A stretch of 64,000 nt of DNA, from positions 1-64,000 of the forward strand of contig JAMPYF010000007.1 of NCBI GenBank assembly GCA_023700805.1. Reading direction: 5' to 3'. Numbering within the stretch: the stretch's first letter is position 1; each line of letters begins with the position of its first letter. Below the pieces are notes generated by a model, which did not search any database, was not told where the DNA came from, and worked only from the letters and a program-made list of their open reading frames with translations. Positions 1 to 64,000 of the stretch are shown here, one piece after another. Source of the stretch: Sulfuritalea sp. GTDB lineage: Bacteria; Pseudomonadota; Gammaproteobacteria; Burkholderiales; Rhodocyclaceae. A program made the translations under genes and the position numbers.

Positions 1-1
1 C

Positions 2-148
2 GACCTGATCGGCGTGAAGTCCATGGGCGAAACCTATGTCGGTCTCGGCGTCACGCACCGTTCGGGCATCTTCGGCACCTCGCGCCTGCTCGGCAACGTG
101 AACGGCGGCTCGAACTACATCTATTCCTACGTCGAGTGGCGCATGTAG
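2..148 (+). CDS. C-terminal end of a probable outer-membrane protein (partial)
   Basis: Only the last 48 codons are in the window, ending in TAG at 146-148; the start lies upstream. The fragment alternates polar and aromatic residues (YVGLGVTHRSGIFG, then GGSNYIYSYVEWRM), as expected of closing beta-barrel strands. The HRSG and GGSNY motifs resemble the C-termini of acyloxyacyl hydrolase/PagL-like outer-membrane proteins. That match is from memory and weak because the rest of the protein is missing. No downstream partner on the same strand is apparent. Confidence 0.5.
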   Translation, partial: DLIGVKSMGETYVGLGVTHRSGIFGTSRLLGNVNGGSNYIYSYVEWRM

Positions 149-238
149 TGCGCAGGGCGGGCGCCGGTCACGACGGCCGATGCGACGGCAGCATGACGGC
201 AGATGCTTTGCAGCCAGGCCGGCTGCCTGACACAGTGA

Positions 239-631
239 TCATCCGGCCTTGACTGCCAATACCGGGCAGGGAACCGTAAGCAGAATTTCCTGGGCCACAC
301 TGCCCAGAAAAAGCTTTCCTACCGGGGTGCGTTTGCGCAGGCCGATGATGAGAAGCGAAACCCGCAGCGAGTCGACCATTTCTTCAATTTCCTCGATGGC
401 GCTCTTGCCACGCACAAACTGCTTGAATGTCGCGTCGACCCCGGAAGCCCTCAGCAGTTTTTCGACGCGTTCGACATCCTGAACGTCGGCCATCGATGGA
501 TCTTCCCCGCTGCCGCCCCGGCTGGTGTTGACCACCACCAGGGCTTCCTTGCGGCGACCGGCAATTTCGATGCCCTTATCCAGGGCGGCCTGCCCTTCCG
601 GGCGCGGTACATAGGCTACAAGTATGGTCAT
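239..631 (-). CDS. Universal stress protein (UspA family)
   Basis: The 130-residue protein has the usual length of a single-domain Usp. It starts MTILVAYVP, the typical first beta strand, and carries the nucleotide-binding signature near the C-terminus (GLRKRTPVGKLFLGS, the G-2x-G-9x-G(S/T) type), which suggests an ATP-binding UspA subgroup member. I chose the ATG at 629-631 because GGGAGAG precedes it; a longer frame upstream lacks family similarity. Such proteins are cytoplasmic and aid survival in growth arrest or stress. It stands alone, with the short-chain dehydrogenase further upstream on the same strand. Confidence 0.9.
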   Translation of the reverse strand: MTILVAYVPRPEGQAALDKGIEIAGRRKEALVVVNTSRGGSGEDPSMADVQDVERVEKLLRASGVDATFKQFVRGKSAIEEIEEMVDSLRVSLLIIGLRKRTPVGKLFLGSVAQEILLTVPCPVLAVKAG

Positions 632-964
632 GGCTACTCTCCCTATCAGTGACGGCTGGGTACCTGGAGAACGCAGATCCCGCACGCGTCCAGAACCTGA
701 ATGCTCTGATCTTAACCTGCTTGTCGAACGCGCTCGAGCAGCATCCTCCCGGATTGCCCGCAGCTTACCGGAACGGCATGGCCTCGTACCGCGCCCAATC
801 CATCGGCAAGCCATGAGTCCGGGCCAACGCCATGTCAATCGCAGGGCTGCGATGCCGGGCGTGGCTGTCACCGGGCAGCGATCGACCGCAGACTGGCTGC
901 GATCCAGTCGGTCTGCGGGTCCGCGACATCATCCGGCGGTAAATGGCGCCGCCTTGGAGTTCCT
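632..964. other. Gene-free stretch between SDR and Usp genes
   Basis: I see no credible coding frame in these 333 bases. The only structure is an inverted repeat at 887-917: GACTGG at 891-896 with CCAGTC at 904-909, and outer CGCA/TGCG arms. It lies just past the stop of the minus-strand SDR gene and could help end its transcript, but no T-run follows. Confidence 0.4.
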
Positions 965-1717
965 TCAGCCGATCGTATAACCGCCGTCGACGACGAATTC
1001 CTGGCCGAATATGTTCTTGGCCGCGTTCGATGCCAGGAACACCGACATTTGCGCGATGTCTTCGGGTCCGCCGAATGCACCGGGCATCAGGCGGGCGGTC
1101 ACGTTGCCGGCGACGAGCGCCAGCACATCGGGGGGCAGACCTACGGTTGCCCACAGCGGCGTACCGATGGGGCCCGGAGCAATCGAGTTAACCCGGATGC
1201 CTTTCGGCGCGAGTTCCGCAGCGAGTGTCTGGGAGAAGGACTTCAGTGCCGCCTTGCTGGCGCTGTAGATGGATAGTCCGGGAAACCCGACCTGGGTGAG
1301 GAAGGTCGTAATGAACTGAACCGACCCGCCCTTGCGAATATGTGGCAGGAACAGGCGCACGGTTTCGACGGCGCCGAAGAGGTTTACGGAGAACTGGGTG
1401 TTGCAGGCTTCCGCCGTGCTGTCCTCGAAGGAGACGACGCGGGCGATACCGGCATTGGGCACCACGATATCAACGCCGCCATAGGCCTTGACGGTTTCCG
1501 CCACGAGTTGCTTCAGGTCTTCCGCCCGGGTCACGTCGCCGCCGACGGCGAGGACCTTGCCCGGATGTGCGGCGGCCAGTTCCTTGAGTGCCGCAAGGTT
1601 TCGGGCAAAGGCGACCACGGTGGCGCCTTCCGCCACATAGTGTTCGACAATGGAACGGCCAATCCCGCTACTGGCACCGGTGACAACGGCTATCTTGTTT
1701 TCCAATCGCTTCTGCAT
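965..1717 (-). CDS. SDR family NAD(P)-dependent oxidoreductase
   Basis: A classical short-chain dehydrogenase of 250 residues. The Rossmann motif TGASSGIG sits near the N-terminus, NAG follows in the middle, and the catalytic YSASK is in the C-terminal half with an upstream Ser. The C-terminal part ends in the usual FVVDGGYT. It should oxidise or reduce an alcohol/ketone with NAD(P)(H); the substrate cannot be told. Start MQKRLENKI is preferred because AGGA lies about 7 bases upstream; an in-frame ATG 15 bases earlier (1730-1732) is possible. It is apparently monocistronic. Confidence 0.9.
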   Translation of the reverse strand: MQKRLENKIAVVTGASSGIGRSIVEHYVAEGATVVAFARNLAALKELAAAHPGKVLAVGGDVTRAEDLKQLVAETVKAYGGVDIVVPNAGIARVVSFEDSTAEACNTQFSVNLFGAVETVRLFLPHIRKGGSVQFITTFLTQVGFPGLSIYSASKAALKSFSQTLAAELAPKGIRVNSIAPGPIGTPLWATVGLPPDVLALVAGNVTARLMPGAFGGPEDIAQMSVFLASNAAKNIFGQEFVVDGGYTIG

Positions 1718-1739
1718 TTCGTTTCCTGACATGGTTGTT

Positions 1740-1756
1740 CCGAGCGAAATGCTCGG
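1740..1756. promoter_or_regulatory. Small inverted repeat upstream of the SDR gene
   Basis: CCGAGC and GCTCGG flank a 5-base spacer just ahead of the SDR start codon. Position fits an operator or a 5'-leader hairpin; no regulator is implicated by the sequence. Confidence 0.25.
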
Positions 1757-1851
1757 GTGCCTAGTGTCCGACAAAAATAGTCAACTTTGATTGATGCCAA
1801 TCAACCGGCAGGGCGTTTCGGGCCGTCGTCGGGATCGGCAGGCGACCGGGC

Positions 1852-2205
1852 TTACTGCCTGCCCTTGACCACCATGTCGTTCTTGATCGACTTGACGCCC
1901 TTGACGCCTCGGGCAAGCCTGACGGCCTGGTTGATATCGGCGCGCGACTTGACGAAGCCGGTCAACTGGACAATCCCCTGGTGGGTTTCGACATTGATCT
2001 CCGTCGCCTTGAGCGTCGAGTCCTGGAACACGGCGGTCTTGATTCTGCTGGTGATGACGGCATCGTCCACATACTCGCCGACGGATGCGGTCTTGCTCGC
2101 CGCAGCCTTGGGTCCGGTCTGGGGAGTGGTTTCGGCGGCGATCGCCTGGGCGCCGAAGGCGAGGGCGATTGTGGCGGCGATTGCGGTCAGATTGATTCGT
2201 TTCAT
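1852..2205 (-). CDS. BON-domain periplasmic protein
   Basis: A 117-residue protein with an N-terminal signal peptide (MKRINLTAIA..AIAAE) and one BON domain spanning roughly residues 45-115, including the GEYVDDAVIT start and the GIVQLTGFV core. BON domains bind phospholipid surfaces, and such proteins (OsmY type) are periplasmic and stress induced. The ATG at 2203-2205 is preceded by GGAAA. It is a close paralogue of the BON lipoprotein at 4544-4858: the domains share long near-identical segments. This one has no lipobox, so it is probably soluble. It belongs to a 3-kb cluster of envelope/stress genes. Confidence 0.88.
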   Translation of the reverse strand: MKRINLTAIAATIALAFGAQAIAAETTPQTGPKAAASKTASVGEYVDDAVITSRIKTAVFQDSTLKATEINVETHQGIVQLTGFVKSRADINQAVRLARGVKGVKSIKNDMVVKGRQ

Positions 2206-2322
2206 GGGATTTCCTTTCGTGGTGGCAATGCCTGAGGTGATGCGCTGATCCCCGGGCGAAGCCCTTGCGGGCGGCCGATCGATGCGCGGCACGACGGCAA
2301 GGGAGGTGAGCTTGGGTCGATC

Positions 2323-2499
2323 TCAGACGGCTTTCTTGATGTCTTCTTTCAGATCGCCAAAACCGGCCTGTACCTGACCTTTGAGGTTTTGCAGCTTGCC
2401 TTCGTCTTCGAGTTTCTTGTCGCCGCTCAGCTTGCCGGCAATTTCCTTTACCTTGCCCTTGACTTCCTCGACGCGGCCTTTGGTTTGATCCTTGTTCAT
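2323..2499 (-). CDS. CsbD-like stress protein
   Basis: A 58-residue, highly charged protein starting MNKDQTKGRVEEVKGKVKE and ending GDLKEDIKKAV, which is the CsbD family pattern (lysine/glutamate-rich, predicted helical). CsbD proteins accumulate in stationary phase or stress under alternative sigma factors; the molecular role is unknown. The start is supported by AGGAG seven bases upstream. It lies between two BON-protein genes on the same strand with spacings too large for a tight operon. Confidence 0.88.
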   Translation of the reverse strand: MNKDQTKGRVEEVKGKVKEIAGKLSGDKKLEDEGKLQNLKGQVQAGFGDLKEDIKKAV

Positions 2500-2781
2500 G
2501 GTCTGCTCCTGGTGATTGAAATTGAGAAGTGTCGGCAGCGCCGCCTGGCAGCGCCCACCGTCAATCAGGCTAGTCGCGAAACCGGCGGCCTTCCGTGCGC
2601 TGGCGCTCAGAGGTGCCGGAATCCGGGGGCGCGCTGAGACGGAAAAAGGCCCGGAGCAGCGTCGCTGCCCCGGGCCAAGTACTGCGGGGGTTCGTTGCGG
2701 AGGAGGACAACGAAACCTGGATTCAGAATGCCTGGGCCTTTCGATTCGATCTGTGCGCTGTCGCAGCTTGCGGCGATTCTC

Positions 2782-3276
2782 CTACTTGGCTTGGACAGCC
2801 TTGGCCACCAGCCGGTTGTCGACCTGCCTGACGCCCGCCACCGCTCCCGCGAGTTCCTTGACCCTGTCGCTGCTCTGGGGCGAATCGACCGATCCGGTGA
2901 GCGTCACCACGCCCTTGACGGTGTCAACGCTGATCTGCAGCGTCTTCAGGCCGGGCTCGGCAAAAATCGACGCTTTTACCTTTGCCGTGATTTCGGCGTC
3001 GTCGATGGCGACACCGGCTTTCATGCCCTGTTCGCCCAGCTTGTCGCCCACCTTGTCGCTTGCCGCGTTGATGGTCTTGCCGGCGGCTTCCGCGGTTTGC
3101 TCGATCTTGCGACCGGCGGCCTCGGCGGTCTGGTCGATCTTCCTGCCTGCGGCCTCTGCCGTCTGATCGATTTTCTTGCCGGCGGTTTCTGCAGGTCCGG
3201 GCTTGTCGCATGCAGCAAGCCCGGTTGCGAGCAGGACCGAAATGGCGACTATTTTGAAACGATATGGCATTTTCAT
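2782..3276 (-). CDS. BON-domain lipoprotein with 11-residue helical repeats
   Basis: The 164-residue product has a lipoprotein signal peptide with lipobox LAAC (Cys23). A helical stalk of three near-identical 11-residue units follows (residues 34-66, KKIDQTAEAAG type), then a spacer and a BON domain (about residues 90-160). An 11-mer repeat of this kind usually forms an amphipathic helix lying on lipid. The likely location is the periplasmic face of a membrane. AAGGAAACCCAA precedes the chosen ATG; a second ATG two codons later is possible. It is divergent from the DUF883 gene, across a 246-base gap with no further gene. Confidence 0.88.
   Translation of the reverse strand: MKMPYRFKIVAISVLLATGLAACDKPGPAETAGKKIDQTAEAAGRKIDQTAEAAGRKIEQTAEAAGKTINAASDKVGDKLGEQGMKAGVAIDDAEITAKVKASIFAEPGLKTLQISVDTVKGVVTLTGSVDSPQSSDRVKELAGAVAGVRQVDNRLVAKAVQAK
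3079..3177 (-). repeat. 33-bp tandem repeat encoding 11-residue units
   Basis: Three consecutive 33-base units encode KKIDQTAEAAG, RKIDQTAEAAG and RKIEQTAEAAG inside the BON lipoprotein gene. The nucleotide copies are similar, so copy number could vary between strains. Confidence 0.8.
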
Positions 3277-3522
3277 TTGGGTTTCCTTTTGGGATGTTGC
3301 GATCGAACCACAGGGTGCACTTATCCTCCTTGCGGCAGCGACAGTCGGTGCGCTGGACCACATAGGCCCGATCGACCGGCGACGGTTCACAGCGGGTCCA
3401 TGGTCCGATTCGTACGGTGCCGTACAGACCGGCGCACCGGCAGGGATCAGGCTGTCCGGCAGGGGAGCATCGGCGCTCGAATCTCCGGTCGCCGCTGCTG
3501 CTCGTCAACATCGGGAGAGATC

Positions 3523-3855
3523 ATGAATATTGCATTATTCGAGCATCGCGGCGCCATCGAAGTGAAGAAGGACAGGCTGGTCAAGGATCTCAAAGCCGTC
3601 GTCGCCGATACCGACGACCTGTTGCAGCAGGTGGTGAATTCGACCGCCGAGGAGTTCGCTGCGACGCGTACCCGGATCGAGGGCCAGTTGCGGGACGCGA
3701 GATCGCGACTCGATGCGGCGCGAATTGCGGTGGCTAGAAAGGCCAGCGACGCCGCCGACGCCACCCAGGAATACGTCAGGGAAAATCCCTGGAAGGCATT
3801 CGGCATACCCGCGGTGGCCGGGCTCATCGTCTTCCTCCTGCTCAGCCGTCGCTGA
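3523..3855 (+). CDS. DUF883 (ElaB/YgaM/YqjD-like) tail-anchored membrane protein
   Basis: The protein has 110 residues. The first 75 or so form a long charged amphipathic helix (KDRLVKDLKAVVADTDDLLQQ). Then comes the family signature YVRENPWKAFGIPAVAGL and a single C-terminal membrane segment ending LLLSRR. The E. coli relatives are RpoS-controlled, C-tail anchored to the inner membrane, and at least one associates with ribosomes in stationary phase. GGGAGAG lies just before the ATG at 3523. An in-frame region upstream is open but does not resemble the family. Confidence 0.88.
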   Translation: MNIALFEHRGAIEVKKDRLVKDLKAVVADTDDLLQQVVNSTAEEFAATRTRIEGQLRDARSRLDAARIAVARKASDAADATQEYVRENPWKAFGIPAVAGLIVFLLLSRR

Positions 3856-3896
3856 GCGGCCTGCCCATAGCGCGCCTGCGGCGACAGGCCGGCCAG

Positions 3897-3920
3897 AGAG
3901 TTGGCGCTGGCGCGACGGCG
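3897..3920 (-). repeat. Dispersed 24-bp word, copy 1
   Basis: Read on the minus strand it is CGCCGT, CG, CG, then CCAGCGCCAACT and CT. It is intergenic, between DUF883 and the ferritin-like gene. It is one of ten copies in this window of the word CGCCGT-NN-YG-YCAGCGCCAACT-YY. Confidence 0.75.
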
Positions 3921-3969
3921 GGCGCAAGGCGATCGCGCCAGCGCAAAGCCGTGCGGATGCCGAGTTCGA

Positions 3970-4257
3970 TCACGGATGGGCGATGGAGGCGCCGGTGAAC
4001 AAGTAGCTCTTGAGCTGGCTGGAAAAGCTGCGGTCCTTGCGCTGTATCCACTCCAGCAGCATTGCCGCGTGTTCCTTCTCCTCGTCCCGATTGTGGATCA
4101 GGATGGCCTTGAGCGCCGGGTCCTTGCAGGCGTCGGCGCGCTGGTTGTACCAGTCCGTGGCTTCCAGTTCTTCCATCAGTGAAACTATGGCCCGGTGCAT
4201 GTCGCGCGTTTCAGCGGACAGCTCCTCGACGGGTTCGTGATAACCGACACTCGACAT
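3970..4257 (-). CDS. Encapsulated-ferritin-like protein (EncFtn family)
   Basis: The 95-residue protein closely matches the EncFtn ferroxidase pattern: MEELEATDWYNQR (Glu29, Glu32, Trp36, Tyr37) and HNRDEEKEHA (Glu60, His63). In Rhodospirillum rubrum EncFtn the equivalent Glu, Trp/Tyr and Glu/His residues bind iron between subunits of an annular decamer housed in an encapsulin shell. AGGAG lies six bases before the ATG. Two oddities: no encapsulin shell gene is adjacent, and the protein stops at YLFTGASIAHP without the C-terminal extension that carries the targeting peptide in known EncFtns. It may act without a shell or with one encoded elsewhere. Confidence 0.85.
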   Translation of the reverse strand: MSSVGYHEPVEELSAETRDMHRAIVSLMEELEATDWYNQRADACKDPALKAILIHNRDEEKEHAAMLLEWIQRKDRSFSSQLKSYLFTGASIAHP

Positions 4258-4543
4258 TCGATGCTCCTTTTGGGTTGCAGGGGCGGGCAGAGGCCGCCGC
4301 ACGCTGCGATGACCATGCAGGATGGACACGAAACGATTGCAATTCCGTTCGCTGGCGCACCCTTTGTCCTGCGCTATGTACGCCACCGCACTGACGCCAT
4401 CTGTGGTCTCGACTATTCTGGCCTTGAGGCTTCGAAAGCGTGTGCGGTTTGCATCCCAGGGGCTCGGTTCTTTGTGCGGAAGATGGCGAAATGCTCGAAT
4501 CCGGATCGGGAATTCTGTTCAACTCAAATTTGGAGAATCAATC

Positions 4544-4858
4544 ATGAAACAAGCTAGAAGTTATATCTCGGCGCTTTTCCTGGCCGTCACGCTGGTCTCG
4601 GTTGTCGGCTGCGCGTCCACCACCAAGCAGGAAGGCACCGGCGAGTACATCGACGACGCCGTGATCACCACCAAGGTAAAGACGGCAATTTTCAACGAGC
4701 CGACCCTGAAGTCCGCTGAAATCAATGTCGAGACCTTCAAGAACGTGGTTCAGCTGAGCGGATTCGTCAGTTCGCAGACGGCGATCAACAAGGCCGTCGA
4801 CCTGGCGCGCGGTGTTGCCGGTGTCCGCTCCGTCAAAAATGACATGCGGGTCAAGTAA
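4544..4858 (+). CDS. BON-domain lipoprotein
   Basis: A 104-residue protein with a lipoprotein signal peptide (lipobox VVGC, Cys23) followed almost directly by one BON domain (GEYIDDAVITTKVKTAIF through VRSVKNDMRVK). It is paralogous to the protein at 1852-2205 but is lipid anchored. GGAG lies about eight bases before the ATG. The 286-base divergent gap to the ferritin-like gene holds no other gene I can support. It should sit at the membrane-periplasm interface in an envelope-stress role. Confidence 0.88.
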   Translation: MKQARSYISALFLAVTLVSVVGCASTTKQEGTGEYIDDAVITTKVKTAIFNEPTLKSAEINVETFKNVVQLSGFVSSQTAINKAVDLARGVAGVRSVKNDMRVK

Positions 4859-4960
4859 GCCAACCTGAAGCCGAAGCGGGAGCAGGTAGCCGCGGGCTTC
4901 GCCCGCGCTTGCCTGTTCGCGCTGCGCCAGCCACCGCAAGCGTCCCGGGCGAGACCAGCC

Positions 4961-5905
4961 ATGGCCAGCGCAATTGTCGATCTGATCGTCCACGTCCCGA
5001 TTCACTGGGCGCGGCGGCTGCGTATCGTCCTGGTCGCCTCGCTGGTCTCGTGGATCGACCATCGTGCCGCCAGCAAAGGTGCGGCGCTGGCCTTCTATAC
5101 CCTGTTTTCGATGACGCCCATCCTGGTGCTGGCGATTGCGGTCGCCGGCTATTTTTTCGGCGCCGAGGCGGCCCAGGGCGAGATCGTCGCCCAACTCGAA
5201 GGTCTGGTGGGGCCGAATGGCGCAAAGGCGATGCAGGCCTTGCTGGCCGGTGCGCAGAGCCCCTCTTCGGGCCTGATGGCCACCCTGATCGCCAGCGTGC
5301 TCCTGCTGCTGGGTGCGACCAGTGTTTTTGCCGAGCTGAAGGGCAGCCTCGATGAACTGTGGGGCATAGGCCGGCCCGGCCGCTCGGGCTTCGGCGTACT
5401 GCTCCGAACGCGGCTCCTGTCGTTCGGCCTGGTACTGGTGCTGGCCTTTCTGCTGCTCGTATCGCTGGTCGTCAGCGCCGGATTGGCGATGGCGGAGCGC
5501 TACGCGCATGGAATTCTCGGAAGTTCTGCCCTGGTGCTCGAGACGATTTCGTCGCTGGTCTCCTTTGCCGTGATCGCCTGCATGTTCTCCATCATCTACA
5601 AGACCTTGCCCGACGCGCCGCTGTCGTGGCGCGATGTCTGGATCGGCGCGGCCTTCACCGCCGGGCTGTTCAGCCTGGGCAAGTACGCGATCGGCCTGTA
5701 TCTGGGCAACAGCGGCGTGGCATCGAGCTTTGGCGCGGCCGGATCGCTGATTGCCCTGCTGTTGTGGGTCTACTACTCGGCACAGATTTTCTTCCTCGGC
5801 GCGGAGTTCACGCGGCACTACGCGCTGTGGTTCGGCAGCCTGCAGCAGGAGAGGCTGCGCATGGAGGAGATCAGCGCCCTTGCCGTGCGGCCCGAGGTCG
5901 ACTGA
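4961..5905 (+). CDS. YihY/BrkB family inner-membrane protein
   Basis: The 314-residue protein has about six hydrophobic segments and the family's landmarks: ALAFYTLFSMTPIL near residue 45, GAAFTAGLFSLGKYAIGLYL in the second half and LLLWVYYSAQIFFLGAEF before the C-terminus. The family was once called ribonuclease BN or serum-resistance factor BrkB; both names are unreliable and the transport substrate is unknown. Its TGA overlaps the ATG of the next gene by one base, so the two are probably translationally coupled. Confidence 0.9.
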   Translation: MASAIVDLIVHVPIHWARRLRIVLVASLVSWIDHRAASKGAALAFYTLFSMTPILVLAIAVAGYFFGAEAAQGEIVAQLEGLVGPNGAKAMQALLAGAQSPSSGLMATLIASVLLLLGATSVFAELKGSLDELWGIGRPGRSGFGVLLRTRLLSFGLVLVLAFLLLVSLVVSAGLAMAERYAHGILGSSALVLETISSLVSFAVIACMFSIIYKTLPDAPLSWRDVWIGAAFTAGLFSLGKYAIGLYLGNSGVASSFGAAGSLIALLLWVYYSAQIFFLGAEFTRHYALWFGSLQQERLRMEEISALAVRPEVD

Positions 5906-7122
5906 TGAAACAACAAGCTATTCCGATGTCTGCCCCCACGCCCCTTGCCCCAACTGCCGAAATCGACGCTGCGGCCGCCAACCCGGCTGAGCCGGGTTCC
6001 GATTCGGCGGCGCCGCCGCCCGTGATCAGCGTACTTGAAGGCAGCCGGGATCTGGCGCTGGCCGTCATCGCCCTGGTGGCGACGGTATTTGCCCTGAAAT
6101 GGGCGCAGGGATTTTTCATTTCCCTGCTGCTCGGCATTCTCTTCGCCTATACCCTGGGTCCGCTGGTGGCCTGGCTGGAGAGGGTCCGCGTGCCGCGCGT
6201 GCTCGGCACCAGCATCGTGATGGCCGGCGTGGTGTCGGCGCTGGCCTTCGGCAGCTACTCGCTGCGCGATGAAGTTCAGACCATACTGGACCAGTTGCCG
6301 GAAGCGGCGACCAAGTTGTCGGCCGGCCTGGCCAGCCTGAACAAGGGGCAGGGCAGCACCATGCAGAAGGTGGAGACCGCCGCGAGCGAAATCGAAAAGG
6401 CGACCAGTGCGGCGACAGGCCAGTCAGGCAAGTCGAAACGGCAGGCGACCCACGTCGTGATCGACTCGCCCGGTTCCCGCTTCGGCAATTTCCTCTGGGT
6501 CGGCTCCATGGGCGCGGCAGCCATGCTCGGCCAGGCCACCATGGTGCTGTTCCTGACTTTTTTCCTCCTGCTGTCGGGCGACATCTTCAAGCGAAAACTG
6601 GTGCGGGTGACGGGACCGTCGCTGTCCAAGAGAAAAATCACGGTGCGCATCCTCGACGACATCAATGATTCGATCCAGCGCTACATGCTGATGCTGCTGG
6701 CGACCAATGTGCTGGTGGGCTTGCTGACCTGGCTGGCGCTGCGCTGGATCGGTCTCGAAAACGCCGGCGCCTGGGCCGTGGCGGCGGGCCTGCTGCACGT
6801 GATTCCCTATCTGGGCCCGGTGGTCACGGCGGTGGCCATGGGCATGGCGGCCTTCATGCAGTTCGACGAACTCTCCGCGGTGCTGCTCGTCGCCGGGGCT
6901 TCGGCGGCGATTGCGATTGCGGTCGGATTCTTCGGCGTCACCTGGATGACGGGCCGGATCGCGAAAATGAACACCGCCGCCGTATTCATCTCGCTGCTGT
7001 TCTGGGGCTGGCTGTGGGGAATCTGGGGCATGCTGCTGAGCGTGCCGATCACCGTCATCGTCAAGGTGGTGGCGCAGCACGTGGAGCAACTGGAGCCGGT
7101 TTCCGAGTTGCTCGGCGATTAG
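5905..7122 (+). CDS. AI-2E/PerM family transporter
   Basis: The product has 405 residues: a short Pro/Ala-rich N-terminus, two hydrophobic helices, a long soluble stretch of about 120 residues, then at least five further membrane segments. The pattern GLLHVIPYLGPVVTAV is characteristic. The family includes putative AI-2 exporters and Na+/H+ antiporter-like proteins, so quorum sensing should not be assumed. The ATG at 5905 overlaps the stop of the YihY gene; MSAPTPLAP seven codons later is an alternative start. A glucan synthase follows 70 bases downstream. Confidence 0.88.
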   Translation: MKQQAIPMSAPTPLAPTAEIDAAAANPAEPGSDSAAPPPVISVLEGSRDLALAVIALVATVFALKWAQGFFISLLLGILFAYTLGPLVAWLERVRVPRVLGTSIVMAGVVSALAFGSYSLRDEVQTILDQLPEAATKLSAGLASLNKGQGSTMQKVETAASEIEKATSAATGQSGKSKRQATHVVIDSPGSRFGNFLWVGSMGAAAMLGQATMVLFLTFFLLLSGDIFKRKLVRVTGPSLSKRKITVRILDDINDSIQRYMLMLLATNVLVGLLTWLALRWIGLENAGAWAVAAGLLHVIPYLGPVVTAVAMGMAAFMQFDELSAVLLVAGASAAIAIAVGFFGVTWMTGRIAKMNTAAVFISLLFWGWLWGIWGMLLSVPITVIVKVVAQHVEQLEPVSELLGD

Positions 7123-7191
7123 GCCGCCAGGGCTGGAGCCGATCGATGCAATGGGCATCGACGGAATGACTAAGCGAAAAGGCTGGCTGAA

Positions 7192-10100
7192 TTGAATATC
7201 GACACCGGGCTGGGCGGATCTTGGCGACAGTGGGCCACGCGCCTGCGGGCGAATCTGTGGCCGCAAGCTGCGTCCGACGAGGAGTCTCCGTTGCGCGCCC
7301 GCCTGTTCAGCGCCGATCAGATGGAACAGCATGGCAAGGTGCTCGCCGGCTCGCACCGGTTGGCTGCCGGCCGCGCACCGGACCAGCTCCTGGCGCGGCT
7401 GGCGGCCAACGAAAGCGTGCTGGTCGGCGTCAGCCAGCTGCTGACGGCGGCGGTGACGAAACGGCACCGGATCACGCCGGCGGGGGAATGGCTGCTCGAC
7501 AACTTCTATCTGATCGAGGAACAGATCCGCACGGCCCGCAAGCATCTGCCCAAGGGTTACAGCCTGGAACTGCCGCGCCTGGCGCAGGGCCCATCGGCCG
7601 GCCGGCCGCGGGTCTATGACATCGCGCTGGAAATCGTCGCCCATGGCGACGGCCACGTCGACGCGGAATGCCTCGGCCGCTTCGTCACCGCCTACCAGAC
7701 CGTGACCACCCTCGATCTGGGCGAGCTGTGGGCGATTCCGATCATGCTGCGCCTGGCCGTGATAGAAAACCTGCGGCGCGTCAGCGTGCGTATCGCCGCC
7801 AGCCTGAAGGAGCGCAATCTGGCCGCGCGCTGGGCCGACGAGATGACGGATACCGCCGCAAACGACGCCAAGAACCTGATCCTGGTGATCGGCGACATGG
7901 CCCGTTCGAAGCCGCCGATGAATTGCTCGTTCGTCGCCGAACTGGCCCGCCTGCTGCAGGGAAAGGGGCCGGCGCTGGCCTTGCCCCTGACCTGGATCGA
8001 ACAGCATCTGGCGGAATCCGGCCTGACCATCGAACAGCTGGTGCAGACCGAGAACCAGCTGCAGGCGTCGGGCCAGGTCTCGATCAGCAACAGCATCGGC
8101 AGCCTGCGGGTGCTGGGCGCGATCGACTGGCGCGACTTCGTCGAGAGCATGAGCGTGGTCGAGCGGACGCTGCGCGAGGACCCGCCGGGCGTTTACGGCA
8201 GCATGGATTTCGCCACGCGCGACCACTACCGTCACGCCACCGAACGGATCGCGCGGAAGAGCGGGCTGGCGGAGGAGCTGGTGGCCCGCGGCGCGCTGGC
8301 ACTGGCCGCCGCCGCCGATCCGGCCGCCGGAGGCGATGCGCGGGCGGCGCACGTCGGCTTCTACCTGATCGACCGGGGCCTGCCGCAACTCGAAGGCGCC
8401 ATCGGCGCGATCCCCTCGCGCCTGGGCGCCTTGCGGCGCACGGCAGGCCGCTTTCCGCTGCTGCTTTACCTGGGCGGCATCACCCTGATCGCGCTGCCCA
8501 TCGCCTGGGCGCTCGTGGCGCAGATGCTGCCTGCCGTGCAGCGCATCGCGCAGTTTGCCGCGCTGCCGGCCACGCTGTCGCTCTGCGTGACGCTGCCGCT
8601 GACTGTGCTCGCCCTGCTGGCCGCGAGCCAGCTGGCGCTGGCGCTGGCGAACTGGCTTGCCACTCTCGTGGTGCAGCCGAAGCCGCTGCCGCGCATGGAT
8701 TTTTCCGGAGGCATTCCGGCAGCATCGCGCACCCTGGTGGTGGTGCCGACCATGCTCACCAGCAAGTCGAACATCGAGGATCTGATCGAGGCGCTGGAGG
8801 TCAGATTCCTCGCGAATCGCGACGAGCGCCTCCACTTCGGCCTGTTGACGGATTTTGCCGACGCCCGCCAGGAAACCCTGCCTGAAGATGAGGCCCTGCT
8901 GCAACAGGCGCGGGCCGGCATCCTCGAACTCAACGAGAAATATGTCGGTGCCGGCCTGCGGACTCGGGACGACATTTTCCATCTCTTCCATCGCCGGCGC
9001 TGCTGGAATCCCGTCGAGAGGCTCTGGATGGGCTATGAGCGCAAGCGCGGCAAGCTGGCGGCCCTCAATGCGCTGCTGCGCGGCGGCGCCGGCGGCCAGT
9101 GCGAGGGCGCCGCGGACGCGTTTTCGCTGGTCGTCGGCGACACGGCGATTCTGGCCGGGGTCAAGTATGTGATCACCCTGGACACGGATACGACCCTGCC
9201 GCGCGATGCGGCGCGGCAATTCGTCGGCGCGATGGCGCATCCGCTGAATCGCCCCGCCTACGACGAGGAACAGGGACGGGTCTCCAGCGGCTACGGCATC
9301 CTGCAACCCAGCGTCGCGGTCAGCCTGCCGGGCACCAACCGCTCGCGCTATGCGCGCCTGAACGGCGGCGAGCCCGGCATCGATCCCTACACGCGCACCG
9401 TTTCGAATGTCTACCAGGACGTGTTCGGCGAAGGGTCCTTCATCGGCAAGGGCATTTACGACGTCGACGCCTTCGAGCAGGCACTGGGCGGGCGTTTTCC
9501 CGAGAACCGCGTGCTCAGCCACGATCTGATCGAGGGCTGCTACGCGCGTGCCGGCCTGTTGAGCGACGTGCAGCTCTACGAGGACACGCCCGTGCGCTAC
9601 AGCGCGGAGGTAAGTCGCCGCCACCGCTGGATACGCGGCGATTGGCAACTCGCGGGCTGGCTGCGGCGGCATGTTCCCGACCATAGCTCGGACTTGAAAG
9701 TTGGCGTTGGCGACACGGCGAGAAAGAACCCGCTGTCGCTGCTGTCGCAGTGGAAGCTGTTCGACAACCTGCGGCGCAGCCTGGTCCCCGCCGTGCTGAC
9801 CGTGCTGTTGCTGCTGGGCTGGATGCTGCTGCCGGCGGTCGGACTATGGACCTTGTCGGTGATCGGCATCCTGTTGATTCCCTCCGCCTGCGCCTCGATC
9901 GTGGAACTCTTGCGCAAGCCGGACGAGGTGCTGCTGCGCCAGCATCTGGCGGCTGTCGGCCGGTCGGCGGCACGGCGCCTGATGCAGTTCGCATTCGAGT
10001 TCGCCTGCCTGCCCTACGAGGCGTACTACAGCCTGGATGCCATCTTTCGCAGCGTCTGGCGCATGCTCGTCACGCAGCGGCGGCTGCTGGAATGGAATCC

Positions 10101-13100
10101 GTCGAGCGAGGCGGAGCGCGAGTCGGCCAGGGGCGATGGCCACAGTCTGGCCGGCGTGGTGCGGACGATGTGGGCGGCGCCGGCGCTGGCGCTGGCCACC
10201 GCAATCGAACTGGCGGCATGGGCGCCGGCGGCCTTGCCGGTGGCCGCGCCGATTCTGCTGCTCTGGTTCGCTTCCCCCGCCATCGCCTGGTGGCTGAGCC
10301 TGCCGCTGGCCCGCCGCCAAGCCAGCCTGAGCGTCGAGCAAACCCGCTTCCTGCGCGCGCTGTCGCGCCGCACCTGGGCCTTCTTCGACAACTTCGTCGG
10401 CGCCGAGGATCACTGGCTGCCGCCCGACAATTTCCAGGAATACCGGATTGCCGCGATTGCGCACCGCACCTCGCCGACCAACATCGGGCTGGCGCTGCTG
10501 GCCAATCTTGCCGCCTGCGACTTCGGCTACCTGGCGCCCGGACAACTACTGCTGCGCACCGCCAACAGCTTCGCCACCCTCGATCTGCTGGAACGACACC
10601 GCGGTCACTTCTTCAACTGGTACGACACCCAGACACTCCAGCCTCTGGCGCCGCGCTACATCTCGACGGTGGATAGCGGCAATCTTGCCGGCCATCTGCT
10701 GACCTTGCGCGCCGGCCTGCTGGCGCTGGCCGATGAACGGATATTGCCGGCGCGGCTGTTCGACGGCCTGCGCGACACGCTGGGAATCCTCGCGGATGCG
10801 GCGGACGGTCCGGGGGCCGGGCCGGTGGCGGTGTTTCAGAATGAGCTGGAGGCGGCCTCGCTGGCTCCGCCGCTGACGCTCGAAGCCGGGCACCGGCTGC
10901 TGGCGGCCTTGTCGAGCGCCGCCGTCGAACTGCGGCTGCAGATTGCCAAGGCATTCGCTGGCAGCGACGATCCGGTGCTGAAGGGCGAGGCCGACGAATG
11001 GGCGGCGGCGCTGGCGCGGCAGTGTCGCGAGGCGCTGGACGAGTTGAGCCTGCTTGCCCCCTGGCTCGCATCGGGTGGGTTGCCGACAGTGGCGAACCAG
11101 ACCGGCATTCCGACCCTGCGCGAACTGGCCGCGGCGGGCAGCGTCCCGGCGCGCGAGCGCATGGCGGCGCTCGACGCACTGGCGGCGCGGGCCTTCGAGT
11201 TCGCCCAGATGGAATATGACTTTCTGTTCGACCGGGCGCGGCAGTTGCTGACCATCGGCTACAACCTCGATGAGCGGCGGGTGGATGCCAGCTACTACGA
11301 CCTGCTGGCGTCCGAAGCGCGCCTGTGCTGCTTCGTCGGCATTGCCCAGGGGCAACTGCCGGTCGATAGCTGGTTCGCGCTGGGCCGCCTGCTGACCCGC
11401 GCCGGCGGCGAGCCGGTGCTGTTGTCGTGGAGCGGCTCGATGTTCGAGTACCTGATGCCCATGCTAGTGATGCCGACCTACGACAATACCCTGCTCGACC
11501 AGACCTGCAAGGCGGCCGTGGCCCGCCAGATCGAGTACGGACGCCAGCGCGGCGTGCCCTGGGGCATTTCGGAATCGGGCTACAACACCGTCGATGTGCA
11601 GCTCAACTATCAATACCGCGCCTTCGGCGTGCCGGGCCTGGGGCTCAAGCGCGGCCTGGCCGAGGATCTGGTGATTGCCCCCTATGCCTCGGTGCTGGCC
11701 CTGATGGTGGCCCCCGAGGAGGCCTGCCGCAACCTGCAGCGGCTCGCGGCCGAAGGATTCATGGGCAAGTTCGGCTTGCTCGAAGCCATCGACTACACCC
11801 CGGCACGGCAGCGGCGCCGGCAATCGAGCGCGACGGTGCGCTCCTTCATGGCGCACCACCAGGGCATGAGCCTGCTGGCGCTGGCCTATCTGCTGCTGGA
11901 CCGGCCGATGCAGCGGCGCTTCGAATCGGACCGGCTGTTCCAGGCCGTGATGCTGTTGCTGCAGGAACGGATTCCGAAGGCCACGGCGCTGTTCTCGCAC
12001 ATCGCGCAACTGGCCGATGCCAGCGCGTCGCCGATGGCCGCGGAGATGCCGATCCGGGTCTTCGACAGCGCCGACACGCCGATACCGGAAGTGCAACTGC
12101 TCTCCAACGGCCGCTATCATGTCATGGTGACCAATGCCGGCGGCGGCTACAGCCGCTGGAACGATCTGGCCGTGACGCGCTGGCGCGAGGACGGCACCTG
12201 CGACAACCGCGGCAGCTTCTGCTACATCCGCGACCGCGCCAGCGGCGAGTTCTGGTCGACCGCCCATCAGCCGACACTGAAGCGGGCGGATAGCTTCGAG
12301 GCGATCTTCTCCGAGGGCCGCGCCGAGTTTCGCCGGCGCGATGCCGTGGCCGACGGCGCTGGCGAGTTCGAGACCTATACCGAGATCGTGGTTTCGCCCG
12401 AGGACGACATCGAGCTGCGCCGGGTGCGCATCACCAATCGCTCGCGCCAGCGCCGGGTGATCGACGTCACGACTTATGCCGAAGTGGTGATCGCGCCGGC
12501 GGCGGCCGACGCCATGCATCCGGCCTTCAGCAATTTGTTCGTGCAGACCGAGATTATCGCCGAACGGCACGCCATCCTGTGCACGCGCCGGCCGCGCTCG
12601 GCCGGCGAAAAGGCGCCCTGGATGTTCCATCTGATGACGGTGCACGGGGCGGAGCCGGGCGAGGTGTCCTACGAGACCGATCGCCTGCGCTTCATCGGCC
12701 GCGGCCGCGACTGCGTCGCGCCGCTGGCCATGAGCCTGGGCCCGGCGCCGCTGTCGGGCGGCGCCGGTTCGGTGCTCGACCCGATCGTCGCCATCCGTCA
12801 TACGGTAACGCTCGATCCGGACCAGGTGGTGACGATCAACCGCGTGTCGGGCATCGGCGAGACGCGCGCCAGGGCGCTGGCGCTGGTCGACAAATACCAG
12901 GACCGGCATCTCGCCGACCGCGTCTTCGATCTGACCTGGACCCACAGCCAGGTGGTGCTGCGCCAGCTCAATGCCACCGAGGCCGATGCGCAACTGTACG
13001 CGCGCCTGGCCAGTTCGGTGATCCACGTCAACGCCGGGCTGCGCGCCGAGGCCGCGCTGCTGATCCGCAATCGCCGCGGCCAGTCCGGGCTTTGGGGCTA

Positions 13101-16002
13101 TGCGATTTCCGGCGATCTGCCTATCGTGCTGCTGCAGATCGGCGACTTCGCCAATCTCGATCTGGTGCGCCAGCTCGTGCAGGCCCATGCCTACTGGCGC
13201 CTCAAGGGCCTGACGGTGGACCTGGTGATCTGGAACGAGGAGCACGCCGGTTACCGGCAACGCCTGCAGGAACAGATCATCGGACTGATCGCCTCGGGCA
13301 TCGAGGCCAGCGTGATCGACCGGCCCGGCGGCATCTTCGTGCGGCCGGTGGAGCAGATCTCCAGCGAGGACAGGCTGCTGTTCCATTCGGTGGCCCGCGT
13401 CGTCCTCAGCGACACGCGCGGCACCCTGGCGGAACAGCTCGACCAGCGCCGCCCGGCGGAAGCGCGGCCGCCGCTGCTCAAGCGCGGCCGCGCGCAGCGC
13501 GCCGAGTTACCGTCCGCCGCCGCGCCGCCGCGCCAGGATCTGATCCTGTGCAACGGCCTCGGCGGATTCACCGCCGACGGGCGCGAGTACGTGATTACGC
13601 TGGGGCCGGGGCAAACCACGCCGGCGCCATGGTCGAACGTGCTGGCCAACCCGCAGTTCGGCAGCGTGGTTTCGGAAAGCGGCGTGGCCTACACCTGGAG
13701 CGAGAACGCCCACGAATTCCGCCTCTCGCCCTGGCACAACGATCCGGTCAGCGACGCCGGCGGCGAGGCCATCTACCTGCGCGACGAAGACAGCGGCGAG
13801 GTCTGGTCGCCGACGCCGCTGCCGGCCGGCGCCGGCCTGTCGCACGTGATCCGCCACGGCTTCGGCTACAGCGTATTCGAGACCCAGGCGGCGGGCATCC
13901 GCACGGAACTCTGGGTTTACGTGGCGATGGACGCGGCCGTGAAGTTTTCGGTCCTGAAGGTACGCAACGAATCCGGGCGCGCGCGGAAACTCTCGGCCAC
14001 CGGCTACGTCGAGTGGGTGCTGGGCGATCTGCGCGCCAAAACGGCGATGCACGTGAGTACCGAAGTCGCCGCCCAGAGCGGTGCGCTGTACGCGCGCAAC
14101 CCGTACCACACGGAGTTCGCCGAATGGGTGGCGTTCTTCGATGTCGACGAGCGCCAGCGCAGCGTCACTGGTGACCGCGTAGAATTCCTCGGCCGCAACG
14201 GCACGCTGGGCGACCCCGCCGCGATGAAGCGTGCGCGCCTGTCCGGCAAGGTCGGCGCCGGGCTCGATCCCTGCGGCGCGATCCAGGCGGGCTTCGACCT
14301 GGCCGACGGGCAGGAGCGCGAGATCGTGTTCCGCCTCGGCGTCGGCCGCAATGCCGACGAGGCCGCGCAACTGGTGCAGCGCTGCCGCGGCAGCACTGCC
14401 GCGCGCTCTGCGCTGGAGGCGGTGTGGCGCTACTGGAATCGCACGCTGGGCGCCGTGCAGGTGGAAACGCCCGACCCCGCGCTCAACGTGCTGGCCAACG
14501 GCTGGCTGCTGTACCAGACCCTGGCCTGCCGGGTCTGGGCCCGCAGCGGCTATTACCAGTCGGGCGGCGCTTACGGCTTCCGCGACCAGTTGCAGGACAT
14601 GATGGCCTTGATCCATACCGAGCCCGCACTGGTGCGCGAACACCTGCTGCTGTGCGCCAGCCGGCAGTTCGCGGAAGGCGACGTGCAGCACTGGTGGCAC
14701 CCGCCGGCGGGCCGCGGCGTGCGCACCCATTGTTCGGACGACTATCTGTGGCTGCCGCTGGCGGTGTGCCGCTATGTCACGGGCATCGGCGACAGCGGCG
14801 TGCTGGATGTCGCCGTGGCCTTTCTCGAAGGCCGCCCGGTGAACGCGGAGGACGATTCCTACTATGACCTGCCGGGTCGCTCCGGCGAGACCGCCAGTCT
14901 CTACCAGCACTGCGTGCGGGCCATCCGCCACGGACTGCGCTTCGGCAGCCACGGCCTGCCCCTGATCGGCTCCGGCGACTGGAACGACGGCATGAATCTG
15001 GTCGGCATGCAAGGCAAGGGCGAAAGCGTCTGGCTCGGCTTCTTCCTCTGCGAGGTGCTGCGCCAGTTCGCGCCGCTGGCGCTGGCGCACGGCGATGCGG
15101 GTTTCGCCGAGCTCTGCCGGGAGGAGGGCGCACGCCTGCGCCGCGACATCGAGCAACATGCCTGGGACGGCGACTGGTACCGCCGCGCCTATTTCGACGA
15201 CGGCACGCCGCTGGGCACGGCCGGCAACACGGAATGCCGGATCGATTCGATCTCGCAGAGCTGGTCGGTGCTGTCCGCCACGGGCGAGGCCGGCGGCAGG
15301 GACGGCGTCGGCAACGCGCGTTCGCGCCTGGCCATGCAGGCGGTCGATGCGCATCTGGTGCGCCGCGACGCCGGCCTGGTGCAACTGCTCGATCCGCCCT
15401 TCGACAACAAATCGGCGATGGATCCGGGTTACATCCGCGGCTATGTGCCGGGGGTCAGGGAGAACGGCGGGCAATACACCCATGCCGCGATCTGGGCCGC
15501 GATGGCCTTCGCCGCCCTGGGCGAGCGCGAGCGCGCCTGGGACCTGATGCGCATGATCAATCCGGTGAACCACGCGCTGTCGGCCGAGGCTGCTGCCGTC
15601 TATAAGGTGGAGCCCTATGTCGTTGCCGCCGACGTCTATGCCGTCGAGCCGCACGTCGGCCGCGGCGGCTGGAGCTGGTACACCGGATCGGCCGGCTGGA
15701 TGTACCGCCTGATGCTGGAATCGCTGCTGGGCCTGAGCCTGGTCGGCGACAGGCTGCACCTTGCGCCCTGCCTGCCGGCGGACTGGCAGGCGTTCAAGAT
15801 CCACTACCGCTATCGGGAGACGGCGTACCACATCGCCGTCGCGCAGGCTGGCGACGACGGCAGCGATGGCGGCCGCAGCGGCGTGGCAAGCGTGCTGGTC
15901 GATGGCGCCCTGCAGGCCGACAAGACGATCCCGCTGGTCGACGACCGGCGCGATCACGAGGTGGCGGTCACGCTCGGTGCCGGCCAGCCGGGCCATCCAT
16001 AG
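7192..16002 (+). CDS. ndvB: Cyclic beta-1,2-glucan synthase (NdvB type)
   Basis: A single 2936-residue frame with the full NdvB architecture. There are membrane helices near 420-445 and 460-500. A GT84 glycosyltransferase follows, with the DTDT metal motif near 664 and RRHRWIRGDWQ near 808-817. More helices lie at 863-902 and 997-1040, with a glucoamylase-like domain around 1550 (MAHHQGMSLLA). Two GH94-type regions end in the phosphorylase barrel, with GSGDWNDGMNLVG near 2594. It polymerises UDP-glucose into periplasmic cyclic glucan and trims chain length by phosphorolysis. The first codon is TTG with only a weak ribosome site. The enzyme is best known from Rhizobiales; occurrence in betaproteobacteria suggests osmoadaptation. 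Confidence 0.93.
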   Translation: MNIDTGLGGSWRQWATRLRANLWPQAASDEESPLRARLFSADQMEQHGKVLAGSHRLAAGRAPDQLLARLAANESVLVGVSQLLTAAVTKRHRITPAGEWLLDNFYLIEEQIRTARKHLPKGYSLELPRLAQGPSAGRPRVYDIALEIVAHGDGHVDAECLGRFVTAYQTVTTLDLGELWAIPIMLRLAVIENLRRVSVRIAASLKERNLAARWADEMTDTAANDAKNLILVIGDMARSKPPMNCSFVAELARLLQGKGPALALPLTWIEQHLAESGLTIEQLVQTENQLQASGQVSISNSIGSLRVLGAIDWRDFVESMSVVERTLREDPPGVYGSMDFATRDHYRHATERIARKSGLAEELVARGALALAAAADPAAGGDARAAHVGFYLIDRGLPQLEGAIGAIPSRLGALRRTAGRFPLLLYLGGITLIALPIAWALVAQMLPAVQRIAQFAALPATLSLCVTLPLTVLALLAASQLALALANWLATLVVQPKPLPRMDFSGGIPAASRTLVVVPTMLTSKSNIEDLIEALEVRFLANRDERLHFGLLTDFADARQETLPEDEALLQQARAGILELNEKYVGAGLRTRDDIFHLFHRRRCWNPVERLWMGYERKRGKLAALNALLRGGAGGQCEGAADAFSLVVGDTAILAGVKYVITLDTDTTLPRDAARQFVGAMAHPLNRPAYDEEQGRVSSGYGILQPSVAVSLPGTNRSRYARLNGGEPGIDPYTRTVSNVYQDVFGEGSFIGKGIYDVDAFEQALGGRFPENRVLSHDLIEGCYARAGLLSDVQLYEDTPVRYSAEVSRRHRWIRGDWQLAGWLRRHVPDHSSDLKVGVGDTARKNPLSLLSQWKLFDNLRRSLVPAVLTVLLLLGWMLLPAVGLWTLSVIGILLIPSACASIVELLRKPDEVLLRQHLAAVGRSAARRLMQFAFEFACLPYEAYYSLDAIFRSVWRMLVTQRRLLEWNPSSEAERESARGDGHSLAGVVRTMWAAPALALATAIELAAWAPAALPVAAPILLLWFASPAIAWWLSLPLARRQASLSVEQTRFLRALSRRTWAFFDNFVGAEDHWLPPDNFQEYRIAAIAHRTSPTNIGLALLANLAACDFGYLAPGQLLLRTANSFATLDLLERHRGHFFNWYDTQTLQPLAPRYISTVDSGNLAGHLLTLRAGLLALADERILPARLFDGLRDTLGILADAADGPGAGPVAVFQNELEAASLAPPLTLEAGHRLLAALSSAAVELRLQIAKAFAGSDDPVLKGEADEWAAALARQCREALDELSLLAPWLASGGLPTVANQTGIPTLRELAAAGSVPARERMAALDALAARAFEFAQMEYDFLFDRARQLLTIGYNLDERRVDASYYDLLASEARLCCFVGIAQGQLPVDSWFALGRLLTRAGGEPVLLSWSGSMFEYLMPMLVMPTYDNTLLDQTCKAAVARQIEYGRQRGVPWGISESGYNTVDVQLNYQYRAFGVPGLGLKRGLAEDLVIAPYASVLALMVAPEEACRNLQRLAAEGFMGKFGLLEAIDYTPARQRRRQSSATVRSFMAHHQGMSLLALAYLLLDRPMQRRFESDRLFQAVMLLLQERIPKATALFSHIAQLADASASPMAAEMPIRVFDSADTPIPEVQLLSNGRYHVMVTNAGGGYSRWNDLAVTRWREDGTCDNRGSFCYIRDRASGEFWSTAHQPTLKRADSFEAIFSEGRAEFRRRDAVADGAGEFETYTEIVVSPEDDIELRRVRITNRSRQRRVIDVTTYAEVVIAPAAADAMHPAFSNLFVQTEIIAERHAILCTRRPRSAGEKAPWMFHLMTVHGAEPGEVSYETDRLRFIGRGRDCVAPLAMSLGPAPLSGGAGSVLDPIVAIRHTVTLDPDQVVTINRVSGIGETRARALALVDKYQDRHLADRVFDLTWTHSQVVLRQLNATEADAQLYARLASSVIHVNAGLRAEAALLIRNRRGQSGLWGYAISGDLPIVLLQIGDFANLDLVRQLVQAHAYWRLKGLTVDLVIWNEEHAGYRQRLQEQIIGLIASGIEASVIDRPGGIFVRPVEQISSEDRLLFHSVARVVLSDTRGTLAEQLDQRRPAEARPPLLKRGRAQRAELPSAAAPPRQDLILCNGLGGFTADGREYVITLGPGQTTPAPWSNVLANPQFGSVVSESGVAYTWSENAHEFRLSPWHNDPVSDAGGEAIYLRDEDSGEVWSPTPLPAGAGLSHVIRHGFGYSVFETQAAGIRTELWVYVAMDAAVKFSVLKVRNESGRARKLSATGYVEWVLGDLRAKTAMHVSTEVAAQSGALYARNPYHTEFAEWVAFFDVDERQRSVTGDRVEFLGRNGTLGDPAAMKRARLSGKVGAGLDPCGAIQAGFDLADGQEREIVFRLGVGRNADEAAQLVQRCRGSTAARSALEAVWRYWNRTLGAVQVETPDPALNVLANGWLLYQTLACRVWARSGYYQSGGAYGFRDQLQDMMALIHTEPALVREHLLLCASRQFAEGDVQHWWHPPAGRGVRTHCSDDYLWLPLAVCRYVTGIGDSGVLDVAVAFLEGRPVNAEDDSYYDLPGRSGETASLYQHCVRAIRHGLRFGSHGLPLIGSGDWNDGMNLVGMQGKGESVWLGFFLCEVLRQFAPLALAHGDAGFAELCREEGARLRRDIEQHAWDGDWYRRAYFDDGTPLGTAGNTECRIDSISQSWSVLSATGEAGGRDGVGNARSRLAMQAVDAHLVRRDAGLVQLLDPPFDNKSAMDPGYIRGYVPGVRENGGQYTHAAIWAAMAFAALGERERAWDLMRMINPVNHALSAEAAAVYKVEPYVVAADVYAVEPHVGRGGWSWYTGSAGWMYRLMLESLLGLSLVGDRLHLAPCLPADWQAFKIHYRYRETAYHIAVAQAGDDGSDGGRSGVASVLVDGALQADKTIPLVDDRRDHEVAVTLGAGQPGHP
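9697..9720 (-). repeat. Dispersed 24-bp word, copy 2
   Basis: On the minus strand: CGCCGT, GT, CG, then CCAACGCCAACT and TT; one mismatch (A for G) to the core. It lies inside the glucan synthase gene, where it encodes part of LKVGVGDTA. Confidence 0.65.
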
Positions 16003-16042
16003 CCTGAAAAGCCAGTCCTGCCAGGGGCTTGCAGGAGGCGTC

Positions 16043-16070
16043 TTGACTTTGCTCGCGCCGTGCTTATACT
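16043..16070 (+). promoter_or_regulatory. Sigma70-type promoter of tRNA-Val
   Basis: TTGACT (16043-16048) and TATACT (16065-16070) are 16 bases apart and end 14 bases before the mature tRNA, so transcription should begin just upstream of it. This is the cleanest promoter in the window. Confidence 0.75.
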
Positions 16071-16084
16071 GCGCGCTCTTCAGT

Positions 16085-16161
16085 AGGCGCGTAGCTCAGC
16101 TGGTTAGAGCACCACCTTGACATGGTGGGGGTCGTTGGTTCGAGTCCAATCGCGCCTACCA
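16085..16161 (+). tRNA. tRNA-Val (anticodon GAC)
   Basis: The 77-base cloverleaf has acceptor arm AGGCGCG/CGCGCCT, a D-loop with AGCTGGTTA, anticodon GAC at 16119-16121 between CCACC and GGTGG, a T-arm with GGTTCGAGTCC, and an encoded CCA end. It decodes GUC and GUU. Confidence 0.96.
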
Positions 16162-16197
16162 GGATTCCGCAGGAAATCAGGTAGTACATGTCACGAC

Positions 16198-16221
16198 AAA
16201 GCCACCGCGAGGTGGCTTTTT
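16198..16221 (+). terminator. Rho-independent terminator after tRNA-Val
   Basis: GCCACC (16201-16206) pairs with GGTGGC (16211-16216) around a GCGA loop, followed by five T. It separates the tRNA from the convergent hemerythrin gene. Confidence 0.85.
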
Positions 16222-16259
16222 CCGTTGTGCCGCTGGAATGGACGGCGCGCGCGCCGAAT

Positions 16260-16640
16260 TCAGGGTTTGAGATAGGGCACGTAGGCCATGTCGGTCGTGG
16301 CGATGTGCTGGACCAGCCAATCGCGCAGGAATTGCACCGTTTCCTCCGAGATGTCCTGGTCGATCGAGCGGATCTGGAGTTCTTCCAGCCTGTGGCGGAA
16401 CTCGGCGTGCGCTGCCATGTGCTCGGCCAGCTTCGGATATGCGGCCGACTCCATCAGGGCTTCCTCGGCCGCGAAGTGGTCCCGGATATAGTGTTTGAGC
16501 CGGGTAATCGCGTAAACGCCGAACAGCGTGCGCTGATCGGCGCTGGCGCGTTCCAGCTCGGCAAGCCACTGGAAAATCATCCTGTGGTGCTCGTCGATCA
16601 GCGGCACGCCGGTGCTGAGGGCAGGGGTCCAGTTTGTCAT
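16260..16640 (-). CDS. Bacteriohemerythrin
   Basis: This 126-residue protein has the diiron hemerythrin ligand series: IDEHHRMIF, HYIRDHFAAEE (HxxxE), EHMAAHAEF (HxxxH) and QHIATTD (HxxxxD). The four-helix fold reversibly binds oxygen at a carboxylate-bridged diiron site. Single-domain forms are cytoplasmic and thought to store, deliver or sense oxygen in microaerophiles and denitrifiers. The gene is monocistronic and convergent with tRNA-Val. No sensor domain is fused to it. Confidence 0.92.
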   Translation of the reverse strand: MTNWTPALSTGVPLIDEHHRMIFQWLAELERASADQRTLFGVYAITRLKHYIRDHFAAEEALMESAAYPKLAEHMAAHAEFRHRLEELQIRSIDQDISEETVQFLRDWLVQHIATTDMAYVPYLKP

Positions 16641-16779
16641 GAATGCATGGTAGCAGTTGGCAGCATGGCCGTGAGCATGTCATGAAGCATTTCAGAATCC
16701 TCAAACCCGGCGGCCCTGGCTTGGTCCGGCGCCGGAAGTGCATACTTGGCATGCTTGCAGACCCGCGAGGAGATGAAAA

Positions 16780-17895
16780 ATGCGTATAGGCGTTCCTGCC
16801 GAAATCAAGTCAGGCGAGTTTCGCGTCGGCCTGGTCCCCGCCTCGGTGCGGGAGCTGTGCGCTGCCGGGCACGAGGTCCATGTCCAGTCGGGTGCCGGCG
16901 CGCCGATCGGCTTCGGCGATGCGCAGTATGCGGCGGCCGGCGCCCGCATCGTGCCGGGCGCGGCCGACACCTGGGCGGCCGAACTGGTGGTCAAGGTAAA
17001 GGAGCCGCAGGCGGACGAGTACGCCTTCCTGCGCTCGGACCAGGTGTTGTTCACCTACCTGCACCTGGCGCCCGACCCGCGCCAGGCCGAGGCCTTGCAG
17101 CGCGCCGGCGGCGTCGCCATCGCCTATGAAACGGTGACCGATCGGCATGGCGGGCTGCCCTTGCTGGCACCCATGTCGGCGGTGGCCGGACGCCTCGCGG
17201 TGCAGGCCGGCGCCCGCTTTCTCGAAAAAACCCAGGGCGGCCGCGGCGTGCTGCTCGGCGGGGTTCCCGGCGTGGCGCCGGGGCGCGTCACGGTGCTCGG
17301 CGCCGGCAGCGTCGGCAGCCATGCGTTACGCATGGCGCTGGGGCTAGGCGCCGCGGTGACGGTGGTCAATCGCACGCTGCCGCGTCTGGATGCGCTCGAC
17401 CGCGAATATCCCGGACGCATCCGCACGCTGCTGGCCAGCGGCGCGGTCATCGAGGAAGCCGTCTGCGGTGCCGATCTGGTGGTCGGTGCCGTGCTGCAGC
17501 CGGGCGGCGTCGCGCCGAAGCTGATCGACCGCGCGCTGTTGAGGAAAATGCAGCGCGGGGCAGTGATCGTCGACGTCGCCATCGACCAGGGCGGCTGCTG
17601 CGAAACTTCGCGCCCGACCACCCATGCCGATCCGGTTTTCGTCGAGGAAGGCGTGCTGCACTATTGCGTCGCCAACATGCCCGGTGCCGTGCCGCTGACC
17701 TCCGCGCTGGCGCTGAACAACGCCACCCTGCCTTATCTGCGCGCGCTGGCCGGCAAGGGCTGGCGCCAGGCGCTGGGCGACGACCCCGGCTTCGCCGCAG
17801 GCCTCAATGTCTGCGCCGGGCAGATCGCCCATGCGGCGGTGGCGCAGGCGCTGGGCAAGAGCTGGACGGCGCCGCAGGAACTGATCGCGGCTTGA
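16780..17895 (+). CDS. ald: Alanine dehydrogenase
   Basis: The product's 371 residues match the family's usual size. It opens with MRIGVPAEIK, carries the pyruvate-site Lys/His region (VKVKEPQ, TYLHLAPD), the NAD-binding GAGSVG near residue 175, and the C-terminal ALNNATLPYL. It catalyses L-alanine + NAD+ + H2O = pyruvate + NADH + NH4+ in the cytoplasm. GAGGAG is about ten bases before the ATG. Its stop is 14 bases from the convergent cytochrome gene, with no room for an independent terminator. Confidence 0.93.
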   Translation: MRIGVPAEIKSGEFRVGLVPASVRELCAAGHEVHVQSGAGAPIGFGDAQYAAAGARIVPGAADTWAAELVVKVKEPQADEYAFLRSDQVLFTYLHLAPDPRQAEALQRAGGVAIAYETVTDRHGGLPLLAPMSAVAGRLAVQAGARFLEKTQGGRGVLLGGVPGVAPGRVTVLGAGSVGSHALRMALGLGAAVTVVNRTLPRLDALDREYPGRIRTLLASGAVIEEAVCGADLVVGAVLQPGGVAPKLIDRALLRKMQRGAVIVDVAIDQGGCCETSRPTTHADPVFVEEGVLHYCVANMPGAVPLTSALALNNATLPYLRALAGKGWRQALGDDPGFAAGLNVCAGQIAHAAVAQALGKSWTAPQELIAA

Positions 17896-17909
17896 GCGCG
17901 GCCGGCGAT

Positions 17910-18515
17910 TCAGCGGGCGCTGGAATACCAGGCGATCAAGGCCGCCAGTTCCGCATCGCTGAAGGGGTTGCGCCAGGCGGTGGTGCGATCGCCGCGCACG
18001 CCGAGCAGCAGGCGCGCGGCGAATTCTTCGCGCGCCATGGATTTGAGCTGTCGCGAAAGATCGAAGGCCGGCAACAGCGTGTCGCCGCCCGCCGCGTCAT
18101 GGCAGCCGGCGCAGGTCGTGCGGTGGATCGATGCGCCGAGAGCCAGCATTTCCGGCGTCGGCGCGGCGGCCAGCAGCGAACGCGCATCGAAGGCATGGCG
18201 CTGCTTGAGCGGCGCCAGCGCGGCAGCGAAGGCGCGCCAGTCGCCGCGGACCAGCGACGCGCGCAAGGCGGCCACCGGCCTGGCATCGCCCTCGGCCCGG
18301 CGCAGCAGCAGCGGCAGCGAGGAAAGCGCCCCGTCGAGGCGCTTGACCAGTCCCTCGCGTTCCTGCGGTCCGCCGGCGCCGGCTGTCAGCCGGCGCGCAT
18401 CCCCGGCCATGACGACGAGTTCCGCCGCCAGCCGCCGCTGATGCTCTCCCGCGGCCTGGACGGCGGCGCAACAGCACGCCGCCGCCAGGCCAGCGAGCAG
18501 GACGCGGACGCGCAT
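17910..18515 (-). CDS. Monoheme c-type cytochrome, last gene of the sulfur cluster
   Basis: A 201-residue secreted protein: signal peptide to about residue 21 (VQAAG), a helical N-terminal half of about 100 residues with no family I recognise, then a cytochrome c domain with CAGCH and a later Met-poor C-terminus (NPFSDAELAALIAWYSS). It follows the rhodanese gene by six bases, so it is co-transcribed. Cytochromes in sulfur operons usually take electrons from sulfane-sulfur oxidation; the partner here is inferred only from position. Confidence 0.85.
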   Translation of the reverse strand: MRVRVLLAGLAAACCCAAVQAAGEHQRRLAAELVVMAGDARRLTAGAGGPQEREGLVKRLDGALSSLPLLLRRAEGDARPVAALRASLVRGDWRAFAAALAPLKQRHAFDARSLLAAAPTPEMLALGASIHRTTCAGCHDAAGGDTLLPAFDLSRQLKSMAREEFAARLLLGVRGDRTTAWRNPFSDAELAALIAWYSSAR

Positions 18516-18521
18516 CCAGGC

Positions 18522-19454
18522 TTATTTCAGGCTGATCTTGTGTTCGACCGGGCCGGCCTTGGTGATGGTCCATTCGGTCATGGAGCCGTCGTAAATCCTG
18601 GCTTTCTTGTTGCCCATGAGCTCGCTGGAAACGAACCAGCCGACGGACGCCCAATGGCCGGTGTTGCAGAAGTTGATCTGTTCGCCGCTGGTCGGCACGC
18701 TGGCCACCTTGAACAGCTTTTCCAGCTCGGTCCTGGGCCGGAACATGCCGCCGCCATTATCGGTGGTCCAGCCTGAGGGCAGGTTGTGCGCGCCGGGCAG
18801 GGTGCCGTTTTCCTTGGCCGCCGGACTGCCGTTGATGCCGACGAACTGGTCCTCGGGACGGTTATCCACCAGCAGCACGCCCTTGGCCTTTGCCGCCTTG
18901 ACGTCGGCGACAGTGGCGACCATGTCGAGGCGCGGATGCGGCGTGAAGGTCTTGGCCGTCACCTTGGCGGCGCCGGTTTCGAGCGGATTGGTTTTGTCCT
19001 TGGTCCAGGCCGCCATGCCGCCGTTGAGGATGGACAGATTGTCGTGACCGAGCACCTTGAAGGTCCAGTAGATGCGTGTCGCCCAGCCCATGTCGCTGTA
19101 GTTGCCGCCGGGAGCGACCAGCACGACGTGGCTGTTGTTGTCGATGCCCAGGCTGCCGATGTGGGCGACCAGCTTGTCGAGTTTGGCCGGCAGCATGCCC
19201 GGTACCTTGTCGGCATTCTCCTCGCGCCAGCCGGATTTGGCGAAATCGGTGCTCGCCGCGCCGGGAATGTGGCCGCGCAGGAAGTCCGACGTGCCCTGGA
19301 TATCCACGACGACGATGCCGGGCTTGCCGAGATTGGCCTTGACCCAGGCCGCGTCGACCAGCGGATCGGCGGCGCAGGCGGCGCCGATGAAACCGAACAA
19401 CAAGCTCAGGACCAGCCAGAACGACCGGCCGCTATTCATCAATATATTTTTCAC
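18522..19454 (-). CDS. Periplasmic two-domain rhodanese (thiosulfate/3-mercaptopyruvate sulfurtransferase type)
   Basis: The protein has 310 residues: a signal peptide (..FGFIGAACAAD), an inactive first rhodanese domain (VVVDIQGTSDFLRGHIPGA) and a catalytic second domain. The active loop is CNTGHWAS, with the persulfide-forming Cys near residue 270. It transfers sulfane sulfur from a donor such as thiosulfate to a thiol acceptor. The GTG at 19452-19454 is preferred because GGAGGAG lies just upstream; an in-frame ATG overlaps that ribosome site. The substrate is not determined by sequence. Confidence 0.88.
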   Translation of the reverse strand: MKNILMNSGRSFWLVLSLLFGFIGAACAADPLVDAAWVKANLGKPGIVVVDIQGTSDFLRGHIPGAASTDFAKSGWREENADKVPGMLPAKLDKLVAHIGSLGIDNNSHVVLVAPGGNYSDMGWATRIYWTFKVLGHDNLSILNGGMAAWTKDKTNPLETGAAKVTAKTFTPHPRLDMVATVADVKAAKAKGVLLVDNRPEDQFVGINGSPAAKENGTLPGAHNLPSGWTTDNGGGMFRPRTELEKLFKVASVPTSGEQINFCNTGHWASVGWFVSSELMGNKKARIYDGSMTEWTITKAGPVEHKISLK

Positions 19455-19504
19455 GAATCTCTCCTCCATCAGGTTTTGTGGGTGCTGCGGGGGTGTTGCC
19501 TGCT

Positions 19505-19690
19505 TCAGGTGCTGACTACCAAATCCGCGGCCAGGATGGCGGCAATGACGCCGTCCCAGTCGCTTTCCTGCAGGTCGAGACGCCGGATATCGACGAGCTC
19601 GACGCGATGCGTCGGAGCCATCTGCCGCAGCGCGGCGATCACGGTCTGGGCGTCGGGAAACAGACCGGTGTTCAGTTGCACGATGTTCAT
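19505..19690 (-). CDS. Small protein of unknown function in the sulfur cluster
   Basis: A 61-residue frame (MNIVQLNTGLFPDAQTVIAA to ILAADLVVST) lies seven bases after the DsrE-like gene. It has no signal peptide or Cys. The alternating hydrophobic strands and the ending in DLVVST recall the last strand of the neighbouring DsrE-like protein (DIVLSV), so it may be a degenerate or truncated relative. I do not recognise a family. Confidence 0.6.
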   Translation of the reverse strand: MNIVQLNTGLFPDAQTVIAALRQMAPTHRVELVDIRRLDLQESDWDGVIAAILAADLVVST

Positions 19691-19697
19691 GGCCGAC

Positions 19698-19976
19698 TCA
19701 GACGGAAAGCACGATGTCGGCGCTGCTCATGGCCTGCGCCAGCGCCGCGGCGTCGAGCAGGGGCAGGTCGTCGGCCATCGCGGCGACGGTGGTTTGCGGC
19801 GCGATGCCGGTCAGTTCCAGCAATTCGACGTTGGCGGCGTTCTCCGGCGTGTCCGCCACCGGCCCGGCCATGAACACCAGGCCGACCTGGTGGCCGAAGA
19901 TGGTCAGTCCGGCCGCCACGCGCATCGCCTCGGCGTGGTCGTGGCGCGCCAGCACCAGGAGCTTTTTCTCGCTCAT
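19698..19976 (-). CDS. DsrE-like protein
   Basis: The 92-residue protein starts with a beta strand and a helix (MSEKKLLVLARHDHAEAMRVAAGLTIFGHQVGLVFM), the layout of DsrE/TusD folds. It lacks the conserved Cys used for persulfide carriage in active DsrE proteins, so it may be a structural subunit or a binding protein. It should be cytoplasmic. Its position among rhodanese, TusA-like and YeeE genes supports a role in sulfur relay. Confidence 0.7.
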   Translation of the reverse strand: MSEKKLLVLARHDHAEAMRVAAGLTIFGHQVGLVFMAGPVADTPENAANVELLELTGIAPQTTVAAMADDLPLLDAAALAQAMSSADIVLSV

Positions 19977-19996
19977 TGGTCTACCCTCCCCCCGGT

Positions 19997-20085
19997 CCCC
20001 TCGCCAGGCGAGGGGGTGACGTTGGTTCGCCGCTGCGCGGCTCCGTGTGATGACTGGCGCCCCTTCGGGCGGCCGTGCGGGGCGC
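19997..20085. repeat. Palindromic element inside the sulfur cluster
   Basis: Two strong inverted repeats lie between the two DsrE-like genes. CCCCTCGCC (19997-20005) pairs with GGCGAGGGG (20007-20015), and GCGCCCC (20057-20063) pairs with GGGGCGC (20079-20085). The arrangement resembles REP/BIME-type intergenic elements that stabilise upstream mRNA. There is no T-run, so it is not a simple terminator. Confidence 0.5.
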
Positions 20086-20376
20086 TCACAGGCTCACCAC
20101 CTTGCGCGCCTCGCCCATCAGGGCGCTGTTGCTGGTCTGGCTGCCGGCCTCGACCGGGCAGGGCAGCCCCGGGCAGAAGCGATGCCAGGATTCCTCGCAG
20201 GCCACGGCGCGCTCGGCCTGCGTGAGCGCCGCCGCGAGGTCGGTGTCGCGCAGCCCGAGCACGCCTTCATGGGTGAAGAAGGCGCCGACGCGGCAATCCG
20301 CGCGGCCTGCGGCGAGCAGCAGCGGATACAGCAGTCGCCCGCCGGCCGCCGTGCTGACATGGAACAGGATGTCCAT
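20086..20376 (-). CDS. DsrE-like protein with conserved cysteines
   Basis: The product has 96 residues. It starts MDILFHVSTAAGGRLLYPLL, with the strand-helix start and a GAFFTHEGVLGL segment typical of DsrE/DsrF-like folds. Four Cys are present (residues 28, 60, 68 and 73, including LPCPV), so it could carry a persulfide. The ATG overlaps the TAA of the upstream rhodanese-like gene, showing translational coupling. It is cytoplasmic by the absence of a signal peptide. Family assignment rests on fold pattern and context. Confidence 0.7.
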   Translation of the reverse strand: MDILFHVSTAAGGRLLYPLLLAAGRADCRVGAFFTHEGVLGLRDTDLAAALTQAERAVACEESWHRFCPGLPCPVEAGSQTSNSALMGEARKVVSL

Positions 20377-21023
20377 TACCGCGCTCTCCCTGCCGCCAGG
20401 GCCAGACTTCCGGGATGAACGCGGACGGCAATGCCCTGGCCCGCGCGCAACTGGGTGAAGCGAGCGATCGCCTGATAGGCATCGTCCGCGACCACCACCC
20501 CATTGGCCGCCGTCGGCCTGGGCCCGCCGGCAGCGACGAGTGTCGGCTTGTCGCGCACGATGTCGACCCCCAGCACCCACAAGCTGTCGCGCATCGGCGC
20601 CGTCCACACCGCGCTGCGCACCATGCCGCGTTGCTGGCCGCCTTCGGCACGGCCATCCAGGCTGGGCATGGTCCCGCTAAGAATGTGCACCGATTTCTGT
20701 CCGGCGAGATACAGCAGGCCGGCGACGAAATCGCGCGCGGTCGCATCCTGGCCGACCACCAGCGCGGTTTCGCTGCCGGCCAATCCTGCGGTGCCCAGCA
20801 GCCAGAGTATGTCGCGCTCGCTGGGCAGGCGCCGCTGCGGACCGAGGAACTCCTCCGCCGGCAGGCAACGCGCGCCGGGAAGGCTGGCGCGCCTGCAATC
20901 GACCAGCGGCCGACTGTCGATCACCGTCGCGCCAGCGGCAACTCTTGACGTGTACGCAAAGTCGCCCGCCGCCCACGCGGGCGCGGCGATCAAGGCCAGG
21001 GCGAACAATGCGCCGCGCATCAT
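20376..21023 (-). CDS. Secreted rhodanese-like protein
   Basis: The 215-residue protein has a signal peptide (..LIAAPAWAAG) and a rhodanese-like fold: VIDSRPLVDCRRASLPGARCLP at the N-terminus and TALVVGQDATARDFVAGLLYLAG where the catalytic loop would be. Gln occupies the position of the active Cys (VVGQDAT), so sulfur transfer by the usual mechanism is unlikely; other Cys near residues 43 and 53 could substitute. It overlaps both neighbours by one codon position, so it is part of the same operon. Confidence 0.75.
   Translation of the reverse strand: MMRGALFALALIAAPAWAAGDFAYTSRVAAGATVIDSRPLVDCRRASLPGARCLPAEEFLGPQRRLPSERDILWLLGTAGLAGSETALVVGQDATARDFVAGLLYLAGQKSVHILSGTMPSLDGRAEGGQQRGMVRSAVWTAPMRDSLWVLGVDIVRDKPTLVAAGGPRPTAANGVVVADDAYQAIARFTQLRAGQGIAVRVHPGSLALAAGRAR
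20922..20945 (+). repeat. Dispersed 24-bp word, copy 3
   Basis: CACCGT, CG, CG, then CCAGCGGCAACT and CT; two mismatches to the consensus. It lies inside the secreted rhodanese-like gene, in antisense orientation to it. Confidence 0.6.
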
Positions 21024-21295
21024 CAGCAGCCGCCGAAGCGCTTCGCCGCAGCCGGCGCGCCGCCCGCAGCCACCGGCGCCGGCGGATTGTCGATGTAATA
21101 GCCCATCAGGTCGATCGCCGTCACCCTGCCGAAGCCGGGCAGATCGAGATCGGGCAGGGTTTCCGGCGGCGCCGGCTGCTTCGAGGCCGCGATGGTTGCG
21201 CGCGGCAGGGCGGCCAGCGAGAAGCCGACGGCGCAGACGGCGGCGGTCAGCACCAGGCTCACGGAACAGAAGATGACGCCGGTGCGATTCAGCAT
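21023..21295 (-). CDS. Small membrane-anchored protein of unknown function
   Basis: A 90-residue protein with one N-terminal hydrophobic segment (IFCSVSLVLTAAVCAVGFSLAA), then a Pro/Ala-rich extracytoplasmic tail. The tail contains DLPGFGRVTAIDLMGYYIDNPP and ends RFGGC. The terminal Cys could hold a persulfide or metal, but that is speculation. Its stop codon overlaps the start of the rhodanese-like gene. I do not recognise a family. Confidence 0.7.
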   Translation of the reverse strand: MLNRTGVIFCSVSLVLTAAVCAVGFSLAALPRATIAASKQPAPPETLPDLDLPGFGRVTAIDLMGYYIDNPPAPVAAGGAPAAAKRFGGC

Positions 21296-21320
21296 GAGGC
21301 TCTCCCGAAAAAAATCGCGC

Positions 21321-21416
21321 TCACAGCGAGTCGCTGAAAAATGCCAGGTACATCATGCCGAAGGCCAGGCAGAACAGCAGGCCGTGGGCAATGGTTTGCG
21401 CGTCGATGGCCATCAT
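21321..21416 (-). CDS. 31-residue membrane microprotein
   Basis: MMAIDAQTIAHGLLFCLAF continues to AFFSDSL: a single membrane helix with almost nothing else. Its ATG overlaps the TGA of the 69-residue gene upstream (ATGATG context), so it is translationally coupled and likely real despite its size. It could be an accessory subunit of the adjacent YeeE-type transporter or of an electron-transfer complex. Confidence 0.55.
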   Translation of the reverse strand: MMAIDAQTIAHGLLFCLAFGMMYLAFFSDSL

Positions 21417-21622
21417 TTGCCTCCCTTGTAGTGGCGCACCAGGGTTTCCATCGGCACGGCCTCGCCGCTGACCGGATGCAGCACCGGCGGGGTGAAATAG
21501 GGCACGCCGTCGGCGGTCGCCTTCATGCCCGGCGGCGGCGCGAAAGTCATCCAGAGCAGGCCGCCGATGCTGGCCAGCGCCGAGAGCGCCACGAGGAAAC
21601 GCAGCAGCAGTCTTTGCCACAT
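21413..21622 (-). CDS. 69-residue single-span membrane protein
   Basis: An N-terminal membrane helix (LLLRFLVALSALASIGGLLWM) is followed by a 40-residue extracytoplasmic tail rich in Pro with GVPYFTPPVLHPVSG and a basic end. Start MWQRLLLR lies four bases after the TusA-like stop. No known family; conserved position would be the best argument for function. Confidence 0.65.
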   Translation of the reverse strand: MWQRLLLRFLVALSALASIGGLLWMTFAPPPGMKATADGVPYFTPPVLHPVSGEAVPMETLVRHYKGGK

Positions 21623-21626
21623 GGCA

Positions 21627-21932
21627 TCAGTCCTTGCGGATGTAGATGTGCCAGCAATTGGAGGCCTTGACCGTCTCCAGGTGCGTGGCATCCAGTTCGT
21701 CGCACAGCGGCGGCAGGGCCTCGACCGAAGACGGGTTGTCGGCCAGCACTTCGATGATGTCGCCGACGGCGACCTCGCCCACCGCCTTCTTGGTCATCAG
21801 CTGCGGCCGCGGGCAGGACACGCCGAGGCAGTCGACGCGGCGCGCGATGCCTATCTTGGTGCCGTCCGCGAGCACCGCCACGCCACCGGAAACGCTTTCC
21901 TCGACTTTCTTTTTCGATCCGAACAATCCCAT
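21627..21932 (-). CDS. TusA/SirA-like sulfur carrier protein
   Basis: The 101-residue protein has an N-terminal extension of about 30 residues and then a TusA fold with the signature CLGVSCPRPQ; the second Cys, in CPRP, carries the persulfide in the family. It lies directly after the YeeE-type genes, as YeeD/TsuB lies with YeeE/TsuA in thiosulfate-uptake systems. Inferred role: accept sulfane sulfur at the inner face of the transporter and pass it on. GAGAAG precedes the ATG. Confidence 0.88.
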   Translation of the reverse strand: MGLFGSKKKVEESVSGGVAVLADGTKIGIARRVDCLGVSCPRPQLMTKKAVGEVAVGDIIEVLADNPSSVEALPPLCDELDATHLETVKASNCWHIYIRKD

Positions 21933-21948
21933 TTTCTTCTTCTCCCGA

Positions 21949-22599
21949 TCAGGCTTCGACAGCGGCGGCCGCGGCCGCCTTTTTCTTTTGATGCTCCTTC
22001 TGGTGCTTCTCGTGCTCGGCATGCTGGGCGCGCTCGCGGCGCAGGATGCCGCGATAGAGCAGACCCAGGAAGGCCGTCTGCGCCAGGCCGAAGACGATCG
22101 CGGGTATGCCGAACTTGTCCTGCAGCGTCTGCGCATTGGCGAAGCCGAGCTGCAGGGCGGGGGCATTGATCTGCCCGGTCATGGTCTGCGGCGCGGGCGG
22201 CCACCAGCTGGCCGACCAGACCAGCGAGAAGAGGAACATGCCGACGAAGGTGAAGATCAGCGCCCACAGCGCGCCGATGTTGCCCTCGCCGGCCTTGACC
22301 CAAGTCGAGACGGTGCAGGCCCCGGCCAGCACCATGCCGATGCCGAACAGGAACAGTCCGGCGAAGGTATTGAGGCCGACGTCGAACTGCAGCGGATGGC
22401 CGGCGCCGACGCTCATGAAGCCGGTGAAGCCGACGGTGAGGATCATCATCGCCACCAGCATGGCCTTGGTGTTGCGGTAGGTCTTGAACATGATCGCGTC
22501 GCGCAGCGCGGCGGTATTGCAGAAGCGCGAGCGCTGCATCAACAGGCCGGCGACGGAGCCGAACAGAAAAGCCACCAGGCATTCGACGATGGGTGTCAT
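21949..22599 (-). CDS. YeeE/YedE family transporter, second half
   Basis: The 216-residue protein has about five membrane segments. It carries the two conserved cysteine motifs of the family, QRSRFCNTAALRDA near the start and LAGACTVSTWVKAGEGN in the middle, then ends in a Lys/Ala/Glu-rich cytoplasmic tail. In TsuA (YeeE), cysteines at such loops relay thiosulfate across the membrane by transient S-S hydrogen bonding. Its ATG overlaps the stop of the first-half gene, so the two halves are probably made together and pair in one transporter. Confidence 0.88.
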   Translation of the reverse strand: MTPIVECLVAFLFGSVAGLLMQRSRFCNTAALRDAIMFKTYRNTKAMLVAMMILTVGFTGFMSVGAGHPLQFDVGLNTFAGLFLFGIGMVLAGACTVSTWVKAGEGNIGALWALIFTFVGMFLFSLVWSASWWPPAPQTMTGQINAPALQLGFANAQTLQDKFGIPAIVFGLAQTAFLGLLYRGILRRERAQHAEHEKHQKEHQKKKAAAAAAVEA

Positions 22600-23093
22600 A
22601 CGTCCCGCTCCAGAAGTTTCTTGTAGATCAGCGAACCGACCCAAGCGCCGGCGACGATGCCGGACATTGCCAGGTAGCCGCCGAGGTTCATCTCCGGCAT
22701 CAGGCCGAAGAAGGTCGAGACGTTGCAGATGTAGGCCAGCCGGATGCCGAAGCCCATCAGCAGGCCGCCGATGGTGATCAATACCCATTCGGAAAGATGG
22801 CGCGGCACGCGCAGGTAGAACTCCTTGCTGGCCACCGCGCCGACGAAGGCGCCAAACAGCATGCCGAGGCTGATGTAGATCTTCCAGTAGTCCGCATGCG
22901 GCGGAAAGACGATACTCCAGAAGGGGATGCGGCCGAGCTCGTCGCCGAGCACGGCCTGGGCCACCAGGCCGGTCATCATGGTCTCGCCGCCGCCGACGGT
23001 CCACGCGCCCATCAGCAGGAACATGAAAATGTCGAGCACCGCGATGGCCGCAAGCGCAATGATGGGGTCGAGAGTCTTGCGGAAAAACTCCAT
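22596..23093 (-). CDS. YeeE/YedE family transporter, first half
   Basis: The product has 165 residues and about four membrane segments. It includes the family motif GFGIRLAYICNVSTFFG, with a Cys equivalent to a transport-path cysteine, and GGYLAMSGIVAGAWVGSLI. It is roughly half of a fused YeeE protein; two-gene versions are known in other bacteria. AGGAGGAG precedes the ATG at 23091-23093. It is the first gene of the minus-strand sulfur cluster and is divergent from the ribbon-helix-helix gene. Confidence 0.88.
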   Translation of the reverse strand: MEFFRKTLDPIIALAAIAVLDIFMFLLMGAWTVGGGETMMTGLVAQAVLGDELGRIPFWSIVFPPHADYWKIYISLGMLFGAFVGAVASKEFYLRVPRHLSEWVLITIGGLLMGFGIRLAYICNVSTFFGLMPEMNLGGYLAMSGIVAGAWVGSLIYKKLLERDV

Positions 23094-23202
23094 GCCGGTT
23101 CTCCTCCTTGTTGTGGCGTTTCGGCTTGGCCGGCCGACGCTGTGAAAGAATTCTATGGAAGGGGGCGTGGCTCGGGTAGTATTTATTGCAAACAAGAATT
23201 CG

Positions 23203-23216
23203 CCGCAGAACTGCGG
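23203..23216. promoter_or_regulatory. Perfect inverted repeat in the divergent sulfur/RHH intergenic region
   Basis: CCGCAG and CTGCGG are separated by two bases, 20 bases before the RHH start codon. Two AAGAATTC words also occur at 23147-23154 (last base variable) and 23195-23202 in the same gap. These are candidate operators for the divergent RHH protein; nothing proves binding. Confidence 0.35.
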
Positions 23217-23235
23217 CCCGTCCGGAGGAGGCAAG

Positions 23236-23580
23236 ATGACCATATATCGTGAATCGCGGGATCTGCTCGATCACATGTTCGACTCCTGCTCGACCGCGCA
23301 GATCAGCGAGTTCATTCCCGAAAAGCGCGGTTTCCGCATTCACGGCCACAGCACCACGGTGGCGCTGGAGCGCGCGTTCTGGAACGTCATCGACGCCATG
23401 GCCGAGGAATGCGGCCTCACCGTGCCGCGCCTGATCGAGCGGGTGCTCGACGGCTGCCTGGTCGCCAACGACAAGAACCTGTCGTCCTGCCTGCGCGTGA
23501 TCAGCCTGAAATTCCTCAACATCTACGCCACCGGCGGCATGGCCGCCGATTGCCTGGCCATCCGCGAGGACCGGGCCTGA
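23236..23580 (+). CDS. Ribbon-helix-helix domain protein, probable regulator
   Basis: The product has 114 residues. The central part (RGFRIHGHSTTVALERAFWNVIDAMAEECGLTVPRLIERV) fits the RHH_4-type ribbon-helix-helix: one strand for DNA contact and two helices for dimerisation. GGAGGAGG is eight bases before the ATG; an upstream in-frame ATG has no such site. Its divergent position makes it a natural regulator of the sulfur cluster and of itself. A different RHH_4 role is possible. Confidence 0.8.
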   Translation: MTIYRESRDLLDHMFDSCSTAQISEFIPEKRGFRIHGHSTTVALERAFWNVIDAMAEECGLTVPRLIERVLDGCLVANDKNLSSCLRVISLKFLNIYATGGMAADCLAIREDRA

Positions 23581-23665
23581 TGGTGCCGAGGATCCGGCAG
23601 CCTGTCGCCGCTAGGAAGGTGCGTTGCGGCGCCGGGCCCGTCCTCTGCGGGAGGTGCCGGCATTC

Positions 23666-26266
23666 ATGAATCCGGTGCGCAGCATCAAGGGTCTGCTGCT
23701 CGCCGCCGGTGCGGTTTTCGCGGTCGCGATCTTCGCCACCACGCTGTTCGTGGTGCGCGGAATTTACGACCGCTCGGTGCGCGACGATGCCGTGCAGGAC
23801 GCCACCGCCTTTGCCGAGCTTACCTTCAACGCCATGTTCGAGTTGATGAGCACCGGCTGGAATCGCCGGCAACTGGAAGGCTTCCTCGGGGCGATACAGA
23901 AATCCGTGGACCGGAGCCAGCGCCAGATCGACATCTATCGCGGACCCAAGGTCAGCGCACTGTTCGGCGCGATCGCGCAGAAGACACCCGATGCCGCCAT
24001 CGAGCGTGCGCTGAAGGAGGGCAACCGTCAGCGCATCGACGCCGGCGACATCATCCGCGTCGTCTATCCGCTGCAGGCTCAGGAGGTCTGCCTCAAGTGC
24101 CATGTCAATGCGGCGCTCGACGATGTGCTGGGCGTGATCGACGTGCGACAGGACGTGGCGCCCGCCATCGAATCGCACCAGACGCGCTTCACCTACGCCT
24201 TCGCTCCCATCGTCCCGGTGGTCCTGATCGTGACCCTGATCATGGTGCTGTACATACGGCGCCGCCTGGAAAAATCGATCGACACCCTGGCCGGCGACAT
24301 CAGGGCGGTCAACCGCATCTCCGACCTGCGCGCGCTGGAAGCCAGGCAGATCGACCTTGGCTTTTCCGAATTCAATGCGGTGGCCAGCGAAGTCAGGCAG
24401 CTGACCGAGCGCATCCGGGCGATTGCGGTGGACAAGGACATGCTCGAATTCGAGATCCGCCTGCTCGAAAAATTCATTCTGACCACGGAAGTCATCAAGG
24501 ACTGGCGCGAGTATGTCAGCCGCCTGATCGTCGACATCGATGCCGTGATGCCGGCCTATTTGCTGTTTTCGGTGTTCAAGATCGGCGACGAGGCCTACGA
24601 CCTGGAAATCTTCTGGCGCCGGCGTCCGTCCGATGCGACCAAGCGCGTGTTCGAAGACTGCCTGTACCAGATCCTGCAGCGTGCCGAGTATTTCGAGACC
24701 GGCTATTCGATCCGCGTCAAACACAATATTGCCGACGTCGGCACCATGACGCCGGAACTCAAGGCGGCGGATATCGATGTGCAGATCAAGTCGCTGCTGG
24801 TCGATGCGCCGAAGATCGGCGGCATCGTCGGCATCGGCATGCAGCCGCAGGACGAAACCGACCCGATGCGCCTGCTGGTGGTGCAGAGCATTCTCGCCAC
24901 CTTGCTCAACGTCGTCGGCTCGGTCAAGGCCATCGACAAATACACCAAGGATCTCGAGTACTACGCCACGCGTGATCCGCTGACCAATCTCTTCAACCAG
25001 CGCGTGTTCTGGGAGTTGATCGAGAACGAGGTGATCCGCTCCTCGCGGCACGGCAAGAAATTCACGCTGCTGGTGATCGATGCCGACAACTTCAAGTCGA
25101 TCAACGATTCCTACGGCCACGGCGTCGGCGACAAGCTGCTGCAGTTGCTGGTCGGCGGCATCAAGTCGGCGATCCGCGACGACGACCTGCTGTCGCGCTA
25201 CGGCGGCGACGAATTCGTCGCGATCCTGCCGGAAACCGACCTGGAGGCCGCTGCGGTGGTGGCGCGGCGGATCATCGAAGCGGTGGGCGGCGTGACCATG
25301 GGCGTGCCGGACGGCGCCGTCGTCACCGGTTCGGTGTCGATCGGCATGGCCACCTATCCCGATCATGCCGTGGCGATGAAGGACCTCTTCCTGTTTGCCG
25401 ACAACATGATGTATCGCGCCAAGGCCGAGGGCAAGAATCGTGTCGTGGTGCCCGATGCCCAGGACGTGATCGACGTGTTCCGCACCCTCGGCGAGAAAAG
25501 CATGCTGATCCTGAACGCGGTCGAGAAGCGCAGCGTGGTGCCCTTCTTCCAGCCGATCATCAACGTCATCAGCGGCGAGGTCGAGGCGATCGAGGTGTTG
25601 TCGCGGATACGCATGGAGGACGGGAGCTACATCATCGCCGACGAATATGTGGCCATCGCGGAAAAGATGGGCGTGATGCACAAGCTGGATTTCATACAGC
25701 TGGAGAAAACCCTGGAGGCGGTGGAAACCACCGGCTACAGCGGCTACCTGTTCATCAACATGTCACCGCGGGCCCTGGTGCTGAATGATTTCGTGCAGGA
25801 AACCCGGCGCATTGCGAGCCGGTTCAGGATCGATCCGACACGCCTGGTGTTCGAGATCACCGAACGCGAGACGATCAAGAACATGGCATTGCTCGAGCGC
25901 TTCATCGGTACCCTGCGCAGCGAAGGTTTCAAGCTGGCGATCGACGATTTCGGTTCCGGGTTTTCGTCGTTTCATTATGTCAAGCGCTTCCCGATCGATT
26001 TCCTCAAGATCGAAGGCGACTTCATCCTCGGCATGAAGAACAGCGAGAAGGACAGGGCGCTGGTACGCAGCATCGTCACCCTGAGCAAGGACCTCGGTAT
26101 CCGCACCGTGGCCGAGTATGTCGAAGACCAGGCCGTGCTCGACCAGGTCGTGGCGCAAGGCATCGACCTGGCGCAGGGCTTCTACATCCATCGGCCGAAC
26201 ATTTCGATGGCGGAAGCGATGCGGGGCCGCCAGGGATCGGAAACTGCCGCCGCGGCGGAAAGCTGA
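23666..26266 (+). CDS. Heme-type periplasmic sensor with GGDEF and EAL domains
   Basis: The 866-residue protein has membrane helices near 10-33 and 179-197. They enclose a periplasmic sensor holding CLKCH at 142-146, a c-heme attachment motif in a Tll0287/DUF3365-like setting (VVYPLQAQEVCLKCH). A 200-residue linker follows, then GGDEF with intact RYGGDEF (513-517) and EAL with EVLSR near 643, FINMSP, DDFG near 760 and KIEG. Both c-di-GMP synthesis and hydrolysis residues look intact. A periplasmic redox or NO/O2 signal probably sets c-di-GMP level. GGGAGG lies upstream of the ATG. Confidence 0.9.
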   Translation: MNPVRSIKGLLLAAGAVFAVAIFATTLFVVRGIYDRSVRDDAVQDATAFAELTFNAMFELMSTGWNRRQLEGFLGAIQKSVDRSQRQIDIYRGPKVSALFGAIAQKTPDAAIERALKEGNRQRIDAGDIIRVVYPLQAQEVCLKCHVNAALDDVLGVIDVRQDVAPAIESHQTRFTYAFAPIVPVVLIVTLIMVLYIRRRLEKSIDTLAGDIRAVNRISDLRALEARQIDLGFSEFNAVASEVRQLTERIRAIAVDKDMLEFEIRLLEKFILTTEVIKDWREYVSRLIVDIDAVMPAYLLFSVFKIGDEAYDLEIFWRRRPSDATKRVFEDCLYQILQRAEYFETGYSIRVKHNIADVGTMTPELKAADIDVQIKSLLVDAPKIGGIVGIGMQPQDETDPMRLLVVQSILATLLNVVGSVKAIDKYTKDLEYYATRDPLTNLFNQRVFWELIENEVIRSSRHGKKFTLLVIDADNFKSINDSYGHGVGDKLLQLLVGGIKSAIRDDDLLSRYGGDEFVAILPETDLEAAAVVARRIIEAVGGVTMGVPDGAVVTGSVSIGMATYPDHAVAMKDLFLFADNMMYRAKAEGKNRVVVPDAQDVIDVFRTLGEKSMLILNAVEKRSVVPFFQPIINVISGEVEAIEVLSRIRMEDGSYIIADEYVAIAEKMGVMHKLDFIQLEKTLEAVETTGYSGYLFINMSPRALVLNDFVQETRRIASRFRIDPTRLVFEITERETIKNMALLERFIGTLRSEGFKLAIDDFGSGFSSFHYVKRFPIDFLKIEGDFILGMKNSEKDRALVRSIVTLSKDLGIRTVAEYVEDQAVLDQVVAQGIDLAQGFYIHRPNISMAEAMRGRQGSETAAAAES

Positions 26267-26277
26267 GCGCATATCCC

Positions 26278-26300
26278 GGCCCGGGCGCCGTGCCCGGGCC
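26278..26300. terminator. GC-rich hairpin between convergent genes
   Basis: GGCCCGGGC (26278-26286) pairs with GCCCGGGCC (26292-26300) over a 5-base loop, between the ends of the GGDEF-EAL and NTF2-like genes. No T-run follows, so it may be a weak or factor-assisted bidirectional terminator. Confidence 0.5.
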
Positions 26301-26309
26301 GCAAGCTCT

Positions 26310-26735
26310 TCAGTCGTCGATCCGGCTATGCCACCAGAGGCGCAGTTCGCGGCACAGGCCGTCCTGGTCGAATTCGACGACGGCGATGCCATCGAGCGCC
26401 AGGCGCGGCAGCGGGTCGCCGGGCTGGCGCGCCAGCATATTGGTGCCGGTCGATGCCGCCCACATCTTGAACATGTCTTCCGAGGTCACCTGATAGGTGG
26501 TGTGCCAGTGGGCGATGCCGCCCGAGGCGTGGCGCTGCAGCACTTCATAGGTGAGCCGGATGTCGGTCTGCAGCTTGGTGCGCTGCCAGTACTGCTTGAT
26601 CGCCTCATGACCCTGCTGCACGGCGAAAGGCGTGTTGCGATAGCAGCCGTCGTCTGCGAACAGCGATGCGAGCAGGTTTTCGTCGCTGGTTTCCCAGGCG
26701 CGTTGGTAGTTCTGCATGAATCCGTCGATATCCAT
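26310..26735 (-). CDS. NTF2-like (SnoaL-type) protein
   Basis: The 141-residue protein starts with the helix FMQNYQRAWETSDENLLASLFADDGCYRNTP and continues with the curved sheet typical of the NTF2-like fold (AHWHTTYQV, IAVVEFDQDGLCRELRLWW). The fold forms a ligand pocket used by isomerases, hydratases and binding proteins; no catalytic set is obvious here. It is monocistronic, divergent from thrS. Confidence 0.82.
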   Translation of the reverse strand: MDIDGFMQNYQRAWETSDENLLASLFADDGCYRNTPFAVQQGHEAIKQYWQRTKLQTDIRLTYEVLQRHASGGIAHWHTTYQVTSEDMFKMWAASTGTNMLARQPGDPLPRLALDGIAVVEFDQDGLCRELRLWWHSRIDD

Positions 26736-26795
26736 AGCTTGCCTCCCTGAGCCCGTGGCGAGAGCGGAATGATGCCGTAAGGCCGGCAGGCGCTG

Positions 26796-26804
26796 TGATA
26801 AAAT
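26796..26804 (+). promoter_or_regulatory. Extended -10 promoter candidate for the thrS operon
   Basis: TG, one base, then TAAAAT (26799-26804) form an extended -10 element about 80 bases before the thrS start. It places the transcription start just ahead of the leader hairpin. A clear -35 is not seen. Confidence 0.5.
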
Positions 26805-26821
26805 TTCGCAAAATCGAAACT

Positions 26822-26860
26822 AGGGCGCACCGCGTGATTTCCGCGTGAACCGTGCGCCCT
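26822..26860 (+). promoter_or_regulatory. Leader hairpin upstream of thrS
   Basis: AGGGCGCAC (26822-26830) pairs perfectly with GTGCGCCCT (26852-26860). The 21-base loop holds two copies of CCGCGTGA/CGCGTGA and can form a small CGCG/CGCG inner stem. It ends 23 bases before the thrS ATG. In E. coli, ThrRS represses its own mRNA by binding leader hairpins that mimic the tRNA-Thr anticodon arm; the CGT triplets here could play that part. Confidence 0.45.
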
Positions 26861-26883
26861 GTTGCATTTCTGGAGCTGCGACT

Positions 26884-28800
26884 ATGCCGGTGATCACCCT
26901 GCCTGATGGATCGAAACGCGAATACCCGCAAGCGCTGACGGTGGCGGAAGTTGCGGCGTCGATCGGCGCCGGCCTGGCCAAGGCGGCGCTGGCCGGGCGC
27001 GTCGACGGCGTGCTGGTTGATACTTCCTTCCTGATCGAGCGTGATGCCCAACTGGCCATCGTCACCGACAAGGATGCCGACGGCGTAGACATCATTCGCC
27101 ATTCGACCTCGCATCTGCTGGCCTATGCCGTCAAGGAACTGTTTCCCGAAGCCCAGGTGACCATCGGTCCGGTCATCGAGAACGGCTTTTACTACGACTT
27201 CGCCTACAAGCGGCCGTTCACGCCGGAAGACCTCGAAGCCATCGAAAAGCGCATGGCGGAACTGGCGAAGAAGGATTTTCCGGTCAGCCGCGAAGTCTGG
27301 TCGCGCGACAAGGCGGTGGAATTCTTCAAGTCCATCGGTGAGCACTACAAGGCGGAACTGATTGCGGCAATTCCGCAGGGCGAGGACGTGTCGCTGTATC
27401 GCGAGGGCGACTTCATCGATCTTTGCCGCGGCCCGCACGTGCCCTCGACCGGCAGGCTCAAGGTGTTCAAGCTGATGAAGGTGGCCGGCGCCTATTGGCG
27501 CGGCGACCAGAACAACGAGCAACTGCAGCGCATTTACGGCACCGCCTGGGCCAAGAAGGACGAACTCGACGCCTACCTGCACATGCTGGAGGAAGCCGAG
27601 AAACGCGACCATCGCAAGCTCGGCCGCCAGCTCGACCTGTTCCACCTGCAGGAGGAAGCGCCCGGCATGGTGTTCTGGCATCCGCACGGCTGGGCCGTGT
27701 GGCAGGAGGTCGAGCAATACATGCGCCGCGTCTATCGCGACAACGGCTACAAGGAAGTCCGCTGCCCGCAGATCCTCGATCGCAGCCTGTGGGAGCGCTC
27801 CGGCCACTGGGAGCATTTCAAGCACAACATGTTCACCACCGAGTCGGAGAACCGCGATTACGCGGTGAAGCCGATGAACTGCCCGGGCCATGTGCAGATA
27901 TTCAATACCGACGTGCGCTCCTACCGCGAACTGCCGCTGCGCTACGGCGAATTCGGTTCCTGCCATCGCAACGAGCCTTCGGGCGCGCTGCACGGCGTGA
28001 TGCGCGTGCGTGCCTTCACCCAGGACGACGGACATATTTTCTGCACCGAAGACCAGATCCAGTCCGAAGTCACGGCCTTCAATGACCTGTTGCGCAAGGT
28101 TTATGGCGACTTCGGCTTTCACGACGTGGCCGTCAAGCTCGCGCTGCGCCCCGATAGCCGGGTGGGCGAGGACCATCTCTGGGACAAGGCCGAAAACGCC
28201 TTGCGCGCAGCGCTCACCGCCAGCAATCTGTCATGGGACGAGCTTCCCGGCGAAGGGGCTTTCTACGGCCCCAAGATCGAATTCCACATCAAGGATGCCA
28301 TCGGCCGGTCCTGGCAATGCGGCACCGTGCAGGTCGATTTCTCGATGCCCGGGCGTCTCGGTGCCGAATATGTCGGCGAGGACAACAGCCGCCACACACC
28401 GGTCATGCTGCATCGCGCGATCCTCGGTTCGCTGGAGCGCTTCATCGGCATCCTGATCGAAAACCACGCCGGCGCCCTCCCGCTCTGGCTGGCGCCGGTG
28501 CAGGTGGTGGTCACGAATATCTCCGAAGCGCAGACGGATTACGCGGAAAATGTGGCAAAAATGCTGCGCGAGGCCGGCCTGCGTGTCGACAGCGATTTGC
28601 GCGGAGAGAAAATAAACTATAAAATCCGCGAACATAGCTTGTTGAAGCGGCCTTATATCGTTGTCGTCGGTGACAAGGAAAAGGCTGCAGGGTTGGTTGC
28701 TTTACGTGCCCGCGGCAATCAGGATCTCGGGCAGATGTCCCCCCAGGCCTTGATCGAGCGTCTGCTGCATGAACAGTGCAACAGAGGCGCAACGGTCTGA
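26884..28800 (+). CDS. thrS: Threonyl-tRNA synthetase
   Basis: A 638-residue class II synthetase with the full domain order: TGS ([15 protein letters not shown]), the editing domain with [11 protein letters not shown] and the later [10 protein letters not shown], the catalytic core with [12 protein letters not shown] and the [20 protein letters not shown] motif 2 loop, and the C-terminal anticodon domain. It charges tRNA-Thr and removes mischarged Ser. GGAG lies about ten bases before the ATG. It is the first gene of the thrS-infC-rpmI-rplT-pheST operon. Confidence 0.97.
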
Positions 28801-28828
28801 TTTTTTGAATTTTTTGGAGATTTGAACC

Positions 28829-29356
28829 ATCGCTCAGGATAAATCGCAGCGTCTCAACGAAGAGATCACCACCCCCGAAGTTCGTCTGGTCGGGGAAGAC
28901 GGAGAGCAACTGGGCATCGTCCCGATTCGTCAGGCGCTGGCGCTGGCCGAAGAGGCTGGCGTGGATCTGGTGGAAATTGCTCCCACGGCCGTGCCGCCCG
29001 TCTGCAAGATCATGGACATCGGCAAGTTCAAGTACCAGGAAGCCAAGCGTCAGCATGAGGCCAAGCTGAAGCAGAAGCAGGTGGTGGTGAAGGAAGTCAA
29101 GTTCCGCCCCGGTACCGACGAGAACGATTACCAGATCAAGCTGCGCAATGTGATCAAGTTTCTGAGCGAAGGCGACAAGGCAAAGATTACCTTGCGTTTC
29201 CGCGGACGTGAAATGGCGCACCAGGAAATCGGCATGCGCATGCTGGAGCGAATCAAGCTGGACCTGGAGCAGCAGGCGATGGTCGAGCAGTGGCCGAAAA
29301 TGGAAGGGCGCCAGCTCATCATGGTGCTGGCGGCTTCGAAGAAAAAGCCGCATTGA
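28829..29356 (+). CDS. infC: Translation initiation factor IF-3 (ATC start)
   Basis: The 175-residue protein reads [20 protein letters not shown] from an ATC codon at 28829, nine bases after GGAG; no ATG, GTG or TTG is available in frame until well inside the domain. infC in E. coli starts with AUU, and IF-3's rejection of non-canonical start codons represses its own synthesis; ATC would serve the same purpose. IF-3 binds the 30S subunit, prevents 70S formation and proofreads the start codon. Both N- and C-terminal domains are complete ([16 protein letters not shown], then [15 protein letters not shown]). Confidence 0.95.
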
Positions 29357-29367
29357 GTTTTTGAGAA

Positions 29368-29437
29368 TTTGTTCCGCATGCCCGGCATGCGGAAACAAGA
29401 AGTGGTTGCAGGTCACCAAGCATTCCCGAGGCGGGAA
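29368..29437 (+). promoter_or_regulatory. Candidate L20-type leader before rpmI
   Basis: Two hairpins fill the 114-base infC-rpmI gap. The first has arms TTCCGCATGCC (29372-29382) and GGCATGCGGAA (29384-29394), and the pairing extends outwards past one bulged base. The second has TTCCCG (29423-29428) and CGGGAA (29432-29437). In E. coli and Bacillus, ribosomal protein L20 represses rpmI-rplT by binding structures in this region. The location matches; the L20 binding motif itself was not verified. Confidence 0.4.
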
Positions 29438-29470
29438 ACACCTGGCAGCCATGTAATAGGGAGATCTTCG

Positions 29471-29668
29471 ATGCCGAAGATGAAGACCAAGAGCGGTGCC
29501 AAGAAGCGCTTTGTCGTGCGCGCTTCCGGCGGCATCAAGCGGGGTAGCGCATTCAAGCGCCACATCCTGACCAAGAAAACCACCAAGAGCAAGCGCCAGT
29601 TGCGCGGTGTGCACACCGTGCATGCCTCCGACGTCAAGTCGGTTCGCGCCATGCTGCCCAACGGTTAA
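29471..29668 (+). CDS. rpmI: 50S ribosomal protein L35
   Basis: The 65 residues start [16 protein letters not shown], with the basic [18 protein letters not shown] block of L35. AGGGAG is seven bases before the ATG. It binds 23S rRNA in the large subunit and is co-transcribed with rplT, 11 bases downstream. Confidence 0.97.
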
Positions 29669-29679
29669 GGAGAGACACC

Positions 29680-30039
29680 ATGCCAAGAGTCAAACGTGGT
29701 GTAACGGCGCGCGCGCGCCACAAGAAGGTTCTCGACCTGGCCAAGGGTTACCGCGGCCGGCGCAGCAAGGTCTATCGCATCGCCAAAGAGGCGGTGATGA
29801 AGGCCGGACAATATGCCTACCGCGACCGTCGTCAGCGGAAGCGGCAGTTCCGCGTGCTGTGGATCGCCCGTATCAATGCGGCGGCCCGCGAACTGGGCAT
29901 GAAGTACAGCACCTTCATGAACGGCCTGAAGAAGGCTTCGATCGAAGTCGATCGCAAGGTGCTGTCCGACCTCGCGGTGTTCGACAAGCCGGCATTCGCC
30001 GCCCTGGCCGAAAAGGCCAAGGCCCAGCTGACGGCCTGA
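29680..30039 (+). CDS. rplT: 50S ribosomal protein L20
   Basis: The 119 residues start [18 protein letters not shown] and contain [23 protein letters not shown]20 is an early assembly protein of the large subunit and, in studied bacteria, the autoregulator of rpmI-rplT. AGGAGAG precedes the ATG. A hairpin with a T-run follows before pheS. Confidence 0.97.
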
Positions 30040-30057
30040 GTCTGCCTGTAGCCGGAG

Positions 30058-30093
30058 AAGGAGGCCCAGGGTTGTTGGGGGGTCTCCTTTTTT
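30058..30093 (+). terminator. Terminator or attenuator between rplT and pheS
   Basis: AAGGAGGCCC (30058-30067) pairs with GGGTCTCCTT (30080-30089, one G-U) and runs into six T ending at 30093. It ends 24 bases before pheS. In E. coli, pheST is controlled by attenuation at this point with a short leader peptide; no Phe-rich leader peptide is visible here, so this may be a partial terminator that lowers pheST expression. Confidence 0.7.
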
Positions 30094-30114
30094 ATTGCTG
30101 TCATTTTGTCTTGA

Positions 30115-31164
<1,050 letters not shown>

Positions 31165-31167
31165 TCT

Positions 31168-33558
31168 ATGCAATTCTCCGAATCCTGGCTGCGCAGCCTT
31201 TGCAATCCCTCGTTGTCGAGCGAGGAACTCTGCCATGTACTGACCATGGCCGGCCTCGAAGTCGAGGAACGCCGTCCCGCCAGCGCCAACTTTTCGAATG
31301 TCGTCGTGGCGCAGGTGCTGAGCGTCGACAAGCACCCTGACGCCGACAAGCTCAAGCTCTGCGCGGTCGATGTCGGCGAAGCCGCGCCGCTGCAGATCGT
31401 CTGCGGCGCGCCGAATGTCGCCGCCGGCATGAAGGTGCCGTGCGCACGCGTCGGCGCCAGGTTGCCGGGCATCGAAATCAAGCGCGCCAAGGTGCGCGGC
31501 ATAGAGAGCTTCGGCATGCTCTGCTCGGCGCGCGAACTCGGTCTTTCCGACGACCATGGCGGCCTGCTGCCGCTGGCCGCCGATGCGCGGGTGGGCGAGG
31601 ACATCCGCCGCCACCTGGATCTCGACGATCACCTGATCACGCTCAAGCTGACGCCGAACCGCGCCGACTGCCTGTCGCTGCTCGGCATCGCGCGCGAACT
31701 CTCGGCGCTGACCGGCGCACCGCTGCTGGCGCCCGAAGTCCAGCCGGTCGCGGCGGTCGTCGCCGACACGCGAGCGGTGGTGCTCGATGCCCCCGCTTCG
31801 TGCCCGCGCTACTGCGGCCGCATCGTGCGCGGCGTCGATGCCCGCGCCGCGACGCCGGAATGGATGAAGCGGCGCATCGAACGCAGCGGCATCCGCGCCA
31901 TCTCCTTCCTGGTCGATGTCACCAACTACGTGATGCTCGAACTCGGTCAGCCGCTGCATGCCTTCGACGATGCCGAACTCGCGGGCGCGATCCATGTGCG
32001 CCTGCCCAATCCCGGCGAGCAACTGCTGCTGCTGAACGAACAGACGGTGACGCCGTCGGCCGACACCGCACTGATCGCCGACGATGAAAAGCCGCTGGCG
32101 ATGGCCGGCGTCATGGGCGGCGAGCACTCGGGCATCGGCGACTCCACCCGCGACCTGTTCCTCGAGAGCGCCTTCTTTCCGCCTGCCGCGATCGCCGGCA
32201 AGGCCCGCGCGCTGGGCTTCAGCTCGGACGCCTCGCACCGCTACGAGCGCGGCGTCGATTTCGAACTGCAGCGCAGGGCCATCGAACGCGCGACGCAACT
32301 GATCGTCGAAACCTGCGGCGGACAGCCCGGTCCGGTGGTCGAGGCGGTGTCGGCCGCACACCTGCCCACACGCAAACCCGTGCGCCTGCGCACGGCGCGC
32401 GCGGCGAAGGTGATCGGCATTCGACTCGGTGCCGAGCGCATCGAAAGCATACTCAAGGGCCTCGGCCTCGGCGTCGAGCGGCAGGGCGAGGATTTCCTCG
32501 TCACGCCGCCGTCCTTCCGTTTCGACATCGAAATCGAGGAAGACCTGATCGAGGAGATCGCGCGCATCCACGGTTACGACAACATCCCGTCCCCGCCGCC
32601 GGTGGCGCAGATGGCCATGATGCCGGCCACCGAGCACAGCCGCACGGCGATGAGCCTGCGCCGTCTGGTGGCCGCACGCGATTATCACGAGGTGGTCACT
32701 TACAGCTTCGTCGAAGCCGCCTGGGAAGCCGACTTCTCGGCGGCCCAGGCCGCGGGTGCGGCGCCCATCGTGCTGGCCAATCCAATCGCCAGCCAGATGG
32801 GTGTGATGCGCTCGACGCTGATCGGCGGCCTGGTCGGAGCCCTGGTCGCCAACCGCAAGCGGCAGACGGAACGGGTGCGTATTTTCGAACTGGGGCGCTG
32901 TTTCATGCGCGACGCCGGTGCCGGTCCGGTCGCAGGATTCGATCAGCCGCTGCGCCTGGGCGGCCTGGCCGCCGGCCCGGCGCTGCCGGAGCAATGGGGG
33001 GCGCCCGTCAGCCGGGTCGATTTCTACGACGTCAAGGCCGACGTCGAAGCCCTCTTCGCGCCGCGTCGCCTCGAATTCGCCAAGACCGGGCATCCGGCGT
33101 TGCATCCGGGCCGCTGTGCCACGGTCAGTCTCGACGGCCGGCCGGTGGGCTTCCTTGGCGAACTGCATCCGCGCTGGGTGCAGAAGTACGAACTGGGCAC
33201 CGCCCCGGTGGTTTTCGAACTCGAACTGGCCGCCCTGCTGGCCACACCCTTCTCGCGCTATGAGGAAGTTTCCCGTTTCCCCGCGGTGATCCGGGATCTG
33301 GCCCTGGTGGTGCCGCAAAGCCAGGCCCTGGCGCCCCTGCTGACTGCCCTGCGCGGCGCTGCGCCGGCCATCGTGCGCGATGTGGCCTTGTTCGACGTAT
33401 ATCAGGGCAAGGGCTTGGCCGAAAACGAAAAGAGCCTTGCCTTTCGCATAGTTATGCAAGATACTCAACGTACTCTCGAGGATGCGGAAGTGGAGGCGGT
33501 AATCGCCGATCTGCTGGCAGTCGCCAGCCGGGATTTTCATGCGTCCTTGCGCGGATAA
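31168..33558 (+). CDS. pheT: Phenylalanyl-tRNA synthetase beta subunit
   Basis: The product has 796 residues in the usual order: N-terminal tRNA-binding (EMAP-like) domain around 40-150, B3/B4 editing domain around 210-390 (including [10 protein letters not shown]), B5 domain, inactive class II-like core, and a C-terminal FDX-ACB domain ([31 protein letters not shown]). The B3/B4 site hydrolyses Tyr-tRNA-Phe. It pairs with PheS. Confidence 0.97.
31270..31293 (+). repeat. Dispersed 24-bp word, copy 4
   Basis: CGCCGT, CC, CG, then CCAGCGCCAACT and TT; a perfect consensus match. It lies inside pheT, encoding part of [10 protein letters not shown], a stretch not known to be invariant in PheT. 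Confidence 0.75.
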
Positions 33559-33575
33559 ACGCAGTCGGAGCTTAT

Positions 33576-33881
33576 ATGACATTGACCAAGGCGGAACTCG
33601 CCGACCTGTTGTTCGAAAAAGTTGGCCTCAACAAGCGCGAAGCCAAAGACATGGTCGAAGCCTTTTTCGACGAAGTGCGTCTGGCGCTCGAAAAGGGCGA
33701 CAGCGTCAAGCTTTCCGGCTTCGGCAATTTCCAGTTGCGCGAAAAGCCGCAACGTCCGGGGCGCAATCCCAAGACGGGCGAGGAAATCCCGATCACGGCT
33801 CGCCGCGTCGTCACCTTCCACGCCAGCCAGAAACTCAAGGCGGCGGTCGAGGCATTCCCGCGTGGCAACGTCCAGCAATAG
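33576..33881 (+). CDS. ihfA: Integration host factor alpha subunit
   Basis: The 101-residue DNABII protein starts [34 protein letters not shown], has [27 protein letters not shown], where the PGRNPKTGE arm inserts Pro into the minor groove, and ends in the usual helix. It heterodimerises with IhfB to bend DNA. It lies 17 bases after pheT, in the conserved pheT-ihfA order. Confidence 0.97.
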
Positions 33882-34233
33882 CCGGGACGAACTGCCGCCG
33901 ATACCGGCCAAGCGCTACTTCACCATCGGTGAAGTGAGCGAACTTTGCGGCGTCAAGCCGCATGTCCTGCGCTATTGGGAGCAGGAGTTCACACAACTGC
34001 GTCCCGTCAAGCGACGTGGCAACCGCCGCTACTATCAACACCACGAAGTCCTGCTGGTGCGGCGCATCCGCGAACTGCTGTACCAGGAAGGTTTCACCAT
34101 CAGCGGCGCACGCAACCGCCTGGAAGATGCCCCGGGCAAGCTGCAGGATGCCGCCGAGGCGCAGGGCAGCGCGCCGCAGGCGTCGGTGCGCGCCGAACTC
34201 GCAGCCATCATCGAATTCCTGCGCGCCGCCTGA
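33862..34233 (+). CDS. MerR-family transcriptional regulator
   Basis: The 123-residue protein has an N-terminal MerR helix-turn-helix ([27 protein letters not shown]) and wing ([27 protein letters not shown]), followed by a short helix instead of a metal- or drug-sensing domain. The GTG at 33862 lies inside the end of ihfA (20-base overlap), so it is translated from the ihfA message. A MerR-like gene after ihfA is a common arrangement in betaproteobacteria; the target genes are unknown. Confidence 0.9.
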
Positions 34234-34255
34234 CGCCGCCGGGCGTTTCCTTTGT

Positions 34256-34261
34256 TATAAT
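34256..34261 (+). promoter_or_regulatory. -10 element of the tRNA-Pro promoter
   Basis: A perfect TATAAT ends ten bases before the mature tRNA. The matching -35 is poor: TGACGC-like sequence lies about 20 bases upstream, overlapping the end of the MerR gene. Confidence 0.6.
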
Positions 34262-34270
34262 TCGCGCAGT

Positions 34271-34347
34271 CGGGGCGTGGCGCAGCCTGGTAGCGCACTT
34301 GCATGGGGTGCAAGGGGTCGCGAGTTCGAATCCCGCCGCCCCGACCA
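34271..34347 (+). tRNA. tRNA-Pro (anticodon GGG)
   Basis: The 77-base cloverleaf has acceptor arm CGGGGCG/CGCCCCG, anticodon stem CTTGC/GCAAG with GGG at 34305-34307, a T-arm with AGTTCGAATCC, and an encoded CCA. It decodes CCC and CCU. Confidence 0.96.
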
Positions 34348-34355
34348 GTAATACC

Positions 34356-34389
34356 AAGGGTTTCCGGTTAATCGCCGGAAACCCTTTTT
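34356..34389 (+). terminator. Rho-independent terminator after tRNA-Pro
   Basis: GGGTTTCCGG (34358-34367) pairs with CCGGAAACCC (34375-34384) over a 7-base loop, followed by five T and preceded by AA. Confidence 0.92.
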
Positions 34390-34445
34390 CCATTTGCGGC
34401 CGCGATCGCCACGGCTGCCCGAGCCCTTGAGGTAAGCTTGCGGCC

Positions 34446-35087
34446 ATGCTCGTCGTCATCGCCCTCACGCTGAAAAAAGCCGTCGCGCTGTTCGCCCTGG
34501 TGGGGCCCGTGTCGATGATCCCGATCTTTCTCGCCGCGGCGGCCGGTCTGGATTCCGCCGGGAAGGCCCGCTTTGCGCGCACCATCGCGGTCAGCGTCAC
34601 CGTCGCCTTGCTGGTCGCCACCTTTCTCGGCATGCCGCTGCTGGGCCTGCTCGGCGTCACGCTGGGCGCGATGCAGGTGGGCGGCGGCGTCATCGTGCTG
34701 CTGCTGGCGATTGCCATGGTGCTGGGCAAGGAAACCAGCTTCAAGGGCTCGCCGCCGCTGGCCGACAAGCAGGAGGTCCAGCGCGCCTCGATCGTGCCGC
34801 TCGCGGTGCCGCTGCTGGCCGGCCCGGCGGCATTCAGTTATGTCATGGGCAACAGCGCCTGGCACGACTATGCCGACTTGATCCATGTGGTCCTACCGAT
34901 ATTCATCGTGGGTATCTCCTGCTGGGTGACCTTTCGCGTCGCGGCCCGGGCGCATCGGAGAATTCGCCAGGCGACGCTGGATGTGGTCGAGCGCGTCGGC
35001 GGCTTCATCCTCGCGGCGATGGCGGTGGAAATGATGGCTACGGGCTTGCGCGGCCTGTTCCCGATACTGGTTCCCGGCGGCGGCTGA
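34446..35087 (+). CDS. MarC family integral membrane protein
   Basis: The 213-residue protein has about six membrane helices. It carries the family patterns [15 protein letters not shown] near the start, [17 protein letters not shown] in the middle, and [21 protein letters not shown] before the fourth helix. The function of MarC/UPF0056 proteins is unknown; a link to multiple antibiotic resistance has been refuted in E. coli. Six bases separate it from the next gene. Confidence 0.9.
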
Positions 35088-35093
35088 GGCCCG

Positions 35094-35333
35094 ATGGCGG
35101 GCGCGGAACTCCTCGAGCTGCTGGTCACCCGAACCATGCCCTTCGGCAAGCACAAGGGGCGGCTGATCGCCGATCTGCCCGGAAACTACCTGAACTGGTT
35201 TGCCCGCGAAGGCTTCCCGCCCGGCGAGATCGGTCGCCTGCTGGCGCTGATGCATGAGCTTGACCACAACGGACTGACGAGCCTGCTCGATCCGCTGCGC
35301 GAAAAGCCCGTTTCCGCGCGGCGCAAGGATTAA
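35094..35333 (+). CDS. DUF3820 family protein
   Basis: The 79-residue protein contains TMPFGKHKGRLIADLPGNYLNWFAREGFPPGEIG, the DUF3820 signature. It is annotated in Pseudomonas as a quorum-sensing-regulated virulence factor; biochemical function is unknown. Its ATG is six bases after marC, so the two form a short operon. Confidence 0.85.
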   Translation: MAGAELLELLVTRTMPFGKHKGRLIADLPGNYLNWFAREGFPPGEIGRLLALMHELDHNGLTSLLDPLREKPVSARRKD

Positions 35334-35346
35334 CGAATCCGCTTCG

Positions 35347-35370
35347 CGCCGTCCTGCCAGCGCCAACTCC
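35347..35370 (+). repeat. Dispersed 24-bp word, copy 5
   Basis: CGCCGT, CC, TG, then CCAGCGCCAACT and CC. It is intergenic, after the DUF3820 gene. Confidence 0.75.
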
Positions 35371-35498
35371 TGTCATGATTGCGATTCGCGCCGAATGGGA
35401 AGCGGAAACAAGGGGCGATTCCCGTTCAATTTCCGGATTACGGGGGGCCGACGGGGGGCGCAGGATGATGAAAAACACAGCCTCAAGAGGAATCTCCC

Positions 35499-35717
35499 AT
35501 GCGCATCGAATCCGTCGAACTGGTTGCCCTGCCCAACGCCCCGACCTGGCAGGAGAAGGTTTACCGTGCCCACCTCGATACCGGCGAGGACATGGATTTG
35601 TTCCAGCAGCACTGGGACGTGCCCTTGCCGCCCGAGAGCCTGGTCGGACTGACCGTGGATGAGGCGCGCAAACGGCGCAACGAACGGATGTTCGCCATCG
35701 CCTCGGGTAATCATTGA
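35499..35717 (+). CDS. Small hypothetical protein
   Basis: A 72-residue frame (MRIESVELVALPNAPTWQEKV to RMFAIASGNH), acidic in the middle, with no signal peptide or membrane segment. GAGGAA lies about eight bases before the ATG, which supports translation. I do not recognise a family. It is convergent with the acyltransferase gene, 18 bases apart. Confidence 0.55.
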   Translation: MRIESVELVALPNAPTWQEKVYRAHLDTGEDMDLFQQHWDVPLPPESLVGLTVDEARKRRNERMFAIASGNH

Positions 35718-35735
35718 GGCTTTCTAGGGCCGTGT

Positions 35736-36872
35736 TCAGCCTGCCTGCTTGAAGGGCAGGTGGTTCGCGGTTTCCGCTTCGTAGTCCTGCATCGCCGAGT
35801 CTTCGCGGACGATGAAGTCGGCCACTGCGCGGCGCATGCCGGGATGGGCGATCCAGAACGCCGACCAGGTGGCGACCGGTTCGAAGCCGCGGGCGAGTTT
35901 GTGCTCGCCCTGCGCGCCGGGCTCGAAGCCTTGCAGGCCGTGGCGGATGCAGTAGTCGATGCCCTGGTAATAGCACAGCTCGAAATGCAGGCCGGGCAAT
36001 TCGATTTCGCTGCCCCAATGGCGGCCATACAGCGTGTGGGCGTCACGGTAGCAGATGGCCGAAGCGACCGGGGTCTGCCCGCGAAAGGCGATGAAGACGA
36101 CCAGGCGCCTGGCGAGCAGGGCGCCGGCCTCGACGAAGAATTCCAGCGGGAAGGCCGGATGGTTGCCGTAGCGGGCAAAGGTGTCGCGATACTGGCGGTG
36201 GATCGCCTGCCAGAGTCCGGCATCGATTTCGTCGCCATGCCGGGCTTCCAGGCGCAGGCCTGATTCGGCGACGGCGCGGCGTTCGCGCTTGAGTTTCTTG
36301 CGCTTGTCGGCGGTGAAGCCGGCGAGGAAGTCGTCGAAATCGCGGTAGCCCCGATTGAACCAGTGGAACTGCACGCCGCGCCGCATCAGGAGGCCGGCCG
36401 CGGCCAGCCGGACGCGATCCTCCTCTTCGACGAACAGGCATTGCCAGGAGGACGCGCCGAGCTGGCGCGTGACGTCCAGCGCCGCCTCGATCAGCGCCGG
36501 CGCCACGATGTCCCGTGCCAGGTCGCGCCGCACCAGCAGGCGCGGGCCCGGTGATGGCGTGTAGGGCATGCCGCTGACCAGCTTCGGGTAGTAGTCGAGT
36601 CCGGCGCGTTGCCAGGCCGCCGCCCAGTTCCAGTCGCGTGAAAAGTCGCCGAAGGAATGCGTGCGCAGGTAGAGCGGCAAGAGACCCGCCAGCCGCTTGT
36701 CCTCGTACAGCGCCAGGTGCCGGGCCTGCCAGCCCATCGCCGCGGCGCCAGCGCCAACTTTCTCGGCCGTGCCGAGGAAGGCGCGGCTGACGAACGGGTC
36801 GTCGCCGTGGTCGAGCAGGGCCCAGTCCTCATCCGGGATGGCGGTGGCGGCGTCATGGAGCACGATTTGCAT
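35736..36872 (-). CDS. FemAB-like/GNAT-type N-acyltransferase (PF04339-like)
   Basis: The 378-residue protein has two GNAT-like halves. The first contains PFVSRAFLGTAEK and the second GFTADKRKKLKRERR, YGNHPAFPLEFF and ELCYYQGIDYCIRHGLQGFEPGAQGEHKLARGF, split here by position. These fit the peptidogalycan-biosynthesis/FemAB-related family. The substrate is unknown; relatives transfer acyl or aminoacyl groups. The ATG at 36870-36872 is preferred over a TTG nine bases upstream. Confidence 0.85.
   Translation of the reverse strand: MQIVLHDAATAIPDEDWALLDHGDDPFVSRAFLGTAEKVGAGAAAMGWQARHLALYEDKRLAGLLPLYLRTHSFGDFSRDWNWAAAWQRAGLDYYPKLVSGMPYTPSPGPRLLVRRDLARDIVAPALIEAALDVTRQLGASSWQCLFVEEEDRVRLAAAGLLMRRGVQFHWFNRGYRDFDDFLAGFTADKRKKLKRERRAVAESGLRLEARHGDEIDAGLWQAIHRQYRDTFARYGNHPAFPLEFFVEAGALLARRLVVFIAFRGQTPVASAICYRDAHTLYGRHWGSEIELPGLHFELCYYQGIDYCIRHGLQGFEPGAQGEHKLARGFEPVATWSAFWIAHPGMRRAVADFIVREDSAMQDYEAETANHLPFKQAG
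36738..36761 (+). repeat. Dispersed 24-bp word, copy 6
   Basis: CGCCGC, GG, CG, then CCAGCGCCAACT and TT; one mismatch in the first block. It lies inside the acyltransferase gene, antisense to it (encoding VGAGAAAM). Confidence 0.7.
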
Positions 36873-37033
36873 GGTGGGCAATCCTACCCCGCGCCGCCCG
36901 CCAGTCGTGCATGCGACGCGCTTTTGCTCCCGGGACGCTTGGCGGCATAGTCCATTTCTGTTCCGGTCTTAGGGCGCCTGCCGCGATAAGCTAAAATATG
37001 CGCTGGATTTTCATCACCCCGGCTCTGACCTTC

Positions 37034-37783
37034 ATGCGCATTCTGCTCAGCAACGACGACGGCTATTTCGCGCCGGGGCTCGCCCAGCTTGCGACCAGCC
37101 TCAACGATCTCGGCCGGATTACGGTGGTGGCGCCGGAACTCAACCGCAGCGGTGCCAGCAATTCACTGACGCTGGATCGCCCGATGCACCTGCGCCGTGC
37201 GGCCAATGGCTACATGTACGTCAGCGGCACACCGTCGGACTGCGTGCATCTGGCGGTCACGGGCGTTCTGGATCACCAGCCGGACATGGTGGTGTCGGGC
37301 ATCAATCTCGGTGCCAACATGGGCGACGACACGATCTATTCCGGCACCGTGGCCGCGGCGACCGAAGGCTATCTGCTCGGCGTGCCGTCGATCGCGATCT
37401 CCCTGGGCAGTTTCGAAGGCCGGCATTTCGACACCGCCGGACGCGTGGCGCGCGAACTGGTGCAGCGCTTCAGCGCGACGCCGTTTACCGAACCCGTGCT
37501 GCTCAATGTCAACGTGCCGGACCTGCCCTACGAGGAATTGCGCGGCATCCAGGTCACGCGCCTGGGACGCCGCCACAAGGCCGAGCCGGCGGTGAAGTCG
37601 GTCAGTCCGCGCGGCGAGACGCTGTACTGGATCGGCGCTGCCGGTCCCGCGGCGGACGCCGGCGAAGGCACCGATTTCTACGCCGTGGAGCACGGCTGGG
37701 TGTCGGTCACGCCGCTGCAAATCGATCTCACCCATGCCGCGCAGCTGGCCAGCGTGCGCAGCTGGCTTGCGCCGGACCGATGA
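37034..37783 (+). CDS. surE: 5'-nucleotidase / survival protein SurE
   Basis: The 249-residue protein has the SurE signature: [13 protein letters not shown] at the start (the Asp pair binds metal), [14 protein letters not shown], and [25 protein letters not shown]. It dephosphorylates nucleoside 5'/3'-monophosphates. A TAAAAT at 36992-36997 could be its -10. It begins the conserved surE-pcm-nlpD-rpoS cluster and overlaps pcm by four bases. Confidence 0.96.
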
Positions 37784-38439
37784 ATACCGCCGCACTGACC
37801 GGCATCGGCATGACCTCGCAGCGCACCCGCGCGCGCATGGTCGAACGCCTGCGCGCGCAGGGCATAGGCGATGCGCGCGTGCTGCATGCCATGGGACTGG
37901 TGCCGCGCCATATATTCATCGAGCAGGCGCTGGCGAATCGCGCCTACGACGACACGGCGCTGCCTCTGGGATTCGGCCAGACCATCTCGCAGCCTTACGT
38001 GGTGGCGCGCATGATCGAACTGCTGATCGCCGGCCGCCAGTTGGGCAAGACGCTGGAGATCGGCGCCGGCTGCGGCTATCAGGCGGCGATTCTGGGCGTG
38101 CTGTCGAAGCAGGTGTTCGCGGTGGAGCGCATTGCGCCGCTCCTGGCGCGGGCACGCGACAACCTGAAGCAGATCAAGTTGTCGCATATTCGCCTGAAGC
38201 ACGCCGACGGCAACCTGGGGCTGCCCGAGGCGGCGCCCTTTGATACCATCATTTTGGCCGCCGCCGCGGCCGCGGTGCCGCAGACTCTGCTGGCACAACT
38301 GGCGCCGGGAGGGCGGCTGATCATGCCGCTGGGCAGCATCGAACAGGTGATCAGCCTAGTCGAGCGCAGCGCCAGCGGCTTTGTCGAAACCAGATTTGAC
38401 GCGGTGCGTTTCGTGCCGTTGTTGCCGGGAGTCGAATGA
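37780..38439 (+). CDS. pcm: Protein-L-isoaspartate O-methyltransferase
   Basis: The product has 219 residues with the SAM-binding motif [15 protein letters not shown] near residue 90, the substrate segment [15 protein letters not shown] and the post-III motif [12 protein letters not shown]. It methylates isoaspartyl residues so that damaged proteins can be repaired. The ATG overlaps the surE stop (ATGA), and its own stop overlaps the nlpD start in the same way. Confidence 0.95.
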
Positions 38440-39350
38440 GCGCTACCCGTCTGATTCTGGCTGTGCTGCTGCCTGTCCTCGGCGGCTGCGCCAGCCACGC
38501 GCCCGCGCCGGTCGAGCAGCGCGGCGCAGCGCCGGCGGCGCAGCCGGCGGCAGCGGCGGCAAGCGATCCCGGCGTCCGTTATCACACGGTCAAGAAGGGC
38601 GAAACGCTTTACAGCATCGCGCTCGATCAAGGCCAGGATCACAAGGATGTGGCGGCCTGGAACAATCTCGACAATCCCAATCTGCTCAAGATCGGTCAGC
38701 AGCTGCGCGTCACGCCACCGGAAAATGCCGCGCCGGTTGCGGTGGCGAAGCCGGTGACGTCCAGCGCGCCGATCGAGGTCAAGCCGGCGGCGGGCGCAGC
38801 GACCGGCGGCAGCAGCAACAGCGCAAGCCTGAAGCGCGAACCCAAGGGCGGCAAGCTGGCCTGGTCCGATGCGGCCCTGGCCAAGGCGCAGCAGGCAGAG
38901 AAAGCCGGGGCGCCGGCGGAAGTCAAACCCGAGCTGCGACCGACGGAACCCAAGCCTGCCGAGAAGCCGGCCGTCACCGGCGACGAGGTGGATTGGATGT
39001 GGCCGGCCAATGGCAAGCTGATTGCCCCGTTTGCCGAAGGCAGCAGCAAGGGGGTCGATATCGCCGGCAAGGCCGGTGACCCGGTGCTGGCGGCGGCCGG
39101 CGGCGTGGTCTCCTATGCCGGTGCGGGTTTGCGCGGCTATGGCAACCTCGTGGTGTTGCGCCACAACGCGACTTATCTTTCGGTGTATGCCCACAACAGC
39201 AAACTGCTGGTCAAGGAAAAGGACACCGTCGCCCGCGGCCAGAAGATTGCCGAGATGGGCAGCACCGATACCGAAAGCCCGCGCCTGCATTTCGAGATCC
39301 GCCGCCAGGGCAAACCGGCCGATCCGCAGAAGTTTCTTCCGGCGCGCTGA
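38436..39350 (+). CDS. nlpD: LysM/M23 lipoprotein NlpD
   Basis: The 304-residue lipoprotein (lipobox LGGC, Cys17) has a LysM domain at about 49-92 ([20 protein letters not shown]), a Pro/Ala/Lys-rich linker and a C-terminal LytM/M23 domain at about 185-300. The zinc ligands are degenerate: [11 protein letters not shown] replaces the usual HxGxD and LHFEIR lacks HxH. This matches NlpD as a non-catalytic activator of the cell-division amidase AmiC in the periplasm. The main rpoS promoter lies inside nlpD in related bacteria. Confidence 0.93.
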
Positions 39351-39356
39351 GGGCCG

Positions 39357-40289
39357 ATGAACGACGACGCCCTGTTTCCGGAACGCGACGCCGCTGACGC
39401 CGCCTCGGCCGCCGAGGCGGTCGCGGATGCGCACGAATCCGGTTTCATCGAAGACATCACCCAGTTCTACCTGCACGAGATCGGCGCGACGCCGCTGTTG
39501 ACCGCCGCCGAGGAAATCAAGCTGGCGCGTGCCGTGCGCGCCGGCGACTTCCTGGCGCGTCAGCACATGATCGAGGCCAATCTGCGGCTGGTGGTCAGCA
39601 TCGCGCGCCACTACCTGCACCGCGGCCTGCCGCTCGACGACTTGATCGAGGAAGGCAACCTGGGCCTGATCCATGCGCTGGAAAAGTTCGATCCGGAACG
39701 CGGCTTTCGTTTTTCGACCTACGCCACCTGGTGGATACGGCAAAACGTCGAACGCGCGATCATGAACCAGTCGCGCACCGTGCGCCTGCCGATCTACGTG
39801 ATCAAGGAACTCAATATCGTCCTGCGCGCCATGCGCAGGCTCGACCGCGAGCGTGGCGCCGACGAGGAGACGCCCGGCGCCATGCTGGAAGGCGTGGCCC
39901 GCCTGCTGGATCGTCCCGTCGCGGAAATCCGCCAGTTGCTGCTGCTCAACGAACGCTCCGCCTCGCTCGATTCGCCGCTCGACATCGATCCCGACTTGTC
40001 GATGGCCGATTCGATGGCCGACGAGGCCACCGAAGATCCGGTGGCCCATCTGGCCCAGCACGAGGCCGAGTTGCTGGTGGCGGACTGGGTGGCACAACTC
40101 ACCGAGCGCCAGCGCCTGGTCGTCGAGCGCCGCTACGGTCTGGGCGGCAACGACGCGACGACGCTCGAAGTCATCGCCGGCGACCTGGGCCTGACGCGCG
40201 AACGCGTGCGGCAGATCCAGATGGAAGCCCTGTCCAAGCTGAGGAAACGCATCGCCCGCGACGGGCTGACGCCCGATGCGCTACTTTGA
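39357..40289 (+). CDS. rpoS: RNA polymerase sigma factor RpoS
   Basis: This 310-residue sigma70-family protein has region 1.2 (DITQFYLHEIGATPLLTAAEE), region 2 with DLIEEGNLGLIHALEKFDPERGFRFSTYATWWIRQ split over 2.2-2.4, region 3, and region 4 ending LGLTRERVRQIQMEALSKLR. It is six bases after nlpD, the diagnostic position. It directs stationary-phase and general stress transcription; the BON, CsbD and DUF883 genes here are plausible targets. Its stop codon overlaps the end of the convergent mltB gene by nine bases. Confidence 0.96.
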   Translation: MNDDALFPERDAADAASAAEAVADAHESGFIEDITQFYLHEIGATPLLTAAEEIKLARAVRAGDFLARQHMIEANLRLVVSIARHYLHRGLPLDDLIEEGNLGLIHALEKFDPERGFRFSTYATWWIRQNVERAIMNQSRTVRLPIYVIKELNIVLRAMRRLDRERGADEETPGAMLEGVARLLDRPVAEIRQLLLLNERSASLDSPLDIDPDLSMADSMADEATEDPVAHLAQHEAELLVADWVAQLTERQRLVVERRYGLGGNDATTLEVIAGDLGLTRERVRQIQMEALSKLRKRIARDGLTPDALL

Positions 40290-41357
40290 CGCCGCCAGTG
40301 CGGTCGCCAGGTCCATGACGGCTGCCGCGTAGAAGCTGCTGCGGTTGTAGCGCGTGATCACATAGAAGTTGCGAAAGCCGAGGCGGTACTCGGTCGCCGC
40401 GTTGGGTGTGATCAGATCGATCAGGGCCGCCGGCCGGTCGGGAAACGCTGCGCCGGTTGCGTCCGTCGCCGTGTCGTCAGCGCCAACTCTTGTCAGTCGC
40501 ACATTGGCCGCCGCCATCTGCCGCGGTGCGCGTTGCGGCGCGATGCCCTCGTCGATCAGCGCCTGCACACCATCGCCGGTGATGCCGACGGCGACGGCGA
40601 TCGGCGTATCGCGCTCCCAGCCGTGGCCGGCCAGAAAATTGGCGACGCTGCCGATCGCGTCGGCCGGACTGGCATCCAGATCGATGCGGCCGTCATCGTC
40701 GAAATCGATGGCGAAGCGGCGCCGGGAGGACGGCAGGAACTGCGGCAAACCCAGGGCGCCGGCGTAGGAACCGACGTAGGACTGCGGGCTGCGGTTTTCC
40801 TCGCGCGCCAGCAGCAGCAGTTCTTCGAGCTCGCGGCGAAACAGTTCGGCCCGCGGCGGGTAGTCGAAGGCCAGGGTGGTCAGCGCGGCAAAGGTTTCGA
40901 AACGGCCCGGCTGTTTGCCGTAGAAAGTTTCGATGCCGATGATGGCGGCGATGATCTCGGCCGGCACGCCGAAGCGCGTTTCGGCGGCGGCCAGTTGCGC
41001 GCCGTGGAGATGCATGAAGCGCCGCCCCGCGGCGACGCGTTTCGGCTCGACAAAGCGCCCGCGGTAGGCCTGCCAGGAGCGCACGCCGGGATCCCTGGGC
41101 GGCATGATGGCCTTGATCACGGCGGCGATCGGCTGGGTCCGGCGGAACAGCCCGCCGAGCGCATCGGCATCGAAGCCGTGTTGCTGGCGCATGTGCTCGA
41201 CGAAGGCCTGCACGTCGGGGCGTTGCGCGTAACTGTGGTTGCGGCCGCTGCGCTTAACGTCGATGGAGCCGACGTCAGCCTCCACTGAAACTGCGTTTTC
41301 GGCGCGCGCCTGCGCGCTGAAGACGGCCAGCACGGTGAGGAGAAGCAGGCGCGTCAT
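40281..41357 (-). CDS. mltB: Membrane-bound lytic transglycosylase B type
   Basis: The 358-residue protein has a signal peptide (..AVFSAQARAEN) and an MltB-like catalytic domain with IIGIETFYGK (catalytic Glu) and SYAGALGLPQFLPSSRR, then DFDDDGRIDL. It cleaves peptidoglycan glycan strands to 1,6-anhydro ends. No clear lipobox Cys is present, so it may be soluble or periplasmic rather than lipid anchored. Its ATG overlaps the stop of the transglutaminase gene; its 3' end overlaps rpoS. Confidence 0.92.
   Translation of the reverse strand: MTRLLLLTVLAVFSAQARAENAVSVEADVGSIDVKRSGRNHSYAQRPDVQAFVEHMRQQHGFDADALGGLFRRTQPIAAVIKAIMPPRDPGVRSWQAYRGRFVEPKRVAAGRRFMHLHGAQLAAAETRFGVPAEIIAAIIGIETFYGKQPGRFETFAALTTLAFDYPPRAELFRRELEELLLLAREENRSPQSYVGSYAGALGLPQFLPSSRRRFAIDFDDDGRIDLDASPADAIGSVANFLAGHGWERDTPIAVAVGITGDGVQALIDEGIAPQRAPRQMAAANVRLTRVGADDTATDATGAAFPDRPAALIDLITPNAATEYRLGFRNFYVITRYNRSSFYAAAVMDLATALAASK
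40467..40490 (+). repeat. Dispersed 24-bp word, copy 7
   Basis: CGCCGT, GT, CG, then TCAGCGCCAACT and CT, followed by TGTCAGTCG. It lies inside mltB, antisense to it. Confidence 0.75.
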
Positions 41358-43300
41358 GGCTTGAATGCGGCGATGCGGCGCTTGAGCTGCTCCAGGTCGC
41401 TGCCCTGCGGCGCGGGGCCGTAGCGCAGGCGCGCATACAGGGCGGCGATCTCGCGAATGCCCACGGCATGGAGCGGCGCTTGGGCAGCCGCGCGTTCGGC
41501 AAAGGCCTGCGGTCCCTCCCAGGATTGCCAGGCAATGCCGCGCTTGGCCAGGCGGCGGGTGAAGCGCCGCCATGCCGCCAGCGCCGGATCGACGCGCAGG
41601 CGGTTGCGCAGTATCCAGGCGGTCAGCCCGAGCATGACCGCACCGCACAGCACCGACAGCACCGCGGTCATGCTGCGCCAGTCCGGCGCGCTCATGCCGA
41701 GGCTGGCCAGCAGATCGCGCTGGCGCTGAGGGTTGTAGCCGAGCACCCATTGATTCCAGCCGTTGGTCACCGCATCCAGCCGGTAGCGCAAGTCCTTGAG
41801 CCAGGCGGCGCGGGCCAGGAAGGGCAGGCCTTCGCCGGCGGGAATCGCCGCGGCCAGATTGCTGTTGATGCGGCTCGGCGCGGAAATCGCCGTCGGGTCG
41901 ATGCGCACCCAGCCGCGCCCGGCAATCCAGGCTTCGGCCCAGGCGTGGGCATCGTACTGGCGCACCTCCAGATAACCGTCCACGGGATTGACTTCGCCGC
42001 CCTGATAGCCGGCCACCACCCTGGCCGGGACGCCCGCGCTGCGCAGGCTGAAAACAAAGGCGGCGGCGAAGTGTTCGCAGAAACCGCGCTTGGTGTCGAA
42101 CAGAAACTCATCGACCATGTCGGCGCCCAGCAGCGGCGGATTCAGCGTGTAGATCAGGAGCTGCTGGTTGAACAGCTTTTCCGCCGCGGCCAGGATGGCC
42201 GCACCATCGTCGCCGTGCTGGGCGCGCCAGGCGGCACCGATGGCGCGGGTGCGGGGATTGCCGGCCTCCGGCAGGGCCAGCGCCGCGCGCAGAACGGCCG
42301 GAGATTCCTTCTCGCCGGCGATCGCCTCGGGCCAGGCGCTTTGCGTATAGCGCAGGCGATTGCGCACCGCCTGGCGGGCGATCGGCTGGTAGTCGACGGT
42401 CAAGGCGCTGTCCGCCGGCAAGGTGGCCGGCATTTCCAGCGCAAACAGCCAGAATTTTCCGTGCGGCTCCAGGGTCACTTCGTAGTCCACCGGGGTTCCC
42501 GATCCCGCGTAGGGAACTGTCGGATAGGCGCCCTGGGTTTGCGCAACCCGCCAGCTGCGTCCGTCGAACGCAGGCATCACCGGGCCACGCCAGTAGAGCT
42601 GCGATTGCGCCGGTATCGCGCCCTGGAAGCGCACCCGGAAGGCGATCGCATCCGACTGCGAGAGCCTGGCGATGGTGCCGGGCGCCATGGTGTCGGACAG
42701 ACCCGACACGGCCGAAAAGCGATCCTGCGGCAGGCCCCAGAGCGGACCCTGCACGCGCGGAAACAAGACGAACAGCAGCAGCATGAACGGCATCGCCTGG
42801 GCCAGCATCAATGTGGCACGCCGCAGCTGTTGTTGCGGTTGCGGGCGGTCGTCGCTGGCGGCCAGCAGGCTGGCGGTGGTGATCAGTACCGTGATCCCGG
42901 CAAGCAAGGCCGTGGCTATCGTCTGGGTGAACAGGAACTGGCCGAGGACCAGGAAGTAGCACAGCAGTGCAGTCGCCACCGCATCGCGCGCCGCACGCAG
43001 TTCGAGCAGTTTCAGCGCCAGAAACACCACCAGCAGGGAGATGCCCGGCGTGCGGCCCATGATGGTGCGGTATTGCAGGAACACGCCGACCGTACCCGCC
43101 ATCACCAGCAGGACCAGCAGCCAGCGCGGCGGCAAGTGCCACTGGCGCCAGGTCAGTGCGGCGCGCCAGGCGAACGCGCATGCCGCGGCAAGCGAAAGCC
43201 ACAGCGGAACCTGCTGCGCCAGCGGCGCGCTGGCGGCAAGGGCCGTGGCCAGCAGCCACCAGGCCTGGCGGCCGCTGACGGGACGGTTAGCCCTTCCCAT
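41354..43300 (-). CDS. TgpA-like transglutaminase membrane protein (DUF3488)
   Basis: The 648-residue protein has about six N-terminal helices (to about 175), a periplasmic transglutaminase-like core with Cys in KRGFCEHFAAAFVFSLR, His in QYDAHAWAEAWI and Asp in VRIDPTA, one more helix near 555, and a cytoplasmic C-terminal DUF4129-like tail. Pseudomonas TgpA is essential and envelope linked. The start overlaps the DUF58 gene by 14 bases, consistent with a MoxR-DUF58-TgpA-MltB operon. Confidence 0.9.
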   Translation of the reverse strand: MGRANRPVSGRQAWWLLATALAASAPLAQQVPLWLSLAAACAFAWRAALTWRQWHLPPRWLLVLLVMAGTVGVFLQYRTIMGRTPGISLLVVFLALKLLELRAARDAVATALLCYFLVLGQFLFTQTIATALLAGITVLITTASLLAASDDRPQPQQQLRRATLMLAQAMPFMLLLFVLFPRVQGPLWGLPQDRFSAVSGLSDTMAPGTIARLSQSDAIAFRVRFQGAIPAQSQLYWRGPVMPAFDGRSWRVAQTQGAYPTVPYAGSGTPVDYEVTLEPHGKFWLFALEMPATLPADSALTVDYQPIARQAVRNRLRYTQSAWPEAIAGEKESPAVLRAALALPEAGNPRTRAIGAAWRAQHGDDGAAILAAAEKLFNQQLLIYTLNPPLLGADMVDEFLFDTKRGFCEHFAAAFVFSLRSAGVPARVVAGYQGGEVNPVDGYLEVRQYDAHAWAEAWIAGRGWVRIDPTAISAPSRINSNLAAAIPAGEGLPFLARAAWLKDLRYRLDAVTNGWNQWVLGYNPQRQRDLLASLGMSAPDWRSMTAVLSVLCGAVMLGLTAWILRNRLRVDPALAAWRRFTRRLAKRGIAWQSWEGPQAFAERAAAQAPLHAVGIREIAALYARLRYGPAPQGSDLEQLKRRIAAFKP

Positions 43301-44267
43301 CCTGGTACAGCGCCAGCGCCCGCAGGCCGGCAGCGAGTTGTTCCGGACCGTTGTCCGGGGCCAGCTGCAGCGCGGGCAGCCGCAAGCCCCAGGCCAGGCC
43401 GGCGGCGTCGGCATCGAGCATCCAGCGGGCGAGGATGGCCAGACGCTGTTCGCAGGTGATCGCGTCGGGCAGGGTATTCCAGTCGAGCCAGATCTGTTGT
43501 GCACTCGCACCCGAGAACAGCTTGGTCAGCAGCGGCCCATCCTGCTGCCGGGCGACGGCCTTCCATGCGACATGGCGAGGCGCATCGGCCACCTGGTGCT
43601 TGCGCAGGCCGGAAAAATCATCCGCGCCGCGGCCGTCCCTGGTCGATCCTCGCGCCGCCTCGCCGCCCCAGGGCAGCGGGGGCGCCGTGGCGGCCGGGGC
43701 CGGATAGACCAGGCAGTTGAAGTCGGGAACGGCATAGCTCCAGGCGCGCACCAGCCCCAGCGGCCAGGTGGTCTCGATGGTGGCGCGCGGCATGGGCAGC
43801 CAGCCGCGTTTTGTGGTGGCGACACCCAGGGTGGCAAGCGTGCTCGCATGCGGCCCGACATCGATTTCAAGCGGCGCATCGGCGTTGACGAACAAACGCA
43901 GGCTGGTGCGGGCATCGGGGCGCTGGCTTTTCAGGACCAGCGCAAACCGGGCCACATCGCCGACGAATACCGGCTCGCAGCGGCCGGGCCGGATTTCGAG
44001 CAGGGCAAGATTGCGAAAGGTGTGGAGTATGGTGACGACGCCCAGTCCGGCCAGCAGGAACACCAGCGCGTGACCGAGGCTCAGGTTGTAGTTCATCGCG
44101 CCGAGCAGGATGACCCCCAGCGCCGTGGCGTAGGCCAGTCCGGCCCGCGTCGGCAGGACATAGACGCGGCGCTGGGTGAGGACAATCGGCGCCGGCTCGG
44201 GCGGGCGCACGCGCAAGGCCCAGCGGACGAATGTTTCGTGCATCCGGTGGCGCAGGACGGCGAGCAT
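43287..44267 (-). CDS. DUF58 domain protein
   Basis: The 326-residue protein has two membrane helices near 40-85, an extended soluble region and the DUF58 motif RGSTRDGRGADDFSGLRKHQ, DAPRHVAWKAVARQ. DUF58 proteins resemble VWA-type folds and are nearly always partnered with MoxR ATPases. Here the gene lies between moxR and tgpA, 21 bases after moxR. Confidence 0.9.
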   Translation of the reverse strand: MLAVLRHRMHETFVRWALRVRPPEPAPIVLTQRRVYVLPTRAGLAYATALGVILLGAMNYNLSLGHALVFLLAGLGVVTILHTFRNLALLEIRPGRCEPVFVGDVARFALVLKSQRPDARTSLRLFVNADAPLEIDVGPHASTLATLGVATTKRGWLPMPRATIETTWPLGLVRAWSYAVPDFNCLVYPAPAATAPPLPWGGEAARGSTRDGRGADDFSGLRKHQVADAPRHVAWKAVARQQDGPLLTKLFSGASAQQIWLDWNTLPDAITCEQRLAILARWMLDADAAGLAWGLRLPALQLAPDNGPEQLAAGLRALALYQDGKG

Positions 44268-44288
44268 CAGGAATTATTCCCGCAGCGC

Positions 44289-45209
44289 TTAGGGCAGCGG
44301 CACCGCTTCGATGAGAGCGGCGGCAACCGCATGGGAATCGGTGTGGGCGACGTCGTCGGCGGGCCTCAGCCGATGGGAGATGACTCCGGGCAGCACGGCC
44401 TGCACGTCTTCCGGCAGTACATGGTCGCGGCCTTCGAGCAAGGCCCAGGCGCGCGCCACCGCCAGCAGGGCGAGGCAGGCGCGTGGCGACAGGCCTGCCT
44501 GCCAGCGCGGCGTGGTACGGGTATGTGCGGCCAGCGCCTGCACGTAATCGATCAGGGCGGCGGAGGCATGCACCGCACGCGCCTTGTTCTGCAGGTCGAT
44601 CAGTTGTTGCGGGGCTATGCGCGGGTTCAGGTTGGCGACCATTTCATGACGATCGGCACCGGCCAGCAACTCGCGTTCCGCGGCGGCATCGGGATAGCCG
44701 AGCTCGATCTTGAGCAGGAAGCGGTCGAGCTGGGATTCGGGCAGCGGGAAGGTGCCGATCTGGTGTGTCGGGTTCTGCGTGGCGATGACGAAGAACGGCT
44801 GGGGCAGGGCGCGGGTTTCTCCCTCCGCCGTCACCTGCCGCTCTTCCATGGCCTCCAGCAAGGCGCTCTGCGCCTTGGGTGTGGCGCGGTTGATCTCGTC
44901 GGCCAGCACGACCTGGGTGAAGATCGGTCCCGGATGAAAATGAAATGCGCCGCTGCCGCGGTCGAAGATCGAAACGCCGAGAATGTCCGCCGGCAGCATG
45001 TCGCTGGTGAACTGGATGCGCTGAAAGTCCAGGCCCAGCACGCGTGCCAGCACATGGGCCAGGGTGGTCTTGCCGACCCCCGGCAAATCCTCGATCAACA
45101 GGTGGCCGCGTGCCAGCAAGCAGGCGACGGAGAGTCGGATCGGCCGTTCCTTGCCGAGGATGATGCGGTTGACATCGGCCAGGACGGCCTCGAGTTCGGG
45201 GAGTCGCAT
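44289..45209 (-). CDS. MoxR-family AAA+ ATPase
   Basis: The protein has 306 residues: Walker A in EDLPGVGKTTLAHVLAR, Walker B/sensor in QVVLADEINRATPKAQSALLEAMEER, sensor 1 FFVIATQNPTHQIGTFPLPESQLDRF, and the AAA lid domain. MoxR ATPases act as chaperones for cofactor insertion or assembly, with DUF58/VWA proteins. The ATG at 45207-45209 lacks a strong ribosome site; an upstream start is possible but the upstream residues do not resemble the family. Confidence 0.92.
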   Translation of the reverse strand: MRLPELEAVLADVNRIILGKERPIRLSVACLLARGHLLIEDLPGVGKTTLAHVLARVLGLDFQRIQFTSDMLPADILGVSIFDRGSGAFHFHPGPIFTQVVLADEINRATPKAQSALLEAMEERQVTAEGETRALPQPFFVIATQNPTHQIGTFPLPESQLDRFLLKIELGYPDAAAERELLAGADRHEMVANLNPRIAPQQLIDLQNKARAVHASAALIDYVQALAAHTRTTPRWQAGLSPRACLALLAVARAWALLEGRDHVLPEDVQAVLPGVISHRLRPADDVAHTDSHAVAAALIEAVPLP

Positions 45210-45288
45210 GGGGTCGGGGTTTTGCGCAGACTTTGATGGATAATATGTTTTTGCATCACATTGTAAGTCATCAGCCAAGACGCCCGTC

Positions 45289-46215
45289 ATGACAATTACC
45301 GCCTTTATTTCCCATCGCGACTGCTGGCAGCACGACATGGGCGCCCATCATCCGGAATGCCCGGATCGCCTTGGCGCCATCAGCGATCGCCTGATCGCGT
45401 CCGGGCTCGATGTCTACCTGCAGTTTCACGACGCGCCGCTGGCGGAGATGGATCAGTTGCTGCGCGTGCATCGGCGCTCCTACATAGACCATGTGCATGA
45501 AAGCAGTCCGGCGCACGGCATCGTGCATCTGGACCCCGATACCGCGATGTCGCCGGGCACCCTGAAGGCGGCCCTGCGCTCCGCCGGGGCCGGCTGCTAC
45601 GCCACCGATCTGGTGATGCGCGGACAAGTGCAGAACGCGTTCTGTGCCGTGCGTCCGCCCGGCCACCACGCCGAGCGCGCGAAGGCGATGGGTTTCTGTT
45701 TCTTCAACAACGTCGCCGTCGCCGCGCGCCACGCGATCGAGGCGTGGGGGCTTGCGCGCGTGGCAATCGTCGATTTCGACGTACATCACGGCAACGGTAC
45801 CGAGGAGATCTTTGCCGGCGACCCGCGGGTGCTGATGACGGGAATTTTTCAGCACCCGTTCTACCCCTATTGCGGCACCGAGAACCCGGCAGCCAATATG
45901 TGCAACGTTCCGCTGCCGGCGGGAACCCGCGGTGAAGAATTCCGCCAGGTGGTCTACGACATATGGCTGCCTCGGCTGCGGGAATTCCGGCCGGAAATGA
46001 TCTTCGTCTCGGCGGGCTTCGATGCCCATTACGAGGATGACATGGCTTCGCTGGGCCTGGTCGAATCCGACTATGCCTGGGTCACCGAACAGATCAAGCA
46101 GGTCGCCGACGAGTTCTCCAAGGGGCGCATCGTGTCCTTGCTGGAGGGCGGCTACGTGCTGTCCGCACTGGCGCGCAGCGTTACCACCCACATCAAGGTG
46201 CTGGCTGATTTGTAA
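45289..46215 (+). CDS. Histone deacetylase-like amidohydrolase
   Basis: The 308-residue zinc hydrolase has HHPECPDR, then RPPGHHAERAKAMGFCFFNN, the metal ligands DFDVHHGNGTEE and AGFDAHYEDD, and the terminal LEGGY. These are the class II HDAC/acetylpolyamine amidohydrolase motifs. It removes acyl groups from lysine or polyamines; the substrate is unknown. It is divergent from the MoxR operon and separated from dapA by about 100 bases. Confidence 0.93.
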   Translation: MTITAFISHRDCWQHDMGAHHPECPDRLGAISDRLIASGLDVYLQFHDAPLAEMDQLLRVHRRSYIDHVHESSPAHGIVHLDPDTAMSPGTLKAALRSAGAGCYATDLVMRGQVQNAFCAVRPPGHHAERAKAMGFCFFNNVAVAARHAIEAWGLARVAIVDFDVHHGNGTEEIFAGDPRVLMTGIFQHPFYPYCGTENPAANMCNVPLPAGTRGEEFRQVVYDIWLPRLREFRPEMIFVSAGFDAHYEDDMASLGLVESDYAWVTEQIKQVADEFSKGRIVSLLEGGYVLSALARSVTTHIKVLADL

Positions 46216-46317
46216 GCTGGTTTTGCAGGGCGCGCCGCAGGATGGCCATCAGTTAGAATTCATTCTTTTTTGCACTTACTTGGCGGCCGCTTGCGGCATG
46301 CAGTTCCGGATACGTTC

Positions 46318-47202
46318 ATGAAGACCATACAGGGTTCCATTCCCGCCATACTCACGCCGATGCAGGACGACGGCTCGCTTGACCTGCCGGGCCTGCAGCG
46401 CCTGCTTGACTGGCATATCGGCGAGGGCTCCGACGCCGTCGTCGTCGTCGGCACCACGGGCGAATCGCCGACGGTCAATTACGACGAGCATTGCGCGCTG
46501 ATCGAAACAACCGTGCGGCACGTCGCCGGGCGCATCCCGGTGATCGCCGGCACCGGCGCCAACTCCACCGCGGAGGCGATCGAACTGGCACATTTCGCCA
46601 AGTCGGCCGGCGCCGACGCGCATCTTTCGGTCGTGCCTTACTACAACAAGCCGACGCAGGAGGGGCTTTTCCGGCACTTCAAGGCGATTGCCGAGGCGGT
46701 CGATCTGCCCATGATTCTCTACAACGTGCCGGGGCGTACGGTGGCGGATCTGGCGAACGACACGACCCTGCGCCTGGCGCAGGTGCCCGGAATCGTCGGC
46801 ATCAAGGACGCCACCGCCAATATCGAACGCGGCAGCGATTTGTTGAAGCGTGCGCCGGCCGGATTCAGCGTGTATAGCGGCGACGACGCCACGGCCATTG
46901 CCCTGATGTTGCTGGGTGGCAAGGGCTCCATCTCGGTCACGGCGAATGTCGCGCCGCGCCTGATGCATCAGATGTGCGCGGCGGCAATCGCGGGCGATCT
47001 GGCGGCGGCGCGCGAGGCGAATTTCCGCCTGCTGGGCCTGCATCGCAACTTGTTTCATGAAGCCAACCCGATTCCGGTGAAGTGGGCGGTGCAGCAGTTG
47101 GGACTGATCGGCGGCGGCATTCGTTTGCCGATGACGCCTTTATCACCGGACTTCCATGAACGCCTGCGCGCAGCCATGCGCGAAGCCGGAATCGTGCTCT
47201 GA
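46318..47202 (+). CDS. dapA: 4-Hydroxy-tetrahydrodipicolinate synthase
   Basis: A 294-residue class I aldolase with [11 protein letters not shown], the catalytic Tyr in [13 protein letters not shown] and the Schiff-base Lys in [13 protein letters not shown]. It condenses pyruvate with aspartate semialdehyde in the lysine/diaminopimelate pathway. lysC, the first enzyme of that pathway, is 12 kb away. The dapA-bamC order is conserved in proteobacteria. Confidence 0.96.
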
Positions 47203-47220
47203 CCAGGAAACTGATATTCA

Positions 47221-48369
47221 ATGAACCGTCCATTCTCGCTGCTGTCCGTGTCGCTGTTGCTGATCGGCTTGCTTGCCGGCTGCAGCGGCAACATCCTTCC
47301 GGAATCGAAGAAGATCGAGTACAAATCCGCCGGCAAGCTGCCGCCGCTCGAAATTCCACCGGACCTGACGCAGCAGAGCCGCGATGAGCGCTACGCGGTG
47401 CCGGACGTTTCCGCCAGCAAGGGTTCCGCCACTTACTCGGCGTATTCGAGCGAACGCGCCGGGCAGGCGCGCACCACGACGGCCCAGGACCTGCTGCCGC
47501 AGGTGGACAAGATGCGCATCGAGCGCGCGGGTACCCAGCGCTGGCTGGTGGTCGGCGGCTCGCCGGAGAAGCTCTGGCCCGGCGTCAAGGAATTCTGGCA
47601 GGAGCTGGGTTTCCTGGTGAATGTGGAATTGCCCGAAGCCGGGATCATCGAAACCGACTGGGCCGAGAACCGTGCCAAGATTCCGCAGGACATTATTCGG
47701 GGCACTATCGGAAAGGTCTTCGACAGCCTCTATTCGACGGCGGAACGCGATAAGTTCCGTACCCGTCTGGAAAAGGGCGCGGAACCCGGAACGGTCGAGA
47801 TCTACATCAGCCATCGCGGCATGTATGAGATCTATACCAACGAGGGCAAGAGCGAGACGCGTTGGCAGCCGCGCCCGGCGGATCCGGAACTGGAGGCCGA
47901 GATGCTGCGGCGCCTGATGGTCCGCCTCGGTGTTGACGAAACCCGTGCCAAGACGATGGTGTCTGCAGAACAGCGACAGGATCGCGCCAAGCTTTCGCGC
48001 GCGACCGATGGGGCAGGCGCATTGCTGCTGGAAGAGGCCTTCGACAGGGCGTGGCGGCGTGTCGGCCTCGCCCTGGATCGCGTCGGATTCACGGTCGAGG
48101 ATCGCGACCGCTCGCAGGGCCTGTACTTCGTGCGCTATGTGGACCCCGACGCGGACAGCAAGAAAAAGGATGACGACAAGGGTTTCCTGTCCAAGCTGAT
48201 GTTCTGGAAGGGCGGTGCCGGTGACAAGCCGAACCAGGCCCAATATCGCATTCACCTCAAGACCGCCGGCGAATCGACCAGCGTGCAAGTGCTGACCCGT
48301 GAAGGGGGTGTTGATCGGTCGGATACTTCCCGACGCATCCTGGGCCTGCTGCACGAACAGTTGAAGTAG
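47221..48369 (+). CDS. bamC: Outer-membrane assembly lipoprotein BamC
   Basis: The 382-residue lipoprotein (lipobox LLAGC, Cys20) has the flexible N-terminus that binds BamD (LPPLEIPPDLTQ, DERYAVPD) and two helix-grip domains (about 100-220 and 260-380). It belongs to the BAM complex that inserts beta-barrel proteins. It follows dapA by 18 bases and is probably co-transcribed with the downstream metallohydrolase. Confidence 0.94.
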   Translation: MNRPFSLLSVSLLLIGLLAGCSGNILPESKKIEYKSAGKLPPLEIPPDLTQQSRDERYAVPDVSASKGSATYSAYSSERAGQARTTTAQDLLPQVDKMRIERAGTQRWLVVGGSPEKLWPGVKEFWQELGFLVNVELPEAGIIETDWAENRAKIPQDIIRGTIGKVFDSLYSTAERDKFRTRLEKGAEPGTVEIYISHRGMYEIYTNEGKSETRWQPRPADPELEAEMLRRLMVRLGVDETRAKTMVSAEQRQDRAKLSRATDGAGALLLEEAFDRAWRRVGLALDRVGFTVEDRDRSQGLYFVRYVDPDADSKKKDDDKGFLSKLMFWKGGAGDKPNQAQYRIHLKTAGESTSVQVLTREGGVDRSDTSRRILGLLHEQLK

Positions 48370-48374
48370 GCGCG

Positions 48375-49136
48375 GTGCGCTTTGCGTCGCTCGGCAGCGG
48401 CAGCCGGGGCAACGCCCTGCTGGTCGAGGCCGGCAACACCTGTTTGCTGGTCGACGCCGGATTCGGTCCGCGCGAAATCTCGCGGCGGCTGGAACGCCTG
48501 GGCCTCGCGGCCGACGCCGTCGATGCCGTGCTGGTCACCCATGAGCATTCCGATCACATCGGCGGGGTTTTCGCCTGTGCCCGGCGTTTTGATTGGGCCG
48601 TGCTGCTGACGCATGGCACGCTGGCGGCGTCTGCCGATGCCGGCGCCGACACGCGTATCACGATCATCGACAGCCACGAGTCGCTGTCCGTCGGCGATAT
48701 TTGCGTGCAGCCATTTCCCGTTCCGCACGATGCCCGCGAGCCGGTGCAATTCACCCTTGCCGACGGCGCACGGCGCCTGGGCGTGTTAACCGATGCGGGC
48801 CATGTGACGCCGCACATGATCGCCATGCTGGAGGCCTGCGACGCTCTGGTGCTGGAATGCAATCACGATACGGCAATGCTGGAGCAGGGACGTTATCCGC
48901 AGGCATTGAAGCGGCGGATCGGCGGTCCCTGGGGGCATCTCGACAATACCGCAGCCGCCTCGCTGTTGTCGCAGATAGGGGCAGCAAAACTGCAGCACGT
49001 GGTCGCCGCCCATCTTTCGGAAGAGAACAATTCGCCGGCACTTGCCCGGGCGGCGTTGTCGGCAGTACTGGGATGCACGCAGGACTGGATCGGGATTGCG
49101 ACCCAGGACCAAGGTTTCGCCTGGCGCGATTTGTGA
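48375..49136 (+). CDS. MBL-fold metallohydrolase (YycJ-like)
   Basis: The 253-residue metallo-beta-lactamase-fold protein has the HxHxDH motif in VTHEHSDHIGG, GVLTDAGHVT and LECNHD as further ligands. The N-terminal SLGSGSRGNALLVEAG is typical of the YycJ/WalJ group, thought to be DNA exonucleases or hydrolases. The start is GTG, five bases after bamC. The role in this organism is not defined. Confidence 0.88.
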   Translation: MRFASLGSGSRGNALLVEAGNTCLLVDAGFGPREISRRLERLGLAADAVDAVLVTHEHSDHIGGVFACARRFDWAVLLTHGTLAASADAGADTRITIIDSHESLSVGDICVQPFPVPHDAREPVQFTLADGARRLGVLTDAGHVTPHMIAMLEACDALVLECNHDTAMLEQGRYPQALKRRIGGPWGHLDNTAAASLLSQIGAAKLQHVVAAHLSEENNSPALARAALSAVLGCTQDWIGIATQDQGFAWRDL

Positions 49137-49161
49137 ACTGGACCCGCGGCGATTCTGGTCG

Positions 49162-49191
49162 AAAAAAAGCCAGCCCGCAGGCTGGCTTTTT
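49162..49191. terminator. Bidirectional terminator
   Basis: GCCAGCC (49169-49175) pairs with GGCTGGC (49180-49186) over CGCA, flanked by seven A on the left and five T on the right. It serves both the MBL gene and the convergent lipoprotein gene. Confidence 0.9.
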
Positions 49192-49214
49192 CTTGCCCGA
49201 AGGCAGGTGAAGAT

Positions 49215-49460
49215 TTACTTCTTGGCTGCGTCAGCAGCGGCAGCCGGGGCAGCGGCGGCGGCAGCGGCCGGAGCAGCGGCAGCAGCGGCAGCCGGGGCGG
49301 CAGCAGCAGCGGCAGCCGGGGCAGCGGCAGCAGCGGCAGCGGTTTCAGCGGGCTTCGGAGCTTCAACCTTGGGCGCTTCAGCGGGCTTCGGGGCTTCGGT
49401 TTTGCCGCAGGCGGACACGGCCAGGGCGAGGAGGGCAGCGACGAGGAGAGAGTGCTTCAT
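49215..49460 (-). CDS. Alanine-repeat lipoprotein
   Basis: The 81-residue protein has a lipoprotein signal peptide (lipobox AVSAC, Cys18), a Pro/Lys/Glu-rich spacer (EAPKPAEAPKVEAPKPAE), and four perfect AAAAAAAP units at residues 41-72. It may be a membrane-tethered spacer or coat protein; no enzymatic role is expected. The start ATG at 49458-49460 is favoured by the lipoprotein signal; a longer frame exists but adds no recognisable sequence. Confidence 0.8.
   Translation of the reverse strand: MKHSLLVAALLALAVSACGKTEAPKPAEAPKVEAPKPAETAAAAAAAPAAAAAAAPAAAAAAAPAAAAAAAPAAAADAAKK
49245..49340 (-). repeat. 24-bp tandem repeat (four units)
   Basis: Four 24-base units encode AAAAAAAP inside the lipoprotein gene. 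Unit number is a likely source of strain variation by slippage. Confidence 0.85.
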
Positions 49461-49602
49461 ATTAGTGAGATCCTTAACGTTATGGGAATACTTGGCCAAT
49501 TGGTTGACCGCAACGTTGCCGTTTCAGTCAACGGATAATCATATCACATTAACAAACGTTGCATTGTGCGCTGCGGGAGCTGCGGGATAATAATTTGCGC
49601 CC

Positions 49603-50085
49603 TCAAAGGCCGGTCGTATTGACCTGCAGGCAGGGATGGGAGAGTTCCCAGAGTTCCTCGTAGCGTTGCCGCCAGGGATTGATGTAGGCGGGGTCGTCGA
49701 GGATCAGGGCGCTGCGCGGTTGATCGATATGAAACCGGCGGACGCCATGGCTTTCGTCCGCAAGTATGTGGGTGTCGGCCAGGTGGCGCAGGTTGTCCGG
49801 GCTCTGGCGCACCTTGATCACATGCGAAAAACGGAAAATGAGTCGCGTCAGGCGTGGCAAGTCGCGCTCCAGCGGACCCGGATCGTGCAGCACCATGCGT
49901 ATCCCGCGCCTGCCGCCGGCTCGCAGAAAATCCGTCAACGCCGCAAGACGCGCCGCGTCTTCGAACTTCAAAGCGACAAGGTCGCGGTCGAATATCAGGA
50001 TCTCACGTTCCGCCCTGCTCAGAACCGTATCGCAGGCCCGCCGATATTCGGCTTCGCTGGTCAGCAATTGATAGTTGGGATCCAT
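49603..50085 (-). CDS. DUF7931-like protein (PLD-like fold)
   Basis: The 160-residue protein contains REILIFDRDLVALKFED, GIRMVLHDPGPLERDLPRL, and RRFHIDQPRSALILDDPAYINPWRQRYEELWE, which match the pattern I know for DUF7931 proteins, one half of a PLD-like fold with a conserved HxxQPR. Biochemical function is unknown. The ATG at 50083-50085 is chosen on family alignment; a longer frame is open upstream. It is divergent from rlmD. Confidence 0.78.
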   Translation of the reverse strand: MDPNYQLLTSEAEYRRACDTVLSRAEREILIFDRDLVALKFEDAARLAALTDFLRAGGRRGIRMVLHDPGPLERDLPRLTRLIFRFSHVIKVRQSPDNLRHLADTHILADESHGVRRFHIDQPRSALILDDPAYINPWRQRYEELWELSHPCLQVNTTGL

Positions 50086-50208
50086 GACGAAGCCGCTCGA
50101 ACCTCCTGGTCGCCGATTCCGGAACGTCCCGGAATGTCGCGCTTGCGGCAGCAGACACGGGCATCGTTCCGCCGGACAATGCGACAAGACCAGGATTCAG
50201 GCGCCGAT

Positions 50209-50214
50209 TATAAT
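50209..50214 (+). promoter_or_regulatory. -10 element upstream of rlmD
   Basis: TATAAT lies 35 bases before the rlmD ATG; no good -35 is seen. Confidence 0.4.
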
Positions 50215-50248
50215 CGCCCCCTTTTGCTGAACAGGCTCCGACTTCATC

Positions 50249-51547
50249 ATGCCGCTAGCAGCTATCGAATCCCTGGATCACGAAGGACGCGGCGTCGCGC
50301 ACGTGGATGGCAAGGTGGTTTTCATCGAAGGCGCTCTACCCGGCGAAGCGGTCGACTACGCCAGCTACCGGCGCAAACCGAGTTACGAAAAGGCTCATGT
50401 CCTGCGCGTCTTGCACGCATCGAGCCAGCGGGTGGTGCCGCCCTGTCCGCACTTCGGCACCTGCGGCGGCTGCTCGATGCAGCACCTGCACCTGGCCGGC
50501 CAGACCGCCGCCAAGCAGCGCGTGCTGGAAGATGCTCTTTGGCACATCGCCCGCCTCAAGCCCGAGCAACTCTTGCCGCCGATCTCCGGTACCGGCTGGG
50601 GCTACCGGCTGCGCGCCCGTCTCTCGGTGCGCTACGTGGCAAGCAAAGGCGGCGCACTGATCGGTTTTCGCGAAAAGCACAGCAGCTATGTGGCGTTGAT
50701 GGATTCCTGCCGCGTGTTGCCGCCGCATGTATCCGCGTTGATCCCGGCGCTCAAGATCCTGGTCGACGGCATGTCGCAACCGGACCGCATGCCGCAGATC
50801 GAGGTTGCCGTGGGCGGATCGAGCACGGTGCTGTTGTTGCGCCATCTGGAGCCATTGACGGCCGACGATCTGGATCGATTGCGGCAGTTTGCCGACGAGC
50901 ACGGGATCATCTGGTATTTGCAGGCTGGGGGCCCGGATACCGTGGTCCCGTTCCATCCGGCCGATGCGGGCTTGCTGAGCTACGATCTGCCGGACTTCGG
51001 CCTCGAACTGCTGTTCCATCCGACCGAATTCACCCAGGTCAATCTCGGGGTGAACCGCATGCTGGTGCGCCGCGCCATGGCGCTGCTGAAGCCGCAGGCC
51101 GGGGAGAGGATCGCGGATATGTTCTGCGGTCTGGGCAACTTCACGCTGCCTATCGCGCGCATGGGGGCGAATGTGCTCGGTGTCGAGGGCAGCACCGCGC
51201 TGGTCAGCCGGGCCCGGCAGAACGCGACCCACAACGGCCTCGCGTCGCGCTGCGAATTTGCCGTTGCCAACCTGTTTGCGGCGACCGAGGACAGCTTTGC
51301 CGCGCTGGGCAGCTTCGACAAACTGCTGATCGATCCGCCGCGCGAAGGCGCGATCGCGCTGGTCAAGGCGCTGCCCGCAGAAGGTGGTCCGCGCCGCATC
51401 GTTTATGTGTCCTGCAGCCCTGCCACGCTCGCGCGCGACGCGGCGGTGCTGGTGCACGAAAAAGGCTACCGCTTGCAGGCTGCCGGCATTGCCAACATGT
51501 TTCCGCATACATCGCATCTGGAGTCAATCGCTTTGTTCGGGAAATGA
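50249..51547 (+). CDS. rlmD: 23S rRNA (uracil-1939-C5)-methyltransferase RlmD
   Basis: The 432-residue protein has an N-terminal TRAM domain ([20 protein letters not shown]), a 4Fe-4S cluster motif ([15 protein letters not shown], plus a Cys further on), a SAM-binding fold with [15 protein letters not shown] and the catalytic Cys in [12 protein letters not shown]. It methylates U1939 of 23S rRNA. The assignment to RlmD rather than RlmC/TrmA rests on the TRAM domain and the full FeS motif. Confidence 0.93.
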
Positions 51548-51561
51548 CCCGTCGTTGAATG

Positions 51562-51589
51562 AAAAACGGCGACCGAAGTCGCCGTCTTT
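51562..51589. terminator. Terminator between rlmD and the Bax-inhibitor-like gene
   Basis: ACGGCGAC (51566-51573) pairs with GTCGCCGT (51578-51585) over CGAA; a run of A precedes it and CTTTC follows. It can work for both convergent genes. Confidence 0.7.
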
Positions 51590-51599
51590 CCATCTGGAT

Positions 51600-51623
51600 C
51601 GCCGTTGCGTCAGCGCCAACTTT
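51600..51623 (+). repeat. Dispersed 24-bp word, copy 8
   Basis: CGCCGT, TG, CG, then TCAGCGCCAACT and TT, followed by CCTCAGTCG. It is intergenic, directly after the rlmD terminator. Confidence 0.75.
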
Positions 51624-51625
51624 CC

Positions 51626-52318
51626 TCAGTCGCGGTCCCCGGTGAACGCCATCAGCAGATTCAGCAGGCTGACGAAGACGTTGTAGATATCCAGATATAC
51701 GGCAAGGGTCGCCGTGATGTAGTTGGTCTCGCCGCCCTGCACGATCCGGTTGATGTCGTAGAGGATGTAGGCGGAGAAGAGGACTACCGCGACCGTGGAA
51801 ATTGCCAGCGCCAGCGCCGGAATCTGGAAGAAGATGTTCGCCACGATGGCGACCAGCAACAGGATCACGCCGGAAAACAGAAACTTGCCGAGATTGGAAA
51901 AATCCCGCTTGGTGGTGGCCGCAACACCGGCCAGCGAAACGAAGATCGCGCCCGTACCGCCTGCCGCCAGGGCGATCAGTGTGCCGCCGTTGGAAAATCC
52001 GAGCGCGACCTGCAGGATGCGTGAAAGCATCAGACCCATGAAGAAGGTGAAACCCAGCAGCAGTGCAACTCCCATGCCGCTATTCTTGGTGCGCTCGATG
52101 CCCCACATGAAGCCGAATGCCACGCCGAGAAACAGCATGAAGGCGATGAACGGGTTGCCGGCCAGGAAGCTGAACTTCAATTGCACGCCGAGCAAGGCTC
52201 CGGCAATCGTCGGCGCCATCGACAGCGCGAGCAAGGCATAAGTATTGCGCAGGACCCGATGCTGTCCTTGCGCGCGGTCCAGCGCAGTGGTTTGCGGATA
52301 GCTGTGGATGTTTTCCAT
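51626..52318 (-). CDS. Bax inhibitor-1/YccA family membrane protein
   Basis: A 230-residue protein with seven hydrophobic segments and the family motifs LRNTYALLALSMAPTI near the start, FVSLAGVAATTKRDFSNLGKFL in the second half and LYDINRIVQGGETNYITATLAVYLD before the last helix. E. coli YccA modulates FtsH proteolysis; other members are Ca2+/H+ leak channels. The 227-base divergent gap upstream contains no other gene I can support. Confidence 0.92.
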   Translation of the reverse strand: MENIHSYPQTTALDRAQGQHRVLRNTYALLALSMAPTIAGALLGVQLKFSFLAGNPFIAFMLFLGVAFGFMWGIERTKNSGMGVALLLGFTFFMGLMLSRILQVALGFSNGGTLIALAAGGTGAIFVSLAGVAATTKRDFSNLGKFLFSGVILLLVAIVANIFFQIPALALAISTVAVVLFSAYILYDINRIVQGGETNYITATLAVYLDIYNVFVSLLNLLMAFTGDRD

Positions 52319-52545
52319 GGTCTTTGAAACCCTCCTTTAAGATGATTCCAACGCATTCGACAGCCAGGGGATGGCCGAGTTCCAGGCGCATCCCCAGTGG
52401 CAATGCGCCGCAAATTATAGCGGTGGATTATTGCGCGCAGATGGGCTGCCTTTGCCCAACACTGCGGCCTCAGCCGTCCGCGGAATTCGGTTGCGCGGCT
52501 GCCGTGGGAAGTCTAAGCTGATCATAACAAGTCAGGGGAGGCGTC

Positions 52546-52971
52546 GTGGCGTCGCTTGATCGCATACGAACAGATGGTTTCCGGCGCTGGTACGAGCGGC
52601 AACTGATCGAGTGCCATGCCTGGCTGGTCAGCTGGTTTCTTGGCGTCATCGTCCTGGTCAGCGGTATGGAACTGCTTGGAGGGCGAGTCGCCTCGCGCGC
52701 GCCGGGGCTGCTTTTGCTGCTGGGCGGGCTGGCGGTCACCCTGTACAGCTGGAAACGTTATCGTTTGATGCTGGAAGTTGCAGAGCGGCTTGGCGGACAG
52801 GCGGCATGCCCGGGCTGCAACGCCTACGCCAAGTTCGCCGTAATGTCTTCGGGGCCGGCACCGCTGCCGGATGGCGGCGATCCGGCATTGGAGAATCACG
52901 GTGGCGGCGTTTGGCTGCGGGCGCAATGCAAGAATTGCGGTCGGGAGTGGATGTTGAACAACAATTTTTGA
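52546..52971 (+). CDS. Membrane protein with C-terminal zinc-ribbon-like cysteines
   Basis: The 141-residue protein starts at GTG after AGGGGAG. Residues about 25-45 and 55-70 form two membrane helices (LVSWFLGVIVLVSGMELL; GLLLLLGGLAVTLYSW), and the soluble tail carries CPGC and CKNC, the two knuckles of a possible zinc ribbon. I do not recognise a family. It is four bases upstream of the next unknown gene. Confidence 0.75.
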   Translation: MASLDRIRTDGFRRWYERQLIECHAWLVSWFLGVIVLVSGMELLGGRVASRAPGLLLLLGGLAVTLYSWKRYRLMLEVAERLGGQAACPGCNAYAKFAVMSSGPAPLPDGGDPALENHGGGVWLRAQCKNCGREWMLNNNF

Positions 52972-52974
52972 GAC

Positions 52975-53535
52975 ATGGCACTGACTGAAGGGCTGGGCTC
53001 ACAAGTCGGCACCGCTTTGCTGCGATCGCTTATGACGCTGGTTGTTGCAGGCCTGTCGTGCGCGGGCTTCAGCAAATTAGCCCAAGCCGGCGATTTGGCC
53101 GCCGCCGCTGTTTCCTCGGCCGCCTCGGCGACGGACGTATTGATCACGCCAGGCGATGGCGGGAAGCGGACGGGACTTCGATCATCGGTGACCCTGGGGG
53201 CGTCGCGGTCTGCTACTGACCCGCGTTTGCCGGGGAGGCCGAGTCCGGACGTGGCCAGCGAGCCTCCACGGTTGCGCCTGCAACGAAGTCTGGCGCCCGA
53301 GGCGACCCCCGCTGGATTGACGATGAAACATGCGCTACCCGGTGGCGAGCTCAACCGCGAAGGCATTGTGCGCGCCAGCCGGATACTGGTGCGCGACGGG
53401 ACTATAGTTCTCGAAAGCGAGAGCAAAAGTTATGGCGAGACGGGGGCGCAAATTGTTCGTTCGCCGGCGCCATCCGTCAAAGACCCGCTGTCTGTCGAAG
53501 CAAGGAATCAACCGGCGCCCAAGCAGGGGGAGTGA
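52975..53535 (+). CDS. Exported hypothetical protein
   Basis: The product has 186 residues with a possible signal peptide (LLRSLMTLVVAGLSCAGFSKLAQAG) and a low-complexity Pro/Arg/Ser-rich body. Its ATG is four bases after the upstream stop. No family is recognised and composition is less regular than its neighbours, so it may be a fast-evolving periplasmic protein or a chance frame. Confidence 0.5.
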   Translation: MALTEGLGSQVGTALLRSLMTLVVAGLSCAGFSKLAQAGDLAAAAVSSAASATDVLITPGDGGKRTGLRSSVTLGASRSATDPRLPGRPSPDVASEPPRLRLQRSLAPEATPAGLTMKHALPGGELNREGIVRASRILVRDGTIVLESESKSYGETGAQIVRSPAPSVKDPLSVEARNQPAPKQGE

Positions 53536-53586
53536 GGCAGCGAGCGCTCCGATGCAGGAACTGCGGACAAGCTGCGACGATGCTCA

Positions 53587-53610
53587 GGAGTTGGCGCTGA
53601 CGGTACGGCG
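53587..53610 (-). repeat. Dispersed 24-bp word, copy 9
   Basis: On the minus strand: CGCCGT, AC, CG, then TCAGCGCCAACT and CC. It is intergenic, downstream of the hypothetical gene and near tRNA-Ser. Confidence 0.75.
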
Positions 53611-53649
53611 ATGCAGAGCGCCCCGAAAGGCGAATTTGCTTGCTGGAGG

Positions 53650-53739
53650 TGGCGGATGGGGTGGGATTCGAACCCACGGAAGGCTTGCACCTTCGCCGGT
53701 TTTCAAGACCGGTGCATTCAACCGCTCTGCCACCCATCC
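53650..53739 (-). tRNA. tRNA-Ser (anticodon TGA)
   Basis: The 90-base class II tRNA has acceptor arm GGATGGG/CCCATCC, discriminator G with encoded CCA, anticodon stem CCGGT/ACCGG with TGA (53703-53705 on the complement), a long variable arm and a T-arm with GGTTCGAATCC. It decodes UCA and, by wobble, other UCN codons. Confidence 0.96.
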
Positions 53740-53782
53740 GTCGGGCCGCGGATTTTAGCACCGCGGCCTTTCGTTCTTTGTC

Positions 53783-54553
53783 TCAGTTGAAACTTGAGAA
53801 ATCCGGCTTGCGCTTTTCGAAGAAGGCGGCGAAAGCCTCCCTGGCTTCGGGGGACACCAGGCGCTCCCTGAAGACCTCGGCCTCGGCGTTCATGGTTTCC
53901 TGGATCAGGGCGCTTGGTGCCCGCTTCATCAATTGCTTGGTAAGTCGTAGCGACGATGCCGGTTGGGTGGTCAGTTTTCGGCAGCGCTCAATGGCGTGAG
54001 CGAACACCTGTGCATCGGGCAGCACCGCGTTGGCGATGCCGACCTCAAGCGCCGTCTGCGCGGAGAAGACTTCCCCCAGCATCAGCATTTCGGCAGCGCG
54101 TGCGTGTCCCGCACGCAACGGCAACAGCAGGCTCGATGCGGCTTCCGGGGTCAGGCCAAGATTGGCGAAGGGCAGGGCGAAGCGCGCGCTGCTGCCCGCA
54201 TAGACCAGGTCGCAGTGCAGCAGCATGGTGGTGCCGACGCCTATCGCGACGCCTTCGACGGCCGCGACAAAGGGCTTCTCCAGCCTGGAAAAGCCCTCGA
54301 TGAAGCGATACACCGGGGCGCTCTCGTCCATCGGCGGCGTTGCCAGAAAATCCGCCAGATCGTTGCCGGCGGTGAAATTGCCACCGGCGCCGGAAATCAG
54401 GATCACGCGCACCGCCGGATCGTTGTCGGCATCGGCCAGTGCATCTGCCATGCACCGGTACATCTCCGCGGTCAGCGCATTCTTCTTTTCCGGGCGTGCC
54501 ATTTGAATGTGGAACACGCCATCGGCCAGCTCCAGACGGACTGCGGCGCTCAT
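53783..54553 (-). CDS. Enoyl-CoA hydratase/isomerase family protein
   Basis: The 256-residue crotonase-fold protein has the oxyanion-hole segments LISGAGGNFTAGNDLADF and AVEGVAIGVGTTMLLHCDLVYA. At the catalytic loop it reads PFANLGLTPEAASS: the usual first Glu of hydratases is absent but Glu in TPEAASS matches the ECI2-type delta3-delta2-enoyl-CoA isomerases. A role in oxidation of unsaturated fatty acids is therefore likely. Its ATG overlaps the GST stop by four bases. Confidence 0.88.
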   Translation of the reverse strand: MSAAVRLELADGVFHIQMARPEKKNALTAEMYRCMADALADADNDPAVRVILISGAGGNFTAGNDLADFLATPPMDESAPVYRFIEGFSRLEKPFVAAVEGVAIGVGTTMLLHCDLVYAGSSARFALPFANLGLTPEAASSLLLPLRAGHARAAEMLMLGEVFSAQTALEVGIANAVLPDAQVFAHAIERCRKLTTQPASSLRLTKQLMKRAPSALIQETMNAEAEVFRERLVSPEAREAFAAFFEKRKPDFSSFN

Positions 54554-55215
54554 TTCTTCGGACGCGACATGTAGGCTTCCATGGCCGCCTTGCGGTCCTC
54601 ATTGACCTTCTGCGCATGAGGCCGTTCGCCGATCAGTTTCAGGTAAGCCTTGGCTTGCGGCAGCAACTCATCGACGAAATCACGGCCGTAGATCTTGCGC
54701 GAGGCCTGGCTGACCAGCGGCAGATGCACCCACGCCGCGCAATCGGCATGGGTGAAGCTGTCCCCGGCAATGAAGGGTGCAAAACGGGCCAGCCGCGTCA
54801 GACTCCTGAGGCCTTTTTCGAGCAGCGGCGCGACTTCCTTCTTGGTCTCCTCCGATACCGTGCCGCCGAAAAAGGCTTCAAGGTAAAGCCGGCGTGCCGG
54901 CAACTCAAGATGCAGCTCGATGTGTTCGATCAGTTCGCGGCAGCGCGCGCGCGCATAAATGTCGTGCGGATAGAGCGCGGGCTCGGGCCAGCTGTCCTCG
55001 ATGAACTCGGTGAGCACCTGCGATTCGCTGAGCACTCCCTTGGGTGTGCGCATGAAAGGCACTTTGCCCATCGGCGACTCGGCCAGCATCTCATCTCCCT
55101 GCGATGGAAAAACCACGGCTTCGGTGAAAGGAACGCCTTTCTCCAGCAGGGAGAGCTTGACCTTGTTGTAGTAGTTGCTGACGGCGAAGCCGCAGAGGGT
55201 GATCGGTGTCGTCAA
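54550..55215 (-). CDS. Glutathione S-transferase family protein
   Basis: The product has 221 residues: an N-terminal thioredoxin fold (ITLCGFAVSNYYNKVKLSLLEKGVPF, with GKVPFMRTPKGVLSESQVLTEFIED as the GSH gamma-Glu site), and an all-helical C-terminal domain with FTHADCAAWVHLPL. It should conjugate or use glutathione. It is co-transcribed with the isomerase gene; the acyl-CoA ligase is 55 bases upstream. Confidence 0.9.
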   Translation of the reverse strand: MTTPITLCGFAVSNYYNKVKLSLLEKGVPFTEAVVFPSQGDEMLAESPMGKVPFMRTPKGVLSESQVLTEFIEDSWPEPALYPHDIYARARCRELIEHIELHLELPARRLYLEAFFGGTVSEETKKEVAPLLEKGLRSLTRLARFAPFIAGDSFTHADCAAWVHLPLVSQASRKIYGRDFVDELLPQAKAYLKLIGERPHAQKVNEDRKAAMEAYMSRPKK

Positions 55216-55270
55216 TTCATGCTCCCGGAAAACGAAGTTTCAGTAAAGGCTAACGCCGGTTGTATCGGCG

Positions 55271-56905
55271 TTAAGCGGAGCGGCCGTCGCTAAAACGGTA
55301 ATCGCGCAGGCGCTCGCGCAGCTGCAGTTTGGAAAGCTTGCCGGTGGCCGTGTGCGGCAGGTCGTCGACGAATATCACATCGTCCGGTATCCACCATTTC
55401 GCCACCTTGCCTTCGTAGAAGGCGATCAATTCCTCGCGACTGACTTCCTGGCCGGTTTTCTTGACCACTACCAGCAGCGGGCGCTCGTCCCACTTCGGAT
55501 GGGCGGCGCCGATGACGGCCGCCTCGGTGACCGCCGGATGGGCGACGGCAATGTTTTCAAGATCGATCGAGGAAATCCATTCCCCCCCCGATTTGATGAC
55601 GTCCTTCGAGCGGTCGGTGATCTGCATGTAGCCGTCGGGGTCGATGGTCGCGACATCGCCGGTGGGAAACCAGCCGTCGCGCAGTGCGTCGCCGCCTTCG
55701 CCCTTGAAATAGCCGCTGGTGATCCAGGGCCCGCGCACCAGCAAGTCGCCGAAGGCCTTGCCGTCATGCGGCAGGGCATTGCCGTTGCCATCGACAATCT
55801 TCAACTCGACGCCGAAGATGCTGCGCCCCTGCTTGAGCCGGATGCGGTCGCGCTGTTCCGCCGACAGCGCGAGATGCTTGTGCTTGTAGGTATTGACCGT
55901 GCCCAGCGGACTCATTTCGGTCATGCCCCAGGCATGCAGCACGGTGATGTCGAACTGCTCGTCGAAGGTCCGGATCATGGCCGGCGGCGCCGCCGAGCCG
56001 CCGATCACCAGGCGTTTGACCGTCGATAGCTTGAGTTTGTTGGCTTGCAGGTAATGCAGCAGTCCGAGCCAGATCGTCGGCACGCCGGCCGACATGGTGA
56101 CGCCTTCTTCCTCGAACATCGAGTAAAGGCTGGCGCCGTCCAGATGCGGACCCGGCATCACCAGCTTGGCGCCGCTCAGTGCGCAGGAATAGGGCAGGCC
56201 CCAGGCATTGACGTGGAACATCGGCACCACCGGCAGGATGCAGTCGCGCGCCGAAGCGCCCAGCGCATCGGGCTGGCTGGCGCCATAGGCATGCAGCACC
56301 GTGGAGCGATGCGAATAGAGCACGCCCTTGGGGTTGCCCGTGGTGCCCGAGGTGTAGCACAGCGAGGACGCGGTGTTCTCGTCGAACTCCGGCCATTCGT
56401 AGTCGTCGTTTTGCGCCGCCAGCAGTTCTTCGTAGCACAGCAGATGGGGAATCGCATTGCTCGGCATTTCAGCCTGGCTGCACAGCGCGATCCAGCCTTT
56501 GACGCCGGGGCAATGCGGCACCAGCGCCTCGATCAGATTGGCGAAGTTGACGTCGAAGAAAATGAAGCGGTCGTCGGCATGGTTGACGATATAGGCGACC
56601 TGTTCGGGGAACAGTCGTGGGTTGATGGTGTGGCAGATCGCGGCCATACCGGAAACCGCATAGTAGATCTCGAAGTGCCGGTGGGTATTCCAGGCCAGGG
56701 TGCCGATGCGGTCCTCGGTCTTGACACCGAGCGACAGCAGCATGCGAGCCAATTGACGCGAGCGGCGATGGGCATCGTTGTAAGTGTAACGATGCGTTCC
56801 ACCGACCGGCAGGCGGGACACGATTTCAGTATCGCTGTGATTCTGGGCGGCGTGCTGCAGGAGCCCTGAAATCATCAGCGGTCGGTTCATCATCAAGCCA
56901 TGCAT
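55271..56905 (-). CDS. Acyl-CoA synthetase (fatty-acid-CoA ligase, AMP-binding)
   Basis: The 544-residue adenylate-forming enzyme has the AMP motif [18 protein letters not shown], the A5-like [15 protein letters not shown], the hinge motif [16 protein letters not shown] and the C-terminal catalytic Lys in [10 protein letters not shown]. Length and motifs fit medium/long-chain fatty-acid-CoA ligases. It activates a carboxylic acid to acyl-CoA for beta-oxidation, which fits the isomerase downstream. AGGAG lies about nine bases before the ATG. Confidence 0.92.
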
Positions 56906-57057
56906 GGGCTGTACTCCTCTCTGTTGATCTGGTCAGGTGCCAAATTCGACGGCAACCATAGCATTGGAATACGCGAGAGACAATCGGGAATTGAATTGGG
57001 CGGAAATCGGTTCCGTCTAACGGAACAACAGCGGAATCCCGAAAACCTCGGGACGGA

Positions 57058-57510
57058 TCAGGCGAGGTCGTCGCGGTTGGCGTCGGCCCAGCAGTTGGGG
57101 GTCTCGTAGAGCCGGATGCGCTCCAGGTGCAGATGATTGCCGTAGCTGTCGCGATAGAGCGGATCGAGAATCGAGAAGGCGATGCGGGCGAGGTTTTCCG
57201 CCGTCGGGACGGCGTCGAGCACGACCGTCTTGTGTTCCGGCATGCCGGCGAGAAAGCTCGCCACGACCGTATCGCCGCGCCAGACGAGAAAGGCATGGTC
57301 CCAGCGATCGACTACATGCTGTTTGGCAATCGCCTTGACCTCGGAAAAATCCATCACCATGCCGTCGTCCGGACGTCCTGCGGCGTCAATGACGCCGCCG
57401 GCGAGCGTGATCTCCAGGGCGTAGCGATGGCCGTGCAGGTGACGGCACTGGCTTTGATGATTCGGGATACGGTGGCCCGCATCGAATTCGAGGCGGCGGG
57501 TTATACGCAT
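57058..57510 (-). CDS. queD: 6-Carboxytetrahydropterin synthase (QueD)
   Basis: A 150-residue PTPS-family enzyme. The zinc-binding His residues are in FDAGHRIPNHQSQCRHLHGHRY (His14-type, then HLHGH); Cys in QCRHLHGH is the catalytic Cys, and VMDFSEVKAIAK, DHAFLV and PTAENLARI follow. It makes 6-carboxytetrahydropterin for queuosine. Residue positions are approximate. An ATTATA at 57573-57578 on the complement reads TATAAT and could be its -10. Confidence 0.93.
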   Translation of the reverse strand: MRITRRLEFDAGHRIPNHQSQCRHLHGHRYALEITLAGGVIDAAGRPDDGMVMDFSEVKAIAKQHVVDRWDHAFLVWRGDTVVASFLAGMPEHKTVVLDAVPTAENLARIAFSILDPLYRDSYGNHLHLERIRLYETPNCWADANRDDLA

Positions 57511-57572
57511 GATCGGAGTGGCCGGGTTTGTGGCAAAGTGTTCGCAGCTGCGCTGCCGGTGGGCTGGCGCGC

Positions 57573-57578
57573 ATTATA
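57573..57578 (-). promoter_or_regulatory. -10 element for queD
   Basis: TATAAT on the minus strand, giving a leader of about 55 bases before the queD ATG. No convincing -35. Confidence 0.45.
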
Positions 57579-57590
57579 GCCGTGCGGCAG

Positions 57591-57614
57591 CGCCGTCCCG
57601 CCAGCGCCAACTCT
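57591..57614 (+). repeat. Dispersed 24-bp word, copy 10
   Basis: CGCCGT, CC, CG, then CCAGCGCCAACT and CT; a perfect consensus match. It is intergenic, between queD and the radical SAM gene. Confidence 0.75.
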
Positions 57615-57651
57615 TGGAAATCCCTGCAGCTTTTCATTCCCTCGTTCTGCC

Positions 57652-58497
57652 ATGTCCCGCATCCTGCTCAAGACCGAAGACCATTCCCGCGACAGCGCCG
57701 GCATGCGCTATGTCTATCCGGTGATTTCACGTCGGGCCGGCGGTGTTTCGGTCGGCATCAACCTGAACCCGAACAATGCCTGCAACTGGCGTTGCATCTA
57801 CTGCCAGGTTCCGGATTTGCAGCGCGGCGGACCGCCGCCTATCGATTTGAAACTGCTTGAGCGGGAACTGCACGATTTCCTGACCTGGGCCAATTCCGGC
57901 GACTTCATGGCCACGCGCGTTCCGGTCGGCGCCCGGCAACTGGTCGATGTGGCATTTTCGGGGAATGGGGAACCGACCAGCGCCATCGAATTCGCCGACG
58001 CCGTGGCGGTCGTCCAGCGCGTGCTGGCCGCCCACGGCCTGACCGACAAAGTACTCGTGCGCCTGATCACCAACGGCAGCCTGCTCGATCGCAAAACCGT
58101 GCAAACCGGCATTGCGCGCATCGGCAGCGCCGGCGGCGAAGTCTGGTTCAAGCTCGACAGCGGAACTGCTGCCGGGCTAGCCCGTATCAATGGCACACGC
58201 GCCCGGCCTGACCATGTGGCGCGACGGCTGGCATGCTGTGCCGGATTGGCTCCAACCTGGGTGCAGACTTGCTGGTTTTGCCTCGACAACCAATTACCTG
58301 CCGCCCACGAGGTGGACGCTTGGCTGGCACTGCTGGCGTCATTGGCACCTCAGCTGGCCGGCGTTCATCTCTACAGCCTGGCGCGTCCCTCGCAGCAGAA
58401 AGAAGCACCCCGGCTGGCGCGAATCGAAGCGGGATGGCTGGAGGAACTGGCGGAACGCGTCCGCCAAACCGGGCTGACGGTGCGCGTCAGCCCCTGA
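57652..58497 (+). CDS. Radical SAM protein of unknown specificity
   Basis: The 281-residue protein has the radical SAM cluster motif NACNWRCIYCQ (CxxxCxxC), a GNGEPT segment that resembles the SAM-binding GGE region, and FKLDSGTAAGLARIN. It differs from QueE in length and motif surroundings. It is divergent from queD and separated by a 24-bp repeat copy. It probably modifies a peptide, nucleoside or cofactor; the substrate cannot be told. Confidence 0.85.
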   Translation: MSRILLKTEDHSRDSAGMRYVYPVISRRAGGVSVGINLNPNNACNWRCIYCQVPDLQRGGPPPIDLKLLERELHDFLTWANSGDFMATRVPVGARQLVDVAFSGNGEPTSAIEFADAVAVVQRVLAAHGLTDKVLVRLITNGSLLDRKTVQTGIARIGSAGGEVWFKLDSGTAAGLARINGTRARPDHVARRLACCAGLAPTWVQTCWFCLDNQLPAAHEVDAWLALLASLAPQLAGVHLYSLARPSQQKEAPRLARIEAGWLEELAERVRQTGLTVRVSP

Positions 58498-58509
58498 TGC
58501 AAGGAGCGC

Positions 58510-58812
58510 TCAGTTGCTCTTCCTGCTCTTGCTTGCGGCCCTGGCTTCCTTTTTCAGTTCCTTGAACACGTCCGACTTGGACGAGCGCAGATACTCGACG
58601 ACTTCATAGTCTTCGCGCCGGATCTTCTGGATGTCGATCTGCTCGACGTGAACCAGCCGCAACAGTTGCTGAACCGGACGCGGCATGTTGCGTCCACTCT
58701 CGTAACGGGAGCCGCCGCTCTGGGTCACGCCCAACTTGGACCAGAACTGCTGCTGGTTCATTCCCAGCTTGCGGCGGATTTCGCGGGCATCAACCTTGTC
58801 ATTGGCTTTCAT
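58510..58812 (-). CDS. XRE-type helix-turn-helix regulator
   Basis: A 100-residue protein with a Cro/CI-type HTH (IRRKLGMNQQQFWSKLGVTQSGGSRYESG) at residues 10-45, then a helical, Lys-rich C-terminus with no ligand domain. It resembles phage- or plasmid-type repressors and small autonomous regulators. Directly upstream lie two strong inverted repeats that could be its operator. It is convergent with the radical SAM gene. Confidence 0.87.
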   Translation of the reverse strand: MKANDKVDAREIRRKLGMNQQQFWSKLGVTQSGGSRYESGRNMPRPVQQLLRLVHVEQIDIQKIRREDYEVVEYLRSSKSDVFKELKKEARAASKSRKSN

Positions 58813-58851
58813 TGAATTACTCCTTGAACTTATTGTAATCAGGTAAATACG

Positions 58852-58898
58852 TTGGGATTCGAATATCCCAAACTCTATTACTTCGGTAATAGAGTTTG
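58852..58898. promoter_or_regulatory. Tandem inverted repeats between the XRE regulator and lysC
   Basis: Two inverted repeats abut. TTGGGAT (58852-58858) and ATCCCAA (58865-58871) flank a 6-base spacer. CAAACTCTATTAC (58869-58881) pairs perfectly for 13 bp with GTAATAGAGTTTG (58886-58898) around TTCG. The surrounding sequence is AT-rich, unlike the rest of the window. They lie 40-86 bases before the regulator's start codon, so they may be operators or an RNA hairpin in its leader. No T-run follows on either strand. Confidence 0.55.
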
Positions 58899-59054
58899 AA
58901 CTATATGATAAATTCGTCTGCCATACAAGAAAATTGTAGTGACATTAGTACGAAGGTATAACTTCGGCAGGGAAATGGTTATTGACTTTTGGCCTGCTTG
59001 GGCAAAGGAACTATCGGGTAAAATTCACGGCTTCCTAACTGACCAACCACGGCA

Positions 59055-60293
59055 ATGGCTTTGATCGTTCAGAAATACGGCGGTACATCAATGGGTTCGC
59101 CCGACCGCATTCGCAATGTCGCCAAGCGCGTCGCACGCTGGAAAGCGCAGGGGCATCAGCTGGTGGTGGTGGTTTCCGCCATGAGCGGCGAGACCAACAG
59201 GCTGATCGCGCTGGCCAAGGATGTTTCCCCACAGCCCGATGCGCGCGAACTCGACGTGATGATTTCCACAGGCGAGCAGGTCACGATCGCGCTACTGGCC
59301 ATGGCGATCCGGGATCTAGGCCTCAAGGCCAAGAGTTACACCGGCGGCCAGGTCAAGGTGCTGACCGACAACACGTTCACCAAGGCGCGAATTCTGGAGA
59401 TCGACGACGCAAACATCCGGCGCGATCTCGACGACGATGCGGTGATCGTGGTCGCCGGATTCCAGGGCGTAGACGCCGACGGCAACATCACGACGTTGGG
59501 ACGCGGCGGTTCGGATACCTCCGCGGTGGCGCTGGCAGCAGCGCTGACGGCAGACGAATGCCAGATCTACACCGATGTCGACGGTGTCTACACCACCGAT
59601 CCGCGCATCGTTCCCGAGGCGCGCAAGCTGGATCGCATCACTTTCGAGGAAATGCTGGAAATGGCCAGCCTCGGCTCCAAGGTGCTGCAGATACGCTCGG
59701 TCGAATTCGCCGGCAAATACAAAGTCAAGTTGCGCGTGCTTTCCAGCTTCGAGGAAGAAGGTCAGGAGACCAGCGGCACGCTCATCACTTTAGAGGAAGA
59801 TACCAATATGGAACAACCGATCATCGCAGGCATAGCGTTCAACCGTGACGAGGCCAAGCTCACCGTGCTCGGCGTGCCGGACCGTCCGGGTATCGCTTAC
59901 CAGATCCTCGGCCCGGTTGCCGATGCGAATATCGATGTCGACATGATCATCCAGAACGTCGGTCATGACGGCACGACGGACTTTTCCTTTACGGTCAATC
60001 GCAGCGAGTTTGCCCGCGCCAAAAAGATGCTGGAAGACCAGATCAAGCCGCATGTCGGCGCGCGTGCGGTCGAAGGCGACAACAAGATTTGCAAGGTATC
60101 CGCGGTCGGCGTCGGCATGCGCTCGCATCCCGGCGTGGCCAGCAAGATGTTCCGCATCCTGGCCGAAGAGGGCATCAACATTCAAATGATATCGACGTCC
60201 GAGATCAAGATTTCTGTGGTGGTCGATGAAAAATACCTCGAACTGGCCGTGCGCGTGCTGCACAAGGCGTTCGAACTGGATCTGCCGACCTGA
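59055..60293 (+). CDS. lysC: Aspartate kinase
   Basis: The 412-residue protein starts with the kinase motif ALIVQKYGGTSMGS, has FQGVDADGNITTLGRGGSDTSAVALAAAL and two C-terminal ACT domains (from about residue 265), the usual site of feedback control by lysine and/or threonine. It phosphorylates aspartate at the head of Lys/Thr/Met synthesis. An in-frame ATG at 59808 with GAGGAAG upstream could start a separate beta subunit (MEQPIIAGIAF..), as described for Corynebacterium and Bacillus lysC. Confidence 0.95.
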   Translation: MALIVQKYGGTSMGSPDRIRNVAKRVARWKAQGHQLVVVVSAMSGETNRLIALAKDVSPQPDARELDVMISTGEQVTIALLAMAIRDLGLKAKSYTGGQVKVLTDNTFTKARILEIDDANIRRDLDDDAVIVVAGFQGVDADGNITTLGRGGSDTSAVALAAALTADECQIYTDVDGVYTTDPRIVPEARKLDRITFEEMLEMASLGSKVLQIRSVEFAGKYKVKLRVLSSFEEEGQETSGTLITLEEDTNMEQPIIAGIAFNRDEAKLTVLGVPDRPGIAYQILGPVADANIDVDMIIQNVGHDGTTDFSFTVNRSEFARAKKMLEDQIKPHVGARAVEGDNKICKVSAVGVGMRSHPGVASKMFRILAEEGINIQMISTSEIKISVVVDEKYLELAVRVLHKAFELDLPT

Positions 60294-60325
60294 CGCCGAC
60301 CCGCACAGCGCTTCGCGCTCGCTCG

Positions 60326-60356
60326 GACAAACCCCGGCCTTGAGCCGGGGTTTGTC
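60326..60356. terminator. Terminator hairpin after lysC
   Basis: GACAAACCCCGGC (60326-60338) pairs perfectly with GCCGGGGTTTGTC (60344-60356) over a 5-base loop. Only TTC follows, so it may be modest as an intrinsic terminator; it lies between lysC and the convergent flavodoxin-like gene. Confidence 0.7.
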
Positions 60357-60402
60357 TTCATGCCCCGGCAATCTGCGGCGCGCCTCGGGTCGATATGTCT
60401 GA

Positions 60403-60894
60403 TCAGAACACGCCCAGGACCAGCCCGGTCGCAAGCGCGGCACCCAGTTCCTTGCAGCGTTCCAGGTCGACCCCGCTGATCGTCTTCAGGGCAAGTATTT
60501 CCTCGGCTGTCTGCGCATGGGTGCACACGATCAGGCTATCCGCCACCCTGCGCAGCCGCCACCCGGTGGCGATGCGTTCGATCTGCCGCGCCGCATTTTG
60601 TCCATCGCTGCCGGCACAAATCAGCGCGGCGTAGGGTCTGCCATTGATCCGGTCGAGTGCGGGGTAATAGCAGCGATCGAAAAAATCCTTCATCAGTCCG
60701 GAGACCGCTGCGAGGTTTTCCGGCGTGGCGAAAACATAGCCATCGGCATCGACGACGTCCTCCGCTCGGGCCTCGGACGCATGCAGCAGGCGTGTCCTGA
60801 CGTCGCCCTCGCTCGCGGCGCCGGCCGCCAGCGCACGCGCCATCTGCTCGGTGCCGCCGGTCATCGAATGGTATACGACCAGCAGGGTTTTCAT
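60403..60894 (-). CDS. Flavodoxin-like protein
   Basis: The 163-residue protein has the FMN phosphate loop in VVYHSMTGGTEQMARAL (SxTGxTE-type) and GYVFATPENLAAVSGLMKDFFDRCYYP, the flavin-edge loop of the NADPH-dependent FMN reductase/flavodoxin family. It may carry electrons or reduce quinones. It starts 31 bases after the diheme cytochrome gene on the same strand. Confidence 0.85.
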   Translation of the reverse strand: MKTLLVVYHSMTGGTEQMARALAAGAASEGDVRTRLLHASEARAEDVVDADGYVFATPENLAAVSGLMKDFFDRCYYPALDRINGRPYAALICAGSDGQNAARQIERIATGWRLRRVADSLIVCTHAQTAEEILALKTISGVDLERCKELGAALATGLVLGVF

Positions 60895-60925
60895 TCAGCG
60901 GCGGGAGACCAGAGGCGCGGACGTA

Positions 60926-61537
60926 CTAATCCAGGCCAGACAGAAAATAGCTTACCGAGCGAATTTCGTCCTCGGTCAACTTCGATGCTACCGAATGCAT
61001 CAGGGTCTGGTCCGTGGTTCGTGAGTGATCGATGAAGCGGCGCAGCTGCAATTCCAGGTATTCGGCGTGTTGTCCGGCAAGCCGCGGCAGCATTTGCCCG
61101 CCTTTTGCGGTGGGGCCGTGACAGACCGCGCATGCGGGAACGCCGCTATTGGGATTGCCCAGCAAATACACATTGCGTCCTGCTTCGGCAAGTGCCTTGT
61201 CGGGCACCGGCCGCGGATTCAGTCTCTCGCCGCTGAAATGGCTCGCCAGCTGCACGATATCGTCGCCCGACAGATCAGCCAGTTGCGGCTCCATTACCGT
61301 GCTTCGCCGCGCCCCGCTCTTGAAATTGAACATTTGCTGAATCAGGTAGGCGGCGTTCTGCCCGCTCAGTTTTGGAAATAGGGAATTCGAACTTTGTCCG
61401 GTCGGACCGTGACATGTGCTGCAACGCTCAACGGCGATGGCGCGGATACGCGTGGCATTTGTATTCGCTGCTCCGGCAGCGCCGCACACGGTCGCGAGGA
61501 CCAGTATCGCCAGCTTCTGTCCAAACTCCAGTCCCAT
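60926..61537 (-). CDS. Diheme cytochrome c (c4-like)
   Basis: A secreted 203-residue protein (signal peptide ..LATVCGAAGAAN). Two cytochrome c domains carry CSTCH near residue 39 and CAVCH near residue 136, and each has a downstream candidate Met ligand (VMEPQLADLSG in the first, LMHSVASKL in the second). Cytochromes c4 pass electrons to terminal oxidases in the periplasm. AAGGA lies just before the ATG at 61535-61537. Confidence 0.92.
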   Translation of the reverse strand: MGLEFGQKLAILVLATVCGAAGAANTNATRIRAIAVERCSTCHGPTGQSSNSLFPKLSGQNAAYLIQQMFNFKSGARRSTVMEPQLADLSGDDIVQLASHFSGERLNPRPVPDKALAEAGRNVYLLGNPNSGVPACAVCHGPTAKGGQMLPRLAGQHAEYLELQLRRFIDHSRTTDQTLMHSVASKLTEDEIRSVSYFLSGLD

Positions 61538-61600
61538 TCCTTGTTCCTTCGCTCAATTCAAATGCCATTCTGGATCAGAACCATTCCCGATTCCAGCGTA

Positions 61601-62401
61601 TCAGTTTTCGCCTCGCATCAACTTCCGAAGGTTCGCTATTCTTTCCTCGCCGCCAGGATGTGTACTCAGGAATCGGATTGCGTTCTTGCTGGGAGTCGTC
61701 AGCAAGAGTTGTTGCAGACGGACTGCGCCTTCTGCCGCAAAACCGGCGCGGCGCATATAGTCCACGCCGGTGCTATCTGCCTGGCGTTCATCGTCGCGGC
61801 TGAAGGCACGATCGGCCAACGTCGCTGTCGCATCGACTGCCAGGCTGGCGAAAGGCAGACCGATCGTTGACAGCAGCAATCCGGCGAAGGAACTGGTCGT
61901 CTCTGTCCTCTCGCGTCGGGCATGCATGTTCCGATGGTGATCGAGTCGAAGATGGGCCAGTTCGTGTCCCAGCAGGGCAGCCCAGGCGTCATCGTCCTCC
62001 GTGAGCAGGCGGACCATGCCTAGCGTGAACGCAATCGTTGGTTGATTCCCATTGAAGAAAGCGAATGCGTTGATCGATCCGGAAGCAAGCAAGACCAATT
62101 CGGGTTGGGGACCCTCGCCGGCTGCTTGAAGCATTTTTTCACCAATTGCAAGAACGCGCTTTACGAGTCCGATTTCAACAGCCCCATGGATCCCCTGCGA
62201 GTCGCGCAGCAAGACCATGGGTTGATCAAACCGCACCAGGTCGTCCAATCGCCACACGGTGATTTCGCTGCGAGGAGGAGTTGGAGCGCCGCCATGATGG
62301 CGGGAGTCGTACTGTCCCCATGGCGGACCGGATGTTGCACATCCGGATAAAAGAATGCACAGCAAACTCGCCCCTGCGGCGGCCCACTTCGAAAGACCCA
62401 T
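61601..62401 (-). CDS. M48-family metalloprotease lipoprotein
   Basis: The 266-residue protein from MGLSKW has a lipoprotein signal peptide (LLCILLSGC), then an M48 peptidase domain with the zinc motif HELAH in AALLGHELAHLRLDHH, the third ligand in DDERQADSTGVDYM and the C-terminal FLSTHPGGEERI. Such proteins assist outer-membrane proteostasis (BepA/LoiP type). An alternative ATG lies nine bases earlier. The frame stays open upstream and encodes a CSAC..CKKC zinc-ribbon-like segment from an ATG at 62525-62527. Confidence 0.88.
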   Translation of the reverse strand: MGLSKWAAAGASLLCILLSGCATSGPPWGQYDSRHHGGAPTPPRSEITVWRLDDLVRFDQPMVLLRDSQGIHGAVEIGLVKRVLAIGEKMLQAAGEGPQPELVLLASGSINAFAFFNGNQPTIAFTLGMVRLLTEDDDAWAALLGHELAHLRLDHHRNMHARRERTETTSSFAGLLLSTIGLPFASLAVDATATLADRAFSRDDERQADSTGVDYMRRAGFAAEGAVRLQQLLLTTPSKNAIRFLSTHPGGEERIANLRKLMRGEN

Positions 62402-62525
62402 GCTAATCATCACCGGGATTCCGCTTGGATCGGCATGGCATTGATACCTGGAACATTTTTTGCACACCAAATAACTGGAGTCGGGATCCGGCTTGGGAGA
62501 TCCGCATGCTGAGCATAACAAAGAC

Positions 62526-64000
62526 ATGAGCTGGTTCGGCTGGTCAAACAACCTCAAGATATGGGTTCGTCTGGTCGCAGTCATCCTTGCCGGAACGATC
62601 TGCTCCGGTGTCGGCTTGATCTATTGGGGTACTTTGCAGCAAAAGAAGATTGCAGTTGATCAGGCGCAGGATTTCGCCGAGAGCGTTTATCAAATGACCA
62701 TGGCCGGACTTACCGGCATGATGATCACTGGACAGGTCGCCCAGCGGAACATTTTTCTCGACCAGATCAGGGACAGCAACCATATCGAGTCGCTGAAGGT
62801 GTTTCGCGGGCGCCCTGTCGTGCTCCAGTTTGGCGAAGGGCATGCCGGCGAATTGCCCAACAGCGCCGCCGAGCGCGCTGTGCTGGATACCGGCAAGGCC
62901 CATCACGAGATATTTGTGGGCACTGACGGAAGCGAGAAGCTGCGTGTCATTCTGCCTGCAATTGCCCTGAGGAACTATCTGGGCAAGAACTGCATGGACT
63001 GCCACAAGGTGGAGCCAGGCACCGTGCTCGGCGCTGTCAGCATGGAGATATCCCTGGCACGGGCCAATCAAACTGCACGAGTGTTTGCGGTCAGTGCTTT
63101 TGGCGTAGCGGCATTGCTCTGCATTCCGTTGACGCTGTTCATCTGGTACTTCATCTCGCATTGGGTGACCCAACCCCTGCAACGAATGACACGCGGTCTG
63201 ACGCTGATTTCCCAGGGCGACCTGGAGGCCACGGCACATCTGCACAGCAGCGGCGATGATGAAATCGGTCAGGCGACCGCAGCCTTCAACGAGGTCATGG
63301 ACAAGGCCAAGGAACTGCTCTCAGAGCAGCGCATGTCACGGATCGTGTTCGAAAATTCGCTTGAGGGCATTGTCGTGACGGATGCCAGTTCAAGGATTCA
63401 ACTGGTCAATCAGGCTTTCGTCGAGACAACCGGCTACAGCGCGGATGAAGTGATTGGATTGACTCCGGCGGTGCTCAAGTCAGGGCGGCAGGATGACGCG
63501 TTCTATCGCGAGTTCTGGCGCGTCCTGCGCGAGAAGGGTGAATGGCGCGGCGAGATATGGAACCGACGCAAGAATGGCTCCGTATATGCGGAAAGACTAA
63601 GCATCGGTGCGGTGAAGAATGGGCAGGGTGAGGTCGAGCATTATGTGGCCATCTTTTCCGATGTCACGGAACGCAAAAAACGCGAGGAGCGGATCAGCTT
63701 TCAGGCCTTTCATGATTCCCTGACCGGTTTGCCGAATCGCATGCTTTTTCTCGACCGGCTCGATCAGGTGCTGGCGCAGGCAAGACGTTCCAAATCCGGC
63801 ACAGTCGCCGTCATGTTTCTCGATCTCGACCACTTCAAGGAGATCAACGACACCATGGGGCATGAAGCTGGTGATGCCTGCCTCAAGGAAGTTGCGCGCC
63901 GGCTGCGGCAGTGCGTGCGTGCTTCGGACACCGTTGCCCGCATGGGTGGCGACGAATTCACCCTATTGCTGCCGAAGGTTGCCGCGGAGGCCGATGTGCG
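62526..64000 (+). CDS. Heme-type periplasmic sensor with HAMP, PAS and GGDEF domains (partial, runs off the end)
   Basis: The frame is open from ATG 62526 to the window edge (491 codons). It has a membrane helix near 13-37, a periplasmic sensor ending in LGKNCMDCH (CMDCH at 156-160, c-heme type), a second helix near 185-210, a HAMP region, a PAS domain near 275-385 (FENSLEGIVVTDASSRIQLVNQAF split by position) and GGDEF in RMGGDEFTLLLP (474-478). An EAL domain may follow outside the window. The architecture matches the GGDEF-EAL protein at 23.7 kb. Confidence 0.88.
   Translation, partial: MSWFGWSNNLKIWVRLVAVILAGTICSGVGLIYWGTLQQKKIAVDQAQDFAESVYQMTMAGLTGMMITGQVAQRNIFLDQIRDSNHIESLKVFRGRPVVLQFGEGHAGELPNSAAERAVLDTGKAHHEIFVGTDGSEKLRVILPAIALRNYLGKNCMDCHKVEPGTVLGAVSMEISLARANQTARVFAVSAFGVAALLCIPLTLFIWYFISHWVTQPLQRMTRGLTLISQGDLEATAHLHSSGDDEIGQATAAFNEVMDKAKELLSEQRMSRIVFENSLEGIVVTDASSRIQLVNQAFVETTGYSADEVIGLTPAVLKSGRQDDAFYREFWRVLREKGEWRGEIWNRRKNGSVYAERLSIGAVKNGQGEVEHYVAIFSDVTERKKREERISFQAFHDSLTGLPNRMLFLDRLDQVLAQARRSKSGTVAVMFLDLDHFKEINDTMGHEAGDACLKEVARRLRQCVRASDTVARMGGDEFTLLLPKVAAEADV

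What the first reader, a model, noticed from the sequence alone, without database searches (positions are those of the whole stretch)
3897..57614. Ten copies of a strict 24-bp dispersed word in 54 kb
The word CGCCGT, NN, YG, YCAGCGCCAACT, YY occurs at 3897, 9697(-), 20922, 31270, 35347, 36738, 40467, 51600, 53587(-) and 57591; the copy at 3897 is also on the minus strand. The 12-base core YCAGCGCCAACT is exact in eight copies and has one mismatch in two. The two bases after CGCCGT vary freely and the flanks are unrelated, so this is not a copied longer element. Five copies are intergenic and five are inside ndvB, a rhodanese-like gene, pheT, the acyltransferase gene and mltB. Chance expectation for a 12-mer in 64 kb is near zero. 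Such spread, in both orientations and tolerated in coding sequence, resembles DNA-uptake words (as in Neisseria or Haemophilus), chi/KOPS-like signals or a binding site for an abundant protein. I know of no described motif with this sequence.
Basis: seen in the sequence. Interest (0 to 1): 0.75.

Follow-up and report, generated by a model that had tools for sequence, protein, structure and literature searches.

The report
Genome-wide uptake-like DNA word
Bacteria of the Sulfuritalea group carry hundreds of copies of one strict 24-letter DNA word that differs like a dialect between genera, and it looks like a "take up your own DNA" tag of a sort reported so far in only two other bacterial families.

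Summary
The window has ten copies of the word (0.02 expected). The host genome, a Sulfuritalea-like member of Rhodocyclaceae, has 694 copies against 1 for the backwards control. All 31 genomes searched in the genus have 47-749 copies.

In a 29-genome pheT tree, all word-bearing genomes lie in one clade of 21. Eight forms of the word (two in the own genus) share one 24-26 bp frame, at consensus level GNCGT-N13-ACT. The word arises by base substitution, not insertion: 1 of 1,174 collinear orthologous pairs looks like a deletion. In pheT all eight third codon positions of the word are identical in 15 species, while its amino acids vary more than the gene average. Orientation is balanced on both chromosome halves, which rejects Chi/KOPS.

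Best explanation: a DNA-uptake-type self-recognition word, read by the type IV pilus system. One complete genome inside the clade has no PilQ over cut-off, no ComP-family pilin and no words. Against it: canonical ComEA was not found in 11 word-rich genomes, no receptor was identified, and uptake is untested. A 2025 paper says only Neisseriaceae and Pasteurellaceae have such words.

The parts
3897..3920 (-). word copy, 0 mismatches, between convergent genes (rough gene call)
9697..9720 (-). word copy, 1 mismatch, antisense inside the ndvB-like ORF 7291-16002 (+)
20922..20945 (+). word copy, 2 mismatches, at a gene boundary by the rough gene call; host gene not identified
31270..31293 (+). word copy, 0 mismatches, in sense frame of pheT (codons 35-42, RRPASANF); same-length replacement of the outgroup sequence
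35347..35370 (+). word copy, 0 mismatches, intergenic
36738..36761 (+). word copy, 1 mismatch, antisense inside a FemAB-like gene (35736-36881, -); a word with up to 3 mismatches at the same place in 12 of 13 other loci aligned there
40467..40490 (+). word copy, 0 mismatches, antisense inside mltB (40281-41750, -)
51600..51623 (+). word copy, 0 mismatches, between convergent genes (rough gene call)
53587..53610 (-). word copy, 0 mismatches, intergenic
57591..57614 (+). word copy, 0 mismatches, intergenic (divergent, rough gene call)

Best explanation
The word is the genome tag of a self-DNA recognition system, functionally like the DNA uptake sequences (DUS) of Neisseriaceae and the uptake signal sequences (USS) of Pasteurellaceae. 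A surface receptor on or near the type IV pilus is proposed to bind the word on free DNA and favour uptake of DNA from the same dialect group. Homologous recombination then spreads and maintains the word by biased import (molecular drive). Shown here: a genome-wide, clade-bound, dialect-forming, substitution-derived, nucleotide-conserved, orientation-neutral word.
For: Copy number: 694 in 4.16 Mb, control 1; 31 of 31 genus genomes 47-749; 40 of 297 family genomes have 80 or more copies, from eight genera, and the other 257 have at most 44. Dialects: on one frame, genera differ at fixed places. For example G067 has 7 copies of its own form in 37 kb (part of it N) at up to 4 mismatches, and the nine other sets tested with it have 0. 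The consensus bases at positions 2, 4-6, 9, 11 and 20-22 are the same in all eight forms. All word- or dialect-bearing genomes of the pheT tree lie in one clade of 21 (support 99/99; 98/99 with the word's own columns left out) against eight word-free. Spread by substitution: of 1,174 collinear orthologous pairs, 855 keep the word, 116 lack it without any gap, 202 lack it with other gaps, 1 has at least 18 word bases deleted. Identity between species over all 1,174 pairs, gaps counted as mismatches: flanks 0.799, fixed word positions 0.856, the two free N positions 0.623; without the gapped pairs 0.812, 0.900 and 0.636. pheT: third-position identity 1.000 in the word (gene mean 0.679; 3 of 785 windows reach it, the word included), amino-acid identity 0.765 (gene 0.880), rank 1 of 785 windows for third over first/second positions. 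No replichore bias. Intergenic 27 of 70, 14.5% expected. Spacing somewhat more even than random (four tests, P 0.03-0.07). ComEC in 33 of 33 genomes, PilQ over cut-off in 28 of 29, ComP_DUS-family pilin in 28 of 30. G118, rated 100% complete and inside the clade, has 0 words, no PilQ over cut-off and no ComP-family pilin.
Against: No uptake experiment. Canonical ComEA, needed for transformation in the systems I know (recalled), was over the TIGR00426 cut-off in only 2 of 21 clade genomes (G117, G067); with PF12836 no short frame was over cut-off in G000, G002, G005, G018, G091, G061, G072, G177, G153, G165 and G098, though G017 has three. Only 3 of 8 word-free genomes have ComEA by TIGR00426, so it does not discriminate either. 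PilQ, ComEC and ComP-family pilins are also present in word-free genomes. Words are nearly absent or sparse in G293, G136 and G017 although PilQ is present. G020, G189 and G314 have words but no PilQ match (83, 91 and 60% complete), and word-rich G098 has no ComP-family hit. The G118 link is a single event. Density, about 1 per 6 kb, is lower than in the Neisseriaceae listed in PMC3630211 (943-5,918 copies per genome, section 6), and the word is about twice as long as DUS. The 66 copies behind sit at only 14 distinct orthologous places.
Confidence: 0.68

Rival explanations
1. Binding site of an abundant cytoplasmic chromosome-organising or regulatory protein whose specificity has drifted between genera.
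For: Bipartite frame with two conserved parts looks like a protein site. Enriched between genes (27 of 70) and conserved at nucleotide level.
Against: About 37 bits of information (summed, inflated by the mismatch filter) where about 13.5 would suffice for 694 sites. 43 of 70 copies are in predicted coding sequence. Divergent intergenic regions are not favoured (4 of 27 copies against 29% of intergenic bases; convergent 8 of 27 against 16%). No half-chromosome preference of forward copies in a complete chromosome. Whole-genome dialect replacement is hard for a needed protein with hundreds of sites (inference).
Confidence: 0.2
2. Small mobile or repeat element that inserts copies (MITE, REP or RPE type).
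For: Dispersed, both strands, 694 copies.
Against: No insertion footprint: 1 of 1,174 orthologous pairs lacks at least 18 word bases, 116 lack the word with no gap. pheT shows same-length replacement. Two free positions inside, no flank information.
Confidence: 0.02
3. Chi, KOPS or other replichore-polar signal, or a Ter/ori-zoned signal (matS, Noc or SlmA type).
For: Short, frequent, tolerated in genes.
Against: 331/363 and 150/135 strand counts. Forward copies split 75/75 between chromosome halves counted from dnaA, and the first 100 are spread evenly (KS P 0.16).
Confidence: 0.01
4. By-product of composition, codon usage or a repeated peptide.
For: 64% GC; coding copies show a frame preference (antisense frame 0: 19, sense frame 2: 12, sense frame 0: 8 of 43).
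Against: Backwards control 1 against 694. Relatives outside the word-rich set have at most 44. 27 of 70 copies are non-coding, and coding copies occur in several frames and strands. pheT keeps the word's synonymous bases while its amino acids change.
Confidence: 0.01
5. Site kept by methylation or repair, like HIP1 of cyanobacteria.
For: HIP1 is also a highly iterated word (start of the abstract of PMC4390886 in a search listing).
Against: The word is long, bipartite and not palindromic; no linked methyltransferase was sought.
Confidence: 0.05

Closest known systems
DNA uptake sequence (DUS) of Neisseriaceae and its dialects (PMC3630211: abstract and section 6 seen)
   Same: Many copies of a strict word, dialects that follow the phylogeny with a short shared inner core, family-bound. 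Most bearers tested here have type IV pilus genes and ComP_DUS-family pilins.
   Different: 24-26 bp and bipartite instead of up to about 13 continuous bases; about 1 per 6 kb. Shared core is GNCGT-N13-ACT rather than CTG. No close inverted pairs among 70 copies. Uptake untested, receptor unknown. The left half of the G072 dialect (TGCCGTCY) resembles the canonical DUS start as I recall it: a lead only.
Uptake signal sequence (USS) of Pasteurellaceae (PMC12616744: introduction read, other passages by find)
   Same: Dispersed self-DNA word with types per subclade; discontinuous motif reaching about 32 bp.
   Different: Different sequence (GCGG core, AT-rich tracts). Here both halves are GC-rich and specific, and only a short T-rich end is seen.
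HIP1 of cyanobacteria (search listing only)
   Same: Highly iterated dispersed word.
   Different: Palindromic octamer; this word is long and not palindromic.
Chi and KOPS (recalled)
   Same: Short, frequent, tolerated in genes.
   Different: Those are strand-polar; this word is not.

Membership tests
DNA uptake words (DUS/USS class) | Strong genome-wide over-representation of a strict word | tested here: met
   694 against control 1
DNA uptake words (DUS/USS class) | Both orientations, no replichore polarity | tested here: met
DNA uptake words (DUS/USS class) | Dialects that follow phylogeny with a shared core | tested here: met
DNA uptake words (DUS/USS class) | Spread by substitution and recombination, not insertion | tested here: met
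   substitution; recombination itself was not tested
DNA uptake words (DUS/USS class) | Type IV pilus and ComEC present in bearers | tested here: met
   PilQ over cut-off 28 of 29, the miss being word-free G118; ComEC 33 of 33. In the larger set 75 of 80 had a PilQ match (73 over cut-off), and the five misses include word-bearing but incomplete G020, G189 and G314
DNA uptake words (DUS/USS class) | ComEA present | tested here: inconclusive
   over cut-off in 2 of 21 clade genomes and 3 of 8 word-free ones; no short frame over cut-off in 11 word-rich genomes with a second model; a divergent or analogous protein is not excluded
DNA uptake words (DUS/USS class) | Word increases DNA uptake or transformation | not testable with these tools
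   needs an experiment
Neisseriaceae DUS | CTG core in a 10-13 bp continuous word | tested here: not met
   24-26 bp bipartite word, core GNCGT-N13-ACT
Neisseriaceae DUS | ComP receptor | tested here: inconclusive
   PF16732 pilins in 28 of 30 genomes, word-rich and word-free alike; none in word-rich G098 or word-free G118
Pasteurellaceae USS | GCGG core with AT-rich tracts | tested here: not met
Chi/KOPS | Strand polarity relative to ori and ter | tested here: not met
Insertion-type repeats (MITE/REP/RPE) | Clean insertion relative to orthologous empty sites | tested here: not met

The most novel reading that the evidence does not exclude
A third, independent family of self-DNA recognition words, with at least eight forms across about eleven genera of Rhodocyclaceae. 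It is built as two parts about a turn and a half of DNA apart, is longer than the continuous DUS words, and works in cells most of which lack a recognisable ComEA. It therefore implies a new receptor or a new uptake route, and a barrier to gene flow between dialect groups of environmental bacteria.
Probability: 0.5. Interest if true: 0.88.

Novelty: new variant of a known kind. Interest (0 to 1): 0.78.

Why it matters
Uptake words are known in only two families, according to a 2025 paper (PMC12616744, introduction). A third case with many dialects gives an independent test of how such words arise and drift, and of whether receptor and word coevolve. It would also mean that these environmental bacteria may exchange genes preferentially within dialect groups. 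The word-free genome without PilQ and the many dialects make receptor identification directly testable.

Tried and rejected
Rejected: insertion element, Chi/KOPS, composition or peptide repeat, terminator hairpin pairs (no two neighbours within 150 bp among 70 copies; the listing does show one close pair on contig C9, at 369 and 425, but both on the same strand).

Led nowhere: (1) A receptor. ComP_DUS pilins and the N-methyl pilins found in G000 and G002 (15 and 11) gave no candidate that separates word-rich from word-free genomes; phmmer ranks mix both kinds. (2) ComEC, PilQ and ComEA do not discriminate. (4) No dialect was recognised in 77 kb of G293, 87 kb of G017 or 24 kb of G109, nor in 100 kb each of word-free G071 and G034. 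(5) The first line-up of PilQ scores looked like a word-linked divergence, but word-rich G072 and G177 score high, so it is lineage, not word.

Caveats: gene positions come from a simple codon-usage caller of my own. The 66 copies are at 14 distinct places, the five commonest holding 56 of them. The 202 'other gaps' pairs include pheT, where the pairwise aligner put gaps into a plainly ungapped region; counting them lowers the word-over-flank gain from 0.900/0.812 to 0.856/0.799. I picked the 15 pheT genes because they bear the word; they are also all the loci at 86% identity or more to the window's pheT, and the five next (81-83%, L043-L047) lack it. The first tree held the word's own eight columns; without them the clade stays (98/99) but G153 with G118 drops from 96/89 to 88/87. 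G109 was left out of both trees (partial pheT). DnaA of G002 was recognised by its P-loop motif only. The information estimate is inflated by the filter of two mismatches.
Full report
Observation. In the host genome (G000, 4.16 Mb, 63 contigs) the word with up to 3 mismatches occurs 331 times forward and 363 times reverse; read backwards as a control it occurs 0 and 1 times. The closest named relative by pheT (96% identity) is a Sulfuritalea metagenome-assembled genome, so the window comes from a Sulfuritalea-like member of Rhodocyclaceae.

The word. From 70 copies with at most 2 mismatches in 454,808 bases of G000 (window plus stretches), the profile is CGCCGT, two free bases, CGCCAGCGCC, A, ACT, (C/T)T(T/C), with a weak A and T preference at the two bases before it. 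Beyond that the flanks hold next to no information. The mismatch spectrum is 40, 15, 15, 9, 10 copies at 0, 1, 2, 3, 4 mismatches; the backwards control has 0 at 0-2, 1 at 3 and 6 at 4. The two free positions and the sharp edges argue for a recognised site, not a copied element.

Who has it. All 31 genus genomes searched have it (47 to 749 copies), and 30 genomes of other genera in the same call have 0 to 4. In 297 family genomes (drawn evenly from a larger group; pattern with R at position 19), 40 have 80 or more copies: 13 of the own genus and 27 from seven other genera (g32, g43, g47, g62, g69, g70, g88). The other 257 have at most 44. In a pheT tree of 29 of these genomes, every word- or dialect-bearing genome falls into one clade of 21 (support 99/99; 98/99 with the word's own columns left out), apart from eight word-free ones. 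The clade also holds word-poor G118, G136 and G293. The root was placed at the midpoint for drawing.

Dialects. Counting over-represented 10-mers without reference to the word, then aligning their surroundings, showed forms on the same frame: CAACT in G000; CGACT in G002 (same genus); GCACCGACTTTT in G061; a leading T in G072; CCCCAGCGTCGACTTTT in G098; CGGCGTGTCACCAGCACCAACTGAC in G067; CGGCGTGCCGCCACGGCTGACTTTCG in G166; CGCCGTNYCGCAGNGGCTGACTTTC in G256. In own sequence at up to 4 mismatches the counts, each against 0 in the backwards control, are 15 (G098, 78 kb), 7 (G067, 37 kb), 12 (G166, 100 kb), 7 (G256, 85 kb), 22 (G061, 120 kb) and 22 (G072, 120 kb). G067's form is absent from the nine other sets tested and G166's occurs once elsewhere. 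The forms of G061, G072 and G098 overlap, and G256's form also matches 6 places in G166. Consensus positions 2, 4-6, 9, 11 and 20-22 are the same in all eight.

How it spreads and is kept. The pheT copy replaced eight codons in place: outgroups read NEPVAPEF or the like, bearers RRPASANF or RRPAGADF, with no length change. For 66 copies in 29 syntenic sequences (window 20,001-45,000 and 28 loci), at 14 distinct places, 1,174 orthologous pairs were collinear: 855 keep the word (up to 4 mismatches), 116 lack it without a gap, 202 lack it with other gaps, 1 shows at least 18 word bases missing. 152 pairs with one flank only and 11 non-collinear pairs were dropped. Over all 1,174 pairs, gaps counted as mismatches, identity is 0.799 in the flanks, 0.856 at fixed word positions and 0.623 at the two free ones; in the 971 pairs without the gapped ones it is 0.812, 0.900 and 0.636. 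In 15 pheT genes, which are all the loci at 86% identity or more plus the window, the third codon positions inside the word are all identical (gene mean 0.679; 3 of 785 eight-codon windows reach this, the word included) while the amino acids are less conserved than average (0.765 against 0.880; 110 of 785 windows are as low). For third over first and second positions the word ranks 1 of 785. Selection or drive therefore acts on the DNA letters.

Placement. With a rough gene caller, 27 of 70 copies are intergenic where 14.5% is expected (P 6e-7); convergent gaps hold 8 and divergent ones 4 of 27, against 16% and 29% of intergenic bases. Coding copies prefer antisense frame 0 (19), sense frame 2 (12) and sense frame 0 (8) of 43. 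No two neighbours among these 70 lie within 150 bp, so the terminator-pair use known from DUS and USS is not seen; one same-strand pair 56 bp apart is in the listing. Spacing is slightly more even than random (four tests, P 0.03 to 0.07). In a complete chromosome (G002, DnaA motif at base 577) the 150 exact forward copies split 75/75 between halves.

Mechanism. Strict word, hundreds of copies, no polarity, tolerance in genes, substitution origin, phylogeny-bound dialects with a short shared core: I know of one class of DNA word with all of these, uptake words. [quoted passage not shown] ComEC is in 33 of 33 genomes, and 28 of 29 have PilQ over its cut-off; both sets include word-free genomes. 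The exception, G118, is rated 100% complete, groups inside the word clade next to word-rich G153, and has no words, no PilQ over cut-off and no ComP-family pilin. That is one event, not a statistic. In 80 genomes, five lack a PilQ match at E 1e-62: G118, and G020, G189, G229 and G314, which are 60-91% complete; of these G020, G189 and G314 have words.

Against. ComEA is over the TIGR00426 cut-off in 2 of 21 clade genomes (G117, G067) and 3 of 8 word-free ones (G071, G034, G089). With PF12836 no short frame is over cut-off in 11 word-rich genomes; the strong hits there are frames of about 800 residues, which I take (recalled) for Tex, and G072, G165 and G018 have weak hits in frames of 227-324 residues. 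Sparse-word G017 has three short-frame hits over cut-off. Words are gone or sparse in G293, G136 and G017 despite PilQ. No receptor candidate separates bearers from non-bearers.

Literature. Searches for DNA uptake sequence with Rhodocyclaceae (0 papers), uptake signal sequence with Rhodocyclales (0), Sulfuritalea with related terms (none of the 20 listed of 2,101 holds Sulfuritalea), the word strings themselves (one unrelated paper), natural transformation with Rhodocyclaceae (two papers, listings only, not on this by title), and two broader searches (2 and 18 listings) showed no description of this word in the open library searched. Most subscription papers and all preprints are outside it.

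Noticed in passing
G118 (g89): A genome rated 100% complete inside the word clade that lacks PilQ over cut-off, the ComP-family pilin and the word, but keeps ComEC.
   Followed up: partly
G000, G002 and nine other word-rich genomes: No canonical short ComEA over cut-off with TIGR00426 or PF12836; present in word-free G071, G089 and G034 but not in five other word-free genomes.
   Followed up: partly
PilQ: PilQ of Sulfuritalea and near genera scores about 314-365 bits against the model, where the eight word-free genomes score 496-523: a strongly diverged secretin in that lineage.
   Followed up: no
G000 contig C37, 204000-231000 (L301, L302): Two separate minor-pilin clusters about 13 kb apart, each with a ComP_DUS-family pilin and a FimT-like one judged by eye.
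   Followed up: partly
G017, G026, G022 (same genus): Word number reduced to 47-239 with no replacement word recognised in 87 kb of G017: possible decay after loss of the system.
   Followed up: partly
G000 contig C9, 369 and 425: Two exact same-strand word copies only 56 bp apart, the closest pair seen in the listing.
   Followed up: no
IMG/VR contigs L181-L260 and others: Single exact word copies on viral contigs; some contigs carry two. May mark prophages of word-bearing hosts.
   Followed up: no
G034 C1:1-100000: A different over-represented word (TTGTGGGAGCGG) in a word-free relative, its 10-mers 7-9 times in 100 kb.
   Followed up: no
g43 dialect (G072): Left half TGCCGTCY resembles the start of the canonical Neisseria DUS as recalled; may be chance.
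   Followed up: no
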